From Nannobrachium achirus (lineage: Eukaryota; Chordata; Actinopteri; Myctophiformes; Myctophidae), in NCBI GenBank assembly GCA_963921795.1, contig OY997649.1, positions 58,219,778 to 58,283,777 of the forward strand: a stretch of 64,000 nt of DNA, given 5' to 3'. The notes under the pieces are model-generated. The model saw nothing but the letters and a program-made list of their open reading frames with translations. It did no database searches and was not told where the DNA came from. Position 1 is the first letter of the stretch, and the number at the start of each line of letters is the position of its first letter. Positions 1 through 64,000 of the stretch are shown piece after piece. A program made the position numbers and the translations under genes.

Positions 1-870
1 ATCTGCACCAATTTAAGAGCATGTATATGTAATCCCACGGGGGGTCACAACCAGCTGCCTCCACACCAACGCAGCGTTGCCACGGAGATGGAGATTGATG
101 TTGTTGTCGCATGGAAACCTTGTATGTCCAAAGCCGTCACTTTTTAGGAGCTAAACATAAATCTATTTTAATTTGCAATAATCTACAATCCGTATTGTAT
201 CGAATCGTTTTGAAATGCAAATAATCGATTGTATGCAAACTAAGTATTTTTGCCTTGTATTTAGCTATTTTAATTTAATCTATTAACATTAACCAAAATC
301 ATGAAGGCTAATTGACGTTTGGGATACACAAATACATTTGTGTGTCCAAAAATGTATTGCATTTTGGCTTTGTAGGGCAGGCAGCATACAGATTGGACAA
401 AATGACATTTTATTCATTAAAATAATGAATATGTTACATACAGTAGTGCTGCTTTAACTCACCAACAAATAAATAAATAAAAAGCTAAAACATGGAGATA
501 CGAGTTATCCGTCCGACGACAGTGATGTGTTAACAGATACTAACTAAAGTGTCCTCTTGACTGGCTCCTTTGACAACCTGCGTGGCCAATCACAGCCGTG
601 CACACACACAGCGGGGAACATGAAGGCCCCGGTCCTTTTGTTTGGCCCCCGGTGCTCTTTTCTCGTAAGTGTGCTTCGAGGGGCGGCAATCAAGCGCAAT
701 AACGGCACGCCGTATATCAACGTGGCTTCTCGTTAGCGCTGTGGAGGCTGCGTTGCACTCCTGTGTGAGGATTTAAAACCCATCTATACTCACCGAGTAA
801 AGTTAGGTGCCTCACGCAAACCCATATGGAATTACAGCTCTTTCAACGCGCCACCCTGCTGTTTTTGGTT
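1..870. other. No recognisable gene or repeat
   Basis: This is moderately AT-rich sequence with short open frames only. I see no splice-consistent coding run, no RNA gene and no clear transposon ends. A CCAAT motif lies near 588, but nothing else supports a promoter. Confidence 0.4.
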
Positions 871-879
871 TAAGGAATT

Positions 880-1135
880 AAGAACTGGAATTATTATTGA
901 TAAATAGCAGATACACAAGCTCACCGCAGGAAGAGCTTGAAGATCTGCTTTTTGATTGTGATTTCTGCTTTGAATATATCTTTAAAGCGAACATTTGTAA
1001 CTCAAATATTTGCTTCTGGGCGGTCCCTGGAACAACATATTTTGAGACGGGTTTCCTTGGCCAATTATCTATAATTCTGGGGGTCCTTGACATGAAAAAC
1101 TTTGAGCACCTCTGACATAGCAACATGCGTTTTTC
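880..1135 (-). mobile_element. Partial hAT-a MITE (reverse copy)
   Basis: The body matches the hAT-a family seen complete at 18103-18661 and 50403-50926: a palindrome, then GCGAACATTTGTAACTCAAA, 'ttgcttctggg..gtccctggaac', and 'catgaaaaactttgagcacctctgacatag'-like sequence. Both terminal regions are missing, so this is a truncated internal fragment. The short open frames on both strands here are shadows of the repeat. Confidence 0.7.
902..953. repeat. HP palindrome, degenerate
   Basis: The left arm AAATAGCAGATACACAAGCTC and right arm GAGCTTGAAGATCTGCTTTTT are inverted copies with a short centre. The palindrome sits inside the hAT-a fragment. Confidence 0.7.
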
Positions 1136-1140
1136 AAAAA

Positions 1141-1970
1141 AACGTAGATGGATTTAGAATACATTTATAGAATCGGGTCAAAGGACTAATACTCTCTTTA
1201 CACCACTGGTGTAGGTAAACTTAGATTTACTGTAGAGGTGATACTGTTATAAGGACTAATTAGGCTGGGGGGCCCTGAGCCTGCTGAATGGCCCTTGGGA
1301 GCCTCCACTTGAACGCTAGCATCCCTATTCTGCTGGGGAAATTATAGGGGGAACATAAGCTCACAACCTGACCTATACGGTTGAACACCCTGCCGACCCT
1401 GGTCAGCTAAGTATTCATTTACAAATGACATGTTCAGACTGGCAGCCCAAATCAGATGTTTGGCTTATCCAGAATGCAGTCAGATTGGTATTTTGCAGTC
1501 TGAACATCCATCTATCTGTCAGTCAGTCAGTCAGTCAGTCAGTCAGTCAGTCAGTCAGTCTAGCTAGCTATACAGATCCATCTAGAATATTTTGTAAAAG
1601 TAAAATGGCTTCTATAATATAATTCAAAATGTGAAACTTTCATGTATTCTATAGATGCATTGCACATGCCGTGAAATATTCTAAACCTTTTTTGTTAAAA
1701 ACTTTACATTTTTTCTATTTGAAGATATTACAATATTACACGAGACCACTCAAAACAAGGATTTATAATAGAGACATGTCAATCGTCAAAGTCAGAGTTA
1801 CTTGAAGTCCAGTTACGTAAACTTCCAGTGGGAAGTTTACACAGTCAGTTATGATTTGGGGTGCTATGGCATCTGCATGCTTTTTTTTGTAGATGAATCG
1901 GTATATCTATCAAACACCTGACTGTATCGCCTGTGATGGTTCTGAAGTGTGCAGTTCCACAGAATGAGCT
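1141..1970. repeat. Unassigned AT-rich DNA with (AGTC)n microsatellite at 1518-1560
   Basis: About ten uninterrupted AGTC units are present at 1518-1560. The rest has no gene-like signal. Confidence 0.6.
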
Positions 1971-2562
1971 TTGACTAAGATAGAAACACTAAATGATCGT
2001 CCTCTCCTCAGTATGTTAAAGGGGTACTGTCACTTTAAAAAGTGATCTTAAAACATGAGTTAATATTTTTATGATGCCATTGTGGGAATGTGCAATTATA
2101 AGCCAATCAAATTAATTGACTGTACTTCGACTACTTACTGTACTGGTCAGCTGTTGTTGGGGGGCGAGGGGCAGATTACACTGTGACATGAGTTAGACCG
2201 TTTTCAGAGATACCACGTGACCTACTATTTCATACTATTATAATTTCGGGGCGTGTCAGCGGGCCTTTAAGATAGAAACACAAAATGATCGTCCTCTCCT
2301 CAGTATGTTAAGATAGAAACACTAAATGAAAGTACTCAGTATGTCTGTAACACTAAATGATCGTCTCCTCAGTATGTCTGTCCAGATAGTAACACTAAAT
2401 GATCGTCTCCTCAGTATGTCTGTCCAGATAGTAACACTAAATGATAGTCCTCTCCTCAGTATGTCTGTCCAGATAGAAACACTAAATGATCGTCCTCTCC
2501 TCAGTATGTTAAGATAGAAACACTAAATGATAGTCCTCTCCTCAGTATGTCTGTCCAGCTGA
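1971..2562. repeat. Minisatellite, ~38-43 bp unit, split by a MITE
   Basis: The unit core is ACACTAAATGATCGTCC followed by TCTCCTCAGTATGT and an optional CTGTCCAGATAG. One unit lies at 1977-2015 and six or seven more at 2271-2560. Unit length varies because TCCTC and CTGTCCAG blocks are gained or lost. The array is interrupted at 2020-2266 by a TTAA-flanked insertion. The 63-aa frame in the array is an artefact of the repeat. Confidence 0.85.
2020..2266. mobile_element. TTAA-flanked MITE (piggyBac-like target)
   Basis: The insertion is flanked by TTAA at 2016-2019 and 2267-2270. The uninterrupted minisatellite unit reads GTATGTTAAGATAG, giving the empty site. The ends AGGGGTACTGTCAC and GTGTCAGCGGGCCT form imperfect inverted repeats. 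TTAA duplication is typical of piggyBac-group elements; the class assignment is inference from the target site. No transposase is present. A relative lies at about 47960-48236. Confidence 0.7.
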
Positions 2563-2719
2563 GAGGTTGCTAGGTAACAGCGTTAATCATGATGCCGTGA
2601 ATCGGTAAGCATTCAGCGTCACATTATGTAATCTGGATTGTTGGTTCACTCTGTTCCTCCATTCTCCCGGTCTTAAATTAACAGTGAGAAGAAATGGTCC
2701 ACGTTCAGTCAATCAGAAA

Positions 2720-3197
2720 CAGTGGTGTAAAGTAACTAAGTAGATTTACTTAAGTACTGTACTTAAGTACAATTTTGAGGCATTTGTACTTGAGTATTTC
2801 CAATTTCCAATTCTTTCACTTCTACTCCACTACATCTGGGATCCAAATATTGTACTTTTACTCCACTAAAATTATTTGGAAACTTTAGTTACTTTGCAGA
2901 TATACCTGTACATTATAATATCACAAAACATATAACGACTTTAACCCTATTTTATACCTACCGTAGGCTATTTGAAAATAGCTGATCTACAAGCTCACAA
3001 CGCGTTGCACCGTGACGCGTTGTGAGCTTGTATATATACATTATAATATCACAAAATATATAACGACATTTTGATGCCAACACTTTCATACTTTTACTCT
3101 AGTACATTTTGAATTCCGGACTTTTTACTTGTATTTCTATACTGCAGTATTGATACTTTTACTTGAGTTAAAAATGTGAGTACTTTTTCCACCACTG
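2720..3197. mobile_element. hAT-b MITE (CAGTGGTG ends)
   Basis: It starts CAGTGGTGTAAAGTAACTAA and ends TTTTTCCACCACTG. The flanks ATCAGAAA (2712-2719) and ATCGGAAG (3198-3205) agree at 6 of 8 positions, consistent with an aged 8-bp hAT duplication. The internal 'tactttactccact' style repeats are diagnostic of the family here. It contains an HP palindrome at 2971-3037. It is non-autonomous, with no coding capacity. Other copies lie at 5256, 23296, 33002, 40050 and 47140. Confidence 0.75.
2971..3037. repeat. HP palindrome
   Basis: Left arm GATCTACAAGCTCACAACGC; right arm GCGTTGTGAGCTTGTATATA. The centre is GTTGCACCGTGAC. It is nested in the hAT-b MITE. Confidence 0.85.
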
Positions 3198-3344
3198 ATC
3201 GGAAGAAAGCACCCATTTATCAGCTCACATTTAATAGTGTTTCGGTTCCAATTCTGTCTGCTCATTCTTTGTGTCATCACTTCAGTGTTTATCTTGTGTA
3301 TCCTGAGTGAGATCTCTCTCCTTATTGAATACAAATTAATTGAA

Positions 3345-3425
3345 TGGATTATGTTTATTAAAGGGCATGGAGAGATAGGCAGACCCCTTGTTACGCAGCA
3401 AACACTGATAGCAATGATTGACTGC
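3345..3425. repeat. Dispersed repeat D, copy 1
   Basis: The segment 'tttattaaagggcatggagagataggcagacccc' then 'gttacgcagcaaacactgatagcaatga' recurs in diverged form at about 32312-32372 and 45975-46052. The element family is not identified. Confidence 0.55.
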
Positions 3426-3603
3426 TGCCGGCTGCGCTCCAGATCCGTTCCAGATGCGGGCGCTTTGCGTTTTAAAAAAAAACACACCCGTGTGAACTGA
3501 GCGGTGGTTTACTGTACTCTACTGTACCTAACTGTACTGTACTGTACATATTCTGTGTTCTATATCTATGAATTCTATGTGTTCTAGATCTATGAATTCT
3601 GTC

Positions 3604-3686
3604 GCCCCCCCCCCCCCCCCAGGCTAGTCTCAACAGCACCCTCTTACCACCCCCCCCTACACCCCCACCCCCCTCCCCCCTTCCCC

Positions 3687-3723
<37 letters not shown>

Positions 3724-3862
3724 CTGGCCTGGCCTGGCCTGAAAACAGCGCCCCTCCCTTAACATGGGCGGTCATAAAAGGTACTACATACAGGCTACAG
3801 ACAGACAGACAGACAGACAGACACGGACGGACGGAGACAGACAGACAGACAGACCCACACAC
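3604..3862. repeat. Simple-sequence block: poly-C, C-rich, (TG)n, (GGCCT)n, (GACA)n
   Basis: The order is a C17 run, C-rich polypyrimidine, (TG) about 3690-3722, three GGCCT units, and (CAGA)n with (CGGA) interruptions to 3856. Open frames on both strands are low-complexity artefacts. Confidence 0.9.
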
Positions 3863-4076
3863 ACGGCCACGTATAGGAGCGTTGTGACCACCGCTCAAAA
3901 AAAGGCCCCCAGACCGTAGCTCTTTATTGTCCTGATTACCTCCGCGTGGGAGAAATTTGTATCCGTAATGTTTGGCTAGAAACAATCTGTGTTTACATCA
4001 ACACAGGGCGAGCAGTAACGGACTAATACTGTAGCGCTGGCCTTCTCAGGTCATGTTAGAAGGTCGCGTACAGTTC

Positions 4077-4265
4077 TGAAAATGGGATGGTGTAGGAAGG
4101 GTTCCACTCCAACATGTCTCCTTTCCGACATGTCTCCATTCCGACACTAACCCTATCTCTAACCCTAACCCTAAACTTAACCCCTATGGGAGTGTCGCCA
4201 CTCCGACAATAAGAAGTCAATTTCGGAGTGGCGACATGTCGGAATGGAGAGAGCCTCCCGTGTAG
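4077..4265. repeat. Inverted-repeat element with GTCGCCACTCCGA hairpin
   Basis: GTGTCGCCACTCCGA at about 4193-4206 is answered by TCGGAGTGGCGACA at about 4223-4237. Outer motifs 'tccattccgacac' and 'gtcggaatgga' are also inverted. It includes a short CCCTAA-like run (4147-4172). Probably a small non-autonomous element of unknown class. Confidence 0.5.
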
Positions 4266-4369
4266 GAAAGTCCTCATTGACCCTACTTTCTTTGATCTTT
4301 ATTGTCCCAAGGTCATGACATCTTTACTAGGTCATACTGGCCTTGATCAAAGTTGAATGTTGATTGCCT

Positions 4370-4920
4370 TTGTTCGATGTTACTTCTGATGTTTCCTATG
4401 CTGTTTGATGCTGTTAAATACCACAGGTGCTCCTGATTTGATTAGCCAGGCTATATATACCTGCTGTAGGAGGGTTTATTTCTTTCTTGTCTGACCTAGC
4501 TGAGAGTCAGTCACACTTTCCGCTCTCCTGTTTTTGCTGTGATCTGCAAGCCACCTTTTTTGTGTACTGTCTGTGCGTACATGCAGAAAGGTACGTTGGT
4601 TGTGTTTATGTTTTATGTACTGTATTATGCATTGTACTGTGTAAATGTATCTGCATCCTTTTAGGTTATGGTTATCTACCAGATAATATTTGTTTGTATG
4701 TTCATGTATATTTAGCATCCTTATTGTTAGCCTATAGAATATTGACATTGTACATTGATATACAGTATTTGATGTTGCAGTTCTTATTATTGTTAGACTT
4801 TATTATTTTACACATTAGTGAAATGTTTGTTTGTTGTTTGATATTCACAGACCACAGCTGTAATAAAACCTTCGCCTGCAACCAACGTCTGGTTATTTCC
4901 GTTTCCTCTGACCGGGACAC
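4370..4920 (+). mobile_element. Possible solo LTR fragment
   Basis: A TATA-like CTATATATAC at 4451-4460 is followed about 400 nt later by AATAAAA near 4862. This TATA-to-polyA layout resembles an LTR or a small retroelement transcription unit. I cannot fix TG..CA ends or a 5-bp duplication. The 147-residue frame across it lacks any recognisable domain and is probably chance. Confidence 0.3.
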
Positions 4921-4994
4921 ACTTCCATAGCTGTACCTGCTCTAAACCACATTCCCGGAGACCCGGTCTCCTTTACAGATGGTGTTTTGAAATA

Positions 4995-5059
4995 GTGAAA
5001 GTAGCTGATCTACAAGCTCACGCGATATGATGTGTTGTGAGCTTGCACTCTTTTTTCAC
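4995..5059. repeat. HP palindrome with extended GTGAAA/TTCAC arms
   Basis: The left arm GTGAAAGTAGCTGATCTACA continues into AGCTCAC. The right arm is TGTGAGCTTGCACTC followed by TTTTTTCAC. The outer GTGAAA/TTTCAC match suggests the palindrome extends beyond the shared core. Confidence 0.75.
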
Positions 5060-5495
5060 GTGTTTTGAAAATGAAAAATGTCCCCCCATTTCAATACAGA
5101 AAGCATTTATATTAAAAATAACATGCTTTGTAATTTGTGCTTTTGAACTCTAAAATGTTGCACTTTTGATCGACTTTGGTCAAAGCACAGCTGCAACTCA
5201 GGTCCATTATGACCACCAATAGAGGGTGTACACTGTACAGTAAGTGGTTAAAGTACAGTGGTGTAAAGTAACTAAGTACATTTACTGAAGTACTGTATTT
5301 GAGTTTTGTTTTTACTTTACTGGAGTATTTACAATTTTCAGTACTTTTACTTCTACTCCACTTCATCTCAGAGGCAAATATTGTACTTTTACTCCACTAC
5401 TATTTTAAACTTTTAGTTGGCCTAGTTACATTGCAGATTTAGATTATACAAAACATAGATTATAAACACTTCAGACCTATATTTGGCCATTGAAA

Positions 5496-5558
5496 ATAGC
5501 AGATCTACAAGCTCACAATGTGTCGCGATGCAATGCATTGTGAGCTAGTAGATCTGCT
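5496..5558. repeat. HP palindrome, CAATG core
   Basis: AGCAGATCTACAAGCTCACA and TGTGAGCTAGTAGATCTGCT are the arms. The centre contains ATGTGTCGCGATGCAATGCAT. It lies within the hAT-b MITE at 5256. Confidence 0.85.
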
Positions 5559-5753
5559 CATTTGCTATACTGATCTAAATATTTTATAAATTTGAAATTT
5601 TGAAATTTCATGGCAGTATGATACTGTATATTCTGCACAATGGCTACTTTCTACTTTTGGTACTTTTTGCTAGCAATACTTTTGTTCTTTTACTCAAGTA
5701 AAAGTTGAATACAGGACTTTTTACTTGTAACAGAGTATTTCTACATTGCATAG

Positions 5754-6092
5754 TTGCGACCGTCAGGTTGCAGTTACTATCAAAACCTCGACCAGCTGTC
5801 CGTCAGTCAGTCTGTCTGTCTGTCACACGTCACACTTTTGCCCTGCTCATATCTCCGCAACCGTTGCCCCGATCCATGCCAAAATTTGCACACACACTCC
5901 TTGCCTGCCAAACCACAAATTGGTACACAGTATGTCTACACACTTCTCATCAACATGGATCTGTCCCATATAGCGCCACCATCAGGCTAATTTTTTTCAA
6001 ACACATTTTTGGACACTGCTCCTACACATTTTGCCCTAGAATCACGCTGCAACCTGGCGGTCACTTATCTCCCGATTAGGGAGTCTTACTGG
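5754..6092 (+). mobile_element. Candidate Helitron-like element, 3' end at 6092
   Basis: The right end has hairpin CTCCC-gatta-GGGAG then TCTTACTGG, with host T immediately after, as expected of the Helitron 3' hairpin plus CTRR terminus. The interior holds (GTCA/GTCT)n and 'acacattttggacactgctcctaca'. The 5' end is not resolved. Other members end with different but paired stems (CGCC/GGCG, CACC/GGTG) and the same tail. The open frames here carry no domain. Confidence 0.45.
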
Positions 6093-6120
6093 TATTAGAA
6101 AGAATGTGAGTACTTTTGGC

Positions 6121-7009
6121 ATTGTGGATGGCACGGACAAGCTCCCACTTGGCACCCCTGCCACCCTCACCATTTAACCCTTCATTACCCTCATTTGAAC
6201 CATTTACCTCGTCATTTAGGTCAAGAGCAGATGTGTAAGAATATGTTTTCCCTTTTCCATTTCCCCCCCAAGCAGCATGAAGCGCTGATCATGGGTTGAA
6301 TTGGGGGAGGGGGTCCGTCATTTTTATGTTCGCTGGGGATAGGATACCGATGCTTCTGGTCATGCATTTCCCAAAAGGAAATGATTAATCCTGGCATGCA
6401 TGCAACATAATCCAAAGTTTTATATGTGTGTTTGTTTGTATTATAATTTGTCTTCTTTTCTATGCAGAAATTGTCGCTATTTGTCATACGAAGACACTCC
6501 AGTGCAAATAGCGTCCCCAAACCCCTGTCTACGCACGCTGCAGCGGTATGTATGCATTGCTGCACTTTGGTAACCCCTGTTTGATCCTGATGTTGTTTCC
6601 CAATGGCACGGTGCACTGTGCAGTCGTTCAGCGTGCACATCTGCTAGCGCTAGCATGTCTCGAAGCGTGCCAGCCTGCCTGCCACAACTATCCAAAGAGG
6701 CCTTTTTTTTTTACACACACAGCACTACCGGCCGGGGGGGACAATCAAGATAGGAAGATGGGGGGAGGGTGGGTTGGGCCTCGCCTCATTAGCAACCACG
6801 GCAGGAAACGTACACAAACAAAAGGTCCATTTCCTCCTAAGCCACTTTTCATTCGTTCAATATTGTTCAAACCCCTCAGACACACTTAAAGTAACTTTCC
6901 TCTTCTACCCCGGATTCTAACCCCGTTTCCTGCGCAAGTGCTGGAAATGTGACCATTGAGCTCACCTCACCGCTTTTCACTTTTCAAGCATGGGGTTGGC
7001 ACACATGCA
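6121..7009. repeat. Unassigned DNA; short repeat shared with 8470-8600
   Basis: The segment around 6735-6830 (G-rich run, CTCGCCTCATTAGC, then AGGAAACGTACACAAACAAA) recurs at 8490-8590. No gene signal was seen elsewhere in the interval. Confidence 0.45.
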
Positions 7010-7316
7010 GTAGATGACAGAGTACAACATCTTGCAATGGGCCTGGTATACAAGATACATTACACCACTATGATACCTATATGTGACAAAATACTTCCAA
7101 AACGTCAAGGATATCCACAATTACAACACCAGGGGCAGCTCCACAGATCATGTTCAACCCCAGATTCGGCTCAAACAAAGGGTCAAATTTGTTCTCCTGC
7201 TATACCACAAACATGTGGAATGCCCTACCGAAGGCCTTAAAGGAGTGTAAATCCCTAACTTCCTTTAAAACCGCTCTGAAAAGCCACTTACAGGCGGCTG
7301 CTACTCAAAACTGGTA
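7010..7316 (+). pseudogene. LINE reverse-transcriptase C-terminal fragment, decayed
   Basis: Translation gives VDDRVQHLAMGLVYKIHYT, closely matching VADRVQHLAMGLVYKIHYT of the minus-strand element at 36723-37394. The reading frame then shifts near 7100. Later sequence still encodes the 'NTRGSS', 'TTNMWNALPKAL' and 'FKTALKSHLQAAAT' equivalents in other frames, up to a stop near 7313. It is a 5'-truncated, frameshifted copy of the same non-LTR family (the region after the polymerase domain). Confidence 0.75.
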
Positions 7317-7329
7317 ACAGTAAACTTAG

Positions 7330-7540
7330 GCTAACCTTACCCTCCCCCTTGGGGACTGCCCCATGGTTCGAACTCCCGTTGGTCCGAATACCATCGGCAG
7401 GTTAGCTACTCACCAGCGTTAGTTTTACTGAGGTTACGGTTAGGGTTAAGGTTAGGTTTAGGCATAGTTTTACTGGGGTTACGGTTAGGTTTAGGTGGTA
7501 CGGACCAAAGAGAGTTCGAACGTGGACATGTTACTGATGG
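7330..7540. repeat. GGTTCGAAC/GGTTAGGTTTAGG inverted repeat
   Basis: GGTTCGAACTCCCGTTGGTCCGAA near 7365 and a diverged inverse near 7502-7520 flank a GGTTACGGTTAGG run. It looks like a small dispersed element. The TTAGG-like tract is not a telomere array. Confidence 0.4.
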
Positions 7541-8480
7541 AAATAGAAATCATATTCCATATGGATAAACAGTTTTCCCCAACCATAATAAAGTACTCCA
7601 CACAAGAAATGAGTCCACACCAGTGGTATTTCCGTTTTTTGATAAGTTGTATTGAAAATATAGTCAGAGTTTAAATTGTACTGTACAAGTACAGTAGAGC
7701 ATTTTCACCCATAGCTTCTCTCAGTACAAAGCATAATGATTTCACAGATATATGGAGTTACAGAATACATTAGTCACATTCTGATTGGACAATTAAGCAT
7801 AACAAGATATCAGGAGATGGTGTTGTGACTGAGTCTAAATTGTACTCAGAAGCAAGGACGTAGAATGTTTTCTTTTGCTTTATCAAAGTGTCCTGGGCAT
7901 TGTGACCTGCAGCGGACAGATCTCCTTGCGAGGATTACTGTAGCTATTTGTCCCTGGTACAGTATGGCATTGACGTTTAACACTGAAAATGATATCTATA
8001 GCGTGTTAAACATTTTAATCTTAACAGTTACCCTCTCCCTGACCTTTCCATTGTAAATACCTTTTATTTTTGCTGGTTGTGCTCGGGTGTTGCGCTCTGA
8101 GAATAGCAGATAGGCTTACGTGTAGCAACACAATGCATTGTGAGCTTGTAGATTGGCAATTTTCAGCATGCAAAGTGTAAAATCTTCCATTGCGACGCCA
8201 CCAAGCCTGCATGCCGAAATACATTTTAGTCGACACAATCAACTGTAGACTTAGTCGACTAACATAACTATGACTAAAATAAAACATGACTAAATGGAAT
8301 TTTATTCAAACGACTATGACAATTTTTTTTAAATAAAAAAAGAAATAAAACATAATAATAATGTCAAATTCAACACTGACTAGATTATATTATACAACGG
8401 TATAAACGCATCAAAAGCATGCAGGAGATCAACTTTTGAGCTTGTAGATCTTCTGCTTTCGATGCTTTCGGATTGGAGAA
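7541..8480. repeat. Unassigned DNA with degenerate HP palindromes
   Basis: No gene was found. A decayed HP palindrome lies at 8102-8160 and a right-arm remnant (GAGCTTGTAGATCTTCTGC) at 8437-8458. The 'cgactaa..gactaaaataaaacatgac' stretch at 8220-8310 resembles other low-grade dispersed repeats. Confidence 0.4.
8102..8160. repeat. HP palindrome, degenerate left arm
   Basis: The left arm AATAGCAGATAGGCTTACG is diverged. The centre CACAATGCATTGTGAGCTTG and right arm TAGATTGGCAATTTT are intact enough to place it in the CAATG-core subgroup. Confidence 0.65.
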
Positions 8481-8489
8481 ACTACTCTG

Positions 8490-8545
8490 CCTTGGGGGGG
8501 ATGGGGGGGTTATGAGGGGGGGGTCCGGGGGGCTCGCCTCATTAG
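8490..8545 (+). other. G-quadruplex-forming G-run cluster
   Basis: Four or more runs of 6-8 G occur within 45 nt. This meets the usual G4 spacing pattern on the plus strand. Confidence 0.6.
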
Positions 8546-9056
8546 CTACCGCGTACAGGAAACGTACACAAACAAAAGGGTCCCATTTCCCATGCTGGCT
8601 GACTCTGCCGAGCCGTCTACCCCAACCCCCCGCCCCGCGACCACCAGACGTACCGCGGTAGGGTCACCGAGCATGGGGGGGGTGCACAGATAACAGATCT
8701 TTTGTACCAGTTCTGTACCTCTGTTTTTGTATCTCAGTGCTGTTTTCTTGTTTTTATGTTGCATTTCATTATTGCATCATTAGCATCATTGCCCGATCGA
8801 GCGTGGCGTATATTTACATGACATTGACGTGTGTTGTTCATATATGCTGTGACTCCCGTCTAAAACAGACACATACAGTAAAGTTAGAGTTATGTAAGTC
8901 TTTGATTTACAGCGTGCATGGCATTGTATAGGGGTGAGGTCGACGGAACGACTGCAGGTGCTAAAAGCTGCAGGGAAAGCACGCCGCTATCGACTTAACG
9001 TGTTTGTTTCCGAGGTTACCGGGGAAATAAAGTCAACTTCCTCTTCCGTGTGTGTG

Positions 9057-9134
<78 letters not shown>
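9057..9134 (+). repeat. (TG)n microsatellite, left part of a split tract
   Basis: About 39 TG units are present. A hAT-like element follows directly, and the TG tract resumes at 9433. Confidence 0.95.
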
Positions 9135-9568
<434 letters not shown>

Positions 9569-10191
9569 AGACCCTAGAGAGAGAGAGAGAGAGAGAGAGT
9601 GTGCATGACAATGGCCGTTTGTCTGTTTGTCTGTTTTGTGTGTTTGTTGGTTGTCTTTACTAGAGGTCTGTGTGCTGTGTGCATGCTGAGAATGCGTGCG
9701 TCCAGCCAGAGGTATGTGATGTGAGACGGACATGGCACAAACAAAGCCCTGTGATACTTCCAAGAATTCAAGGCAGTGCTTCTTAACCTTTCACTTTTTT
9801 ATTGCATTTATTTTAATTACGAGGACCCTCGGTTTGATATGCATTAGACAGTGGCGGCTCCAGAGAATAATCAGCAGGGGGGCCTTACATTTTCCACTTT
9901 ATCTTTCAACACACCCCTATATATATAGCAAGCACATTTTTGCAGCGTTTTGAGCCAAATATGTCCATTACAAGTTCTCTCACTGACAATATTTGAATTT
10001 CCCGTGCTGCATGGACAACAACACAGGAATAGACATCAAAACCAACTCTGTGCAGCACCATTGTAGGCTACCTTTTATTATTGCATTTTCATTATACTAT
10101 TAATTAATTTGAAATGTATATTTATAATAATCACAAAGAACATAATATAATTAACACCTGTAAAACATCTTAAAATAATGGTGGGGTAGGT

Positions 10192-10573
10192 CAGTGTTTC
10201 TCAACCACTGTGCCTGGGGACCTTTGGTGTGCCCCTGAGAAGGGTCAAGTGTGCCCCTTGAAACTGCTTGAAAGCCAGTATTGTATTTTAACATTTTAAA
10301 AATGATTTAGCCGATCTACAAGCACACAACGCCTCGCGGTGCGAGGCGTTGTGTGCTTGTAGATCTGCTATTTTCACTACTGTTGTGTGACAGCCTTGTA
10401 TGATGAAGCAGGGCTTTACTTTGCGAAGAAACATACAAATTTGAAACTTGGAGATAGTACAAGGATTCTTCCCGACAGTGATGATATTTACACCCCCGTA
10501 TTATGTTGGTGTGACCATGGATTCTTGGGACATGAAAAGTGTGCCCATGCAGAAAAAAGGTTGAGAAACACTG
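10192..10573. mobile_element. hAT-like MITE with perfect ends
   Basis: CAGTGTTTCTCAACC and GGTTGAGAAACACTG are perfect 15-bp inverted repeats. GGGTAGGT at 10184-10191 is repeated exactly at 10574-10581, an 8-bp target duplication typical of hAT. It is 382 bp with no transposase. A near-perfect HP palindrome lies in the middle. The frames of about 98-102 aa overlapping it are not genes. Confidence 0.9.
10308..10370. repeat. HP palindrome, near perfect, with covarying arm changes
   Basis: The 30-nt arms match at 29 of 30 positions around a GGT centre. AAGCACACAACGC replaces the usual AAGCTCACAACGC, and the opposite arm reads GCGTTGTGTGCTT, so the change is paired. The core GCCTCGC/GCGAGGC is also paired. 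Confidence 0.95.
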
Positions 10574-10668
10574 GGGTAGGTACTGGCCAATCTGGACTGG
10601 GGGAGGGCACAAAGTCTAATCTGGGTGGGCATTGCCCCCCCCCAATGCCCCCTGTAGAGCCGCCTATG

Positions 10669-11277
10669 CAACGGATTTCATAAAACCTTTCTATCTCCAG
10701 GGACCAAATGCAGCCTGCACTGTGAATCCCTGGTGTTATTTCTGTCAGCATAGCTTTGTTTTCATTTAGTTTTCGTCTGCGAAAAAAGGTAGTCAACGAC
10801 TAACTCAACAGTGAAAGGTTACACTGAGTTCTCCATCATCTTTAGCCACTTGAAATGATTAACCGAGAGCGTCTGTGATGGACGTGTGTGTCTGTTCCTT
10901 CTCTAAAGAACCTCCCCACCCCCCCGTAAGGATCTGACCCCATTGATAAGACCGTAAACCAAACATTCTTTTCCCAGAAGCTTTCCCACTGATTCACTAG
11001 AAAGCCTAATTGCGTCATAAAACGCAGGGCACCAATTGTTCTCTCGCTCCCCTCCACAAAAGCTGAAAAAAAGAGGAATCCGCGAAGAAGAAGAACAAAA
11101 TGTTTTAATAGGGAGAACTGGAAGCATTATCTATAACGAGCACTGTGTGTACGAGACCATGAGAGGTCGTATATCGTCCCGCTGTCACGGGCGGAAGCCT
11201 CGTATATGTGTCCAAAACGGTTTGCTTTTCACAATTCAAATAAGTTTGTAAACCACTGCTGTACAACACGATACAGT
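10669..11277. other. No recognisable gene
   Basis: Short frames of about 70-100 aa overlap on both strands without domain signal. Nothing else was recognised. Confidence 0.4.
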
Positions 11278-11750
11278 CAGGGGCATCACAAGGGGGGGAA
11301 GTGGGACTGAGTTACTAGGGCCCAAGGTGGAGGGACCTTCGTTATTTTATACTCGCAGCACCTAATGCCGTGCTGCGAGCTTGTAGATCTGCTATTTTTG
11401 AAAAGTCGTGAAAATGTGTGCATATCTTTGAATAAATATACTTTTTAAGCGAACATTTGTAACAAAAATTTTGCTTCTGGGGGGTCCCTGGAACTAAGTA
11501 TTTTGAAACGGGTGTCCGTTGCTAAATACATATAATTTTGGGGGGTCCTTCACATGAAAAGGTTTGAAGCAAATGTTCAGTTTGTTCACGATTTCTCAAA
11601 CATAGCAGATCAGTTAAAGCACAAAATAATGCGTAATAATGCGTTCCCAGTCTAAATGGGTAAACCCTCTCGTCCCCCTATGAATTCATTCATGGGGGGC
11701 CCGCAGTGAATCCTTGTACCCAGGGCCCAGAATTTGGTGTGACACCCCTG
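11278..11750 (-). mobile_element. hAT-a MITE, reverse copy
   Basis: The ends CAGGGGCATCACAAGG and TTTGGTGTGACACCCCTG match the family termini. The body includes GGTCCCTGGAAC and 'cacatgaaaaggtttga'. The first palindrome is reduced to its right arm (11352-11400). The second is mostly lost (ACATAGCAGATCAG near 11601). The flanks do not give a clear 8-bp repeat. Confidence 0.75.
11352..11400. repeat. HP palindrome, right arm plus core
   Basis: CGCAGCAC and GTGCTGCG pair around CTAATGCC. Beyond this only the right arm AGCTTGTAGATCTGCTATTT remains. Confidence 0.7.
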
Positions 11751-12102
11751 TCCGAGTGTACAAACGGAACCAAATGGACATTTTTGGAAACCATAATGAT
11801 TCACAGTGCTATACACAAAACAGTAAGAGCATTACAGTAGCCTATAACATACATTTCCGTTATTATTGATTTTATTCTTATTTGAATTATATTAAAGATT
11901 TCCAAATGAGAAAATAAGAATGAGATCTGCAACAGTGTGTGCCTGTACCTCCCACCCCCACACATCAGAATGTGGAGGTCCACTGGGACAACCCCCCCTA
12001 AAACTCTGAAGGTACCTGCTTCCCATCCTTCAACATACTGTACCCCCCCGGCACTGCAACGCAACACACTGCACTAGATAAAGAGACTGAAAGGGAAGAA
12101 AG

Positions 12103-12155
12103 GAGAGAGAGCGAGAGAGAGAGAGACACATACGCACACACACACAGAAAGAAAA

Positions 12156-12186
<31 letters not shown>

Positions 12187-12280
12187 CACCGGGTCATCAT
12201 CTTATCAGGTCCACTCCTCATCTTCATCTCTCTTCTCTTCTCCCCCCCCCCCCCCCACCCCACACACACACACACACACC
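12103..12280. repeat. (GA)n, (CA)n and poly-C simple repeats
   Basis: GA runs lie at 12103-12125 and 12155-12180, a C run at 12241-12256, and CA at 12262-12279. Confidence 0.9.
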
Positions 12281-12429
12281 ATGGAGGAGGACAGACACTG
12301 ACCATTAGCAGCAGCAGAAACACAAACTTGGCTTTGTTTGTTTTTGCTTGTAAATGTTTTGGGAACGAGGCCTAGCGAGCTCCTTGCCGCACCACGCGAG
12401 GAAGAGGACAATTTGAGAGTCCTCGTGTG

Positions 12430-12488
12430 TGTTGTTTGAGAGAGAGAGAGAGAGAGAGAGGCCCTTGGACGTGTGCCACTTCCCCCAC

Positions 12489-12585
<97 letters not shown>
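12430..12585 (+). repeat. (GA)n then (TG)n microsatellite
   Basis: (GA) occupies 12437-12460. (TG) of about 47 units occupies 12490-12585. Confidence 0.95.
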
Positions 12586-12586
<1 letters not shown>

Positions 12587-12654
12587 AAGAGCTCCATGGG
12601 ACTTGAATGGATTGTTGGAAGTTATTTTGTGGAAGTTATTTTGTGTCTTTATTC

Positions 12655-13025
12655 CAAGGGTCTTCAACAGGGGGTCCGGAACCCGTCCTCAGAGTTAATA
12701 CAGAGGGTCCTCCAAATCTTTGTGTGATAGAAACCTTTTTTTCTCACAATGCCTCGCGTTGTAGATCTGCTATTTTAGGCAAAGGGGTTTGGTGTAGAAG
12801 GGAAAAAGAGCAGACTAAGTACAGAGTGAGAGGTCAAGTTTAAGTATTGACAGTTCAAGTGGTTAAATATCTGAAAACACAAATTGACATGAATCCAAAA
12901 TTACACTGATGATTGTGGTGTCAAACGATGACACTATATGGAATCTATGAAAAGGTTGTGGGGGTCCCTGCTTCATCTCTCTCTCAACTAAGGGGTCCTT
13001 GGCCTGAAAATGTTGAAGACCCCTG
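12655..13025 (-). mobile_element. hAT-d MITE with intact target duplication
   Basis: CAAGGGTCTTCAACAGGGGG and its inverse end TGTTGAAGACCCCTG define the element. CTTTATTC at 12647-12654 is repeated exactly at 13026-13033. The body carries 'aagtggttaaatatctgaaaacacaaattgacatgaatcc' (a family marker, here reverse to the copy at 43430). A degenerate HP right arm lies at 12741-12776. Confidence 0.9.
12741..12776. repeat. HP palindrome remnant
   Basis: TTCTCACAATGCCTCGC then GTTGTAGATCTGCTATTTT. The left arm is lost. Confidence 0.6.
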
Positions 13026-13033
13026 CTTTATTC

Positions 13034-13605
13034 TCATCACGGTACCGTAATCCCTCATTAAAAGACCATCCTATCAGCGGTATTGCATGTGTAGCCCACT
13101 GATGAATGGGCAAGGAATTAACACTATTGTTGATTACAGTAAAATTGTAATGACAATTACATTCATTATCACTTAATTCCGAGGTTGACTCTGCAGCCGC
13201 ACCACTGAGGCGCTCCAGAGTGGACAGAGTTCTAAGCTCTAACTCAGCTTTTGATTTGATTAAATTAAACCAAATTGCATACAGTAAACATAAGTCTCAC
13301 CTACATGTTACTGTAATCAGAGAGTGTAATCATGCATTATTACCTGTGCAATGAATGAATGGAATGGAGGAAATGGAATCACGCATCCTGACTTTGGTTT
13401 TATAAGCTCTAAGCTTTGACTTGTTAGACAGCAGTATCATCAGTTTGCAACAGCGCAGTGCACCACCCCGTTGCCATATCTGCTTATTATAAGCAACTTT
13501 GGGCTTATTTTTCTGCAAAGTTGCTTGTAATATTGGTAGTGCGTTTTTTTTAGGGCTTGTTTCTAAAGTGTAGTTGCTTGCTGCTTAATGCTTTCACTAT
13601 TGTTT
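13034..13605. other. No recognisable gene
   Basis: AT-rich intergenic sequence. No RNA gene or transposon end was recognised. Confidence 0.4.
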
Positions 13606-13642
13606 AAACCAGTGGCTCTCAAACAGTTTCATGTCAAGGGAC

Positions 13643-14049
13643 CAGGCCTGGCATTTTGTCATTTTAGGGGCAAGGCCGCTTGGGCTTTTGTGTTGTCCAT
13701 TTTTTCAGGGCAGAAAGGCCAAATGCCAGTGCAGGAAGGCCATCAAATAAATCAAGAGTTTAGTCCATCGAAATAATTTGTTGAATTTAAGTATTTACAG
13801 TACAATGCTCAGCTCTGCACCAATCAAAGTCACTGGATAAGTTTAAAGACGGGGAGTTAAGGTTTCCAGAATCTCAACAAAAGACACTGGTGATTGACCA
13901 GAAAGAGACAGAGGAGAAAGTGGTACAGTCAGCTGTGGCATTAAGGCCACTGTGTCCTCAGTTCATGCCATTGGTTTGAGGGGCACAAGGCCAAACAGAG
14001 GGGCAACGGCGGCCATGGCCTTCATGGCCTCGATAAAATTCCTGCCCTG
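13643..14049 (-). mobile_element. hAT-e MITE with perfect 8-bp duplication
   Basis: The ends CAGGCCTGGCATTTTGTC and GAATTCCTGCCCTG are inverted. CAAGGGAC at 13635-13642 is repeated at 14050-14057. A second, opposite copy lies at 31310-31827. It is rich in GGCCATGGCC and AAGGCC motifs and has no transposase. Confidence 0.9.
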
Positions 14050-14152
14050 CAAGGGACCCCCAAATTAGTATTTATTTGTCCAATGTGTTGTTAAAATCTT
14101 TCAAAAATATTCCACATTTTGCACTTTTTCACCCCTCTGGATAATTCTTTTT

Positions 14153-14205
14153 TGCAGATCTACAAGCTCACAGCGCTTCCTGTGAGCTTGTAGGTCAGCT
14201 ATTTT
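14153..14205. repeat. HP palindrome, short centre
   Basis: GCAGATCTACAAGCTCACAG and CTGTGAGCTTGTAGGTCAGC-type arms around CGCTTC. Confidence 0.85.
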
Positions 14206-14559
14206 AAAGCGCTCATGGTGGTCTATAGTCACTTCTTTAGGGCTTGTTTTCATAGACCTGGTTGCTTATTTCTCTCGCAGAACATGGCAACGCCGGGTGC
14301 ACCTGTGTTGCATCAAAAAGATATGTGCCTCATTGGGAGCGACACTGTAACTAAGTGGCCTCTGCTTTCTGACATGGCACAGGGCCTCGGTGTTCGCCCC
14401 CTGCCAATCCCTCCCCCCAGGGTGTCGCACCAAATTCTGGGCCCTGGGTACGAGGATTCACTGCGGGCCCCCCATGAATGTTCTTCATAGGTGGAGGAGG
14501 AGGGGTTTTAACCCATTTAGAGTGGGAACGCATTATGTACACATTATTTTATGCTATTT

Positions 14560-14632
14560 AAAAATAGCAGACATACAAGCTCACAGCGCGGCACCGAGTG
14601 CCGCGCTGCGAGTGTGTAGGTCTGCTATTTTT
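14560..14632. repeat. HP palindrome, GCGCGGCAC core
   Basis: 35-nt arms around CGA. AAAAATAGCAG opens and CTGCTATTTTT closes. The core GCGCGGCAC/GTGCCGCGC is perfect. Confidence 0.95.
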
Positions 14633-14861
14633 GAAAAATCTTGGAAATGTCTTTGAAAAAGTCCTTGAAAAACCTATGTTTCTATGTCAGTGGTGCTCAA
14701 ACTTTTTCATGTGAAGGACCCCCAAAATTATATATATTTGGCCACGGACCCCGCCATCTCAAAATATTTCGTTCCAGGGACGCCCCCGGAAGCAAAATCT
14801 GAGTTACAAATGTTCGCCTAAAAAATACATGAATTCAAAGATTTGCACACATTTTCAAGAC

Positions 14862-14910
14862 AAAAATAGCAGATCTACAAGCTCGTGTAGCTTGTATATC
14901 TGCTATTTTT
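14862..14910. repeat. HP palindrome, centre deleted
   Basis: AAAAATAGCAGATCTACAAG and CTTGTATATCTGCTATTTTT pair with only CTCGTGTAG between. The GC core is missing, as expected if a hairpin centre was deleted. Confidence 0.9.
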
Positions 14911-15015
14911 CAATAGCTTAAGTTTAAAATAATTCCAGGCCCCTCCACCTTGGGCCCTAGTAACTCAGTCCCACTTTGCCCCCCCCCCCCCCCCCCCCCC
15001 CTTGTGACGCCCCCA

Positions 15016-15800
15016 CCTCCCCCCCCTCTCTCTCTCCGAGAAGCAGGAAAAATAATTTCCAGCCGCCGCATGTCTCGAAAAGCATGTGGGCACGCTATGA
15101 AAAGACACGGCACACAGCGGGTGGAGGGGGGAAAAAAGGCCCTTGAAGTGCAGATGAAAGCTGGTCGCCCCGGTGACAAATGGCACTTGACATGTCAAGC
15201 ACGGGACTTCAGGCAAAGGCCCCGAAAGTGTGCCTTTTCCAGTATCCAGTATAAGCCCCCCTTCTCCTCCTCCCCACCCCAAATGACTTGCCTGAGTTTG
15301 TATAATAATGGACTGGGAAACAGCTTTCAGCATCACCTCAGACTCTATATCTGTGGAAGACAATCGTATACTCATCTCTACTCAGGCAAAAACCTATAGG
15401 CCTACCTCAAAATGGTGTGCATACTATATAGAGATTTCTTTTGTATGAATAAAATGTAATTTGGTCCAATCTGTCTGGTAGAGCAGTGGTTTCCAAGCCG
15501 AGGGTCGGGACCCATTGGATTTTCTGACCGTCGCAACGCTCGACACAGCGACGTGGCTCATGGTCGCCTGAGACGGCGCGCCTCTGTCGTCATCACCGAA
15601 AACAAGCGGTCCTTTCCCTTGCAGCCCCCCCACGCGCCCCCACCGTTGTGCTTAGGTAAAAAGGCAAAAACGCAAAAGGCAAAAACGTGCACACTTCAAA
15701 TCCGGGGTAGAAGAGGTAGGTTACTGTAAATAGTGCAGCTTTAAGTACGGTACTTCAGTAAAAGTACATAGTTACCGCCACTGTGCATCCACATTGACCT
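15016..15800. other. Unassigned DNA
   Basis: Frames of 136-149 aa overlap on opposite strands and cross the poly-C tract. No domain was recognised. A hAT-b-like scrap ('aagtacggtacttcagtaaaagtac') lies near 15740. Confidence 0.4.
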
Positions 15801-15819
15801 CCTATTCAGGCATCTGAGT

Positions 15820-16225
<406 letters not shown>

Positions 16226-16319
16226 CTTGTGTCTATACATCCACATTTTAGGATAGCAATTTTAGAAATGCCTTTTTTTTGTGCCATAATGCGAAATCTT
16301 AATCCTAAAGCCAAAAAGG

Positions 16320-16386
16320 TGCAGCTCTGCAAGCTCACAACGCCTCTCGATGTGACTCGTTGTGAGCTTGTAGATCTGCTATTTTT
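16320..16386. repeat. HP palindrome
   Basis: Left GCAGCTCTGCAAGCTCACAA, right TTGTGAGCTTGTAGATCTGC. The centre is CGCCTCTCGATGTGACTCG. Confidence 0.85.
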
Positions 16387-16657
16387 GATGTGCGACACTG
16401 GCGTGCAACTTGAGTATAAATCAGGTTTGACTCCAACCCGTAAACCTAACCTCTGAATCATGTCTAATCTTAACCCTAACACCAACCAGTATTTATTCAT
16501 AATTGTAAGCCTAAAGAAATACTTAAAGGAGTAGCGATAGCCTTTTTGCTATTGATTACTCACGCCATGGAGACTTAAGTTCAATAATATTTTTTTGTAT
16601 TTCTTTTTTTTTTTGAAGGGGATCCAAATGCATTTGGGTCCCCATCCGGAATCAATG

Positions 16658-17074
16658 GGGCACACATAGACATCAAAGGGGGCTTGAGACCCTGCCCTTT
16701 TACCCGTCTGTAAAAAGTGCCCTCTCCAGACCATGTATGCAGTTTTTATTATGGTGAAATAAATGCAAATGCCCCCTTTCCATGTCATACGTGAAGCCAG
16801 CAATCAAGAGAATTCCAAACTCCTGAACTTGAATGGAGAATCTAATGTTGAAAGAATTGCCCTCTCTGTGTAGAAATATATGCCACGAATAGGCTACATT
16901 TCCAGTAGCCTATTCACTTGATTATGTTTAGTTCAGTGTGGTATCAAGTACCAAAAACAGCCGACCTCCAAGCTCACAACGCGTCGCAGCTGCAACGCGG
17001 TGTGAGCTTATTTCCACCAAAAGGCCCCTTTAGAAATCAGACCCTGCCTCTCTGACATTCTCTGCACGTCCCTG
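16658..17074. mobile_element. hAT-like element A, 5'-truncated copy
   Basis: 'cacacatagacatcaaagggggcttgag' to TCTGCACGTCCCTG is the element A body with the left terminus missing. An HP palindrome lies at 16953-17010, at the same internal site as in the 26513 copy. Confidence 0.7.
16953..17010. repeat. HP palindrome, right arm truncated
   Basis: AAAACAGCCGACCTCCAAGC left; the core AACGCGTCGCAGCTGCAACGC is followed by GGTGTGAGCTT. The right outer arm is lost. Confidence 0.75.
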
Positions 17075-17455
17075 CACACAGGAGCTAAGCGGCGCAGCGC
17101 CTGAGAAATGTCAACAAATACTCGACTCCTGGGTCGTAACCGGAGAGGTCAGGGGAGAGGGGTGTAGCGTGTTCAAACAGTCGTGGACTCCTCACGCACG
17201 TCACGCAAACAGTCCAGTCCAGCATGTTGGGAACTGTTCGCTCTGACAGGGACAAACATGGCATAATGTGGTAAAGAGAGAGAGAGGGAGAGAGAGAGAG
17301 GGGAAGTGGGGGCTCGCCACTAAAAGGTTTGCTGGAAACGCTGGCTGGCGTGTCACTGCAGGATAAAAGTGTCTGGTTTGAATCTCGACGGCGGTGGGCC
17401 GGATCTCTGGCCGCTGGTACTGCTAACCTTATACCATTATTGTATTATTGTATTA

Positions 17456-18090
17456 TAGTAAGACGCCTATAAGGGCGAAAAGCAGTCGCGCACGACGGAA
17501 TTCGCACAGGATGGAATTCATTTGCAAGTGTGATTCGAGTTGCGGTTGGTTGTTTAAGTTGGACAAAATATGTTTGCCAAATATGAATATGACTGATGTC
17601 TGTCTGACATGATCATAGATGTCTTATGTCATAGACCACATTAGACTCACATTTCCATAATGGGCATTCCAAGCTATGGGTTTATTATTGATGACATCAG
17701 GGATCTCCATATATGGGCACACAAGGGACAAGGACGGAATGTGATGTCACAACAATGTGATGTCATATGTCAGATCAGATATCTCCATATATGTGCATAC
17801 AATAGTTTGCAATTATGCACATGCATGTTTTCAACCTGAAAACAGCTGTTACAGGTGTGCGTGTGCGCGTGTGTGTGTGTGTGTGTCGCAGGTGGACGCC
17901 AAATAAGTGGCAAAACACTATACAATGTTATTGATATACAGTATGCAGAAAAAATTTCACCGCACACCACCTTTAACCACTTTAGCCCTTATTAAACTTT
18001 GTTGTATGACAAATGTGCATGTGAGCTATACTTTCACGATGCTATTTTGGCTATGAAGAGATGCCCAAAATAGGGGACGCCAGGTCGCAA
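17456..18090 (-). mobile_element. Candidate Helitron-like 3' end and body
   Basis: On the minus strand the end reads CGCCcttataGGCG then TCTTACTA. The body has the 'ggatctccatatatgggcac..aaggac' motif shared with 34300-34345 and 51840-52720. The 5' limit is uncertain. Confidence 0.35.
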
Positions 18091-18198
18091 CTTGCATGTT
18101 GTCAGGGGTGTCGAACCAAATTCTGGGCCCTGGGTACGAGGATTCACTGGTTTAACCCATTTAGACTGGGAACGCATTCTTTTGTGCTTTAACTATTG

Positions 18199-18252
18199 AA
18201 AAATAGCAGATATACAAGCTCACAGCGCGGCACTTGTAGATCTGCTATTTTT
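18199..18252. repeat. HP palindrome, centre partly deleted
   Basis: Arm AAAAATAGCAGATATACAAG, core GCGCGGCAC, then directly TTGTAGATCTGCTATTTTT. Confidence 0.85.
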
Positions 18253-18500
18253 GAAATTTTGTTAAATTTTGTGCAAGTCTTTGAATATTTCAAATCCTCC
18301 TGAGGTTTTTTGAAAAACCTATGTTTCTATGTCAGTGGTGCTCAAACTTTTTCATGTGAAGGACCCCCAAAATGATATGTATTTGGCCACGGACCCCCAT
18401 CTCTCAATATTTAGTTCCAGGGACTGCCCAGAAGCAAAATGTGAGTTACAAATGTTCGCTTAAAAAATGCACATATTCAAAGATTTGCACACATTTTCAC

Positions 18501-18568
18501 ATGCAGATCTACAAGCTCGCAGCGCGGCACTCGGTGCCGCGCTGTGAGCTTGTATATCTGCTGTTTTT
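18501..18568. repeat. HP palindrome, GCGCGGCAC core
   Basis: GCAGATCTACAAGCTCGCAG; core CGCGGCACTCGGTGCCGCG; CTGTGAGCTTGTATATCTGC. Confidence 0.9.
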
Positions 18569-18669
18569 CAATAGCTAAAGTATAAACTAATTAAGGCCCT
18601 TCCACCTTGGGGCCCTAGTAACTCAGTCCCACTTTTCACCTCCCCCCTTGTGACGCCCCTGCATGTTGC

Positions 18670-19893
18670 ACCTCCAGCACTCTGAGAGGGAAAAGCTACT
18701 GTCTATAAGGAAACAATGTGGTGTCAGGTATAGCGTTGCATGTGAAACGTGTTTTGTTTGGTCTCGCCTTGCCGCGCTAGAAGCAGGTACCAAGGCTTCC
18801 ATAAGCAAACAGCCGCTCGCTGTTGTCACAACACCGCCCAGACCAGTGTTGCCAGGTCGTGCGGGAGGAATAAGCAACCAGGTCTACGAAAACAAGCCCA
18901 AAAGAAGCGACCAAAGTATGCCATTTGCACTATAACTATAAAGATAACTCCAACTACGTATATAGTAGTCAGGAACTAAATGCTTACCAATAGCTTTCTT
19001 CACAAATGTGTCACAAATGTGTTCCCAAAAGGTTTCCCAAGGGAGTTCAGAGGTGATAGTAGACACCTTTATGAACACATTGGGCCATGGGCATTTATTA
19101 GTAGCCTGACACTTCAGTCCGCACATCACCCCCCCCTGTTGGTGGGTGGTTTGTAGTGTGGACTGAAGCTGCACATATTTTAATCTATTTCAAACGCGCC
19201 TGAAGAGCGGGCGCATTGAATGGGCCAATCAGGGTTGTATGCTTGGGGCACGTGAACTCTATGCTCCGGTCCCAGCCCCCTCCAAACAGAGCTCTTGAGC
19301 TCACGTGGACTCTGATTGGTGTCCTCTGCCCACGTGAGAGTCTAGTGGACTCTGATTGGTCCGTGAAAACTGTCATGGCGGAGTCAGACTCGACTCGTAT
19401 TATTTTAATAAACTATGAAATAGTGCCGTTTCCTCACGTTTTAATACCATTTTGCACTAACGTAAACATGCAGACATATATTATGTTATGAGAAATAACG
19501 TATTTTTGCAATGTCACGCCACGTCGCCGTCGCGTGTGTGTGTGTGTGTGTATGTGTGTTTGTGTGTGTGTGTGACGTCAATAGGCTTTAGCCCGCCCAC
19601 GCCGAAGTAGAATCTGCCCTGGTAATCTCAGACTCTCCCGGAGTGAAACGTAGTGAACGTAGTGTGAGATGTCTGGCGCTCGCAGTCAGGCAAATTTATT
19701 AGTTCCCATATTGGTCAAAGATTCAGCTAACTTTCTCTAACTAAGTTCACCATTGTATTTCTTTTATAGTCGGTGTGAACTCTGCCATCCAATTTTTAAG
19801 ATTTTTTAAAACTATATTTTTATAGTAGTTATAGTGCTCGTGCAGTGTGAATGGCCCTTTACACATGGGGCACTTTAAACCTGTAGCGGCTAT
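18670..19893. other. Unassigned DNA
   Basis: It contains two similar stretches with GGACTCTGATTGGT (19308-19321 and 19348-19361) and a (TG)n at 19530-19575. No gene was recognised. Confidence 0.4.
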
Positions 19894-19970
19894 TTGAAAA
19901 TAGCAGATCTACAAGCACACAAGGTGTTGCGATGCGACCTGCTGCAAACTTTTAGACCTGCTATTTTCAA
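19894..19970. repeat. HP palindrome, right arm diverged
   Basis: TTGAAAATAGCAGATCTACA left and ACCTGCTATTTTCAA right. The outer TTGAAAATAG/CTATTTTCAA is perfect. Confidence 0.8.
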
Positions 19971-21250
19971 AAATGTTCTTTTGCACAAATCGGTGGTCCC
20001 CGCCGGCAAAGAACAAATGAGTAACTTTAGAAACAACAAGCCCCCTCCCCCAAAAAACCCAACCTGCAACTATCAATATTTAGAGCGACTTCACAGAAAA
20101 ACAAGCTCAAAGTCACTTGTAATAAGCAGACATGGCAAGCCTGCCTCCGGCTCACCTGCCGACACACCCCGCCAGGGCCTAGCGGGTCGGCGAGACGCTC
20201 GGATGGGATGCCACAGAGCGCAGCTTTTACTCACGCATGGTTCTCCGTCAAGACGCTAGCATCATCTTTTCTGGTCTTTAAGCAAAAGTCCGGAATTCAA
20301 AATGTACTTGAGTACAAGTCCAAAGGTATTGGTATAAAAATGTAGGCCTACTTAAAGGGATATTTCACTTTCAAAAACACTTTTGGCCATTTTATCGTCT
20401 AATCAGGCTTTTATGAACACCTTGGACAGATTTTAATTTGCTTGATTCAATATTTACATATTCTATCAGTCCTCCTCCTCCAGGACGAGGGCCCCATACA
20501 CACCTATTGTAACTTCAAACTCCATTTTACCATTCATTAAAAACATCTATTATCTTTTATGGTGTCTCATGCTAACCTCCTAATATGTGAGCAGCTGTTA
20601 AAACAATATACATGATCTACTCAATACAATTATGGCAACTATTTACAATCAATTTTATTGAGTAAATATTAATGGCTTGTAATTAATTAAATTGGAACCA
20701 ATCTAGGATTGGGTCCAAGAGGCTCACACATTCCTACGAGAATCGCCGGGTCAAACAGCACCGTTTTTTCACCATTACGGAACCTACACATTGTCACATT
20801 TTAATCCTTTATTTCATCATAGTGCAACATTGGTCATTGCAACAACTAACGTTTGTGAAATATGATAACGGGACGGCCAAATATTCCAATCATTCCGCGA
20901 TTCTGCCAATAATCATATTCTTTGAGACACACATCCAAGTTTTTGCCGGGTCAAACAAGGGAATCACGCAACGTTGATCTCCTACCCCTATATTCGCTTA
21001 TTTTAGGACATGATGTAACATGTGGGCAGAAGAATAACTGGAGTGACTTTGAAGCAATCATGTTCACCTGGACTATAAATAGAATTCTCTTAGAGTATAA
21101 TGTATGTAAAAATAATGACGGCTTCCAGTGTGGGAGGCTGGCTGATTAACGCAGGCGTCACGTAATCACATCCTCCCTGACTGAACCCTGTGGTTCACAT
21201 CCTGCTGTCATAACGCGTGGGCCTGCATTAGACAAGCTCTACGTGACAAA
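19971..21250. other. Unassigned DNA with scraps of MITEs
   Basis: A hAT-b scrap lies at 20283-20345. A TTAAAGGGATATTTCACTTT stretch at about 20353 resembles a TTAA-MITE start, but no matching right end was found. No gene was recognised. Confidence 0.35.
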
Positions 21251-21289
21251 TATAGCCCACCTGCAAGCTCTAAACAACCTGGGCAACGC

Positions 21290-21640
21290 TGGGTTCCCTG
21301 CTAGTATTATTTTTGTGATCTTCAACAGGGGGTCTGTGGCAGAAAGGCATGGCCGAGACTATGTTTTATCCCCTGTCCGTCCGTCCGTCCGTCCGTCCGT
21401 CCGTCCGTCCGTCCGTTTGTCCTTTAGTCTGTTACCAGCAGACGGACGACAGACTGTTGTTGGCCCGGTCGCTGCCAAACTGTGTACACACACACTCCCT
21501 GGATGCCAATTCAGGGCCTCTGGCCCACATTTTTGAACAAAATGCTTCAAATCATGAACACAGCGTGCAATTTAGGTGAAATTGTGCACGCACATTCCCA
21601 GTAGTACACAGTGGGCCCGATTCATCAAGCACTTTGCTGC
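21290..21640. repeat. Dispersed repeat with (CCGT)n
   Basis: (CCGT) of about 9-10 units at 21378-21416 is followed by 'aactgtgtacacacacactccctggatgcc', which is related to the interior of the 5754-6092 element. Confidence 0.6.
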
Positions 21641-22602
21641 CAAATTACACCCATATTTTACTTACCGGCATTTAGGACAATTCCCAAGTTAGGGGTCTGA
21701 TTCAGCAATGTTTTTTTGTCTGGGATTTTGAAGGGATTTTGAAGGTAAGACAGAAATTTAAGCCAGATTTAGTCACTTTATTTACACTATACGACCAGAC
21801 TGATGAATCGGGCCCATTATCTCTATAGTCATGTGATCAAGAAGGATCTGTCCAATATTTCATATTCCACCCTGATTGGCTTATATTGGTTACTAAAGTT
21901 TGCAGGATTGGTCCGTTTTCAACAAAATGCCTCAAATCATGAACACAGCTTCCGATTTCCGTGACATTTTGCACGCACATTCCCACTAAGTCAAGGAACA
22001 AACGCCACCCTTTTCACATTGGCCTGTTATAGCGCCACCAGCTGGTTGACTTTTGCAAAACACATTTTTTGGAACAGAAATCCTCAATGCATGCAGCGTC
22101 TGATTGCCGTGAAAGGCCGAAGACGACGTGGCACCCTTTTCACATTGGAGGAGGCCACAATAATCTGACCTGGTGGAGACCTGTGCTCGGAAGAGCACTA
22201 CTTCTAGTTATTTTTCTTTTTCTTTTTAGGATGAATTTGAAGTAGCCTACTCTTCACAAGTGGTTGTTCACCACAAAAATACAGTGTTCAGCGCTCTATA
22301 CGATTTCACAAGGAATGAAAAAGGGCCTTTATACAATAAAACTAAATCTATTTCATTTGCGTATGAAACGCTGTGTCCTTGAGCGGAAACAGCGTCTTAA
22401 ATTCAACTCATTTTTTGCGGTCCGTTCTTTCTTCATTATTGAGGAGTGACTCATTCTCCCGTGTGTGACAATGACGGGAAAACCTTCTTTGCTGAAGAAG
22501 ATTGTAAACATAATAAACCTTAAAGCTGCAATCTGTACATTTTACTGTACAGGATTCGAATCCGGGGCCAAGTGTCCAAATGTATACTGTTGAGCTATAA
22601 CG

Positions 22603-22965
22603 CAGTGGTTCTCTACCTGTGGGTTGATGGGGGGCCCACAGACGACGTGGAAGTGACACATTAATGACTTAAATTGTTTATTTATGTATTACTGCATCAA
22701 AAGTAATCAACAAACTATAAAAAAAACTGGTCAAGCATTGGCCAAATTCTCAAATAATAAGAAATAGGTAAAAAAGCAGAGCTCAAAATAGCCAAGCTCA
22801 CAACGTCTCACGTTGCGACCCGCTGTGAGCTTGTACGTCCGCTATTCTCACAATATTTATCTGTGGAACCAGGTGAATCTAAATGGAATGCCTCAACTCC
22901 TACAATTCCAGGTGCTTATCATGGTGGAGGGGTCCCCAGTTCAAATATGATTATTGATATGATTG
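22603..22965 (+). mobile_element. hAT-c fragment (CAGTGGTTCTC end)
   Basis: It starts CAGTGGTTCTCTACCTGTGG. The body has 'actcctacaattccaggtgcttatcatggtgg' and CCCCAGTTCAAATATGATTA, also seen at 39190-39250 and 50000-50070. It is cut by the element ending at 23203. Confidence 0.65.
22785..22850. repeat. HP palindrome in hAT-c
   Basis: CTCAAAATAGCCAAGCTCAC left; TGTGAGCTTGTACGTCCGC then TATTCTCAC right. The core is AACGTCTCACGTTGCGACCCGC. Confidence 0.75.
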
Positions 22966-23203
22966 CGACCATAGGTCGCAGTTTTACCATGAGAACCGTC
23001 ACAGCTTGTCCGTCTGGACGTGTAGACTTTTTTTTACGGTCTATGGGTTTGTCGCTGTGACATCATGCTCTGATGTCAGTGTGATGTTAGGGTTCTCCTG
23101 ACATCACAGATGATGCCCTGTTAGGAGAACCACACTAACAGAATCCATATGGCAACGACAGATGGCGCGACCTCGTGCGTTTCGCCCTTAGGCGTCTTAC
23201 TGG
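22966..23203 (+). mobile_element. Candidate Helitron-like element, 3' end at 23203
   Basis: The end is CGCCcttaGGCG then TCTTACTGG, followed by T. The interior shows TGCGACCATAGGTCGCA and 'gacatcatgctctgatgtcagtgtgatgtt'. Confidence 0.5.
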
Positions 23204-23228
23204 TTTATACTGTAGTTATGTGGTGGAG

Positions 23229-23258
23229 TTCTACAGCTTATAGATCTGCTATTTTTTG
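23229..23258. repeat. HP right-arm remnant
   Basis: CTACAGCTTATAGATCTGC then TATTTTTT. The left arm is absent. Confidence 0.5.
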
Positions 23259-23295
23259 GCTATAGTTCAGAAAGAATGTCCCAAAATGTTGTTAT

Positions 23296-23682
23296 CAGTG
23301 GTGGAAAGTAACTAAGTACATAACTTTTATATATAATTTATTTAAATTCTACTCAAGTAACTATCTTGAGTTTTTTTCTTTTTACTTTACTGGAGTACTT
23401 TTACTTAAACTCCGTCTCTGATACATCTCAAAGGCGATTATTATACTTTTACTCCACCAAAATCATTTGAAATCTTTAGTTACTAGTTAGATTTTCATAC
23501 ATTTTCATACATTTTAAATTTGCAAAATTAGTATTTTCTGCCTTTGGTAGGCTACTTTAAGGACTTTTTGATACCAATACTTTTGTAGTTTTGAATTCTG
23601 GGCTTTCACTTGTAGCAGAGGTTTTTTTTCTACATTGCCGTATTGATACTTATAAGTAAAACATGTGAGTACTTTTTCCACC

Positions 23683-23686
<4 letters not shown>
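23296..23686 (+). mobile_element. hAT-b MITE without palindrome
   Basis: CAGTGGTGGAAAGTAACTAA to CTTTTTCCACCACTG. The right end abuts a (TG)n tract. No HP palindrome is present, unlike the 2720 and 5256 copies, which makes this a useful comparison. Confidence 0.85.
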
Positions 23687-23733
<47 letters not shown>

Positions 23734-23853
23734 GCGTGTGCGTGTGCGTGTGCTTGTGCGCGTGCGTTTGTGTATGAAACTCTACTCCTTTACAAAATGT
23801 TGTCATCCGCGGTTGGAACGTGTTGCTCTTGGCATGCCCACTCATCTCCTTGT

Positions 23854-23921
<68 letters not shown>

Positions 23922-23922
23922 C
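23686..23922 (+). repeat. (TG)n, (TGTGCG)n and (TG)n tracts
   Basis: TG at 23686-23728, then GTGTGC units to about 23765, and a second TG array at 23856-23920. Confidence 0.95.
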
Positions 23923-24229
23923 TCCAGCGCCTGTGGTGTGAGCGTCTAAAGAGCCAGGTTTATGTTGGCCCCGTAAAAAACGCGACGGTAGTCCTAGCCG
24001 GGGCCAAATGAATCCCTGTGTCACAGTGACCCATGCAGGAGGGGCCCCCCATGTCCCCCCCTGTGTTGCGACCCCCCCCCCATATATCACTGCTCATTTT
24101 CAGAGACCCCCCCCCCCTACCTGTGGTGAGTGGAATGCCAGCGAACAGTAACAGTCTGGCTTGTCGAAGGAGAGACACAATGAGCGATATTAACCACTTA
24201 ACCCATTAGGACCTGAGGCCCATACTACT

Positions 24230-24780
24230 AAATGCTTTCTGAGGCGGCATTCAGACGACACCGTTTCCACGAGAAAACGCCAAAATTAAACACTACAGCG
24301 TTTTAGATATGGTTGCGTCTCCGTCTGAACGCTGGATTATATAAGAGAACGCGACGACATTTTGTCGCTTTCTCTAGAGACCGTTGTCTCTAGAGTGACA
24401 ATGGTTCATCCGCACTGCACACGAGCGACGCGATGTCCCGCGAAATACTGTCCGCATATGGAGTGTTGGCCATTGCGTTGCGATGTAGCCTGAACCAATC
24501 ACAATAAATAAATAATAATGTAAAGTGTTTGGGGGGCGGGACATGGCCATTTACCATGGACGTCGCCGCGAAACCTCGCTCAAATAGAGGCTCCGCGAGC
24601 GAAAACCGGAGGGGTGGACGACGTCGCATTGTGCAGCGACGTCGCTCGCGGTAGGTCAGGACGACCTCATTCAAACAAAAGTATTTTAATGAGATTTCTT
24701 CACTCGCGGCGCATCGCTCGCGTCGCATCGCAGGCAGTGTGGATGAGCTGTTATGTGGCCTATAAATGCCAGCTGAAGCA
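24230..24780. repeat. Possible MITE with GCGACG-rich ends
   Basis: 'ggcattcagacgacaccgtttccacg' near 24247 resembles the start of the Harbinger-like element at 55129. CGTCGC/GCGACG motifs occur inverted through the interval. The ends are not fixed. Confidence 0.3.
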
Positions 24781-24942
24781 GTGGTTCTCAAACCTTTTCT
24801 TGCCAAGGAGCGCCCCAGAATATGTATCTGACAGGGGAAAAAAAAGCTGATCTACAAGCAAACAAGCAGATTCATAGGCTCTCTTTGGGTCCACATTGTC
24901 CTGCTTTTTCATTCTGTTCACTTGTTTTTGTCGATGTACAAC

Positions 24943-25198
24943 ACTGTAAAAAATAAAAGTTGAGAAAACTAAAAATTTTAAGGCAACAAACTTCAGAAAA
25001 CTTTTAAGTTAGACAATCAAACATAAAACTTTAAGTTTTGCTTAAATTGGTTTAGTTGGTGTATCTTAACATTTTAAGTTGCCTCAGCTTTTATAATTTT
25101 TGCTTAACTTAAAATTCTAAGTTGCCCTAAACTCAAAGGTTTTCTGAAGTTTGTTGCCTTAAAATTTTGAGTTTTCCCAACTTTTTATTTTTTACAGT
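24943..25198. mobile_element. MITE with long inverted repeats (ACTGTAAAAAATAAAAG)
   Basis: ACTGTAAAAAATAAAAGTTG at the left pairs with CAACTTTTTATTTTTTACAG at the right. The inverse continues through the GGCAACAAACTTCAGAAAA / TTTTCTGAAGTTTGTTGCC blocks, about 60 nt in all. Size is 256 bp and there is no coding content. Confidence 0.85.
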
Positions 25199-25239
25199 AA
25201 AAGGAGTGGTCTTGTTTTAGGTCAGACTGTGTGTTTGTT

Positions 25240-25603
25240 ATTGGGACGATATGAACATTTCATATCACGGTTATTGTGACAAAAGAAATCGTGATTTACG
25301 ATATTATCACGATAATCAAAATCCATTATCCTGGGCGGAACATTTGCCAAAAAATTGCAGATCTACAAGCTTAGATTGGCTATTTTTTGGCAAAGAGTGA
25401 TAGAGAGTGAAAAAGACTATTTTAAGTACGCATATTATAAGTAGAGGGTTTAAGACAGTGGTACCAGATATGCAGCTCGGCAAATAAAAGGTGAATTGAT
25501 CCCAGTGCATGACAGAGGATGATATCACGATAAATTAAATCTCCTCGATACGATTATCGTGAGTGTTTTTTATCACGATAAAATCGCGTATCGTCCCATC
25601 CCT
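25240..25603. mobile_element. hAT-like MITE with GGGACGAT ends
   Basis: GGGACGATATGAAC and GCGTATCGTCCCATCCC are inverse ends. The interior has ATCGTGAT/ATCACGATAA motifs. It hosts an HP palindrome at 25343-25394. Confidence 0.65.
25343..25394. repeat. HP palindrome with host-specific outer arms
   Basis: TTTGCCAAAAAATT at the left and TATTTTTTGGCAAA at the right extend the palindrome beyond GCAGATCTACAAGCTTAGAT. The central CTCACA section is missing. Confidence 0.8.
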
Positions 25604-25666
25604 ATTCGTTATTTAGAATTAACCTCTTATTTCACCGTACAGTGATGTTGCACGGCAAAAACCCTA

Positions 25667-25725
25667 CAAATAGCAGCTCTACAAGATCCATGCACTGCCT
25701 GAGCTTGCAGTGTGGCTATTTTTTG
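25667..25725. repeat. HP palindrome, diverged
   Basis: AAATAGCAGCTCTACAAGAT left; CTGAGCTTGCAGTGTGGCTA then TTTTTT right. Confidence 0.65.
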
Positions 25726-25977
25726 CAACTTTTGAAAGTTTCCGCCTGTAAAGCCGCGTGCCCAAACTCAAACTAGGAACGCTATAGGGGGAAAGTGTCT
25801 AATAGTGGTGGAGGAGGTAGGGTGTGTGTGTGCGTGCGGCGGGGGTCGGGTTTAGTGTTTTGAAACCACCGGACGCTTAGTGAGAGCACATACTTGGACC
25901 CAGGCCCCCTAACAGTGCTGTGTGTTTTGCCTGCTTGTAGTGAGCAGACGAGCCCCCGTGGCGTGCCGTACCCCCCC

Positions 25978-26111
<134 letters not shown>

Positions 26112-26184
26112 GGTGATGGTGCAATTCATTTGGCCAGCATTCCTTTGGCCCTTTAAAAGAAAGAGAGAGAGAGAGCACACCAAT

Positions 26185-26224
<40 letters not shown>

Positions 26225-26294
26225 TGTGCACGCGCCCGCACAGGCATGTATAAACAAACTCTCAGGGACAGGTTAATAGGACCCGGAGTCCACA

Positions 26295-26375
26295 TAGTAG
26301 GGTAGAGGGGGTGGGGGTGGGGTGGGGGGGTCTCTAGGGGTACGGAAGGGGGTGTGTTGGGGGGCTGTTGGGGCA
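26295..26375 (+). other. G-rich, potential G-quadruplex
   Basis: Repeated GGGG runs between 26298 and 26370 on the plus strand. Confidence 0.55.
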
Positions 26376-26570
26376 TAACTTATACCTGTGCATATCGCGG
26401 CCCAAGACCCAAACCCTGTCCTGCACTGGAACAGCCTCACATTCCTCTCCCTCGCTGCTTCCCACTGACTGCACTGCACACACTTCAGACTGTTATGCTC
26501 TGTCATAATGACCAGGGACGTGCACAGAATGTTAGAGAGGCAGGGGCTGAACTTTCTAAAAGGGCCTTTT

Positions 26571-26632
26571 GGTGGAAATATCGAAAATAGCAGACCTCCA
26601 AGCTCACAAGGCATCGCGCTGCAAGATATACC
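26571..26632. repeat. HP palindrome with host-matching outer arms
   Basis: GGTGGAAATATC precedes GAAAATAGCAGACCTCCAAG. The far side ends GATATACCAC, which pairs imperfectly with GTGGAAATATC. The inner right arm is reduced. Confidence 0.6.
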
Positions 26633-26652
26633 ACACACTGAACAAAGCATAA

Positions 26653-26907
26653 CCAGTAAGACTCCCTAAATCGGGAGATAAGCGACCGTCAGGTCGCATA
26701 CACAAACTTTAGAAGGCAATGTCAATCAGGAGGGAATATGGGAAATGGGACAGATCCATGTTGATGACATGACTGTAGAGATACTGAGTACCGCTTTGGG
26801 TGATTCTAGGGCCAAATCTGTAGGAGCAGTGTCCAAAAATGTGTTTTGCAAGAATCTGCCTCATGTTGACGCTAGAAGATGGCCATGTGAGAAATGAGGG
26901 GTGTTGG
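26653..26907 (-). mobile_element. Candidate Helitron-like element nested in element A
   Basis: On the minus strand the 3' end is CTCCCgatttaGGGAG then TCTTACTGG, followed by T. The sequence matches 5960-6092 through 'cacatttttggacactgctccta'. The host continues on both sides as GCATAA..TCAAGTCAATACTGG. Confidence 0.5.
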
Positions 26908-27179
26908 TTAATCAAGTCAATACTGGAGATGTTGCATACAGCATGGATTTCTACACAGAGAGGGCAATTCTTTCGACATAAGATGCTGCATTCAAGTTCA
27001 GGAGAGTTTGGACAAGGCAATTATCTTCAATGCCGCCTTCAGGTAGAGGGCATTTGCGTTTCTTTCACCATAGTAAAAACTACATTCATGGTCTGGAGAG
27101 GGCACTTTTTACAGACGGATAAAAGGGCAAGGGCTCAAGCCCCCTTTGATGTCTATGTGTGCACGTGCCTGATAATGAC

Positions 27180-27180
27180 G

Positions 27181-27244
<64 letters not shown>

Positions 27245-27260
27245 TTGTGTGTGCGTGTGC
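27180..27260 (+). repeat. (TG)n microsatellite
   Basis: About 30 TG units, then short TGTGCG variants. Confidence 0.95.
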
Positions 27261-27261
27261 G

Positions 27262-27435
27262 CGTGATCTTGAGTGTTTCCAATTTCCAATACTTTTACTT
27301 CTACTCCACTACATCTCGGATCCAAATATTATGCTTTTACTCCACTACAATTATTTTAAAACTTTAGTTACTAGTTACTTTTCAGATATTAAATTATAAT
27401 ATTATAAAACGTACATTAATCACTTTAGCCCCATT
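27262..27435 (+). mobile_element. hAT-b internal fragment
   Basis: 'ttgagtgtttccaatttcc', 'cttctactccactacatctcggatcc' and 'cactttagccccattttata' match the 2720 copy. Confidence 0.65.
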
Positions 27436-28022
27436 TTATACCTAGGCTATTTGCTATTTGCCCTTTTGGGCCAATATATGGAGCTGACTGATTTGTTTGT
27501 GCCCGATGCCTTGACAGTAGTCGCGTTTCCATAAATCTTTTTCGAAAATAGGAAGCCAATCATCAGAAAGCCGAGAAAAGAAAATGCGCATTTTGCCTGT
27601 TTCCATCCACTGATAAAATGCGATTCTTGGGCGATAGTTCATGAAATAGGCTAAGCAGTCGGACATGCGCTATTTTTGTGAGACACATTATTGAACATGC
27701 AATCTTACCCATGGCTCTTCAGCCTATAGATTTCATATATAAGATAAGAGAGAGAGAGAGAGAGAGAGAAGAGACACTGTAGGCTCCACTGTAGGCTAAT
27801 TCACCCCCGCAACAGCATGCGCACGATAACAGCTGATATACAGTAAAAGATCATCACAGCCTTTTCATAGATTCCATATAGTTTCATCGTTTGACAGCGC
27901 AATCATCAAGTGTACAGGTATTTTGGATTCATGTCAATTTGTGTTTTCAGATATTTAACCACTTGAACCGTCAATACTTAATAAACTTGACCTTTCACTC
28001 TGTACTTAGTCTGCTTTTTTTC

Positions 28023-28563
28023 TAGGCCTGTGCAAAAAAATCGATTCACTATATTATCGTGATGTTAATGCTGGCGATTCAATTAATCGATTTTCAAAGT
28101 TCAGAATAGATTTTCCCGGTTTTATTTATTTATTAAAAAAAAAAATGTTTTTTTTTTTTGATTTTTTTTTAAAGGCAAAATTAACCTGATGGTGAAATAA
28201 CCACTTTCAGTCAGAGTAAGTACAGGTCCTAAAGGAACAGTTTTCTGGCATCTTGACCAGGAACATGTTGTTGTAATGTTGTACCACTGGCACTTTGGCT
28301 GAAATAAATGTCAGAAAGATTGACTGACTTTATTTGGCTGCATTGATTTGAAGTATATGATTCAACTTTTAATGTTTTATATTGTTTAGAATTGTTTTAA
28401 AATGTTTCAATATAAAAAAGCTGTAATTTTTGGGGGAAAATCGCAATAATCGTGATTCGAATCGCAAATCGCAGGAAAACGTAATAATCGTGATATAATC
28501 GAATCGTCAGCCTATGAATCGAAATCGAATCGAATCGGGAAAAAGTGAATCGTCACAGGCCTA
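28023..28563. mobile_element. hAT-like element, TAGGCCTGT ends
   Basis: TAGGCCTGTGCAAAAAAATC opens and GTGAATCGTCACAGGCCTA closes. It is rich in AATCGAATCG motifs. The T-run flanks make the duplication ambiguous. Confidence 0.75.
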
Positions 28564-28590
28564 TTTTTTTCCCCTCTACATCAAATCTCT

Positions 28591-28635
28591 TTGCCGAAAA
28601 TAGCAGATCTACAAGCTCACAGCGTATTTTTGGCT
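28591..28635. repeat. HP palindrome, right arm deleted
   Basis: TTGCCGAAAATAGCAGATCT then ACAAGCTCACAGCG joins directly to TATTTTTGGC. Confidence 0.7.
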
Positions 28636-28889
28636 AAAATTCTCATGGAGACAAGGGTTCAAATGGTTAATAGAAAAAAGGAGGGAAAAAAAAGGTTTCT
28701 ATCAAACAAAGATTTGGAGGACCCCCTGTAGTAACTGAGGACCCCCTAGTGGTCCCGGACCCCCTGTTGAAGACCCTTGGAGTAGATTAAATTATCACAA
28801 AATTGAAATAATAAGGTAAAATAAAACATACCTCAAAATTGCAGTAAGTATAGTACATTTACTTAGTTACTTACAGCACTGCACTGTAA

Positions 28890-29540
<651 letters not shown>

Positions 29541-30316
29541 TCAACCAAGAACTGGAATCCATTGTGCACATTATGAACGGCTGCCCCGCTTTCAAGGGAT
29601 TGTATACGGCACGCCACGATCGCATTGTGGATTTGACAGCAAAAGAACTGCGCCGTGCCACTGGACAACACATAATATTCCATATTAACAAAAAAGCTGG
29701 AAAGCTTCCCCAGTACTCCGGACATTGTCATGATCAATGAATCCACCAAGTCAGTTCTCATCTTAGAAGTTGGATGCTTTTTTGACGTGTACATGGACAC
29801 CTGCTTTAGCTATAAATGGTCAAAATATCAGCCCCTTGCAAATGCCATCTCTGCTTGTGGTTATAATTGTAAAATTATAATTGTGATATTTGGTAGCCTA
29901 GGGCATGTTCATAAAATGTGTGTGAGAGGACTCCAACTTTCTGGACAGGCAAAAAAATCTGCAAAACAATTGGCTAAGTTCTGCTCTGTGTCTGCCATCA
30001 TTGGCAGTCACTTTATTTGGAAAAGACGGTGCCATCTATATCCATCCATAGTTTGTGTTTCTATGAACATTGCCATGACCATATCCTATTACCCCATGGT
30101 TTTTAACATTGTGTTGCTATATTCTATATATAATCTTTTTGCCCTGTTTTTGTTGTTTTCAAAATTGAATGTTTTGTTGTTGTTGTTTTCACATTTGACT
30201 GTTTTTATTTTCCTTGAAATTGTGTGTTGTATTGCCCTGTTGTGAAGTGCACAGAGGCCCCTCGGGGTGATTTTGTACTATAAATAAAAATAAACTGAAA
30301 CTGAAACTGAAACTGT
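29541..30316 (+). pseudogene. Restriction-like-endonuclease LINE, 3' fragment
   Basis: After the microsatellite the translation has ELESIVHIMNGCPAF, then YTARHDRIVDL. This is the H-x4-C end of the CCHC motif found before the endonuclease of R2/R4/NeSL-type LINEs. A frameshift near 29710 moves the frame to TPDIVMINESTKSVLILEV, then YKWSKYQPLA, consistent with the PD..D/E..K endonuclease core. Further residues (GQAKKSAKQLAKFCSVSA) complete the C-terminus, with a stop near 30245 after decayed sequence. The 3' tail is ACTGAA repeats (30293-30316). It is 5'-truncated and non-functional. I cannot choose between Rex6/Dong-like and HERO/NeSL-like groups. Confidence 0.7.
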
Positions 30317-30542
30317 TTCATGATCTGCCCTATAGCCTAGGGAATTAAGGACATTATCTGTGAACATGATCTTTTGCACTGTACTGCATTGCTTCTTATT
30401 ACTATTGGATTTTGATGATTTATGTCTCCAATCGTAATCCAATAAAGGAATTGTCCTGACAGCCAATCAGCGTTGATGTTGTCCGGAGACAGGGAAATGT
30501 TTTGGGTGTTTGGTTTTCGGACTCCCTTTTTTCCAGGTATTT

Positions 30543-30562
30543 CTTGTAGATCGGCTATTTTC
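30543..30562. repeat. HP right-arm remnant
   Basis: CTTGTAGATCGGCTATTTTC without a left arm. Confidence 0.55.
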
Positions 30563-30649
30563 GATTGGTCGAATGTATATATACAGGGCTGAAGCTGTTA
30601 ATGCATGTTTTGTAATAATAATCTAAATCTATAAAGTAACTAGTTCAAA

Positions 30650-30804
30650 TAAGTGGGGTAAAAGTACAATATTTGGATCCGAGATGTAGTGGAGTAGAAG
30701 TAAAAGTATTGGCAATTGAAAATACTCAAGTAAACTACAAATACCTCAAAATTGTACCCAAGTACATTACTTAATTACATTTACTTAGTTACGTCCCACT
30801 ACTG
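30650..30804 (-). mobile_element. hAT-b fragment, reverse
   Basis: 'gtacaatatttggatccgagatgtagtggagtagaag' to TTAGTTACGTCCCACTACTG is the reverse of the family 5' part. Confidence 0.65.
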
Positions 30805-31309
30805 CATAACATAAAAGAACAATAAGAAATCTGCAGACCAGGTAGGTTGATCCTTAAACTCCATCCCAGAACAGCCTTTTATAAGCCTCTAGTGGCTCAG
30901 AGTGCAGGGGAAGAGGATCACTTTAAGTAGATTAGCTCTAAGTCCTCCATAAAGAGCAGCTCAGTAAGCATCATTTAGTGGACCAGGTTCCGTACTATTA
31001 TTTTTATTCTACTGTATTAACACCGTCTGGACCCCCATAGGAAACTCTTTCGACTCGGGGCAGCCCTGTAAATAACTTTTTCCTCCACGGCACCCCTGAA
31101 TTACACAGTTCATTTTTAGAATCTTACATCATATTACGCAACATAAATATGCACAATCTTTCCAGCTGAGATACGGTACAGGTTATACCGTATGTCACAG
31201 AGAAATATCCGTTTCCATCAGAACTGACTGAAAACAACTTTATACTTGATGTTTAACCAAGCATATCAGGTCTGTTTTACTAAGCATAGTGAAGTGATAT
31301 TGATATAGG

Positions 31310-31827
31310 CAGGGCAGGAATTTCATGGAGGCTGTGAAGGCCATGGCCGCCGTTGCCCCTCAGTTTGGCCTTGTGCCCCTCAAAGTCAAACCAATGGCAT
31401 GACCTGAGGCCACAGTGGCCTTAATGCCCCATATGACTCTACCACTTCTCCTTTGTCTCTTTCTTGTCATGTAGTCACCAGTGTCTCTTTCTTGTCATGT
31501 TGACACCAGTGTCTCTTTCTTGTCATGTAGACACCAGTGTCTTTTGTTGAGATTCTGAGTCCCCATCTTTAAACCAATCCAGTGGCTTTGATTGGTACAG
31601 GGCTGAGCATGAATCAGATTGTAATTACAATCATGTATCTATTTCACTACACATTAGGTTATCATCCCTAACCCTTAAATTCAACAAATTATTTCAATGG
31701 ACCAAAATCTTGTTTTATTTGATGGCCTAAGCTTCCTGCCCTGGCATTTGGCCTTTTTGCCCTAAAAAAATGGACAACACCAAAGGCCAAGTGGCCTTGC
31801 CCCTAAAATGACAAAATTCCAGGCCTG
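31310..31827 (+). mobile_element. hAT-e MITE with internal triplication
   Basis: CAGGGCAGGAATTTCATGG to AAATTCCAGGCCTG. The flanks GATATAGG and GATGTAGT agree at 6 of 8. A tandem of about 3 units (TGTCTCTTTCTTGTCATGT plus AGTCACCAG type) lies at 31451-31552. Confidence 0.75.
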
Positions 31828-31915
31828 GATGTAGTGATATTGATGAATTCCAAATATCATCAAATGATTCTACGGCATCAAAGCATCCCCCACTTTGGGA
31901 AACCCTGCTCTAGAA

Positions 31916-32035
31916 AACGTCACTTCCCTGAGCATATAGATCTCCGCCAGGCCAGGTTGCCTATTCCAGGGGCTGTGTTGGTCGTGAGGTGCAGCCGTTA
32001 ATCAGTACACAAGGAAGCTGTGGAACTAGGGGCCT
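31916..32035 (+). repeat. Dispersed relative of the tRNA-array spacer
   Basis: 'gatctccgccaggccaggttgcc', then 'ggtgcagccgttaatcagtacacaaggaagctg' aligns in order with 54440-54515 (TCTGCCAGGCCAGGCTGTC.. GTGCAGCCACCAGGACACG.. AGGAAGCTGCAGG). No tRNA accompanies it. Confidence 0.55.
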
Positions 32036-32311
32036 GTCAACAAATCTTTCACAACAATCTCACAAAAGATGGAGAAAACAGTCGTTGCCAATTGGAATAG
32101 AATCTACTAAATATGTCTTGCTTATATGACGTGACTACATACAATGTGCACCGATTTGTGCCAGACAGTTTTGTATGTATGATTATGTAAGAATAGTGGA
32201 GATGTGCATTCTGCAAAAAAAAAAAAAAAATGGTGGTTAATGTTTATCCTGTATGAGTTCTCTCTCCTAAATGGATGTAATTGATATCTCGACCTGAAGA
32301 CATAATCTTCT

Positions 32312-32372
32312 GTTTGCTAAAGAGTCGGAGAGGCGGGGAGAGTCCTGTTGCTGAACAATGATATCACAATAT
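32312..32372. repeat. Dispersed repeat D, copy 2
   Basis: 'gtttgctaaagagtcggagaggcggggagagtcctgttgctgaacaa' matches the 3345 and 45975 segments. Confidence 0.5.
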
Positions 32373-32509
32373 ACTGAGAGCTATTTTAACACTTATTTTA
32401 ACTAAAGAAAGTCACTTTCATCCTTGTTAGTACAGTAAGTTGTTCGGGGTCGGCTCTGCACTTGGTTCACTATTTTACACTTTTTTTAATATAACATTTT
32501 TCTTCACCC

Positions 32510-32610
32510 AAAAATACCCAATCTACAAGCTCACAACTTGCTGGCAGTTAATACATTTTTCTCAGAAGTTCCCCCCAGAATACGGACACTATGGGTTCAA
32601 GTGGCTATAA
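32510..32610. repeat. HP left-arm remnant in a hAT-d scrap
   Basis: AATCTACAAGCTCACAACTT, then 'ctcagaag..gttcaagtggctataag', as in hAT-d. Confidence 0.5.
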
Positions 32611-33265
32611 GTGAATGCAGCGCCAACTTTTAGGTCTTTCGTGTTATCTGATGAGAAGGTGTGTGCACGCTGGACACTGTGGACAGTCGGTGCGTGCTGT
32701 GGTCCTGTGCGGTCCTGTGTGACTATTTGGACCGTCAACGTTCAAACAAACCCAGCCATCTCTCCCGTGCGTTTCACCTGGAGCCTTCAGGAATCATACG
32801 CCGACTGACGCATCCAGTCAGACACCCAGACGTTTCGCCCCACGATGACGAGATCACCGTTTGTTATGACTCCACGGGACGCGGGACGGACAGACAGAGA
32901 CACACACCCACCCACACACAGACAGCACAACGCCGACAGAGAAGACAGGACACCAAGATGTGAAGATCCTTAGACAAATATCCTCCACATGGCTTTGTGT
33001 CCTGTGGTGGGAAGTAGCCAAGTACATTTACTCAAGTACAGCACTTAACTTGAGTGCAATTTTGCCACGCTTTACTTGACCTTTACAATGTTCACTTTTC
33101 AATACTTTATGCTTCTTCTACGCCACTAATTCTCAGATGCAAATGTCATACTTGTTTACCACTGCAACTATTTGAAAACTTCAGTTACAGGTTTCTTTAT
33201 AGATTTAGATTATTATGACAAAATACTTTAGCCTCGATCTTAAACCGTTATTTCATGTCAGTTTG

Positions 33266-33315
33266 AGAATAAGCCAACATGCAAACTCACAACGCGCCAC
33301 ATTGTGAACTTACTG
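33266..33315. repeat. HP palindrome, diverged
   Basis: AATAAGCCAACATGCAAACT / CATTGTGAACTTACTGAG around CACAACGCGCCA. Confidence 0.6.
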
Positions 33316-33380
33316 AGAAATGTTGAAAACCTTAAAAACAATATATGTATAGGCTACATACAAAGGTTAACTAGGTAACT

Positions 33381-33586
<206 letters not shown>

Positions 33587-33720
33587 CCTTTATATTGTAT
33601 CTCAATTCGAAAGTTGAAATACAGCCCTTTTATTTTGCTTGTAAAAACAGAGTATGTGGTATTGCTACTTTTACTGCGGTAAAAAAAAGAAATCAGAGTA
33701 ATTCTTCCGCCTCTGTTAGT

Positions 33721-34250
33721 ACTTGGGCTGAAGAGAAACACGGCGGTGTTGACTTAGCGTGTGTGGCACATGCTCCGTGTACGTCACACATTTTCTCCCG
33801 GTTCCTTTTTTTAGGCCGCAAATCCTGGGTTTATTTGAGCAGCTCTATCACAGTCTGCCATGGTGCAGGCTTTCATGTACGTTCGGCTCTGCAGGAACAA
33901 GTGGCCTAGCTGGAGATAGCAGAGCTTGTTTATTTCTTTGCTTCCCCGACAAAATAAGCCATTGTGTTTTGGTCTGGGTTGGAGTTTAAAAAAGGGTCTG
34001 ACGTGGGATTCCTACGATGCTGTCAGCAGTTTACCGGGACACACTGTAGATCAGTGGTTCTCAACCTTTTCAGGCCGCAACCCCCAAAATAACTATATTT
34101 GAACTGGGGGGACCCCTCCACCCCCACCCCTCACCCCCTCAGCCTGCACAGGCACTTGGAATTAATTGTAGCAGTTTGCATTACATTACAGTTAGTTTGA
34201 CTTGATCTATTCCACTGTGAAAAAATCTTTTTCACAATTTCTGCCTCTAA
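33721..34250. other. Unassigned DNA with a hAT-c start at 34053
   Basis: CAGTGGTTCTCAACCTTTTC at 34053, then CCGCAACCCCCAAAATAAC, matches the hAT-c left end. The rest is unassigned. Confidence 0.45.
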
Positions 34251-34431
34251 TATTTGTCAAGACAGATGTCCAAGACAGCCCATATCTGTGTGGCTGGTTC
34301 TACAGACAGGGATCTCCATATATAGGTACCAGGGATCTCCATATATGGGTCCGATATACATCACTGGCCAGATGGCCAAGACATGGCGCGACCTCGCCCT
34401 GAAGCTTGTCGCCCTTAAGGCGTCTTAGTGG
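34250..34431 (+). mobile_element. Candidate Helitron-like element, 3' end at 34431
   Basis: GCGACCTCGCCCTGAAGC is followed by hairpin CGCCcttaaGGCG and TCTTAGTGG, then T. Two 'ggatctccatatat' units precede it. Confidence 0.45.
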
Positions 34432-34765
34432 TGATGTTATAATTGTGGAAAGACCTACCTACAGTACCTGCAAAATAAGGCAGCCATGATAACGCAGAAG
34501 CAGCCAATGAGATGAGCTATAGTAGGTGCACCCATGCAACTATCCACTTTCAAACTGTTTTAGTCATGGATAGGCAAACATTCCAGAATGATCAATTTAT
34601 TCATTTTTGTAAAGATTTTTTGTTCATTCATTTTTCATACTCCCAGCCCCATGCGTCACAACGGAATCCATTGTGAGCTAATATTGGCACTGAAGTATGG
34701 GAATGAAGTGGTTAAAAATGTGCGTTTCAACAATACCTGCAGTGTCAACCAAACCACATGTGCAC

Positions 34766-36428
<1,663 letters not shown>

Positions 36429-37394
36429 TTGTTTGATTGATTGATTGATTGAAGAATTTATTAGAAGTTTGCAATAGAAAAAAGTACAGTTTCATGACAG
36501 TACAAATCACTGGTACAAGGTCAACTAAAAGGAGATCCTAGAAAGCCGAGGCTTATTTCCACAGGAACCACACTTTAAGTATCTCATATAACATTGAAAG
36601 ACAGACGGATAGAACATAGTACTTTATCTAGGATAATATCAGTTTCAAAAGCATAACATCAAATACAAAGGCAGAAAAAATAAAAATAAAAAGGGGGGGG
36701 GGGGCATGGGGGCTTAGTCTATTTACAAGTCACGGGTAGCAGCTGTCTGAAGGTGACTTTTCATACCAATTTTGAAGGAGGCTAGGGATTTGCTCTCCTT
36801 TAGGGCTTGAGGAAGGGCGTTCCACATGTTGATGGTGTAGCAGGAGAACGAGTTAGAGCCTTGTTTAGTGTTAAATCTACGTTGATGATGATTAGTGGAG
36901 CTGCCTCTGGTGTTGTGGTTGTGAACATCCTTGACCTTTAAGAAGTAGTTTGTCAGGTACATGGGAATCTTGGAGGTGTAGTGTATCTTGTACACCAGGC
37001 CCATTGCAAGATGCTGTACTCTGTCAGCTACTTTGAGCCATCCCACGCTTTCGTGGTGATGATCGGTAAGGTGGGTCAGAGGAGGGAGACCAAGCACAAC
37101 CCTAATTAGTTTGTTTTGGGCTGTTTGGAGCTTTAACTTTAAGGCGGCTGGGGCGTCGCGATACCAGACAAGGACTCCGTAATCAATGAGAGGCCCGATA
37201 AGAGCACCTCCTAGTGTCTTTCGGGATTTAATATTGATCAGCAGGGCAACCCTTTGCAAAAAGCGAATTCGTTGGTTGACTTGTAACCCATTTTTCACCC
37301 AGTGCCAATTGCCTAATTTGTAATTTTGTCCGGTTGGACGTACAGTAGCGCGTGGAAGCAACACATTATTCCAACCAGTTCCTTTTCCCTCCAT
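36429..37394 (-). pseudogene. Non-LTR retrotransposon 3' fragment (L2/CR1/Jockey-like RT C-terminus)
   Basis: The minus-strand frame of 223 aa (37394-36723) begins after a 5' truncation. It contains KTLGGALIGPLIDYGVLVWY, QTAQNKLIRVVLGLPPLTHL, HNHNTRGSS, MWNALPQALKESKSLASFK and a terminal HLQTAAT. This pattern (QNK.IR, HN.NTR, WN.LP) is the region downstream of the reverse-transcriptase catalytic core. The catalytic FADD box itself is not included. A 3' UTR follows to a (GATT)n tail at about 36431-36452, the usual microsatellite end of such LINEs. It is not full length, so probably dead, although the frame is open. A decayed relative lies at 7010-7316. Confidence 0.8.
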
Positions 37395-37560
37395 CAGGCG
37401 CCCCAGCTGGCCAGGGGGAGGCAGTATAGAGACCAGGATTACTGCATGTTTTTGTGAAGGTATCTACCCCAGGAGACACAGGGAGAACATGCAAACTCCA
37501 CACAGAAAGGTCCTTTCGCCAACCTCACCTATGGTATGGGCGCTGCTGACGCGGAGGAGA
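37395..37560 (-). repeat. Dispersed repeat C (SINE-derived) fragment
   Basis: 'ggagacacagggagaacatgcaaactccacacagaaagg' and 'cgccaacctcacct' are the same module as at 51730-51800 and 52165-52230, and the inverse of the 46528 SINE body. Confidence 0.6.
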
Positions 37561-37646
37561 GAACACGCCCCCAGCGTAACATTACTGTATGTTGCATTCT
37601 GCAGATTAAACCTTTGTCATACAATAGATGTCATAGATGGCTTCAT

Positions 37647-37678
37647 AGACTTGTACAAGCTTGTATATCTGCTGTTTG
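37647..37678. repeat. HP remnant
   Basis: TTGTACAAGCTTGTATATCT then GCTGTTTG. The centre and left arm are lost. Confidence 0.5.
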
Positions 37679-38161
37679 TTTTTTTAAGAATTGAAAAATC
37701 TCTCCTTTTTAAATATGTTGAATAACTTTGTCTTCTCCTCCTGGGGTCCGTGGTGGTACACAATATTTTCAGATCGGGGTCCGTGGGTCAAATAATGTGT
37801 TCCTTGACACAGGAAAAAGTTGGGTCCATTTGGTTCCGTTGGTACACTCTCAAAGTGATGGGGGGGGGGGCTGTGTAGTTTGAGAAGCAGTGGTAGCTGA
37901 TGTCATGTGTAGTTATGCGGGTGGGAAGCCGTGGTGTGTTGCTCCATGGCGGTTCTACGGGACATTTATGGGGGGCAGGGAGTAATTAATGCTTTAATTG
38001 ATTCTCTCAGTGCTACGCAACGCATCCTGTCCAACTCAATGACATCAGCACCTCGTCCTTCACACAGCCACTGCCAGCGCTAGAAAGTTATACTGAGTAC
38101 ATTCCGTTTAGGAAGAGGTATTGGCAAAGTTGTACTGACTCTGACCTCTAACATACTTTTC

Positions 38162-38671
38162 CCTGAGAGGGTTGCTGTGGCGTCTTGCTGTGGCTCCCTT
38201 TATTGCTTAAAAAGGAAAAATATATATATTGTTGACTTATTTGCACTGACTTTGGTCACTTATTTTCTGGCCCTGCACCATTGGGTTGTGTTGGTTGTAC
38301 TGTGTACTATTGCTGTGTTGATATGGTGGTGTGAGACTTGTGTTGCATTGAGCATTGACTGTTATGGGCACTTTTTTTGGTTGGCACTGTTTGTTAAATT
38401 ATGCTTTGAGTATAGCTTTTTTTGTGTGTGTGACGTGTCAATTATGAGCGTTGAATGTTTCTTGGTCACTTTATGTATATATTCTTCTTTTTTTGCAATA
38501 GCTTTTCGACACTTTGTTTATATTTTTCTTTTTTTGTGCTTGCTCTTTGGACTGTACACTACAGTACTCTTTTTCTTTTTCTTACTTCTTTGTAACTTGT
38601 AACCTTAAACTGCTGTGCTGCCTCTGGGCAACTGAATTTCCCCAGTGGGATAATAAAGGTATCTATCTATG
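38162..38671 (+). mobile_element. LINE-like 3' UTR with AATAAAGG and (TATC)n tail
   Basis: A long T-rich region ends in CTCTGGGCAACTGAATTTCC, CCAGTGGGATAATAAAGG and TATCTATCTATG. This is the usual 3' end of a fish LINE. The 141-aa frame (38177-38602) is hydrophobic only because of T-richness; I see no domain. Confidence 0.55.
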
Positions 38672-38765
38672 TTTGAGTAAAGGCAGGCCGCAGCAATGCA
38701 ACTAGATCTGTTTTGTTGCAAGGAGTTGCGACTATTGTTGCATTGGTGTGTTCTGGCCTTTAAAG

Positions 38766-38950
38766 CAGGGATCTTCAACTTTATCAGGCCAAGGACCCCT
38801 TAGTTGAGAGAGATGAAGCAGGGACCCCCACAACCTTTTCATAGATTCCAGCACAATCGTCAATGTTGGATTCATGTCAATTTGTGTTTTCAGATATTTA
38901 TCCACGTGAACCATCAATACTTAATAAACATGACCTTTCAGATGATTAGC
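38766..38950 (+). mobile_element. hAT-d fragment
   Basis: CAGGGATCTTCAACTTTATC, GGCCAAGGACCCCTTAGTTG, ACAACCTTTTCATAGATTCC and the 'ttcatgtcaatttgtgttttcagatattt' marker. It is truncated before the palindrome region. Confidence 0.75.
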
Positions 38951-38999
38951 TTAATGTCCATTTTTTTCTCACTCAATGGTAAATAATCTAACGTTATAA

Positions 39000-39289
39000 G
39001 TGTTTACAGGGTATCTGCACATTTATAACGGGACAATCTAAGGACTTTCAAGACATTTTTAATACCAAACTGGCAAATGTAAAGTAAGAAAGAGGCGAAC
39101 ATTGTGAAAATAGCCGATCTACAAGCTCACAGCTTGAGCTTGAAGTTCGGCTATTTTCACAATATCTATCTATGGAACCGAGTAACGCTAAATGTAATGC
39201 CTACAATTCCAAGTGCTTGTCAGGGTGGGGGACCTCAGTTCAAATATGTTTATTTTGGGGGTCACGTCCTAAAAGTTTGAGAACCACTG
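39000..39289 (+). mobile_element. hAT-c copy, right end
   Basis: The body holds an HP palindrome, 'cctacaattccaagtgcttg', CTCAGTTCAAATATG and the end AAGTTTGAGAACCACTG. Confidence 0.75.
39101..39163. repeat. HP palindrome with ATTGTGAAAATAG outer arms
   Basis: ATTGTGAAAATAGCCGATCT left; CGGCTATTTTCACAAT right. The outer 8 nt are specific to hAT-c. Confidence 0.95.
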
Positions 39290-39313
39290 CTCTACATCAC
39301 AGAGGCAAATAAT

Positions 39314-39626
39314 ACCGTATTTTTCGGACTATAAGGCGCACCGGACTATAAGGCGCACTGTCAATGAATGGCCTATTTTCGAACTGTTTTCATATATAAG
39401 GCGCACCGGACTATAAGGCGCACATAATAGACGCTACCGTTGCGTTATGCATCCAACAGATAGAGCTGTGCTAAAGGGAATGTCAATGTCAATGAATGAT
39501 CCATATATAAGGCGCACTGGACTATAAGGCGCACTGTAGTTTTTTGAGAAAATACCGTAGAGTACGAAGGTATGTTAAAATGGCGGGGAATGTGTTAAGT
39601 GCGCCTTATAGCCCGGAAATACGGTA
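39314..39626. mobile_element. MITE with CCGTATTTTTCGG ends and ACTATAAGGCGCAC repeats
   Basis: CCGTATTTTTCGGACTATAA and TTATAGCCCGGAAATACGG are inverse ends, flanked by TA on each side. Five GGCGCAC repeats preceded by ACTATAA or TATATAA are internal. The superfamily is uncertain; the TA flanks would suit Tc1/mariner or another TA-targeting group. Confidence 0.75.
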
Positions 39627-39775
39627 GTCATTTTACTCAAGCTTGAGTTATTACTCAAGCTTTATTGTTGAGTTATTTATTTGACACCTTTAGCCAGAAG
39701 TTACGTTGCATATTGATGATTAACTACACATTAACCCCTTGAACCCCAACATCCATATTCAGGGGGTAACTTTGA

Positions 39776-39960
39776 ATGAACGAATACAACAACTCTGCCA
39801 ATCGGGCTCAGCTTTGGCATCGTAGGTTGTTGTGTGTCGGTTTGAGGAGTGCGAGACTGGGGTTTGATCCCAGCTCGGTGCAAAACACTACATCTGCCGT
39901 AGTCGGCAGGACATGGAGGAGGTTCTCACGCGAGGGCAGGGCCGGACTTAGACATGAATT
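39776..39960 (+). repeat. Possible tRNA-derived SINE fragment
   Basis: GGGGTTTGATCCCAGCTCGG resembles a Pol III B box. An A-box-like TAGGTTGTTGTGTGTCGG precedes it. Weakly supported. Confidence 0.3.
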
Positions 39961-40014
39961 CAGCCCGGGCATCCTGGCCCAGACCAGCCCACCACAAACG
40001 GCGCAAACCGAACA

Positions 40015-40232
40015 GAGCTTGTAGATCTACTATTTTCAAAAGATTTTTTGTATACATACGAAAGGGGACATTCTGCACAACAAGTACTTTCTATACTTTT
40101 GGTACTTTAAGTACATTTTGATGCCAATACCTTTGTACTTTTACTCATGTACATTTTGAATTACGGACTTCTACATTGCAGTGTTGATACTTTTACTTCA
40201 AGTAAAACGTGTGAGTACTTTTTCCATCATTG
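40015..40232 (+). mobile_element. hAT-b 3' part with HP right arm
   Basis: GAGCTTGTAGATCTACTATT at 40015 leads into 'tactttctatacttttggtac..' and 'gtgagtactttttcc' (40212-40226). Confidence 0.65.
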
Positions 40233-40460
40233 CTACTGCTGCTGCTGCTGCTACTACTACAACCTGAACCTCTCTCTCTCTCTGGCACAGTGAAATGCTT
40301 GTGCAGTGATTGCGAAGCGTGAGCGCTTTAATTGTGACCCAGGGCAGAGGATGTGATGACGCTGCCGTTACAGCACCTCTGTTTAGCACTGTTTGGAAGC
40401 AAAAGCATAGAATGTGAAGAGCTTAAAACCAGCACTCACTGGATGACGTAACCCCACCCC

Positions 40461-40634
<174 letters not shown>

Positions 40635-40906
40635 CAGAGAGAGAGAGAGACCTCACTATCTTCACTGTCAGGTGAAAACCCTGTATGTCCATAGCTTTTC
40701 AGGAAATGGAAAATAGAACATGTGTTCCAATGGTTTCAATGTACGGTAGTTATTATTAGATAATAAGTACATGACTTGTTAATACTTTGGTTGATATACT
40801 TAGTTAATACTTTGTTTGGTTTGGTGCAATATGGTTCAATATTGATAAGACAGACACAGACACAGACACACACTTGGCCACTTTCACATGACTTAGAAAT
40901 ATGTTC

Positions 40907-40975
40907 CAAAAATAGCATCTTACAAGCTCATGCACAATGTGTCGCAGTGCATTGTGAGCTTGTGTACGCCTGATA
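40907..40975. repeat. HP palindrome, CAATG core
   Basis: AAAATAGCATCTTACAAGCT / TTGTGAGCTTGTGTACGCCT. The centre is ACAATGTGTCGCAGTGCATTG. Confidence 0.8.
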
Positions 40976-41100
40976 ATTTGCGTAACACTCTCGTACAACG
41001 AGGTAGGGCTATTCATTAATTTAAAAAAGAAAGATAAAAAAAACTTTAAAGACATTGTGCCGTGACTTTTTTCCCCCCTGCAACATAATCATCAGGTATT

Positions 41101-41718
41101 AATGAAAAAAACATCACAAGGATGCAACTGGGACGTATCATCAGTGATGTAGCCTGGGGTCGACGGGTGTTTCGGGTCTCGCAACATCATACACCCTCGC
41201 CCAGGTGACCCAGCCGGGGTTGATCAAGTCCCGACTTACGTCCCAGTAGCTATCCACGATCAGTCCTATTAGGGAAAGACAGGGTCACTCAATGTGCTGC
41301 ACCGGAACTACTCTGCCGGGATTGGGGGTACTATTCTGGCGCGTGGAAGAACTAGGCTCTATGGGTTGACTCCTGGCCGGGCTCCTCCTACGTCTCACCA
41401 GGTCCTCTCCTGCTCTCACCAGGTTCAGAACCTGTGCGTTGCACCAGACCCCAATCCAAACATTCCATTCAGCTGCTGCAGTTGAATGGCCCTCCTAAAG
41501 GCCTCACCGTGGATTTGTTGGGCTTCTTCCTCACGGAAGACACAGCCTGGGGCGCTAACCCAACCTGCTCCCGAGTGCCGTCTAAATTCCGGCCGTCAAC
41601 CGAGTCTCCGGTGGTCACCAAACTATTCCTGGTTGTCACATAGTCTATTCCTATGAGCCACTATAAATAGAACTAATAATGAAAAAAACATCACAAGGAT
41701 GCAACTGGGACGTATCAT
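41101..41718. mobile_element. 536-bp segment between exact 41-bp direct repeats
   Basis: AATGAAAAAAACATCACAAG to GGGACGTATCAT at 41101-41141 is repeated exactly at 41678-41718. The segment between (41142-41677) has different base composition (GC-richer) and a 'tgtagcctggggtcgacgggtg' start. It could be an insertion with an unusually long duplication, or a tandem duplication with a lost interior. No gene was recognised. Confidence 0.6.
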
Positions 41719-42004
41719 GATTATACTTGGGAGAAGATTATTTTTTTCTCCAAAAAGTGTACAGAAAGTGTTAAAATTATGTTTTTATGTGGCCACACCG
41801 CCCACCAGTTCATTAAGTATGCCTGGTTGCCAAAAATGCACAGGGAAGACATATTTGCATATTATAACCACACCTGCGAGGTCTATTAGAGTAATGTTAA
41901 CTCCATAGACACGTACAAATCAGAAAAAAGCAAAACAAAACTATGGCACGACCTCTCTAGCCCATTTAGGCCTGAACGCAAATCTGATGCTTTAACTATC
42001 TGCT

Positions 42005-42080
42005 ATTAAAAAATAGCAGATATACAAGCTCACAGCGCGGCACTCGGTGTCGCACGGTTGTATATCTGCTATTTTTTAAT
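42005..42080. repeat. HP palindrome with ATTAAAAAATAG outer arms
   Basis: ATTAAAAAATAGCAGATATA left; TATATCTGCTATTTTTTAAT right. Further out, GCTTTAACTAT/ATAGCTAAAGC also pairs, making a total span near 100 nt. Confidence 0.9.
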
Positions 42081-42204
42081 AGCTAAAGCATCAAATAATG
42101 GTTATATTGGTTCTGAATATTTTTGACCCGATTCTATCCACAACTTTCCAACATCCCATCGTGCATTGCGCAGAATGTGCAGGTAGCTTCCGGCGCCACG
42201 GCCG

Positions 42205-42266
42205 AGAGTGATCTACAAGCTCACAACGGTTGCTTCTGCGACGCAACGTGAGCTTGTATGTCTGCT
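42205..42266. repeat. HP palindrome flanked by CTTCCGG/CCGGAAG
   Basis: GATCTACAAGCTCACAACG / ACGTGAGCTTGTATGTCTGC. GCTTCCGG at 42187 and CCGGAAGTG at about 42272 are an additional outer inverted pair. Confidence 0.8.
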
Positions 42267-42525
42267 GTTAACCGGAAGTGTCCCGCAAATAATGCTACAG
42301 TAAATTCTCGCGGATACAGGTGGATAAATGTCTTCTAAATCCTTCTTCTAAATCAGTGGTTTCAAACTTTTTCATGTCAAGGTCCCCCAAAATTACATGT
42401 ATTTGTGCCGCGGACCGACCACCATCTCAAAAATATGTTGTTCCAGGGACCACCCAGAAGCAAATATTGGAGTTATAAATGTATATGTATGTGTGTATAT
42501 TCAAAGACTTGCAAAAAAAAGAAAA

Positions 42526-42582
42526 AGGAGATCTACAAGGTTGCAGCGTGGCACTCGGCGAGCTTATATATCTGCTATTATT
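42526..42582. repeat. HP palindrome, degenerate
   Basis: GGAGATCTACAAGGTTGCAG, GGCACTCGGCGAGC, then TTATATATCTGCTATTATT. Confidence 0.65.
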
Positions 42583-42677
42583 CAATAGATAAAGCATTAA
42601 CTCTCAAATACCTGGAACGCGCCCGAGTCGCGTTAGATTTGAACCACTTTAACCATTATTTTATGCTTTAACCTTAG

Positions 42678-42750
42678 AAAAATAGCAGATATACAAGCTC
42701 ACAGCGCGGCACCGAGTGCCGCGCTGTGAGCTTGTAGATCTGCTATTTTT
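42678..42750. repeat. HP palindrome, best GCGCGGCAC copy
   Basis: 35-nt arms with one mismatch around a 3-nt CGA loop (73 nt in total). Confidence 0.97.
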
Positions 42751-43008
42751 GAAAAATCGTGAAAACGTGTGCAAGTCTTTCAATATCTTTGACCCGATCT
42801 TTGACCCGACTTCTAAATCCTTCTTCTAAATCAGTGGTTCTCAAATGTTTTCATGTCATGGACCCCCAAAATTACATTTATTCGGCCACGGACCCCCATC
42901 TCAAAATATGTTGTTCCAGGGACCCCCCAGAGGCAGAGATTTGAGTTACAAAAGTCTGCTTTGAAAAATATATATTGAAAGATTTGCACACATTTTCACG
43001 ATTTTTTC

Positions 43009-43081
43009 AAAAATAGCAGATCTACAAGCTTGCAGCGCGGCACTCGGTGCCGCGCTGTGAGCTTGTATATCTGCTGTTTTT
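43009..43081. repeat. HP palindrome, GCGCGGCAC core
   Basis: 35-nt arms around TCG with only a few mismatches. Confidence 0.95.
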
Positions 43082-43429
43082 CAATAGTTAAAGCAGTCAA
43101 TAATCCTAGGCCTAAATGGGTTAAATAATTCTAGGCCTAAATGGAGATAGAAGGTTTCTGGCCGACGGCAGCGCTATACGTCCTACTGTGTGGAGGAAGC
43201 GGAGCCAAAAGCTAAGCGGGGGAAACGTTGGGCTGGTGAGTGATAAAGAACCTGGAGACACTGTTCTGTTCCTGGATGCATAAACACTACGCTGGGGGAT
43301 GAAATACTCCACTTCTCCCGTCATGGGAAAACAGGGCATGACACCACACATTACAATGGAGAACATTGGATGGGGAGGGGGGTTAGAAGAGCTTCTCAAA
43401 TAAATGGTGCATGGTGCATTTGTATAGCG

Positions 43430-43835
43430 CAGGGGTCTTCAACGTTTTCAGGCCAAGGACCCCTAGCTGAGAGAGAGATGAAGCAGGGACCCCCCACAAC
43501 CTGTTCATAGATTATAGTTTCATTGTTTGACAGCTCGATCGTCAGTGTTTTTTGGATTCATGTCAATTTGTGTTTTCAGATATTTAACCACTTGAACTGA
43601 CTTAATAAACTTGACCTTTCACTCTGTACTTAGTCTGCTTTTTTCCCCTCTACACCAAAGCTCTTTGCCAAAAATAGCCAAACTACAAGCACACACTGAG
43701 GTGTTGTGAGCTTGTAGATCTGCTATTTTTGGCTAAAGCTCTCAGAATCTGGTTAAGACACAAAGATTTGGAGGACCCCCTGTAGTAACTCTGAGGACCC
43801 CCTAGAGGTCCCGGACCCCCTGTTGAAGACCCCTG
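43430..43835 (+). mobile_element. hAT-d MITE, complete
   Basis: CAGGGGTCTTCAACGTTTTC to CCCTGTTGAAGACCCCTG. The body includes 'agctgagagagagatgaagcagg', the palindrome at 43667 and GGACCCCCTAGAGGTCCCGG. The right flank is missing most of the expected duplication, suggesting a small later deletion. Confidence 0.85.
43667..43733. repeat. HP palindrome with GCCAAAAATAG outer arms
   Basis: GCCAAAAATAGCCAAACTAC left; GTAGATCTGCTATTTTTGGC right. The core CACACTGAGGTGTTGTG is shortened. Confidence 0.9.
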
Positions 43836-44394
43836 GTCTTTATCCAAGGCACTTTACATAGATTGTGCATTACATTCACCCATTCACACACATATTCATA
43901 CACCGATGGCGGAGGAACCAACCTGCTCACCAGGAGCAACTAGGGGTTCAGAGTCTTGCTCAAGGACTCTTCTTTGACACCAACTCTGGGGGAGCCCGGA
44001 TTCGAACTGGGAACCCTCCGTGTTCTAATGGCGGGTTCTCTACCCTTGAGCCAATGCCGCCCAGGGGTATTTCATTTAAAGAACCCCCGTTTTGTGGAGT
44101 TTGCATGTTCTCGTCGTGTCCACTATAGGGTAGGTATACCCTCATAAAAATGGCGCCTGATGGAAGGGAAAAGGGACTGTTTGGAGTAACGTGTTCCTTG
44201 TCAGGAGAAAAGAAGCGGCTTGGACTCCTCATGCATAGAAGGAAGCATGAGGGAGTGTAGAGCCCAGGATTACATTAGACAATTGACACCGGGTAAAAAA
44301 AAAAGAGGTTGCGGCCCGTGGGATAACATTTTTAGAAATAAAGTCAGATATCAGACTTGCTATTCTAAAGCTTTTTCTGATAGATAAAAATGTC

Positions 44395-44620
44395 TTACAT
44401 TAACCAATCTACAAGCTCACAACACCTTGCAGAACGGCAAGAGGGGAGAAAGGTCAAGTTTACTAAGTATTGTTGGGTTAAATGTGTGAAAATACGCATT
44501 AACATGAATCCAACAAATATGAAATCTATAAAAAAGAAGAAGAAAAAAAAAGATACATTTAATGTCCCAAACATTTTTGTACAACATGTCCCATTGAAGA
44601 CCCCCGAGTTAAAGTAAAGG
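44395..44620 (-). mobile_element. hAT-d fragment, reverse
   Basis: CAATCTACAAGCTCACAACA (HP arm), then 'aggtcaagtttactaagtattg' and 'attaacatgaatccaac' are family markers. Confidence 0.6.
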
Positions 44621-45455
44621 TTTTGGACATACAGTGAGGATATTATTGACCAGAATAAGTTCCAAGCAGTGGTAGCCCTGCCCTGCGCGGCCGTGGCTGA
44701 CATGAGCAGTGACAGGGGAGAGGTTGCGTGTAGGGGCTCAACCCCTCCAACACAGGAATGTCACAGCATGCCGTTAGCACACGGAGACAGGCTCTCCCGA
44801 ACACCACGCATTCCCCCCGCCATCCACTGTAAACAGCAGCCAGTGCACCATAGATCTACTGTATAGTTCAACAGGCCAGCCCAACATTACCATCATTGCA
44901 AAGTCTGGTGTATTTACATTATTCATTACATTGTTTACATTAACTGTTATATACGGTGTCTAAATAAACACATACATTCACGATTGCATTTTTATTGCTC
45001 TCTTTCTTTCTTTTTTCTTAATCGTTTCTTTCTTTCTTGCTTTCTCAATTCTTCAAAACTTCAGACATTTTAAATAAATAAATACTCATCAAATGATGTT
45101 CCCGTGAGGCATTAGAAGGACAATATCAGTCACAGAAGCAGAGACGTGTGCTTTCAGTCAGTCTAACTTCTTTTTTTGCTGATCAGACGTGAAGTGAAGC
45201 AGACTTCTAAGACTGATAAGGTAACTTAGACAGCCTTGACAGCCACTCAGTAATGCTGCAACAAAGCCTTTTCATGATGTCTCTTTCTTCTCACTGAAAG
45301 TTCTGGCAGAAAATATATTCAGTCGAACTTGACCTATACTCGTGAACGATGCAGGTTGGGAATGCATGTCCCACCCAGTTATGCAATATCCATGTACCCG
45401 TACATTTTATGCTCATATACGGAGACTTATACCAAAGTGTCCTATTGCTTTAAAG
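44621..45455. other. Unassigned DNA
   Basis: AT-rich in the second half, with a TTTC-rich stretch at 45000-45050. No gene was found. Confidence 0.4.
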
Positions 45456-45790
45456 CAGGGGTCTTCAACGTTTTCAGGCCAAGGACCCCTTAGTTGAGAG
45501 AGAGAGATGAAGCAAACCTGTTCATAGATTCCATATAGTTTCATTGTTTGACAGCACAATCATCAGTGAATTTTGGATTCATGTCAATCTGTGTTTTCAG
45601 ATATTTAACCACTTGAACCGTCAATACTTAATAAACTTGACCTTTCACTCTGTACTTAGTCTGCTCTCTGTACTTAGCAGATCTACAAGCTCACAAGGCC
45701 TCGTGCTGCGAGGCGTTGTGACCTTGTAGATCTGCTATTTTTGGCTAAAGTTCTCAGATTATGGCCGCTAGGGTTCAAGTGGTTAATATA
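45456..45790 (+). mobile_element. hAT-d copy with HP palindrome
   Basis: CAGGGGTCTTCAACGTTTTC opens. The body continues through the palindrome to GGTTCAAGTGGTTAATATAA. The right terminus is lost. Confidence 0.8.
45675..45737. repeat. HP palindrome, GCCTCG core
   Basis: TAGCAGATCTACAAGCTCAC / TGTGACCTTGTAGATCTGCT. The core is AAGGCCTCGTGCTGCGAGGCGT. Confidence 0.9.
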
Positions 45791-45974
45791 AGGGGTCTGA
45801 TTTGGCACGGAGAGAGAGAGAGAACTCATAATGAATGCAGGATACGCAAGTGAGATTGAAAGTGATGGGAAAATAAATGAGCAGATGAAATTGGAACCGG
45901 ATCACTATACAATAAAAGCTGATGAATGGGTTCTCTTTCCTGATTGGATGAAATTGGCAGCCCACCAGAAAGTT

Positions 45975-46052
45975 TATTTTCTGTTTATTAAAGAGCTGGA
46001 GAGACAGGGAGACCCCTGTTACTGAACAAACACTCTACAGTATATAGCAATG
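45975..46052. repeat. Dispersed repeat D, copy 3
   Basis: 'gtttattaaagagctggagagacagggagacccctgttactgaacaaacactc' aligns with 3351 and 32318. The overlapping 64-aa frame is not shared by the other copies, so it is not a conserved protein. Confidence 0.55.
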
Positions 46053-46527
46053 AATACTATCAGAATGTAGGGCTATTTAACCTAACCCTAACCCCTCATG
46101 TAACCAAGAGGGTCCCTGGACCTCACATTGATAACCAGTACAATAATTAAGCAATATTAATATGTAATATTGCGATTATACAACTGTTGCCCTTAAAAAA
46201 AAACACGTCAACTTTATTTCATTGTAATTAAGATATTCGATAGGAATTTGTAATTCTTTAATGCCACATTTAGCTACTATGTCCCTGAACTTCACATGAA
46301 AACCGCTAGCCAGCCGCCTAGCATAGAGGAGCGCTTGCGGGCTTTCGTGACCAACGCAGCTGATTTCTTTACTTGATGAGAGACAGTGCATCTGTGCTCG
46401 TTATATGCACGGTTGGAGAGCCTGTTTTCCATTGAGAGCCCGACTACCTGTTGTATAATATGTATTCAGTAAGTATGATTGAATTTGTGTTAATCAAAAG
46501 TTTAGGCCAAAATTATACAGATTATAT

Positions 46528-46645
46528 ATGGGGGCACGGTGGCACGGTAGTGCTGTCGCCTCACAGCTAGAAGGTCCTGGGTTTGATTCCCCCCTAAGTG
46601 GGGTTGGCAAAAGGGCCTTTCTGTGCAGAGGGAGAGCAGAGGCCA
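46528..46645 (+). mobile_element. tRNA-like SINE fragment
   Basis: GGGGCACGGTGGCACGGTAG (A-box-like TGGCACGGTAG) and GGGTTTGATTCC (B box) are spaced as in a tRNA gene. It continues into GTGGGGTTGGC and GGGCCTTTCTGTG, the inverse of repeat C. Confidence 0.6.
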
Positions 46646-46688
46646 GGATTACAAAATCCTACAGGATCCCAACCCTAGTTGCATGTGG

Positions 46689-46787
46689 GTGTCGCACACA
46701 AAATAGCTAATCTACAAGCCTGCAACGTGACGCGCTGCCTTGCATGCAGAGCGCCCATTTTCCGAGCGCTACACCCCGTGTGCGACG
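46689..46787. repeat. HP left half inside a longer inverted repeat
   Basis: GTGTCGCACACAAAATAGCT AATCTACAAGCC.. is closed at the far end by CCCGTGTGCGAC. The outer GTCGCACAC/GTGTGCGAC is perfect although the inner right arm is not. Confidence 0.6.
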
Positions 46788-47139
46788 ATAAGTAGAAATC
46801 AGGCATTGCTGGCAGCTGGGTCTGCCAATACCATTTCCATCAAAGACAGACGGGAAACTGAAGGAGCCCCTTAATCAATATGCACCTCTCGTCTCAAAGG
46901 AGGAACACATTCCTTCCAGGAAACGGGATCTCTTATATTAGCTGCTATGGACGCGGCACAACGCACCACTGAAGGCATTCATCTCATCAGCCGCAGAGGG
47001 CGTTTTTCACACCTGCCTCCGTATTACGTTTGTCTTGCGATGTTGGACGGACGAGTCTATGGCTCCTGAGGCAGGGTCACAGGCAACAGTATTGAAGAAC
47101 TTTATTCTTTATTTTTGAGAGAGATAAATTGTACTTTAT

Positions 47140-47480
47140 TTGAGGATTTGTCTTTTGGAAGTATATGACTTTAACTCCACTACATTTCAAAGACACATCT
47201 GAGTAAATCTGAGTATCTGACACTATATTTCCAGTAAGAAACTATACATACTGTAGATCAATTTTGAAAGTAGAGTAAATAGCCGATTTATAAGCTCACG
47301 ATGTGTCATGATGTGATAGTGAGCTTGTTGCTCTTCTCATTTTGAAAATGTTAGAAGAATGTAACTTTTTATAGGTTAATGAACATTTCTATACTACACA
47401 GAAATGTCCACTTTGCATGCCTGGATACATCATTATCGGACAGTGGTCGAAAAGTACTGAAATATTTTACTTAAAGTATG
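47140..47480 (+). mobile_element. hAT-b relic
   Basis: 'actttaactccactacatttcaaag' and the HP palindrome at 47278 support a decayed copy. Confidence 0.5.
47278..47343. repeat. HP palindrome, diverged
   Basis: AATAGCCGATTTATAAGCTC / GTGAGCTTGTTGCTCTTCTC around ACGATGTGTCATGATGTGATA. Confidence 0.7.
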
Positions 47481-47494
47481 TATACTTCGTCCGT

Positions 47495-47560
47495 CGTGCG
47501 GTGCCGCGCACAACGTGATGCGCTGTTGTTAGCTTGTAGCAGCGCCGCACCGCAAGGCTA
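47495..47560. repeat. GC-rich palindrome GTGCGGTGCCGCGC, HP-related
   Basis: GTGCGGTGCCGCGC and GCAGCGCCGCACCGCA flank GTTAGCTTGTAGC, followed by GGCTATTTTCGATAG. It looks like a rearranged HP copy in which the GC core lies outside. Confidence 0.5.
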
Positions 47561-47959
47561 TTTTCGATAGCTATTGTGTGTGTACACACACACGCGCGAA
47601 CGCACACACACACACACACACACAGGCTACGCTACACACACAGAGTGTATGAGCCACGGACCTCAGTCCTCCAGTGTGCTCCGGCTGCTAAAAGGGCTCA
47701 GTACTCTACAGAGCTGCCGAGGAGCAGATCGCTGGACCCTCGTTCTAAGCTTTGCTCCAGTGTCCCGGTCAGGTGCTCCAGTCAGGTTTAGGGGAAGAGA
47801 CAGCAGGGTATGGCCGACAAAACCGTCTCAGGGACGGGGAGAAGAGTGTTGGACCCTCGTAACTAATCTCTGACACCTTTTTTGAAGAAGACTTTTTTAC
47901 CGGTCTAACCACTGATTTTATAGCGAATGCTGTATAATTTTTACCCCTAGAACTGATAG

Positions 47960-48240
47960 TTTTAAAGTTGGTTTAGAAAGTCGGAAACACACCTCGGACA
48001 GCTTTTGTTGGAGCAGTTTCAAAAGATAATGATATGGATTCTCGACTCTGCCCCTCCCCCCATATTAGCCCAATCAAATTAATTTATTGTAGTTACTGTA
48101 CAGAAAGTACTACTTTCAGTACAGTAACTACAATAAATTAATTTGATTGTGTAATTTAAAATGGGGGTACATGACATAATTAAAAAAACTGGCTAATTTG
48201 ATAGCCTTAATTAGCTGTTTTGGCCATGTCACCCGACCTT
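47960..48240 (+). mobile_element. TTAA-MITE relative carrying a 79-bp palindrome
   Basis: The end ATGTCACCCGACCTTTAA resembles GTGTCAGCGGGCCTTTAA of the 2020-2266 MITE. CCAATCAAATTAATT is also shared. The left end is unclear. Confidence 0.5.
48071..48149. repeat. Perfect 31-bp-arm palindrome
   Basis: The arms CAATCAAATTAATTTATTGT then AGTTACTGTAC, and their exact inverse, flank a 17-nt centre that is itself nearly symmetric (AGAAAGTACTACTTTCA). Confidence 0.95.
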
Positions 48241-48710
48241 TAAGTAAAAGTATTTATACTGCAATGTAGAATTACTCTGTTAGGGCATGGTCACACCTCA
48301 CTAATATTCTACCTGCATTCTGCAAATGCAATTCAATGGTTTGATGGTCTTGTGCAGCTTTCTGCGTGCCACGCAGACCTTGCTCTTACGCCAGGACGGG
48401 GTTGCACCACCTCACACTAAGTTAAAACTTAGCCTAGTTGTAACGTAAATGTACATGCACCTGGGTATGAGATGGTGCTTCTACGTCAAGACTTACGCAT
48501 TACTAACATTTCAGCTGTTGCACCACACAAATTTGTTCTAACATATCTCTAAGTAACTACTAAATATTTACACCAACCTTTGGCCAGCACTAAGTCCTTA
48601 CGTAACCTATCTATGGGAGTAGAGCTACACCTAACGTGGCAGACAGCATTATATCGGCTATTTAATTGAATTCAACAATGAAACGACCCATCTGTTTAAA
48701 ATATACATTA

Positions 48711-48954
48711 AGGGCTTTTAAGCCGTGACATCATTTTGTAGGCAGAGGAGAACTCTGCCCCCAGAGCATTTTCTGTCCCTCGCTATTTCAACAGATTCGA
48801 GACAAAAATAACGACTAAAGTATAATTCTAACACTTTCCTTTCAACAACAAAGAGAAGAAAAATGTGTAAATAGTAAAAATAGTAAAAAGATTCACGGAA
48901 ACTGGGGGCAGAAATTCTCCTCTGCCTACAAAATGATGTCATACTTAACAGCCC
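48711..48954. mobile_element. Nested MITE with ~38-bp inverted ends
   Basis: TGACATCATTTTGTAGGCAG (48726) and CTGCCTACAAAATGATGTCA (to 48941) are exact inverses and continue inward as AGGAGAA..CTGCCCCCAG. Outside, GGGCTTTTAAG and CTTAACAGCCC pair loosely. Confidence 0.85.
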
Positions 48955-48959
48955 CATAA

Positions 48960-49000
48960 GAAAATTGCCGATCTAGAAGCTCACAATGGGTCTGCTATTA
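48960..49000. repeat. HP palindrome, centre deleted
   Basis: AAAATTGCCGATCTAGAAGC TCACAATGGG then TCTGCTATT. Confidence 0.55.
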
Positions 49001-49789
49001 ACAGAGTATTTCTATATTGCAGGATTGATACTTTTACTTGAGTAATTCATTTGAGTACTTTTTCAACCACTGCATGTTAGCCGCGGCAGACATACAGCAC
49101 AACAGCGACTTGAACGGTGCTCTTCCCCCGAGTCTCCAAATATGCGTTGCCCTGCGTTACAACAAAATGGGGCAAATATGGGCCAATATAATTTGTGATA
49201 GGATCTGTGTGCAGGGCAGTGCGCAGGGATGCACTCGCCCTGTGGCTGCACACGTATCAATGACTTTCTGTACATGTCAGTGGAGAGACGGAGCTCTCTG
49301 TTGACAAAAGACGAAATAAGCTTTACTTCCTTACTAGAAACAGTTTGTTTTCATTGGATTCAGGAGCTATTACGTAATTTTATGCGACTACACGTTATTT
49401 TAAGAACAGTTAACTCCCTTAGTTACAAACTAACTAGTAGTTACTAAGCCTCTAGTGAGGACTCTAGTTACTCCCTAACTTAGGGCAGAACTTACGTTCT
49501 GGTGATGCAACTGGGTCCAGGGCTCCACTGCAGCCATCGGGAGTTGCGTCATCGCCAACGCAGGGAATGTTCCCTTTTTATCAATGAAGGGTGCTCCACC
49601 GCCGACGTGACGGCGTCCAACCTAAAAAAAAAGTATAAAGTATAATTATTGACCATGAAGGAGGGACGCCATCTCAGACAACCTTGAGCCACGTGAGACA
49701 CCTCCGAGCGAGCGGTAGCGAGCGAGTCGCCGTGTCGAGCGTTGCAAAGGTCGCATGAGTCGACTCAGCGCCGTTAGAAGTTGTAAACC

Positions 49790-50104
49790 AGGGGGCCAGA
49801 ATAGTAAATGTTGTTGTGGGGACTGCTTTCTAAAGTGACAATTGAAGGACTTTAAAGACCTTTGTAGTAGCTCTGGTCAAACATTGGTCAAATTGTCAAA
49901 TATTAGAGGAAGAAATTGTGAAAATAGCCTCGCAACGTGAGGCGTTGTGACCATGTAGATCGGCTATTTTCACAATGGAATAGATCGAATCAAACTAAAT
50001 GTAATGCCAACTCCTACAATTCCAAGTGCTTGTGCAGGGTGGGGGTCCCCAGTTCAAATATGATTATTTGGGGGGTCGCAGCCTGAAAAGATTCAGAACC
50101 ACTG
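49790..50104 (+). mobile_element. hAT-c copy
   Basis: It contains the palindrome at 49915, 'ctcctacaattccaagtgcttgtgcagggtgg', CCCCAGTTCAAATATGATTA and the right end GATTCAGAACCACTG. Confidence 0.75.
49915..49976. repeat. HP palindrome with ATTGTGAAAATAG outer arms
   Basis: ATTGTGAAAATAGCCTCGCA left, TCGGCTATTTTCACAAT right. The left inner arm has been deleted but the outer arms are perfect. Confidence 0.85.
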
Positions 50105-50473
50105 TTGTAGGGCACAGTCACACCTATGAGGGCGGATTCTGCCAATGCATTTTGCAATGATGATGATGTCATCAAAGTGTACATTTATTTGCAAGCCAAA
50201 CCCCACAATCAATCCTCCAGTCTAGGCAACACAGAAGGGGGAGGGGGGTCTTTTTTCTTATTTCCACACAAAACTCAAGCAAATGTAACTTTACAGCTTC
50301 TCTTGGAGGGGAGAAGGACTGTGTTTCCTGTCTGAGAAGAGGCCCAGTCCCTCAGCTGGCAGGCTCCCATCTCATTCATACCCAGGTGGGTGTTACTGTT
50401 TCCAGGTGCGTCACAAGTGGGGGAAAGTGGGACTGAGTTACTAGGGCCCAAGGTGGAGGGGCCCTAGCTATTG

Positions 50474-50528
50474 AAAAGTAGCAGATATACAAGCTCACAG
50501 CGCGGCACTGAGTGCCGCTGCTATTTTT
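50474..50528. repeat. HP palindrome, right arm deleted
   Basis: AAAGTAGCAGATATACAAGC, core CGCGGCACTGAGTGCCGC, then TGCTATTTTT. Confidence 0.8.
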
Positions 50529-50782
50529 GAAAAGTTGTGAAATGTGTGCAAATCTTCCAATATATGTATTTTTAAGCAAACATTTGTAACTCAAATTTTG
50601 CTTCTGGGGGGTCCATGGAAATAAATATTTTGAGATGGGGTTCCGTGGCCAAATACATATCATTTTGGGGCCCTTCACATGAAAAGGTTTGAGCACCACT
50701 GACATAGAAACATAGGTTTTTCAAAAAAAAACTTGGAAGGATTTGAAATATTCAAAGACTTGCACAAAATGTTCAATTTTTC

Positions 50783-50855
50783 AAAAATAGCAGATATACA
50801 AGCTTGCAGTGCAGCCCTCGGTGCCGCACTGTGAGCTTGTATATCTGCTATTTTT
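50783..50855. repeat. HP palindrome
   Basis: AAAAATAGCAGATATACAAG / CTTGTATATCTGCTATTTTT, centre CTTGCAGTGCAGCCCTCGGTGCCGCACTGTGAG. Confidence 0.93.
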
Positions 50856-51402
50856 CAATAGTTAAAGCACATGGGGGGCCCGCCGTGAATCCTTGTACCC
50901 TTGTGTAATTTGGTGTGACACCCCTGACTGTTTCATACGCAGGGCAACACAGAACCACTTCCATCTCATACCCAGGTGCGTGTTACGCATCTCATGCCCA
51001 TACGCAGGGCAACGCAGAACCACTTCCATCTCATACCCAGATGCGTGTACGCATCTCATACCCATACGCAGGGCAACTCCAAACCACTTCCAGAGAACAA
51101 AGGCAAAGGGAGGAGGCCCAGGCCAGCCTATACTGCTCCGTCAAACACACAGTTTAAAGGGACATGCTTTTACGTGTGTAACTGAAAACATCTCCCCCCT
51201 CCCCGCCTCTCTCTTTGGACCGCATTCCCGTACGGCTGTTTTAAACACTTTGCTATATGCCCATCGTTCCGATGATGGAAACGATTCAGCAGATGGAAAA
51301 AAGATTGGTTCCCTTAGAGCTGCAGCTATTGGTTATTTATTCTACTATTTTTTTTTTTTTTTTTCAATTAATCGAATAATGGAGATGAGAATTTCCACTT
51401 AA

Positions 51403-51433
51403 GCCGCTGTGAGCTTTTAGATTGTGCATTTTC
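51403..51433. repeat. HP right-arm remnant
   Basis: GCTGTGAGCTTTTAGATTGT then GCATTTTCAC. Confidence 0.45.
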
Positions 51434-51568
51434 ACTATTCTTATTTGTAATTATTTATTTGAGCAACATTTGCCTATAATTTCATGTCCAAAATAGCTAT
51501 TGATTATCAATTATGTTTAATAGTCGATTCAATCAATTAGTTTCATCAACTGTTGATGCCTACTAGTA

Positions 51569-51660
51569 CTAGTAAGACACCTGAGGGTGGAATGCGACCT
51601 CAGGGTGACATGCGACCTCGCCCTAAAGGGCGAGGTCGCGCTAATTCTTGACTATCTGGC
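51569..51660 (-). mobile_element. Candidate Helitron-like 3' end (CTAG)
   Basis: On the minus strand CACCctcaGGTG is followed by TCTTACTAG and then T. Inside, GCGACCTCGCCC/GGGCGAGGTCGC forms a further hairpin at 51612-51640. Confidence 0.5.
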
Positions 51661-52735
51661 CAACCACAGCGTTTCTCTGACGATTCTAGTTGTTATCATT
51701 CTGGGGGGAGTTTGTTCATGTTTTTGTGAGGGTATCAACCCTAGGAGACACGGGGAGAACATGCAAACTCCACACAGAAAGGCCCTATCGCCAACCCCAC
51801 CTAGGGTGTGAGCGATAGGGCCTAAACATGGAGATGTGGAGAACACTATATATGAAGATAGTCCAGTCCATCATGTCATATGGGACTACCGTCATAGACA
51901 GTAGCCATTGTTAGGCCGGAGTCAATGGCTGTCTGTCTGACTGTCTGTACAGGAAGTGATGTCACATGACATACTTTTTATGCCCATATATGAGTCATTC
52001 TGTACCACATCTCCATGTTTAGGCCAAACAGGTTTGCTCCATTTCTCCATGTATAGGTCCAAATCCAATCTTGACCATCTGGCCAACCACAGCGTTTCTC
52101 TGACGATTCTAGTTGTTGTCATTCTGGGGGGAGTTTGTTCATGTTTTTGTGAGGGTATCAACCCTAGGAGACACGGGGAGAACATGCAAACTCCACACAG
52201 AAAGGCCCTATCGCTCACACCCTAGGTTGGGTTGGCGATAGGGCCTTTCTGTGTGGAGTTTGCCTAAACATGGAGATGTGGTACAGAAGGACTCATATAT
52301 GGGCATAAAAAGTATGTCATGTGACATCACTTCCTGTACAGACAGTCAGACAGACAGCCATTGACTCCGACCTAACAATAGCTACTGTCTATGACGGTAG
52401 TTCCATATGACATATTGGACTAGACTATCTCCATATATAGTGTTATCCACACCTCCATGTTAGGACTCATATATGGGCATAAAAAGTATGTCATGTGACA
52501 TCACTTCCTGTACAGACAGTCAGCCATTGACTCCGGATTAACAATGGCTACTGTCTATGACGGTAGTCCCATATGACATATTGGACTAGACTATCTCCAT
52601 ATATAGTGTTATCCACATCTCCATGTTTAGACAGCCAATGACTCCGGCCTAACAATGGCTACTTTCTATGACGGTAGTCCCATATGACATGATGGACTGG
52701 ACTATCTCCATATATAGTGTTATCCACATTTCGTG
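51647..52735. repeat. Complex direct and inverted duplication block
   Basis: A 160-bp module (repeat C) occurs at 51647-51806 and again at 52070-52229. A ~200-bp module with GACATCACTTCCTGTACAG, 'ccattgactccg' and 'gactatctccatatatagtg' occurs inverted at 51823-52024 and direct at 52263-52463, 52464-52630 and 52626-52735 (partial). The open frames here are duplicated non-coding sequence. Confidence 0.85.
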
Positions 52736-52889
52736 TAGCCGCCCTGTACAGGAAGTGATGTCACAACTCGCTGACATCACACTGACATCACAGAGGATAC
52801 GGACGGTCACGAGGATACGGAAGGAAGGAAGGACACTCAAGTGACACGGTTCTTCAGAGTATATGCGACCTTCGGTCGCAATAACCACT

Positions 52890-53350
52890 TTCAACGTGGT
52901 GTCCTCCCTATTTTAGACATGTCATAGATAGGTGACAGCAATGATCTGCATTTTGTAAACGATAATAGCAGCACCCTGTGAAAATGACACTGTGGAGGGA
53001 CTACTCTCACTATGTACAACAGACATTTATAAAAAAAAATCATATCCAATGTGAAGTGAGCGGTGGTTGTGCTAGCATAACGTCTTCAGACTAGGATTTG
53101 AGTTTAGGATGTACAGGCTATGCTACACACACACGTTTTGCTTTGGCAAAACACTGAGGAAAAAGGCTACAGACACACGCACAGCCACTCTATGGAGCGG
53201 TTTACCACTGCCCAAAAAAAAGATTTTTGATCTAGTGAAATAAGCGGATTCACATTGTAACCAAGCGCTCCGGACTGTGGTCGGGTTGGGCAAATGGACA
53301 AGATGGTCAAATCTGGGATTGCAGACATCCATCATCTGGCTTTGTCCAAA
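52890..53350. other. Unassigned DNA
   Basis: No gene or transposon end was recognised. Confidence 0.4.
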
Positions 53351-53352
53351 GT

Positions 53353-53500
53353 TTGTTGTACACCCATGCATGCAGGGGCACATTGGCCAAGCTTTGCGGG
53401 ACGTGAAGCTTGGCCTACATCTGGCCTACATCTTGGCACAAAGCGCTCAAAATTTGCTGTACGCCCAAGGTCACATTGGCCAAGCTTTGCTGGTACACTT
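53353..53500. repeat. Short diverged duplication
   Basis: 'tgttgtacacccatg..ggcacattggccaagctttgcggg' and 'tgctgtacgcccaaggtcacattggccaagctttgctgg' are repeated about 100 nt apart. Confidence 0.7.
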
Positions 53501-54200
53501 AATAAAATGTACTTACAGTACACTTCACACTAGGTGTTTTTGAGTGGTGCTCTTTGAACAGTAGCTATAGCTTTATTAATTTAAATATTTGTAAAAAGCA
53601 ACTCATATCGTTTTCTAGATATTCAGTTGTAAATATCTTAAGTTGACCCTTATTTGTTGCCATGCACTTTTAATCCTGTACACTGTACAGTTATGTATGA
53701 GGCAAATTATATAAAATAGGTTTCAACATCAATGTGGCAGTTATTTGTAAAAGGGGTCATAGACTGACATATTATAAAATGTTTTATGATTTATTCTTTT
53801 CCCAAAGGAATACATTATTGCGAACTGAATGTGGCCCTTGTTTTGTGTGACAAGACAGGTAATTATTTGCAATGGGCGCCATCTAGTGACGTGGAAGCCC
53901 ATTAGCCTGAAGCCATCACCTTCTCAATTGAAACACAATCTCACAACCTTGTGATCTAAAATACAAGCTCACAACCTAAAATATAAAATATACAAGCTCA
54001 AAACATCTGTACATCAAAAGCGAAAATAGTCTATCTAAAATACAAGCTCACAACCTTTCACAATGTGACGGGCTGTGAGGTTGTAGATCTGCAATTTTGA
54101 CAGAATATTTGGCTATAAAATGAACAGAGGAGGTTCATCTGTTCTAACCAATTGTTCACTTATTTTAACCGAATGTTATACATTAAAACCTGAACCGGAC
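53501..54200. repeat. Array-flank DNA with multiple HP arm pieces
   Basis: ATACAAGCTCACAACCT appears twice and ATACAAGCTCAAAAC once between 53960 and 54055. One two-armed copy lies at 54022-54098. The remainder is AT-rich and unassigned. Confidence 0.6.
54022..54098. repeat. HP palindrome, diverged
   Basis: AAAATAGTCTATCTAAAATACAAGC is a diverged left arm. GGCTGTGAGGTTGTAGATCT then GCAATTTT is the right arm. The centre is CTTTCACAATGTGACG. Confidence 0.7.
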
Positions 54201-54241
54201 AAATGAACAGTACAATAGAGGCTGTGGTGGCCCCTGTTGCA

Positions 54242-54314
54242 GCACCTGTTACGTAATCAATAAAGCACTGGCCTCCTAAGCCAGGGATTATGGGTTCGAG
54301 TCCTATCTGGGGTG
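54242..54314 (+). pseudogene. tRNA-Arg(CCT) copy 1, degenerate
   Basis: The 73-nt tRNA-Arg outline with anticodon CCT and B box GGTTCGAGTCC is kept. The acceptor 5' strand is GCACCTG instead of GCCCCGG, and the D arm reads TACGTAATCAATAAA, damaging the A box. It lies at the array edge and is probably inactive. Confidence 0.8.
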
Positions 54315-54320
54315 GCTGAT

Positions 54321-54392
54321 AGCAGAGTGGCGCAGCGGAAGCGTGCTGGGCCAATAACCCAGAGGTCGATGGATCAAAACCATCCTCTGCTA
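54321..54392 (+). pseudogene. Initiator tRNA-Met copy 1 with AAT anticodon
   Basis: The sequence is the initiator body (AGCAGAG acceptor, GGG/CCC anticodon-stem pairs). The loop reads CCAATAA instead of CCCATAA, giving anticodon AAT, and the T arm has GGATCAAAACC instead of GGATCGAAACC. TTTT follows at 54399. Probably a pseudogene. Confidence 0.8.
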
Positions 54393-54398
54393 GCACTG

Positions 54399-54402
54399 TT
54401 TT
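54399..54402 (+). terminator. Pol III TTTT terminator, pair 1
   Basis: First T4 run after the Arg start. None lies between the Arg and Met genes. Confidence 0.75.
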
Positions 54403-54966
54403 AAACTAGAAGAGTGGCTCCTCAGAGAACAGACCTCTGCCAGGCCAGGCTGTCTACTCAGTGATGTGTCAGTCATGGCGTGCAGCCACCAGGACACGAG
54501 GAAGCTGCAGGGACACTATTTGCATTTGTTACCGACTCCATACTTCCTTATGTCGCCTTATTATTGCCTCCCTACTGCCTTATGCAACCTTATTACTGAC
54601 TCACTACTGCCTCATGCAGCCATATTACTGTGTTATGACCAACTCTGTATTTCCTTTTGCACAGCCGTATTACTAACCCCCTTCTGCCTTGTGCTGCCTT
54701 ATTACTGTCTTACTACTGAACACATACAGCCTTTCTCAGCCTTATTACTGACTCCCTATTCCCTTATAATGCCTTATTACTGCCTACATACTGCCTTATA
54801 GCCTTATTACTGACTTTTTTACTTAGTCACTTTCCACCAATGCCTCTTTCTGTCTCACTTTCACTGACACCTCTGCTATAATGGCTTGGCCACATATGGC
54901 TGAACGATCGCATTGTAGGTACGAACAAATACCAGTACAATAGAGGCTGTAGTAGGCCCTGACACA
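54403..54966. repeat. tRNA-array spacer 1
   Basis: It starts 'aactagaagagtggctcctcagagaacag', then 'cagtgatgtgtcagtca', then short repeats of the TTATTACTGACTCC/CTGCCTTATGCAGCC type. It closes with the conserved upstream block CACCTCTGCTATAATGGCTT and CGATCGCATTGTAGG. The overlapping frames of 71-111 aa ('YYCL' repeats) are artefacts. Confidence 0.85.
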
Positions 54967-55039
54967 GCCCCGGTGGCCTAATGGATAAGGCACTGGCCTC
55001 CTAAGCCAGGGATTGTGGGTTCGAGTCCCATCTGGGGTG
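54967..55039 (+). tRNA. tRNA-Arg(CCT), pair 2
   Basis: GCCCCGG/CTGGGGT acceptor (G1-T72 and G6-T67 wobbles), A box TGGCCTAATGG, anticodon CCT in CTCCTAA, B box GGTTCGAGTCC, discriminator G. 73 nt, no intron. It would decode AGG. There is no T-run before the Met gene 6 nt downstream. Confidence 0.95.
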
Positions 55040-55045
55040 GCTGAT

Positions 55046-55117
55046 AGCAGAGTGGCGCAGCGGAAGCGTGCTGGGCCCATAACCCAGAGGTCGATGGATC
55101 GAAACCATCCTCTGCTA
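55046..55117 (+). tRNA. Initiator tRNA-Met(CAT), pair 2
   Basis: 72 nt with vertebrate initiator hallmarks: A1-T72 end pair, three G-C pairs closing the anticodon stem, loop CCCATAA (C at 33), and A54/A60-type T loop in GGATCGAAACC. A box TGGCGCAGCGG. It starts protein synthesis by delivering Met to the 40S ribosome. It follows tRNA-Arg by 6 nt (GCTGAT). Confidence 0.97.
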
Positions 55118-55123
55118 GCACTG

Positions 55124-55127
55124 TTTT
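55124..55127 (+). terminator. Pol III TTTT terminator, pair 2
   Basis: T4 at 6 nt past the Met gene, immediately before the TTA target of the Harbinger-like insertion. Confidence 0.75.
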
Positions 55128-55128
55128 A

Positions 55129-55713
55129 GGCCCCGTCCAGACGACAACGGATTTTTTTCACCGGGGAGGTAAAGCCACGAACACCCATGGGTGTCCACAT
55201 GCAGACGCATGCAAACGGAGGACTAGACGAATAGTTTCCAAAACTCCGGCTGCAGTGCATTTTTGTTACCCGGGCGTATTTCTTTTGCCTTTTGGACACC
55301 GTAAACGGAGAAGTTCTTTGCTTGCATGCTTACGTCACCTTGTGCTCCTCGCCTCCTCCTCCTTGCTATGAGAGAATCCCATGGTAGTCTCTGTAGAATA
55401 TCCATATTTATGAGCGCATTCACGCCATGTTAACATTAGAGAGCTCAGCTTGTTTAGGGATGGAGCCCTAATGAATGATTGTTTTAATGATATTTGTTAC
55501 TCTTGTCAAATGTCATCTTCATAGATGGTGGTCACTGGTCAGCCACAAACTCACAGTCGCAAAAGATACCATGCAGTTATGTTCTGAATTTGTTGTCTCA
55601 CATAGCTTTCCACCGGCTCAACAATAAGCCGGATCGATAAGGTGCTCATTATCAATAACGAGATGCAGCCATCGTCTTGTTAATAACGGAACATATCTGA
55701 CGCGACGCGCTTG

Positions 55714-55755
<42 letters not shown>

Positions 55756-56117
55756 TGATAGAGTTAGTCTACATTATGCTGAGAGAGAGAGCGCACCACA
55801 CTCCGACGATTCCTCTCCCCTCTCCTGCTCTAGAAATAGTTCCCGAATTTATATTAAATTAATGTTTAAATAGCAATTGTGCATGTTAAAGTGTGAAGAT
55901 TGTGAAACTTGGACGATGCACAGACTAGCTGCTGCAACGATTGCATGAGAGCAGGGGGACACGGCCACCTGCTTCGGTGACGCGCAGACAGGGATTTATA
56001 GTGTTTTGCTAATACCGTGTGGACACACATATTTTTCTACACGGGCCCGTGTGGAGGCGTAGAGGTTTCAAAACGAAGTCAGAAACCCCCGGGGATTTTT
56101 TAGGTATAGTCAGGGCC
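55129..56117. mobile_element. Harbinger-like element in tRNA spacer 2
   Basis: GGCCCCGTCCAGACGACAAC opens and GTATAGTCAGGGCC closes. TTA flanks both ends (55126-55128, 56118-56120). The empty site GTTTTAAACTAG is preserved in the other units. 3-bp TTA/TAA duplication is typical of PIF/Harbinger. The interior holds a (CT)n at 55712-55752 and no transposase. The frames here are not genes. Confidence 0.8.
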
Positions 56118-56180
56118 TTAAACTAGCAGAGTGCTCCTCAGAGAACAGATCTCTACCTGTCTGCCCAGTGATGTGTCAGT

Positions 56181-57149
56181 CAGTGCCGAGGGAAGTAGGG
56201 GTGCTGGGGGTGCGGCCGCACCCCCTCCCCCACGTCCCACCGCACCCCCCACCGCACCCCCTAAAGGGGGGTTGGGGGAAAAATATTGCCGATCGGCAAG
56301 TAGAGGCTCTGACATCAGTGGCGTGAAGTAGGAGCTATTGGCTACTTCTATTTCCAGTACAATTTCAAAATAAACATGTGTTGAATGATCGATTGTATAG
56401 ACAAAAAAAAAAGAAAGGCTCTTGTTTTGAAATGTGCTTCTGGGCACTGTTTAGACAGGAAATGGCTTTCAAAGGACTTCCCTTTTAACTTGTCTAAGCG
56501 TCTGTCTCTCCGTGCGTAACATATGCGTCATGGACTCGGGTGAATTATAACAATACGGGCATAAAAGGAATATACAGAACACCAAGACAACACAACCTAG
56601 GCTATGAAGGCATTAAACATCGCCCTCTGCTAGCCCTGGCGTCCTCACTGGTGAGTCGTGGCTAAAGACTTGTAATGATGAATGCTATGTTATGCTGCTG
56701 TGCTGCCTGGCTAGGCTAATGTTTGGGCTAGCTAGTGGCTAATGGCTATGGTGTACCAGAAGTTGACCAGCTGTTTCCTAACACTGGGGTCTGGACCGAT
56801 GCGGCGGACAATATAGCATCTAATAATATCCTGCTGGCTGCAATCAGATCAGTGGCATATGGCCACTGTGTGCGCATTTTTTATATGTCTCCGCACTGTC
56901 CACAGCCCGTTTGGAGAGGCAAAGGGAAAGTTTAGTGTGCAGTTCCCAATTGTGTTACATTTAGCTAAAAAATAAACCGCGGAAACCCGAATAAAACATG
57001 CAAAAAAGGTTATAAAACACAATTAAAATCCGCAAATAACCGCAATTTTTCGCGCGCGCGCTTTGCGCGCGCGCACGGGGATCGTGTCACTGCACGCGCG
57101 CGACACGATCGACAGCCCCTCCTGCCTCAAATTAGTTCCCACGGCTATG
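56181..57149. mobile_element. hAT-like element in tRNA spacer 2
   Basis: CAGTGCCGAGGGAAGTA and the right end TAGTTCCCACGGCTATG are inverse at 13 of 17 positions. GTGTCAGT at 56173-56180 is repeated at 57150-57157, and other spacers show the empty site. It contains GC-rich hairpins at 57051-57110. The frames are not genes. Confidence 0.9.
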
Positions 57150-57919
57150 GTGTCAGTCGTGGGTTGCAGCCATCAAGACAGGTGAAAAATGCTCTATAGA
57201 GAGCCCTGAACATGATCCTTTGTTGAGTTTATTTTGTTCCCTGAATACTGACTCCCAAGGACCTTATGCAGCCTCATTACCGACTCCCTATTGCCTTTTA
57301 CAGCCTTAATGCTAACTTATTGCTGACATGCATACTGCCTAATGCTGCCATATTACTGCATCCTGATTGACTCCCTATTGCCTTTTGTTGCCTTATTGCT
57401 GACTCCCTATCGCCTAATGCTGTCTTATTACTGGCTCCCTTCTGCCTTATGCAGCCTTATTACAACTCCATAAAGCCATATGTAGCCATATATTACGGAC
57501 TCCATACTTCCTTATGCATCCTTATTATACCCTTATGCAACCTTATTACTGACTCACTAATGCCTCATGCAGCCATATTACTGTGTTATGACCAACTCTA
57601 TATTTCCTTATGCACAGCCGTATTACAACCCCCCTTCTGCCTTGTGCTGCCTTATTACTGTCTTCTTACTGAACACATACAACCTTTCTCAGCCTTATTA
57701 CTGACTCCCTATTCCCTTATAACGCCTTATTACTGCCTCCATACTGCCTTATAGCCTTATTACTGACTTTTTTACTTAGTTACTATCCACCAATGCCTCT
57801 TTCTGTCTCTCTTTCACTGACACCTCTGCTATAATGGCTTGTCCACATATGGCTGAATTATCGCATTGTAGGAACTAACAAATAGCAGTAGAATAGAGGC
57901 TGTAGTAAGCCCTAATGCA
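57150..57919. repeat. tRNA-array spacer 2, remainder
   Basis: It resumes as TCGTGGGTTGCAGCCATCAA and continues through the short repeats, the empty TTAA site (57305-57308) and the conserved upstream block CACCTCTGCTATAATGGCTT. Confidence 0.85.
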
Positions 57920-57992
57920 GCCCCGGTGGCCTAATGGATAAGGCACTGGCCTCCTAAGCCAGGGATTGTGGGTTCGAGTCCCACCTGGGGTG
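57920..57992 (+). tRNA. tRNA-Arg(CCT), pair 3
   Basis: As pair 2, but the T stem is GTGGG/CCCAC, fully Watson-Crick, where pair 2 has a G-T at this position. Active-looking A and B boxes. Confidence 0.95.
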
Positions 57993-57998
57993 ACTCGT

Positions 57999-58070
57999 AG
58001 CAGAGTGGCGCAGCGGAAGCGTGCTGGGCCCATAACCCAGAGGTCGATGGATCGAAACCATCCTCTGCTA
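57999..58070 (+). tRNA. Initiator tRNA-Met(CAT), pair 3
   Basis: Identical to pair 2 over 72 nt. The intergenic 6-mer is ACTCGT instead of GCTGAT, so the spacing is conserved while the bases are not. Confidence 0.97.
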
Positions 58071-58074
58071 GCTG

Positions 58075-58078
58075 TTTT
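58075..58078 (+). terminator. Pol III TTTT terminator, pair 3
   Basis: T4 at 4 nt past the Met gene. Confidence 0.75.
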
Positions 58079-59214
58079 GAACTAGAAGAGTGCTTCTCAG
58101 AGAACAGAGCTCTGCCAACTTGGCCATCCACCCAGCTGTCTGCCCAGTGATGTGTCAGTCGTGGGGTGCAGCCATCAAGACAGGTGAAAACTGCTCTATA
58201 GAAACCCCTGAACATAGTCCTTTGTTGAGTTTATTTTGCTCCCTGAATACTGACTCCCAAGGACCTTATGCAGCCTCATTACTGACTCCCTATTGCCTTT
58301 TACAGCATTAATGCTAACTTATTGCTGACTGCATACTGCATCATGCTGCCAAATTACTGCATCATGATTGACTCCCTATTGCCTTTTACAGCCTTAATGC
58401 CAACTTATTGCTGACATGCATACTGCCTCATGCTGCCATATTACTGCATCATGATTGACTCCCTATTGCCTTAAAGCCATATGCAGCCATATTACCATGT
58501 TACTACTGACTCCATACTTCCTTATGCAGCCTTATTATTGACTCCTACTGCCTTCAGCCTTATGCAACCTTATTACAACTCCATAAAGCCATATGTAGCC
58601 ATATATTACTGACTCCATACTTCCTTATGCATCCTTATTATTGAATCCCTACTGCCTTATGCAGCCTTATTACAACTCCATAAAGCCATATGCAGCCATA
58701 TTACCATGTTACTGACTAAACTTCCTTATGCATCCTTATTATTGACTCCTACTGTCTTCAGCCTTATGCAACCTTATTACTGACAACCTTATTACTGACT
58801 CACCAATGCCTCATGCAGCCATATTACTGCGTTATGACAAACTATATTTCCTTATGCACAGCCATATTACTAACCCCCTTCTGCCTTGTGCTGCCTTATT
58901 ACTGATGTCCTTACTGCCTTATGCAGCCTTATTACTGTCTTATTACTGAACACATACATCCTTTCTCAGCCTTATTACTGACTCCCTATTCCCTTATAAA
59001 GCCTTATTACTGCATTATTACTGCCTCCATACTGCCTTATAGCCTTATTACAAACTTCCTTACGTAGTTACTTTCCACCACAGCCTCTTTTTCTCTCTCT
59101 CTTTCACTGACACCTCTGCTATAATGGCTTGTCCAAAACATATGGCTGAACGATCGCATTGTAGGAATGAACAAATGAACAGTACAATAGAGACATGTGC
59201 TAGGTCCTGTCGCA
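58079..59214. repeat. tRNA-array spacer 3
   Basis: Same layout as spacer 1, expanded by extra TTATTACTGACTCC-type units and a local duplication of 'cctattgccttttacagc.ttaatgc.aacttattgctgac' (58289-58414). Both TTAA sites are empty. Confidence 0.85.
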
Positions 59215-59287
59215 GCCCCGGTGGCCTAATGGATAAGGCACTGGCCTCCTAAGCCAGGGATTGTGGGTTCGAGTCCCATCTGGGGTG
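59215..59287 (+). tRNA. tRNA-Arg(CCT), pair 4
   Basis: Identical to pair 2 (T stem GTGGG/CCCAT with one G-T). Confidence 0.95.
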
Positions 59288-59293
59288 GCTGAT

Positions 59294-59365
59294 AGCAGAG
59301 TGGCGCAGCGGAAGCGTGCTGGGCCCATAACCCAGAGGTCGATGGATCGAAACCATCCTCTGCTA
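59294..59365 (+). tRNA. Initiator tRNA-Met(CAT), pair 4
   Basis: Full initiator consensus, as in pair 2. GCTGAT linker. Confidence 0.97.
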
Positions 59366-59371
59366 GTAAGG

Positions 59372-59375
59372 TTTT
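59372..59375 (+). terminator. Pol III TTTT terminator, pair 4
   Basis: T4 in GTAAGGTTTTAAAC, a context shared by pairs 4-7 and different from the GCACTGTTTT of pairs 1-2. Confidence 0.75.
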
Positions 59376-59480
59376 AAACTAGAACAGTACAATCCTCAGA
59401 GAACAGATCTTTGCCAACTTGGCCATCCATCCAGCTGTCTGCCCAGTGATGTGTCAGTCATGGGCTGCAGCCATCAAGAC

Positions 59481-59881
59481 TAGGGCTGTCACAATTATTA
59501 CATAATCGTCTAATCGTGATTATTTGACATTATCGCAATTATTTTGTCATAATCGTCATAATCGTGAATGTTGAAAAATGTCAGAAATAGTGGAAATAGC
59601 AGATCTACAAGCTCACAACGCGTCGCATCGCAACGCGTTGTGAGCTTGTAGATCGGCTATTTCCACTATCAATGTTATTTTTTAAAAAGTAAGTTGTCAA
59701 ATATGTCAGTAATGTATTTGTATATTTAGGTTATGTGTCATATCTACCATATGCAACTTCAAAGCCTAAAAGCCAAACAGAAATGTAATTATCAACGACA
59801 AATACACAATTAAATCGTTAATCGCCAATTATTTGAGTGACAATTAATCGTCATGTAAAATGTCATATCGTGACAGCCCTA
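59481..59881. mobile_element. hAT-like MITE in spacer 4, carrying an HP palindrome
   Basis: TAGGGCTGTCACAATTATTA and CATATCGTGACAGCCCTA are inverse ends. ATCAAGAC at 59473-59480 is repeated at 59882-59889, and other spacers supply the empty site CCATCAAGACAGG. 401 bp, rich in ATAATCG. Confidence 0.95.
59587..59669. repeat. HP palindrome, 37-nt arms, host-specific ends
   Basis: ATAGTGGAAATAGCAGATCT.. and ..GGCTATTTCCACTAT match at 36 of 37 positions around CGCATCGCA. The outer ATAGTGGA/TCCACTAT is unique to this host. The core is ACAACGCGT/ACGCGTTGT. Confidence 0.97.
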
Positions 59882-59889
59882 ATCAAGAC

Positions 59890-60790
59890 AGGTGAAAACT
59901 GCTCTATAGAAACCCCTGAACATGGTCCTTTGTTGAGTTTATTTTGCTCCCTGAATACTGACTCCCAAGAGTCCCAAGGACCTTATGCAGCCTCATTACT
60001 GACTCCCTATTGCCTTTTACAGCCTTAAAGGAGCTATAGTCAACTTTGTCTTGAAAAACCGATGCTAAAATAAAGTGTCAACTAAATAAATACCGGTAAT
60101 CAACTTTTTCAAGAAAAAGTTGACTATAGCTCCTTTAATGCTAACTTATTGCTGACTGCATATTGTCTCATGCTGCCATATTACTGCATCATGATTGACT
60201 CCATACCGCCTTATACTTCCTTATTATTGACTCATTATTGCCTTATGTTTCCTTATTGCTGACCCCCTATTGCCTAAATGCTGCCTTATTATGACTCCAT
60301 AAAGCATATGCAGCCATATTACCGCGTTACTGACTCCATACTTCCTCATGCAGCCTTATTATTGACTCCCTACTGCCTTATGCAACCTTATTACTGCCTT
60401 ATTACTGACTCACTAATGCCTCATGCACCCATATTACTGTGTTATGACTGACTCTATATTTCCTTATGCACAGCCATATTACTAACCCCCTACTGCCTTA
60501 TGCAGCCTTATTACTGTCTTCTTACTGAACACATACAGCCTTTCTCAGCCTTATTACTGACTCCATATTCCCTTATAAAGCCTTGTTACTGCATTATTAC
60601 TGCCTCCATACTGCCTTATAGCCTTATTACAGACTTCCTTACGTAGTTACTTTCCACCACAGCCTCTTTTTCTCTCTCTTTCACTGACACCTCTGCTATA
60701 ATGGCTTGTCCAAAACATAATGGCTGAACGATCGCATTGTAGGAATGAACAAATAACAGTAAAATAGAGGCTGTGCTAGGTCCTGTCGCA
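59890..60790. repeat. tRNA-array spacer 4, remainder
   Basis: Short-repeat body with a TTAA MITE at 60029-60134 and the conserved upstream block before pair 5. Confidence 0.85.
60029..60134. mobile_element. TTAA MITE, spacer 4
   Basis: AGGAGCTATAGTCAACTTTG and AAAGTTGACTATAGCTCCT are inverse ends, flanked by TTAA (60025-60028, 60135-60138). The empty site is CAGCCTTAATGCTAAC in spacers 2 and 6. A TA duplication with AAGGAGC ends fits equally well, so the class (piggyBac-like or TA-targeting) is open. Confidence 0.88.
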
Positions 60791-60863
60791 GCCCCGGTGG
60801 CCTAATGGATAAGGCACTGGCCTCCTAAGCCAGGGATTATGGGTTCGAGTCCCATCTGGGGTG
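60791..60863 (+). tRNA. tRNA-Arg(CCT), pair 5
   Basis: As pair 2, but the T stem is ATGGG/CCCAT, replacing the G-T with an A-T pair. Confidence 0.95.
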
Positions 60864-60869
60864 GCTGAT

Positions 60870-60941
60870 AGCAGAGTGGCGCAGCGGAAGCGTGCTGGGC
60901 CCATAACCCAGAGGTCGATGGATCGAAACCATCCTCTGCTA
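60870..60941 (+). tRNA. Initiator tRNA-Met(CAT), pair 5
   Basis: Full initiator consensus, as in pair 2. Confidence 0.97.
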
Positions 60942-60947
60942 GTAAGG

Positions 60948-60951
60948 TTTT
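60948..60951 (+). terminator. Pol III TTTT terminator, pair 5
   Basis: T4 at 6 nt past the Met gene. Confidence 0.75.
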
Positions 60952-61947
60952 AAACTAGAACAGTACAATCCTCAGAGAACAGATTTTTGCCAACTTGGCC
61001 TTCCACCCAGCTGTCTGCCCAGTGATGTGTCAGTCGTGGGGTGCAGCCATCAAGACAGGTGAAAACTGCTCTATAGAAACCCCTGAACATGGTCCTTTGT
61101 TGAGTTTATTTTGTTCCCTGAATACTGACTCCCAAGGACCTTATGCAGCCTCATTACTGACTCCCTATTGCCTTTTACAGCCTTAAAGGAGCTATAGTCA
61201 ACTTTGTCTTGAAAAACCAATGCTAAAATAAAGTGTCAACTAAATAAATAATCAACTTTTTCAAGAAAAAGTTGACTATAGCTCCTTTAATGCTAACTTA
61301 TTGCTGACTGCATATTGTCTCATGCTGCCATATTACTGCATTATGATTGACTCCATACCGCCTTATACTTCCTTATTATTGACTCATTATTGCCTTATGT
61401 TTCCTTATTGCTGACCCCCTATTGCCTAAATGCTGCCTTATTACGACTCCATAAAGCCATATGCAGCCATATTACCGCCTTACTGACTCCATACTTCCTC
61501 ATGCAGCCTTATTATTGACTCCCTACTGCCTTATGCAACCTTATTACTGCCTTATTACTGACTCACTAATGCCTCATGCACCCATATTACTGTGTTATGA
61601 CTGAATCTCTATTTCCTTATGCACAGCCTTATTACTAACCCCTTACTGCCTTATGCAGCCTTATAACTGTCTTCTTACTGAACACATACAGCCTTTCTCA
61701 GCCTTATTACTGACTCCCTATTCCCTTATAAAGCCTTGTTACTGCATTAGTACTGCCTCCATACTGCATTATAGCCTTATTACAGACTTCCTTACGTAGT
61801 TACTTTCCACCACAGCCTATTTTTCTCTCTCACTTTCACTGACACCTCTGCTATAATGGCTTGTCCAAAACATAATGGCTGAACGATCGCATTGTAGGAA
61901 TGAACAAATGAACAGTACAATAGAGACATGTGCTAGGTCCTATCGCA
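60952..61947. repeat. tRNA-array spacer 5, with TTAA MITE at 61187-61286
   Basis: Close to spacer 7 in order and sequence. The MITE lies at the same site as in spacer 4 and is about 6 bp shorter inside (CCGGTA absent). Confidence 0.88.
61187..61286. mobile_element. TTAA MITE, spacer 5
   Basis: Same ends and site as the spacer 4 copy, flanked by TTAA at 61183-61186 and 61287-61290. Confidence 0.88.
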
Positions 61948-62020
61948 GCCCTGGTGGCCTAATGGATAAGGCACTGGCCTCCTAAGCCAGGGATTATGGG
62001 TTCGAGTCCTATCTGGGGTG
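61948..62020 (+). tRNA. tRNA-Arg(CCT), pair 6, variant
   Basis: The acceptor is GCCCTGG (C5 to T, giving T-G with 68). The T stem is ATGGG/CCTAT with one G-T. It may be weaker than the other copies, but the boxes are intact. Confidence 0.85.
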
Positions 62021-62026
62021 GCTGAT

Positions 62027-62098
62027 AGCAGAGTGGCGCAGCGTAAGCGTGCTGGGCCCATAACCCAGAGGTCGATGGATCGAAACCATCCTCTGCTA
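62027..62098 (+). tRNA. Initiator tRNA-Met(CAT), pair 6, D-loop variant
   Basis: Identical to the others except AGCGTAAGC for AGCGGAAGC. This alters the conserved G18-G19 pair that contacts the T loop and changes the end of the A box (TGGCGCAGCGT). Function is doubtful. Confidence 0.8.
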
Positions 62099-62104
62099 GT
62101 AAGG

Positions 62105-62108
62105 TTTT
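62105..62108 (+). terminator. Pol III TTTT terminator, pair 6
   Basis: T4 at 6 nt past the Met gene. Confidence 0.75.
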
Positions 62109-62957
62109 AAACTAGAACAGTACAATCCTCAGAGAACAGATCTTTGTCAACTTGGCCATCCACCCAGCTGTCTGCCCAGTGATGTGTGAGTCCTGGGGTG
62201 CAGCCATCAAGACAGGTGAAAACTGCTCTATAGAGAGCCTTGAACATGATCCTTTGTCGAGTTTATTTTGCTCCCTGAATACTGACTCCCAAGGACCATG
62301 CAGCCTCATTACTGACTCCCTATTGCCTTTTACAGCCTTAATGCTAACCTATTGCTGACTGCATACTGCCTCATGCTGCCATATTACTGCATCATGATTG
62401 ACTCCCTATTGCCTTTTGTTGCCTTATTGCTGACTCCCTATTGGCTAATGCTGTCTTATTACTGACTCCCTTCTGCCTTATGCAGCCTTATTACGACTCC
62501 ATAAAGCCATATGTAGCCATATATTACGGACTCCATACTTCCTTATGCATCCTTATTATTGACTCCCTACTGCCTCATGCAGCCATATTACTGTGTTATG
62601 ACCAACTCTATATTTCCTTATGCACTGACGTATTACTAACCCCCTACTGCCTTGTGCTGCCTTATTACTGACATCCCTACTGCCTTATGCAGCCTTATTA
62701 CTGTCTTATTACTGAACACATACAGCCTTTCTCAGCCTTATTACTGAATCCCTATTCCCTTATAACGCCTTATTACTGCCTTCATACTGCCTTATAGCCT
62801 TATACTGACTTTCTTACTTTGTAACTTTCCACCACTGCCTCTTTCTCTTTCACTGACACCTCCACTATAATGGCTTGTCCACATATGGCCAAATGATCGC
62901 ATTGCAGGAATGAACAAATGAACAGTACATTAGAGACATGTGCTAGGTCCTGTTGCA
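62109..62957. repeat. tRNA-array spacer 6, without the TTAA MITE
   Basis: The empty TTAA site lies at 62338-62341. The later part resembles spacer 2 (ATATGTAGCCATATATTACGG at 62510 and 57478) rather than its neighbours. Confidence 0.85.
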
Positions 62958-63030
62958 GCCCCGGTGGCCTAATGGATAAGGCACTGGCCTCCTAAGCCAG
63001 GGATTATGGGTTCGAGTCCCATCTGGGGTG
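62958..63030 (+). tRNA. tRNA-Arg(CCT), pair 7
   Basis: T stem ATGGG/CCCAT, as pair 5. Intact. Confidence 0.95.
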
Positions 63031-63036
63031 GCTGAT

Positions 63037-63108
63037 AGCAGAGTGGCGCAGCGGAAGCGTGCTGGGCCCATAACCCAGAGGTCGATGGATCGAAACCATC
63101 CTCTGCTA
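63037..63108 (+). tRNA. Initiator tRNA-Met(CAT), pair 7
   Basis: Full initiator consensus, as in pair 2. Confidence 0.97.
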
Positions 63109-63114
63109 GTAAGG

Positions 63115-63118
63115 TTTT
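63115..63118 (+). terminator. Pol III TTTT terminator, pair 7
   Basis: T4 at 6 nt past the Met gene. Confidence 0.75.
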
Positions 63119-64000
63119 AAACTAGAACAGTACAATCCTCAGAGAACAGATCTCTGCCAACTTGGCCATCCACCCAGCTGTCTGCCCAGTGATGTGTCAA
63201 TCGTGGGGTGCAGCCATCAAGACAGGTGAAAACTGCTCTATAGAAACCCCTGAACATGGTCCTTTGTTGAGTTCATTTTGCTCCCTGAATACTGACTCCC
63301 AAGGACCTTATGCAGCCTCATTACTGACTCCCTATTGCCTTTTACAGCCTTAAAGGAGCTATAGTCAACTTTGTCCTGAAAAACCGATGCTAAAATAAAG
63401 TGTCAACTTAATAAATAATCAACTTTTTCAAGAAAAGGTTGACTATAGCTCCTTTAATGCTAACTTATTGCTGACTGCATATTGTCTCATGCTGCCATAT
63501 TACTGCATTATGATTGACTCCATACCGCCTTATACTTCCTTATTATTGACTCATTATTGCCTTATGTTTCCTTATTGCTGACCCCCTATTGCCTAAATGC
63601 TGCCTTATTACGACTCCATAAAGCCATATGCAGCCATATTACCGCGTTACTGACTCCATACTTCCTCATGCAGCCTTATTATTGACTCCCTACTGCCTTA
63701 TGCAACCTTATTACTGCCTTATTACTGACTCACTAATGCCTCATGCACCCATATTACTGTGTTATGACTGACTCTATATTTCCTTATGCACAGCCTTATT
63801 ACTAACCCCCTACTGCCTTATGCAGCCTTATTACTGTCTTCTTACTGAACACATACAGCCTTTCTCAGACTTATTACTGATTCCATATTCCCTTATAAAG
63901 CCTTGTTACTGCATTAGCACTGCCTCCATACTGCCTTATAGCCTTATTACAAACTTCCTTACTTAGTTACTTTCCACCACGGACTCTTTTTCTCTCTCTC
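63119..64000. repeat. tRNA-array spacer 7, running off the window
   Basis: It is nearly the same as spacer 5, including the TTAA MITE. It ends inside the 'ccaccacggactctttttctctctctc' block that precedes the next upstream region, so the array probably continues. Confidence 0.85.
63354..63453. mobile_element. TTAA MITE, spacer 7
   Basis: Same ends and site, flanked by TTAA at 63350-63353 and 63454-63457. Confidence 0.88.

Follow-up and report, generated by a model that had tools for sequence, protein, structure and literature searches.

A 71-bp palindrome shared by unlike DNA transposons in the genome of Nannobrachium achirus

Results

The 64,000-nucleotide stretch of Nannobrachium achirus DNA analysed here (the window) is rich in HP, a discrete 71-bp palindrome composed of a 34-bp arm (AAAATAGCAGATCTACAAGCTCACAACGCGTCGC), a 3-nt loop and a second 34-bp arm, which forms an internal region common to MITE families with different terminal inverted repeats (TIRs). 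HP looks like a sequence that entered new carriers repeatedly. The reading we favour, with slightly less than even confidence, is that HP is a passenger hairpin, amplified by its carriers and entering new ones via hairpin-templated copying at breaks.

Shape and ends of the palindrome

The length of HP was 71 bp in 48 of the 81 two-armed copies and 72 bp in 7, and another 22 measured 47–66 bp and had partly lost their middle. The full-length unit thus measures 71 bp, and not the 50–85 bp given in the initial annotation. HP begins with AAAATAG and closes with CTATTTT, the unit ends being AAAATAGC...GCTATTTT. When each of 45 flank groups (181 arms) was given one vote, the two outermost arm bases carried 0.85 (first) and 1.63 (second) bits of information, and none of the 20 flanking bases shown exceeded 0.42 bits, with conservation dropping within 1–2 bases of the ends. 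The bases just outside AAAATAGC vary by family (TTTG, GCTG, CCAA or TGTG). Symmetric tips beyond the unit occur in families F1, F3, F4, F5, F7 and F8, with a mean run of 2.38 versus 1.14 after shuffling (500 shuffles, maximum 2.31). Half copies look like HP remnants: a degenerate second arm was present in 38 of 89 (91 were available), compared with 6 of 89 in the control. Copies with a shortened middle, as well as HP-less copies, were joined at short repeats. At gathering scores, the tRNA model alone among the Rfam models matched in the window, so that HP corresponds to no RNA family of Rfam.

Copy number in the window and the genome

The arm core TAGCAGATCTACAAGCTCAC was found in the window 7 times exactly and 58 times with at most four mismatches, and 0 times in the reversed window. 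The arm profile gave 73 matches at E ≤ 1, 62 at ≥12 bits and 46 at ≥20 bits, while 355,020 bases reversed without complementing yielded none at ≥12 bits. This abundance, absent from reversed controls, confirms the palindrome family that the initial annotation had proposed. Its total of about 46 copies also agrees with ours; its division into 34 two-armed copies and a dozen halves does not, since we counted 16 two-armed and 26 half copies at ≥14 bits, or 23 two-armed copies and 27 single arms at E ≤ 1.

The window is about twofold richer in HP than 20 random 10-kb stretches (7.2 versus 3.15 per 10 kb, or 3.5 per readable 10 kb), although the bootstrap range of the random sample is wide (1.7–5.7). 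Genome-wide, 64,648 arms had at most two mismatches to one 34-nt arm, and extrapolation from the random sample suggests a total of about 6×10^5 arms (range 3–9×10^5). The copies sit on chromosome-sized contigs (such as C1, 90 Mb), not on organellar DNA. Shared flanks link 157 of 172 copies into one group, which suggests that the copy number is probably due mostly to amplification of the carriers. Viral and prokaryotic contigs contained no exact match to the arm pattern, a result that leaves a viral or prokaryotic source unsupported and says little about animals.

Carriers of the palindrome

The carriers are non-autonomous DNA transposons. They include hAT-type elements, which have an 8-bp target-site duplication (TSD) and between them 11 different TIRs, as well as a single element of PIF/Harbinger type. 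Altogether 28 of 172 HP copies lie in elements scored as having both an 8-bp TSD and a TIR, five of which were judged doubtful (copies 34, 42, 71, 72 and 80); the TSD of the F10 carrier has one mismatch. In the random stretches, 8 of 17 hAT-like elements contained HP, and in several carriers its position is roughly central.

Four carriers, all on the forward strand, were delimited in the window. The F1 carrier (2720–3197; TIR CAGTGGTGTAAAGTAA, imperfect TSD with two mismatches), which we take to be Tol2/Angel-like, holds a 71-bp HP at 2975–3045. The F2 carrier (10192–10573; TIR CAGTGTTTCTCAACC, TSD GGGTAGGT), whose right flank is common to F8 and F9, holds one at 10304–10374 with arms AAGCACAC and centre CGCCTCGC, and the F7 carrier (59481–59881; TIR TAGGGCTGTCACAATT, TSD ATCAAGAC) holds one at 59593–59663 with outer bases GAAATAGC/GCTATTTC. 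The F12 carrier (26513–27171; TIR CAGGGACGTGCACA, TSD ATAATGAC) contains a forward half copy at 26584–26614. A 59-bp two-armed copy lies in an F10-type carrier at 43671–43729.

Family F6 supplies 71-bp copies at 14561–14631 (centre class GCGCGGCAC), 18497–18567, 42679–42749 (with the top-scoring arm of the window), 43010–43080 and 50784–50854, two-armed copies at 42010–42075 and 42521–42581 (61 bp), copies with a shortened middle at 14863–14909 (47 bp) and 18200–18251 (52 bp), and half copies at 50475–50506 (forward) and, of F6 class, at 11367–11398 (reverse). Further 71-bp copies lie at 16315–16385, at 5493–5563 (F1-like left flank, CpG-decayed centre), at 42201–42271 (divergent flanks) and at 45671–45741 (F10-like left flank). 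The middle is shortened in two-armed copies at 14148–14205 (58 bp) and 39107–39157 (51 bp, F5). One arm is weak, degenerate or reduced at 901–954 (weak right arm; identified by arm HMM hits), 4998–5060 (degenerate right arm), 16954–17009 (reduced second arm; palindrome 16970–17009), 22778–22848 (weak left arm, F5-type flanks) and 54028–54098 (very weak left arm). Half copies were found on the forward strand at 19897–19927, 25351–25372 (F4-type carrier), 28597–28625 (F10-type carrier), 46700–46729, 47277–47307 and 48961–48992, and on the reverse strand at 8135–8163, 12759–12776 (F10-like flank), 30543–30561 (F1-type flank) and 49939–49970 (F5-type).

The PIF/Harbinger superfamily is recognised by a 3-bp TWA TSD and a matching TIR, and its autonomous partners carry transposase and Myb-like genes. 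The carrier of this type is a single element (L043, 473–1905) with TIR GGGCGGATTCACACTGC and TAA on either side.

When 12 representative carriers were compared by blastn with HP masked, the sole flanks to match at E ≤ 1e-4 were those of F2, F8 and F9, which have 106–113 bp adjoining HP in common beneath three different TIRs; for the other nine, HP was the sole shared part detected at this threshold. Judged by eye, the common core of F2, F8 and F9 also appears to be bounded by inverted ends. Flank scores near HP exceeded the 99% point of the null distribution (6) for F1/F6 (9.2) and F7/F8 (8.5–9.9). F4 and F10 resemble each other by eye over about 45 bp, with a flank score of 5.0 that lies above the 95% point (4) and below the 99% point. 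Several of the hosts, described initially as unrelated, are not independent (F2/F8/F9, F1/F6 and F7/F8). Because some carriers share cores, the independent entries of HP are fewer than the TIR families. The ends and length of HP are nonetheless constant across carriers without other detected common sequence, and HP also lies in a PIF/Harbinger-type element; the spread of a single host therefore does not explain its distribution, as had been argued from the window at the outset.

Pairing of the arms

The centre column pairs covary among 45 distinct copies, so that the paired centre classes noted earlier are real: both sides have changed at column pairs 26–46, 30–42, 31–41 and 33–39 in 11, 14, 12 and 14 copies, respectively. 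Carrier families differ by substitutions mirrored on both arms. Mirrored changes occupied 85 cells versus 33.8 (s.d. 6.8) after shuffling, a value reached in 0 of 2000 shuffles, and 80 versus 32.0 (s.d. 4.1; 0 of 500) in a second test; part of this signal is shared ancestry, because the shuffles ignore relatedness. Within four families, private arm changes were mirrored in only 9 of 110 cells, so the homogenisation of the arms dates from the founding of each family or earlier.

Six families (F1, F3, F4, F5, F7 and F8) have in common an A/C mismatch at arm position 9, and the 81 copies comprised 30 A/C, 13 A/T and 29 A/A, with F6 contributing 21 of the A/A. F6 has a fixed arm difference at position 13, and pair 13–59 was unpaired in 15 of 45 copies. 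These differences indicate that both arms are inherited, which rules out that a single arm serves to rebuild the complete palindrome every time HP moves.

Insertion sites, HP-less copies and junctions

Direct repeats at the ends of HP were at chance: a 7/7 repeat was present in 3 of 64 copies versus 2.85 with shuffled flanks, and a best repeat of 6/7 nearby in 10 of 64 versus 17.25. F3 and F4 have few HP-less sites, most of which resemble deletions, and in F4 there were 49 HP-less versus 1125 filled copies, most of the former looking like later deletions. In F4, ACATTTG flanks HP on both sides and is single in 9 of the 49 HP-less copies; in F3, CAGGTGT/CAAGTGT flank HP, with a single copy in 1 of 18. 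Among the 43 F1 copies that lack HP, 15 by hand count have GGCTATTTTCAAACATTTTG, a joint of the flank GGCTATTT with identical letters in the HP arm. An exact-anchor search for carrier X returned 0 HP-less sites. Target-site duplications are thus at chance level, and the comparison of filled with empty hosts suggested in the initial annotation revealed, among the carriers examined, neither a clean-boundary insertion nor a clean pre-insertion site. The proposal that HP is a very small mobile unit accordingly draws partial support from its constant ends and length in otherwise unlike carriers, but not from its insertion sites.

In one junction, L026, two carrier families are joined at HP, with F3 sequence on the left (82–87% over >200 bp) and the L037 right flank on the other side (94.7% over 76 bp). 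Exact anchors found one joint of this type genome-wide versus 628 F3–F3 and 98 X–Y copies, and L026 may reflect ordinary ectopic recombination.

Discussion

In the passenger reading, DNA synthesis at a break or gap in an element would switch into an HP hairpin elsewhere, copy HP and return, and the hairpin ends would set the ends of the copied patch. Snap-back copying would even out portions of the arms and occasionally lengthen the palindrome by a few base pairs of flank. HP would then be multiplied by the transposases of its carriers, and it would decay through loss of its middle and slippage. Template switching had been among the routes first suggested for this palindrome; we infer it as the preferred mode of entry, although no clean insertion boundary was found. 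Should hairpin copying at breaks be the route of entry, every carrier family would record one event, and a comparison of species could then test where chimeric MITEs come from. The classification of MITE families usually relies on their termini, and HP crosses the boundaries of families and superfamilies at very high copy number.

It is less probable, though a serious contender, that HP never moved alone. A few ancestral core elements would have inserted into hAT-type elements of different TIR, or recombined with them, and HP would be what stayed conserved at the centre of the cores while the remainder decayed. The stretch beside HP in F2, F8 and F9 beneath three different TIRs fits this account, as do the apparent inverted ends of that core, the similar flanks of F1/F6 and F7/F8 (more weakly, F4/F10) and the exchange of flanks at HP in L026. 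However, the other nine representatives have no common sequence outside HP at the blastn threshold, and decay of a core is expected to fade gradually, whereas conservation falls sharply at the ends of HP across the 45 flank groups.

We consider it unlikely that HP transposes in the nucleus as a single-stranded hairpin, moved in trans by an HUH-type enzyme (a Helitron/Helentron Rep or similar), as proposed for REPINs. Such movement would agree with the constant ends and the lack of a TSD excess, the fixed length with a variable yet pairing centre, the recurrent stem mismatch at position 9 and the remnant half copies; the genome also contains no fewer than 150 matches to Helitron_like_N (of 245 candidates, 150 were scored and all of these matched), by eye mostly in ORFs of more than 1,000 residues. 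Helitrons end in 5' TC and 3' CTRR with a hairpin close to the 3' end, but HP, with its AAAATAG start and CTATTTT end, has no such termini, and the HUH route predicts no preference for DNA transposons, in contrast to the frequency of HP in hAT-like elements. We are similarly doubtful that HP is a vertebrate nuclear counterpart of REPINs that moves as single-stranded DNA, perhaps via a Helitron-type HUH enzyme of the kind abundant in this genome, lands preferentially in DNA transposons and uses their transposases as amplifiers. If that were true, HP would be a parasite of parasites, gene-less and TIR-less.

There is little to recommend the idea that HP is a useful part, retained by different MITEs as an enhancer of their own transposition that might, for instance, draw the element ends together. 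Its roughly central position in several carriers and its presence in about half of the sampled hAT-like elements are compatible with such a role, but private arm mutations are seldom compensated, copies without a middle are common, and retention leaves unexplained how one sequence reached unrelated carriers. Least probable is that HP represents a miniature hAT element in its own right, with an 8-bp TSD and a short TIR; despite the repeats that become single in some HP-less F4 and F3 copies, we dropped this idea, since the general TSD test is at chance, the F1 joints show that slippage between chance repeats also yields single-copy sites, and the unit begins with AAAAT and has family-dependent outer bases, without a conserved tip of the YARNG type that hAT TIRs have.

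Comparison with known systems

No such unit was described in the titles or abstract openings of the papers that our PMC searches listed, nor was a 15-letter HP arm string found in PMC. To our knowledge, mobile hairpins are known only from organelles and bacteria, and the passenger reading, if true, extends them to an animal nuclear genome. Galileo and other foldback elements resemble HP in their inverted-repeat structure and their variable, recombined forms, but they are large and possess a dedicated transposase family, whereas HP has neither feature. The Angel and short inverted-repeat elements of teleosts reportedly have stem-loop potential (Izsvak et al. 1999). In Angel, however, the stem-loop is built from the element's long inverted repeats, whereas HP occupies a small internal part of several unlike elements. 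Compensatory changes are reported in two Angel copies in lncRNAs (PMC3636048). The CMITEs of Acropora corals likewise have an internal region more conserved than the TIRs; they are linked to piggyBac-like elements, and their description does not use the word hairpin (PMC2872659), whereas HP is a discrete palindrome across hAT-type and Harbinger-type elements.

The nearest analogues are organellar hairpin elements and bacterial REPINs. Sponge mitochondrial hairpin elements are dispersed, tens of base pairs long, and show complementary substitutions and incomplete single-arm copies (PMC2800124). The palindromic repeats of Volvox organelles form nested palindromes, and their nuclear copies are called inert transfers (PMC2670323); hairpin elements of the Allomyces type have no flanking duplications (PMC2800124, PMC2670323). 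HP is, like these, a short dispersed hairpin, but it is nuclear, lies within DNA transposons, has an estimated 3–9×10^5 arms and keeps one fixed full length. REPINs have two conserved inverted ends and, between them, a middle that varies yet pairs and whose length is set; they also show compensatory changes and singlets that are remnants (PMC3116915). HP resembles them in each of these respects. REPINs, however, are extragenic and associated with RAYT tyrosine transposases (PMC3116915), whereas HP is carried by the transposons of a eukaryote.

Results

The initial annotation described a palindrome of 50-85 bp recurring through the window, and its recurrence was borne out: the 20-nt core occurred 7 times exactly and 58 times at ≤4 mismatches, with 0 matches in the reversed window. 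An arm profile, seeded with seven palindromes and then iterated on the window, found 73 arms of this hairpin (HP) at E≤1, 62 at ≥12 bits and 46 at ≥20 bits, whereas at ≥12 bits 355,020 reversed bases of the analysed sequences, used as a control, gave 0. At ≥14 bits the window held 16 two-armed and 26 half copies (single arms), or 23 two-armed copies and 27 single arms when weak arms were included. The window together with 49 of 50 loci taken from the genome (L028, which overlaps L027, was dropped) yielded, at ≥14 bits, 172 copies in total, of which 81 have both arms. Across the genome (1,658,514,493 bases in 564 contigs), the 34-nt arm at ≤2 mismatches gave 32,427 forward and 32,221 reverse matches (reversed control 0), and pairs of exact 15-nt arms separated by 2-32 nt occurred at 24,744 places, each on both strands (control 0). 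A random sample of 20 10-kb stretches (177,764 readable bases) contained 63 arms at ≥20 bits, or 3.5 arms per 10 kb (bootstrap 1.7-5.7), which corresponds to about 5.9×10^5 arms in the genome. As a cross-check, the genome counts predict 6.9 arms at ≤2 mismatches and 2.7 exact two-arm copies for this sample, which held 3 and 1, respectively.

The HP consensus is a 3-nt loop between two 34-nt arms. Lengths among the 81 two-armed copies were 71 bp in 48, 72 bp in 7 and 47-66 bp in 22, with 68, 73 and 82 bp in one or two cases each. HP ends abruptly. Each flank group was given a single vote (45 groups; 181 arms reaching the outer end). On this count the outermost arm base carries 0.85 bits of information and its inner neighbour 1.63, values that are inflated by selecting arms that reach the outer end; this selection does not lower conservation outside, where the base next to HP scored 0.42 bits (half of the votes being G) and none of the 19 bases beyond it exceeded 0.23.

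TIR/TSD scans placed HP in elements with 8-bp duplications and differing TIRs, which define the carrier families F1 (CAGTGGTGTAAAGTAA), F2 (window 10192-10573; CAGTGTTTCTCAACC), F3 (CAGTGTTGTTTTTGAC), F4 (TAGGGATGGGACGATA), F5 (TAGGGCATTAACGA), F6 (CAGGGGCGTCACAAGG), F7 (window 59481-59881; TAGGGCTGTCACAATT), F8 (CAGGGACGTGCTGGCC), F9 (CAGGGGTCAGCAACCC), F10 (CAGGGGTCTTCAATGT; one TSD mismatch) and F12 (window 26513-27171; CAGGGACGTGCACA). Short TSDs were at a disadvantage in the first scan. A second, which admitted TA, TNA and TTAA, assigned 28 of the 172 copies to 8-bp elements (5 doubtful by eye), 4 to 9-bp, 10 to TA and 2 to T.A elements; among the TA and 9-bp calls, several seem to mark internal inverted repeats and not the termini of an element. 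Locus L043 (473-1905) is a PIF/Harbinger-type carrier with TIR GGGCGGATTCACACTGC and TAA flanks. When hAT-like elements were found by TSD and TIR with HP ignored, 8 of 17 in the random stretches had an HP arm; adding the window gave 12 of 21 as output, one of them spurious. The latter, at window 14584-16329, was rejected because its supposed TIR falls in HP. At L027 (1332-1884), two HPs lie in opposite arms of a 553-bp palindrome, with simple repeats, forming a palindrome of palindromes. A 1.37-kb element at L022 (1642-3007) has a decayed HP inside and inverted ends matching at 20/20 (AAAAGATAATGCCACAACAG), longer by eye (TTGCTCTCTAAAAAGATAATGCC). One core lies under three different hAT-type TIRs in F9 (L003), F8 (L006) and F2; it is a shared module larger than HP, by eye with inverted ends like GTCGYTGTCGGGYGGAAACC.

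HP-masked blastn (E≤1e-4) of 12 representatives (F1-F10, F12 and X, a further carrier with the left flank of the L037/L043/L021 type) gave matches only among F2, F8 and F9, which have 106-113 bp in common on one side; F8 and F9 also have 32 bp in common on the other. These three are therefore not independent hosts, but several contexts remain in which HP alone appears to be common. In an extension test from the HP end, whose single-pair null has its 95% point at 4 and its 99% point at 6, F1 and F6 (9.2) and F7 and F8 (8.5 and 9.9) were similar beside HP, and F4 and F10 (5.0) fell between the two points. The shared sequence of F2, F8 and F9 and the likeness of the F1-F6 and F7-F8 pairs imply fewer HP entries than TIR families. 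The main rival explanation, that HP travelled inside larger cores only, would suit F2, F8 and F9 and fits poorly with the contexts sharing HP alone; we regard it as doubtful.

In 55 copies of 70-72 bp, 85 cells had an identical change on both arms, compared with 33.8 (s.d. 6.8; 0/2000) when right arms were dealt among copies, an excess that kinship of the copies inflates; in another 250 cells just one arm was changed, and in 14 the two arms had unlike changes. Alignment A1 (48 copies, 45 distinct) gave 80 both-side cells versus 32.0 (s.d. 4.1; 0/500), and slid structures gave 12-24. Private changes were mirrored in 1/35 cells in F1, 3/21 in F8, 0/13 in F3 and 5/41 in F6. Because they are rarely mirrored within families, we infer that mirroring occurred before or at family founding and not while HP was resident. 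At arm position 9, the 81 two-armed copies had A versus C in 30, A versus T in 13 and A on both arms in 29 (21 of these F6); the difference recurred in F1, F3, F4, F5, F7 and F8, and the F6 arms differ at position 13. Among the 45 distinct copies, pair 9-63 was unpaired in 26 and pair 13-59 in 15. The arm differences at position 9 and, in F6, position 13 oppose full regeneration of HP from one arm, and suggest that both arms are inherited, with patchy conversion.

Direct repeats beside HP were no commoner than with shuffled partners: of 64 copies, 3 had a 7/7 repeat, versus 2.85 in the shuffles. We also compared filled (HP-bearing) with HP-less sites, as the initial annotation had proposed. 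For F4 we counted 49 HP-less versus 1125 filled sites; 9 of the 49 read GGAACATTTGATAGAGAGTG, a single copy of the repeat flanking filled sites, and the others were assorted. F3 had 18 HP-less sites (one reading GCTCTCAAGTGTAAAATC) versus 628 filled, with slightly different left anchors. In F1, 15 of 43 HP-less sites read GGCTATTTTCAAACATTTTG (hand count), a joint that falls at letters also present in the HP arm. The HP-less sites may reflect slippage across the hairpin, with which they are compatible; ancestral empty sites are not distinguishable here. Among 60 F4 copies listed, 28 were at least 7 bp below the commonest length of 126, with the middle reduced (by hand, from coordinates). The Mre11-complex of yeast is described as attacking hairpins with loops under 9 nt (PMC8053094), and by analogy such attack could be one way in which loss of the HP middle came about. 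Palindromic tips of 3-9 bp outside HP were present in F1, F3, F4, F5, F7 and F8 and absent from F6 and X.

At locus L026, a left flank of F3 (82-87% across >200 bp) is combined with the right flank of L037 (94.7% across 76 bp). L037 itself has its left flank in common with L043 and L021; the right flanks of the latter two match one another but do not match that of L037. With exact anchors genome-wide, X-left/Y-right (Y being the right flank of L037 type) occurred in 98 copies, F3-left/F3-right in 628 and F3-left/Y-right in 1, which is L026 itself. The flank combination of L026 thus indicates that HP is a site where carriers can be joined.

Elsewhere in the window, fourteen tRNA matches at 54242-63108, mostly paired about 79 bp apart, lie within arrays of 32/43-bp units (e.g. 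TGACTCCCTACTGCCTTATGCAGCCTTATTAC); this region is a tRNA-bearing satellite. An AT-rich near-perfect palindrome of 79 bp without HP arms (39-bp arms, 1-nt loop) is located at 48071-48149. The segment 51646-52732 consists of repeats in both inverted and direct orientation, each about 100-200 bp long and most of them 91-95% identical, with a 78-bp hairpin at 52186-52263. The reverse strand at 36726-37463 contains an open frame of 246 residues, presumably a LINE reverse transcriptase end.

Discussion

In our reading, HP is a passenger hairpin whose ends are constant and which has entered several unrelated transposons. Entry into new carriers may proceed by hairpin-templated synthesis at breaks, after which the carriers would multiply HP. 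Such entry would explain why no TSD is seen, how the palindromic tips and mirrored changes arose and how the exchange joint formed, but none of these observations is proof.

The genome contains at least 150 matches to Helitron_like_N, from 245 candidates of which 150 were scored; 14 control genomes gave no match. By eye, most of the matches stand in reading frames longer than 1,000 residues, and few of these frames have stops. Many of the domains lie in open frames of 1,400-3,100 residues, which suggests recent Helitron-type activity. Even with such activity, the boldest reading, that HP moves by single-strand transposition through an HUH enzyme, seems to us quite improbable.

For the passenger hairpin that we favour, the titles and abstract openings retrieved from the PMC library revealed no discrete hairpin of nuclear animal genomes common to transposons of different superfamilies. 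As characterized in the cited excerpts, organellar hairpin elements (PMC2800124, PMC2670323), REPINs (PMC3116915) and CMITEs (PMC2872659) each have part of the HP pattern in common.
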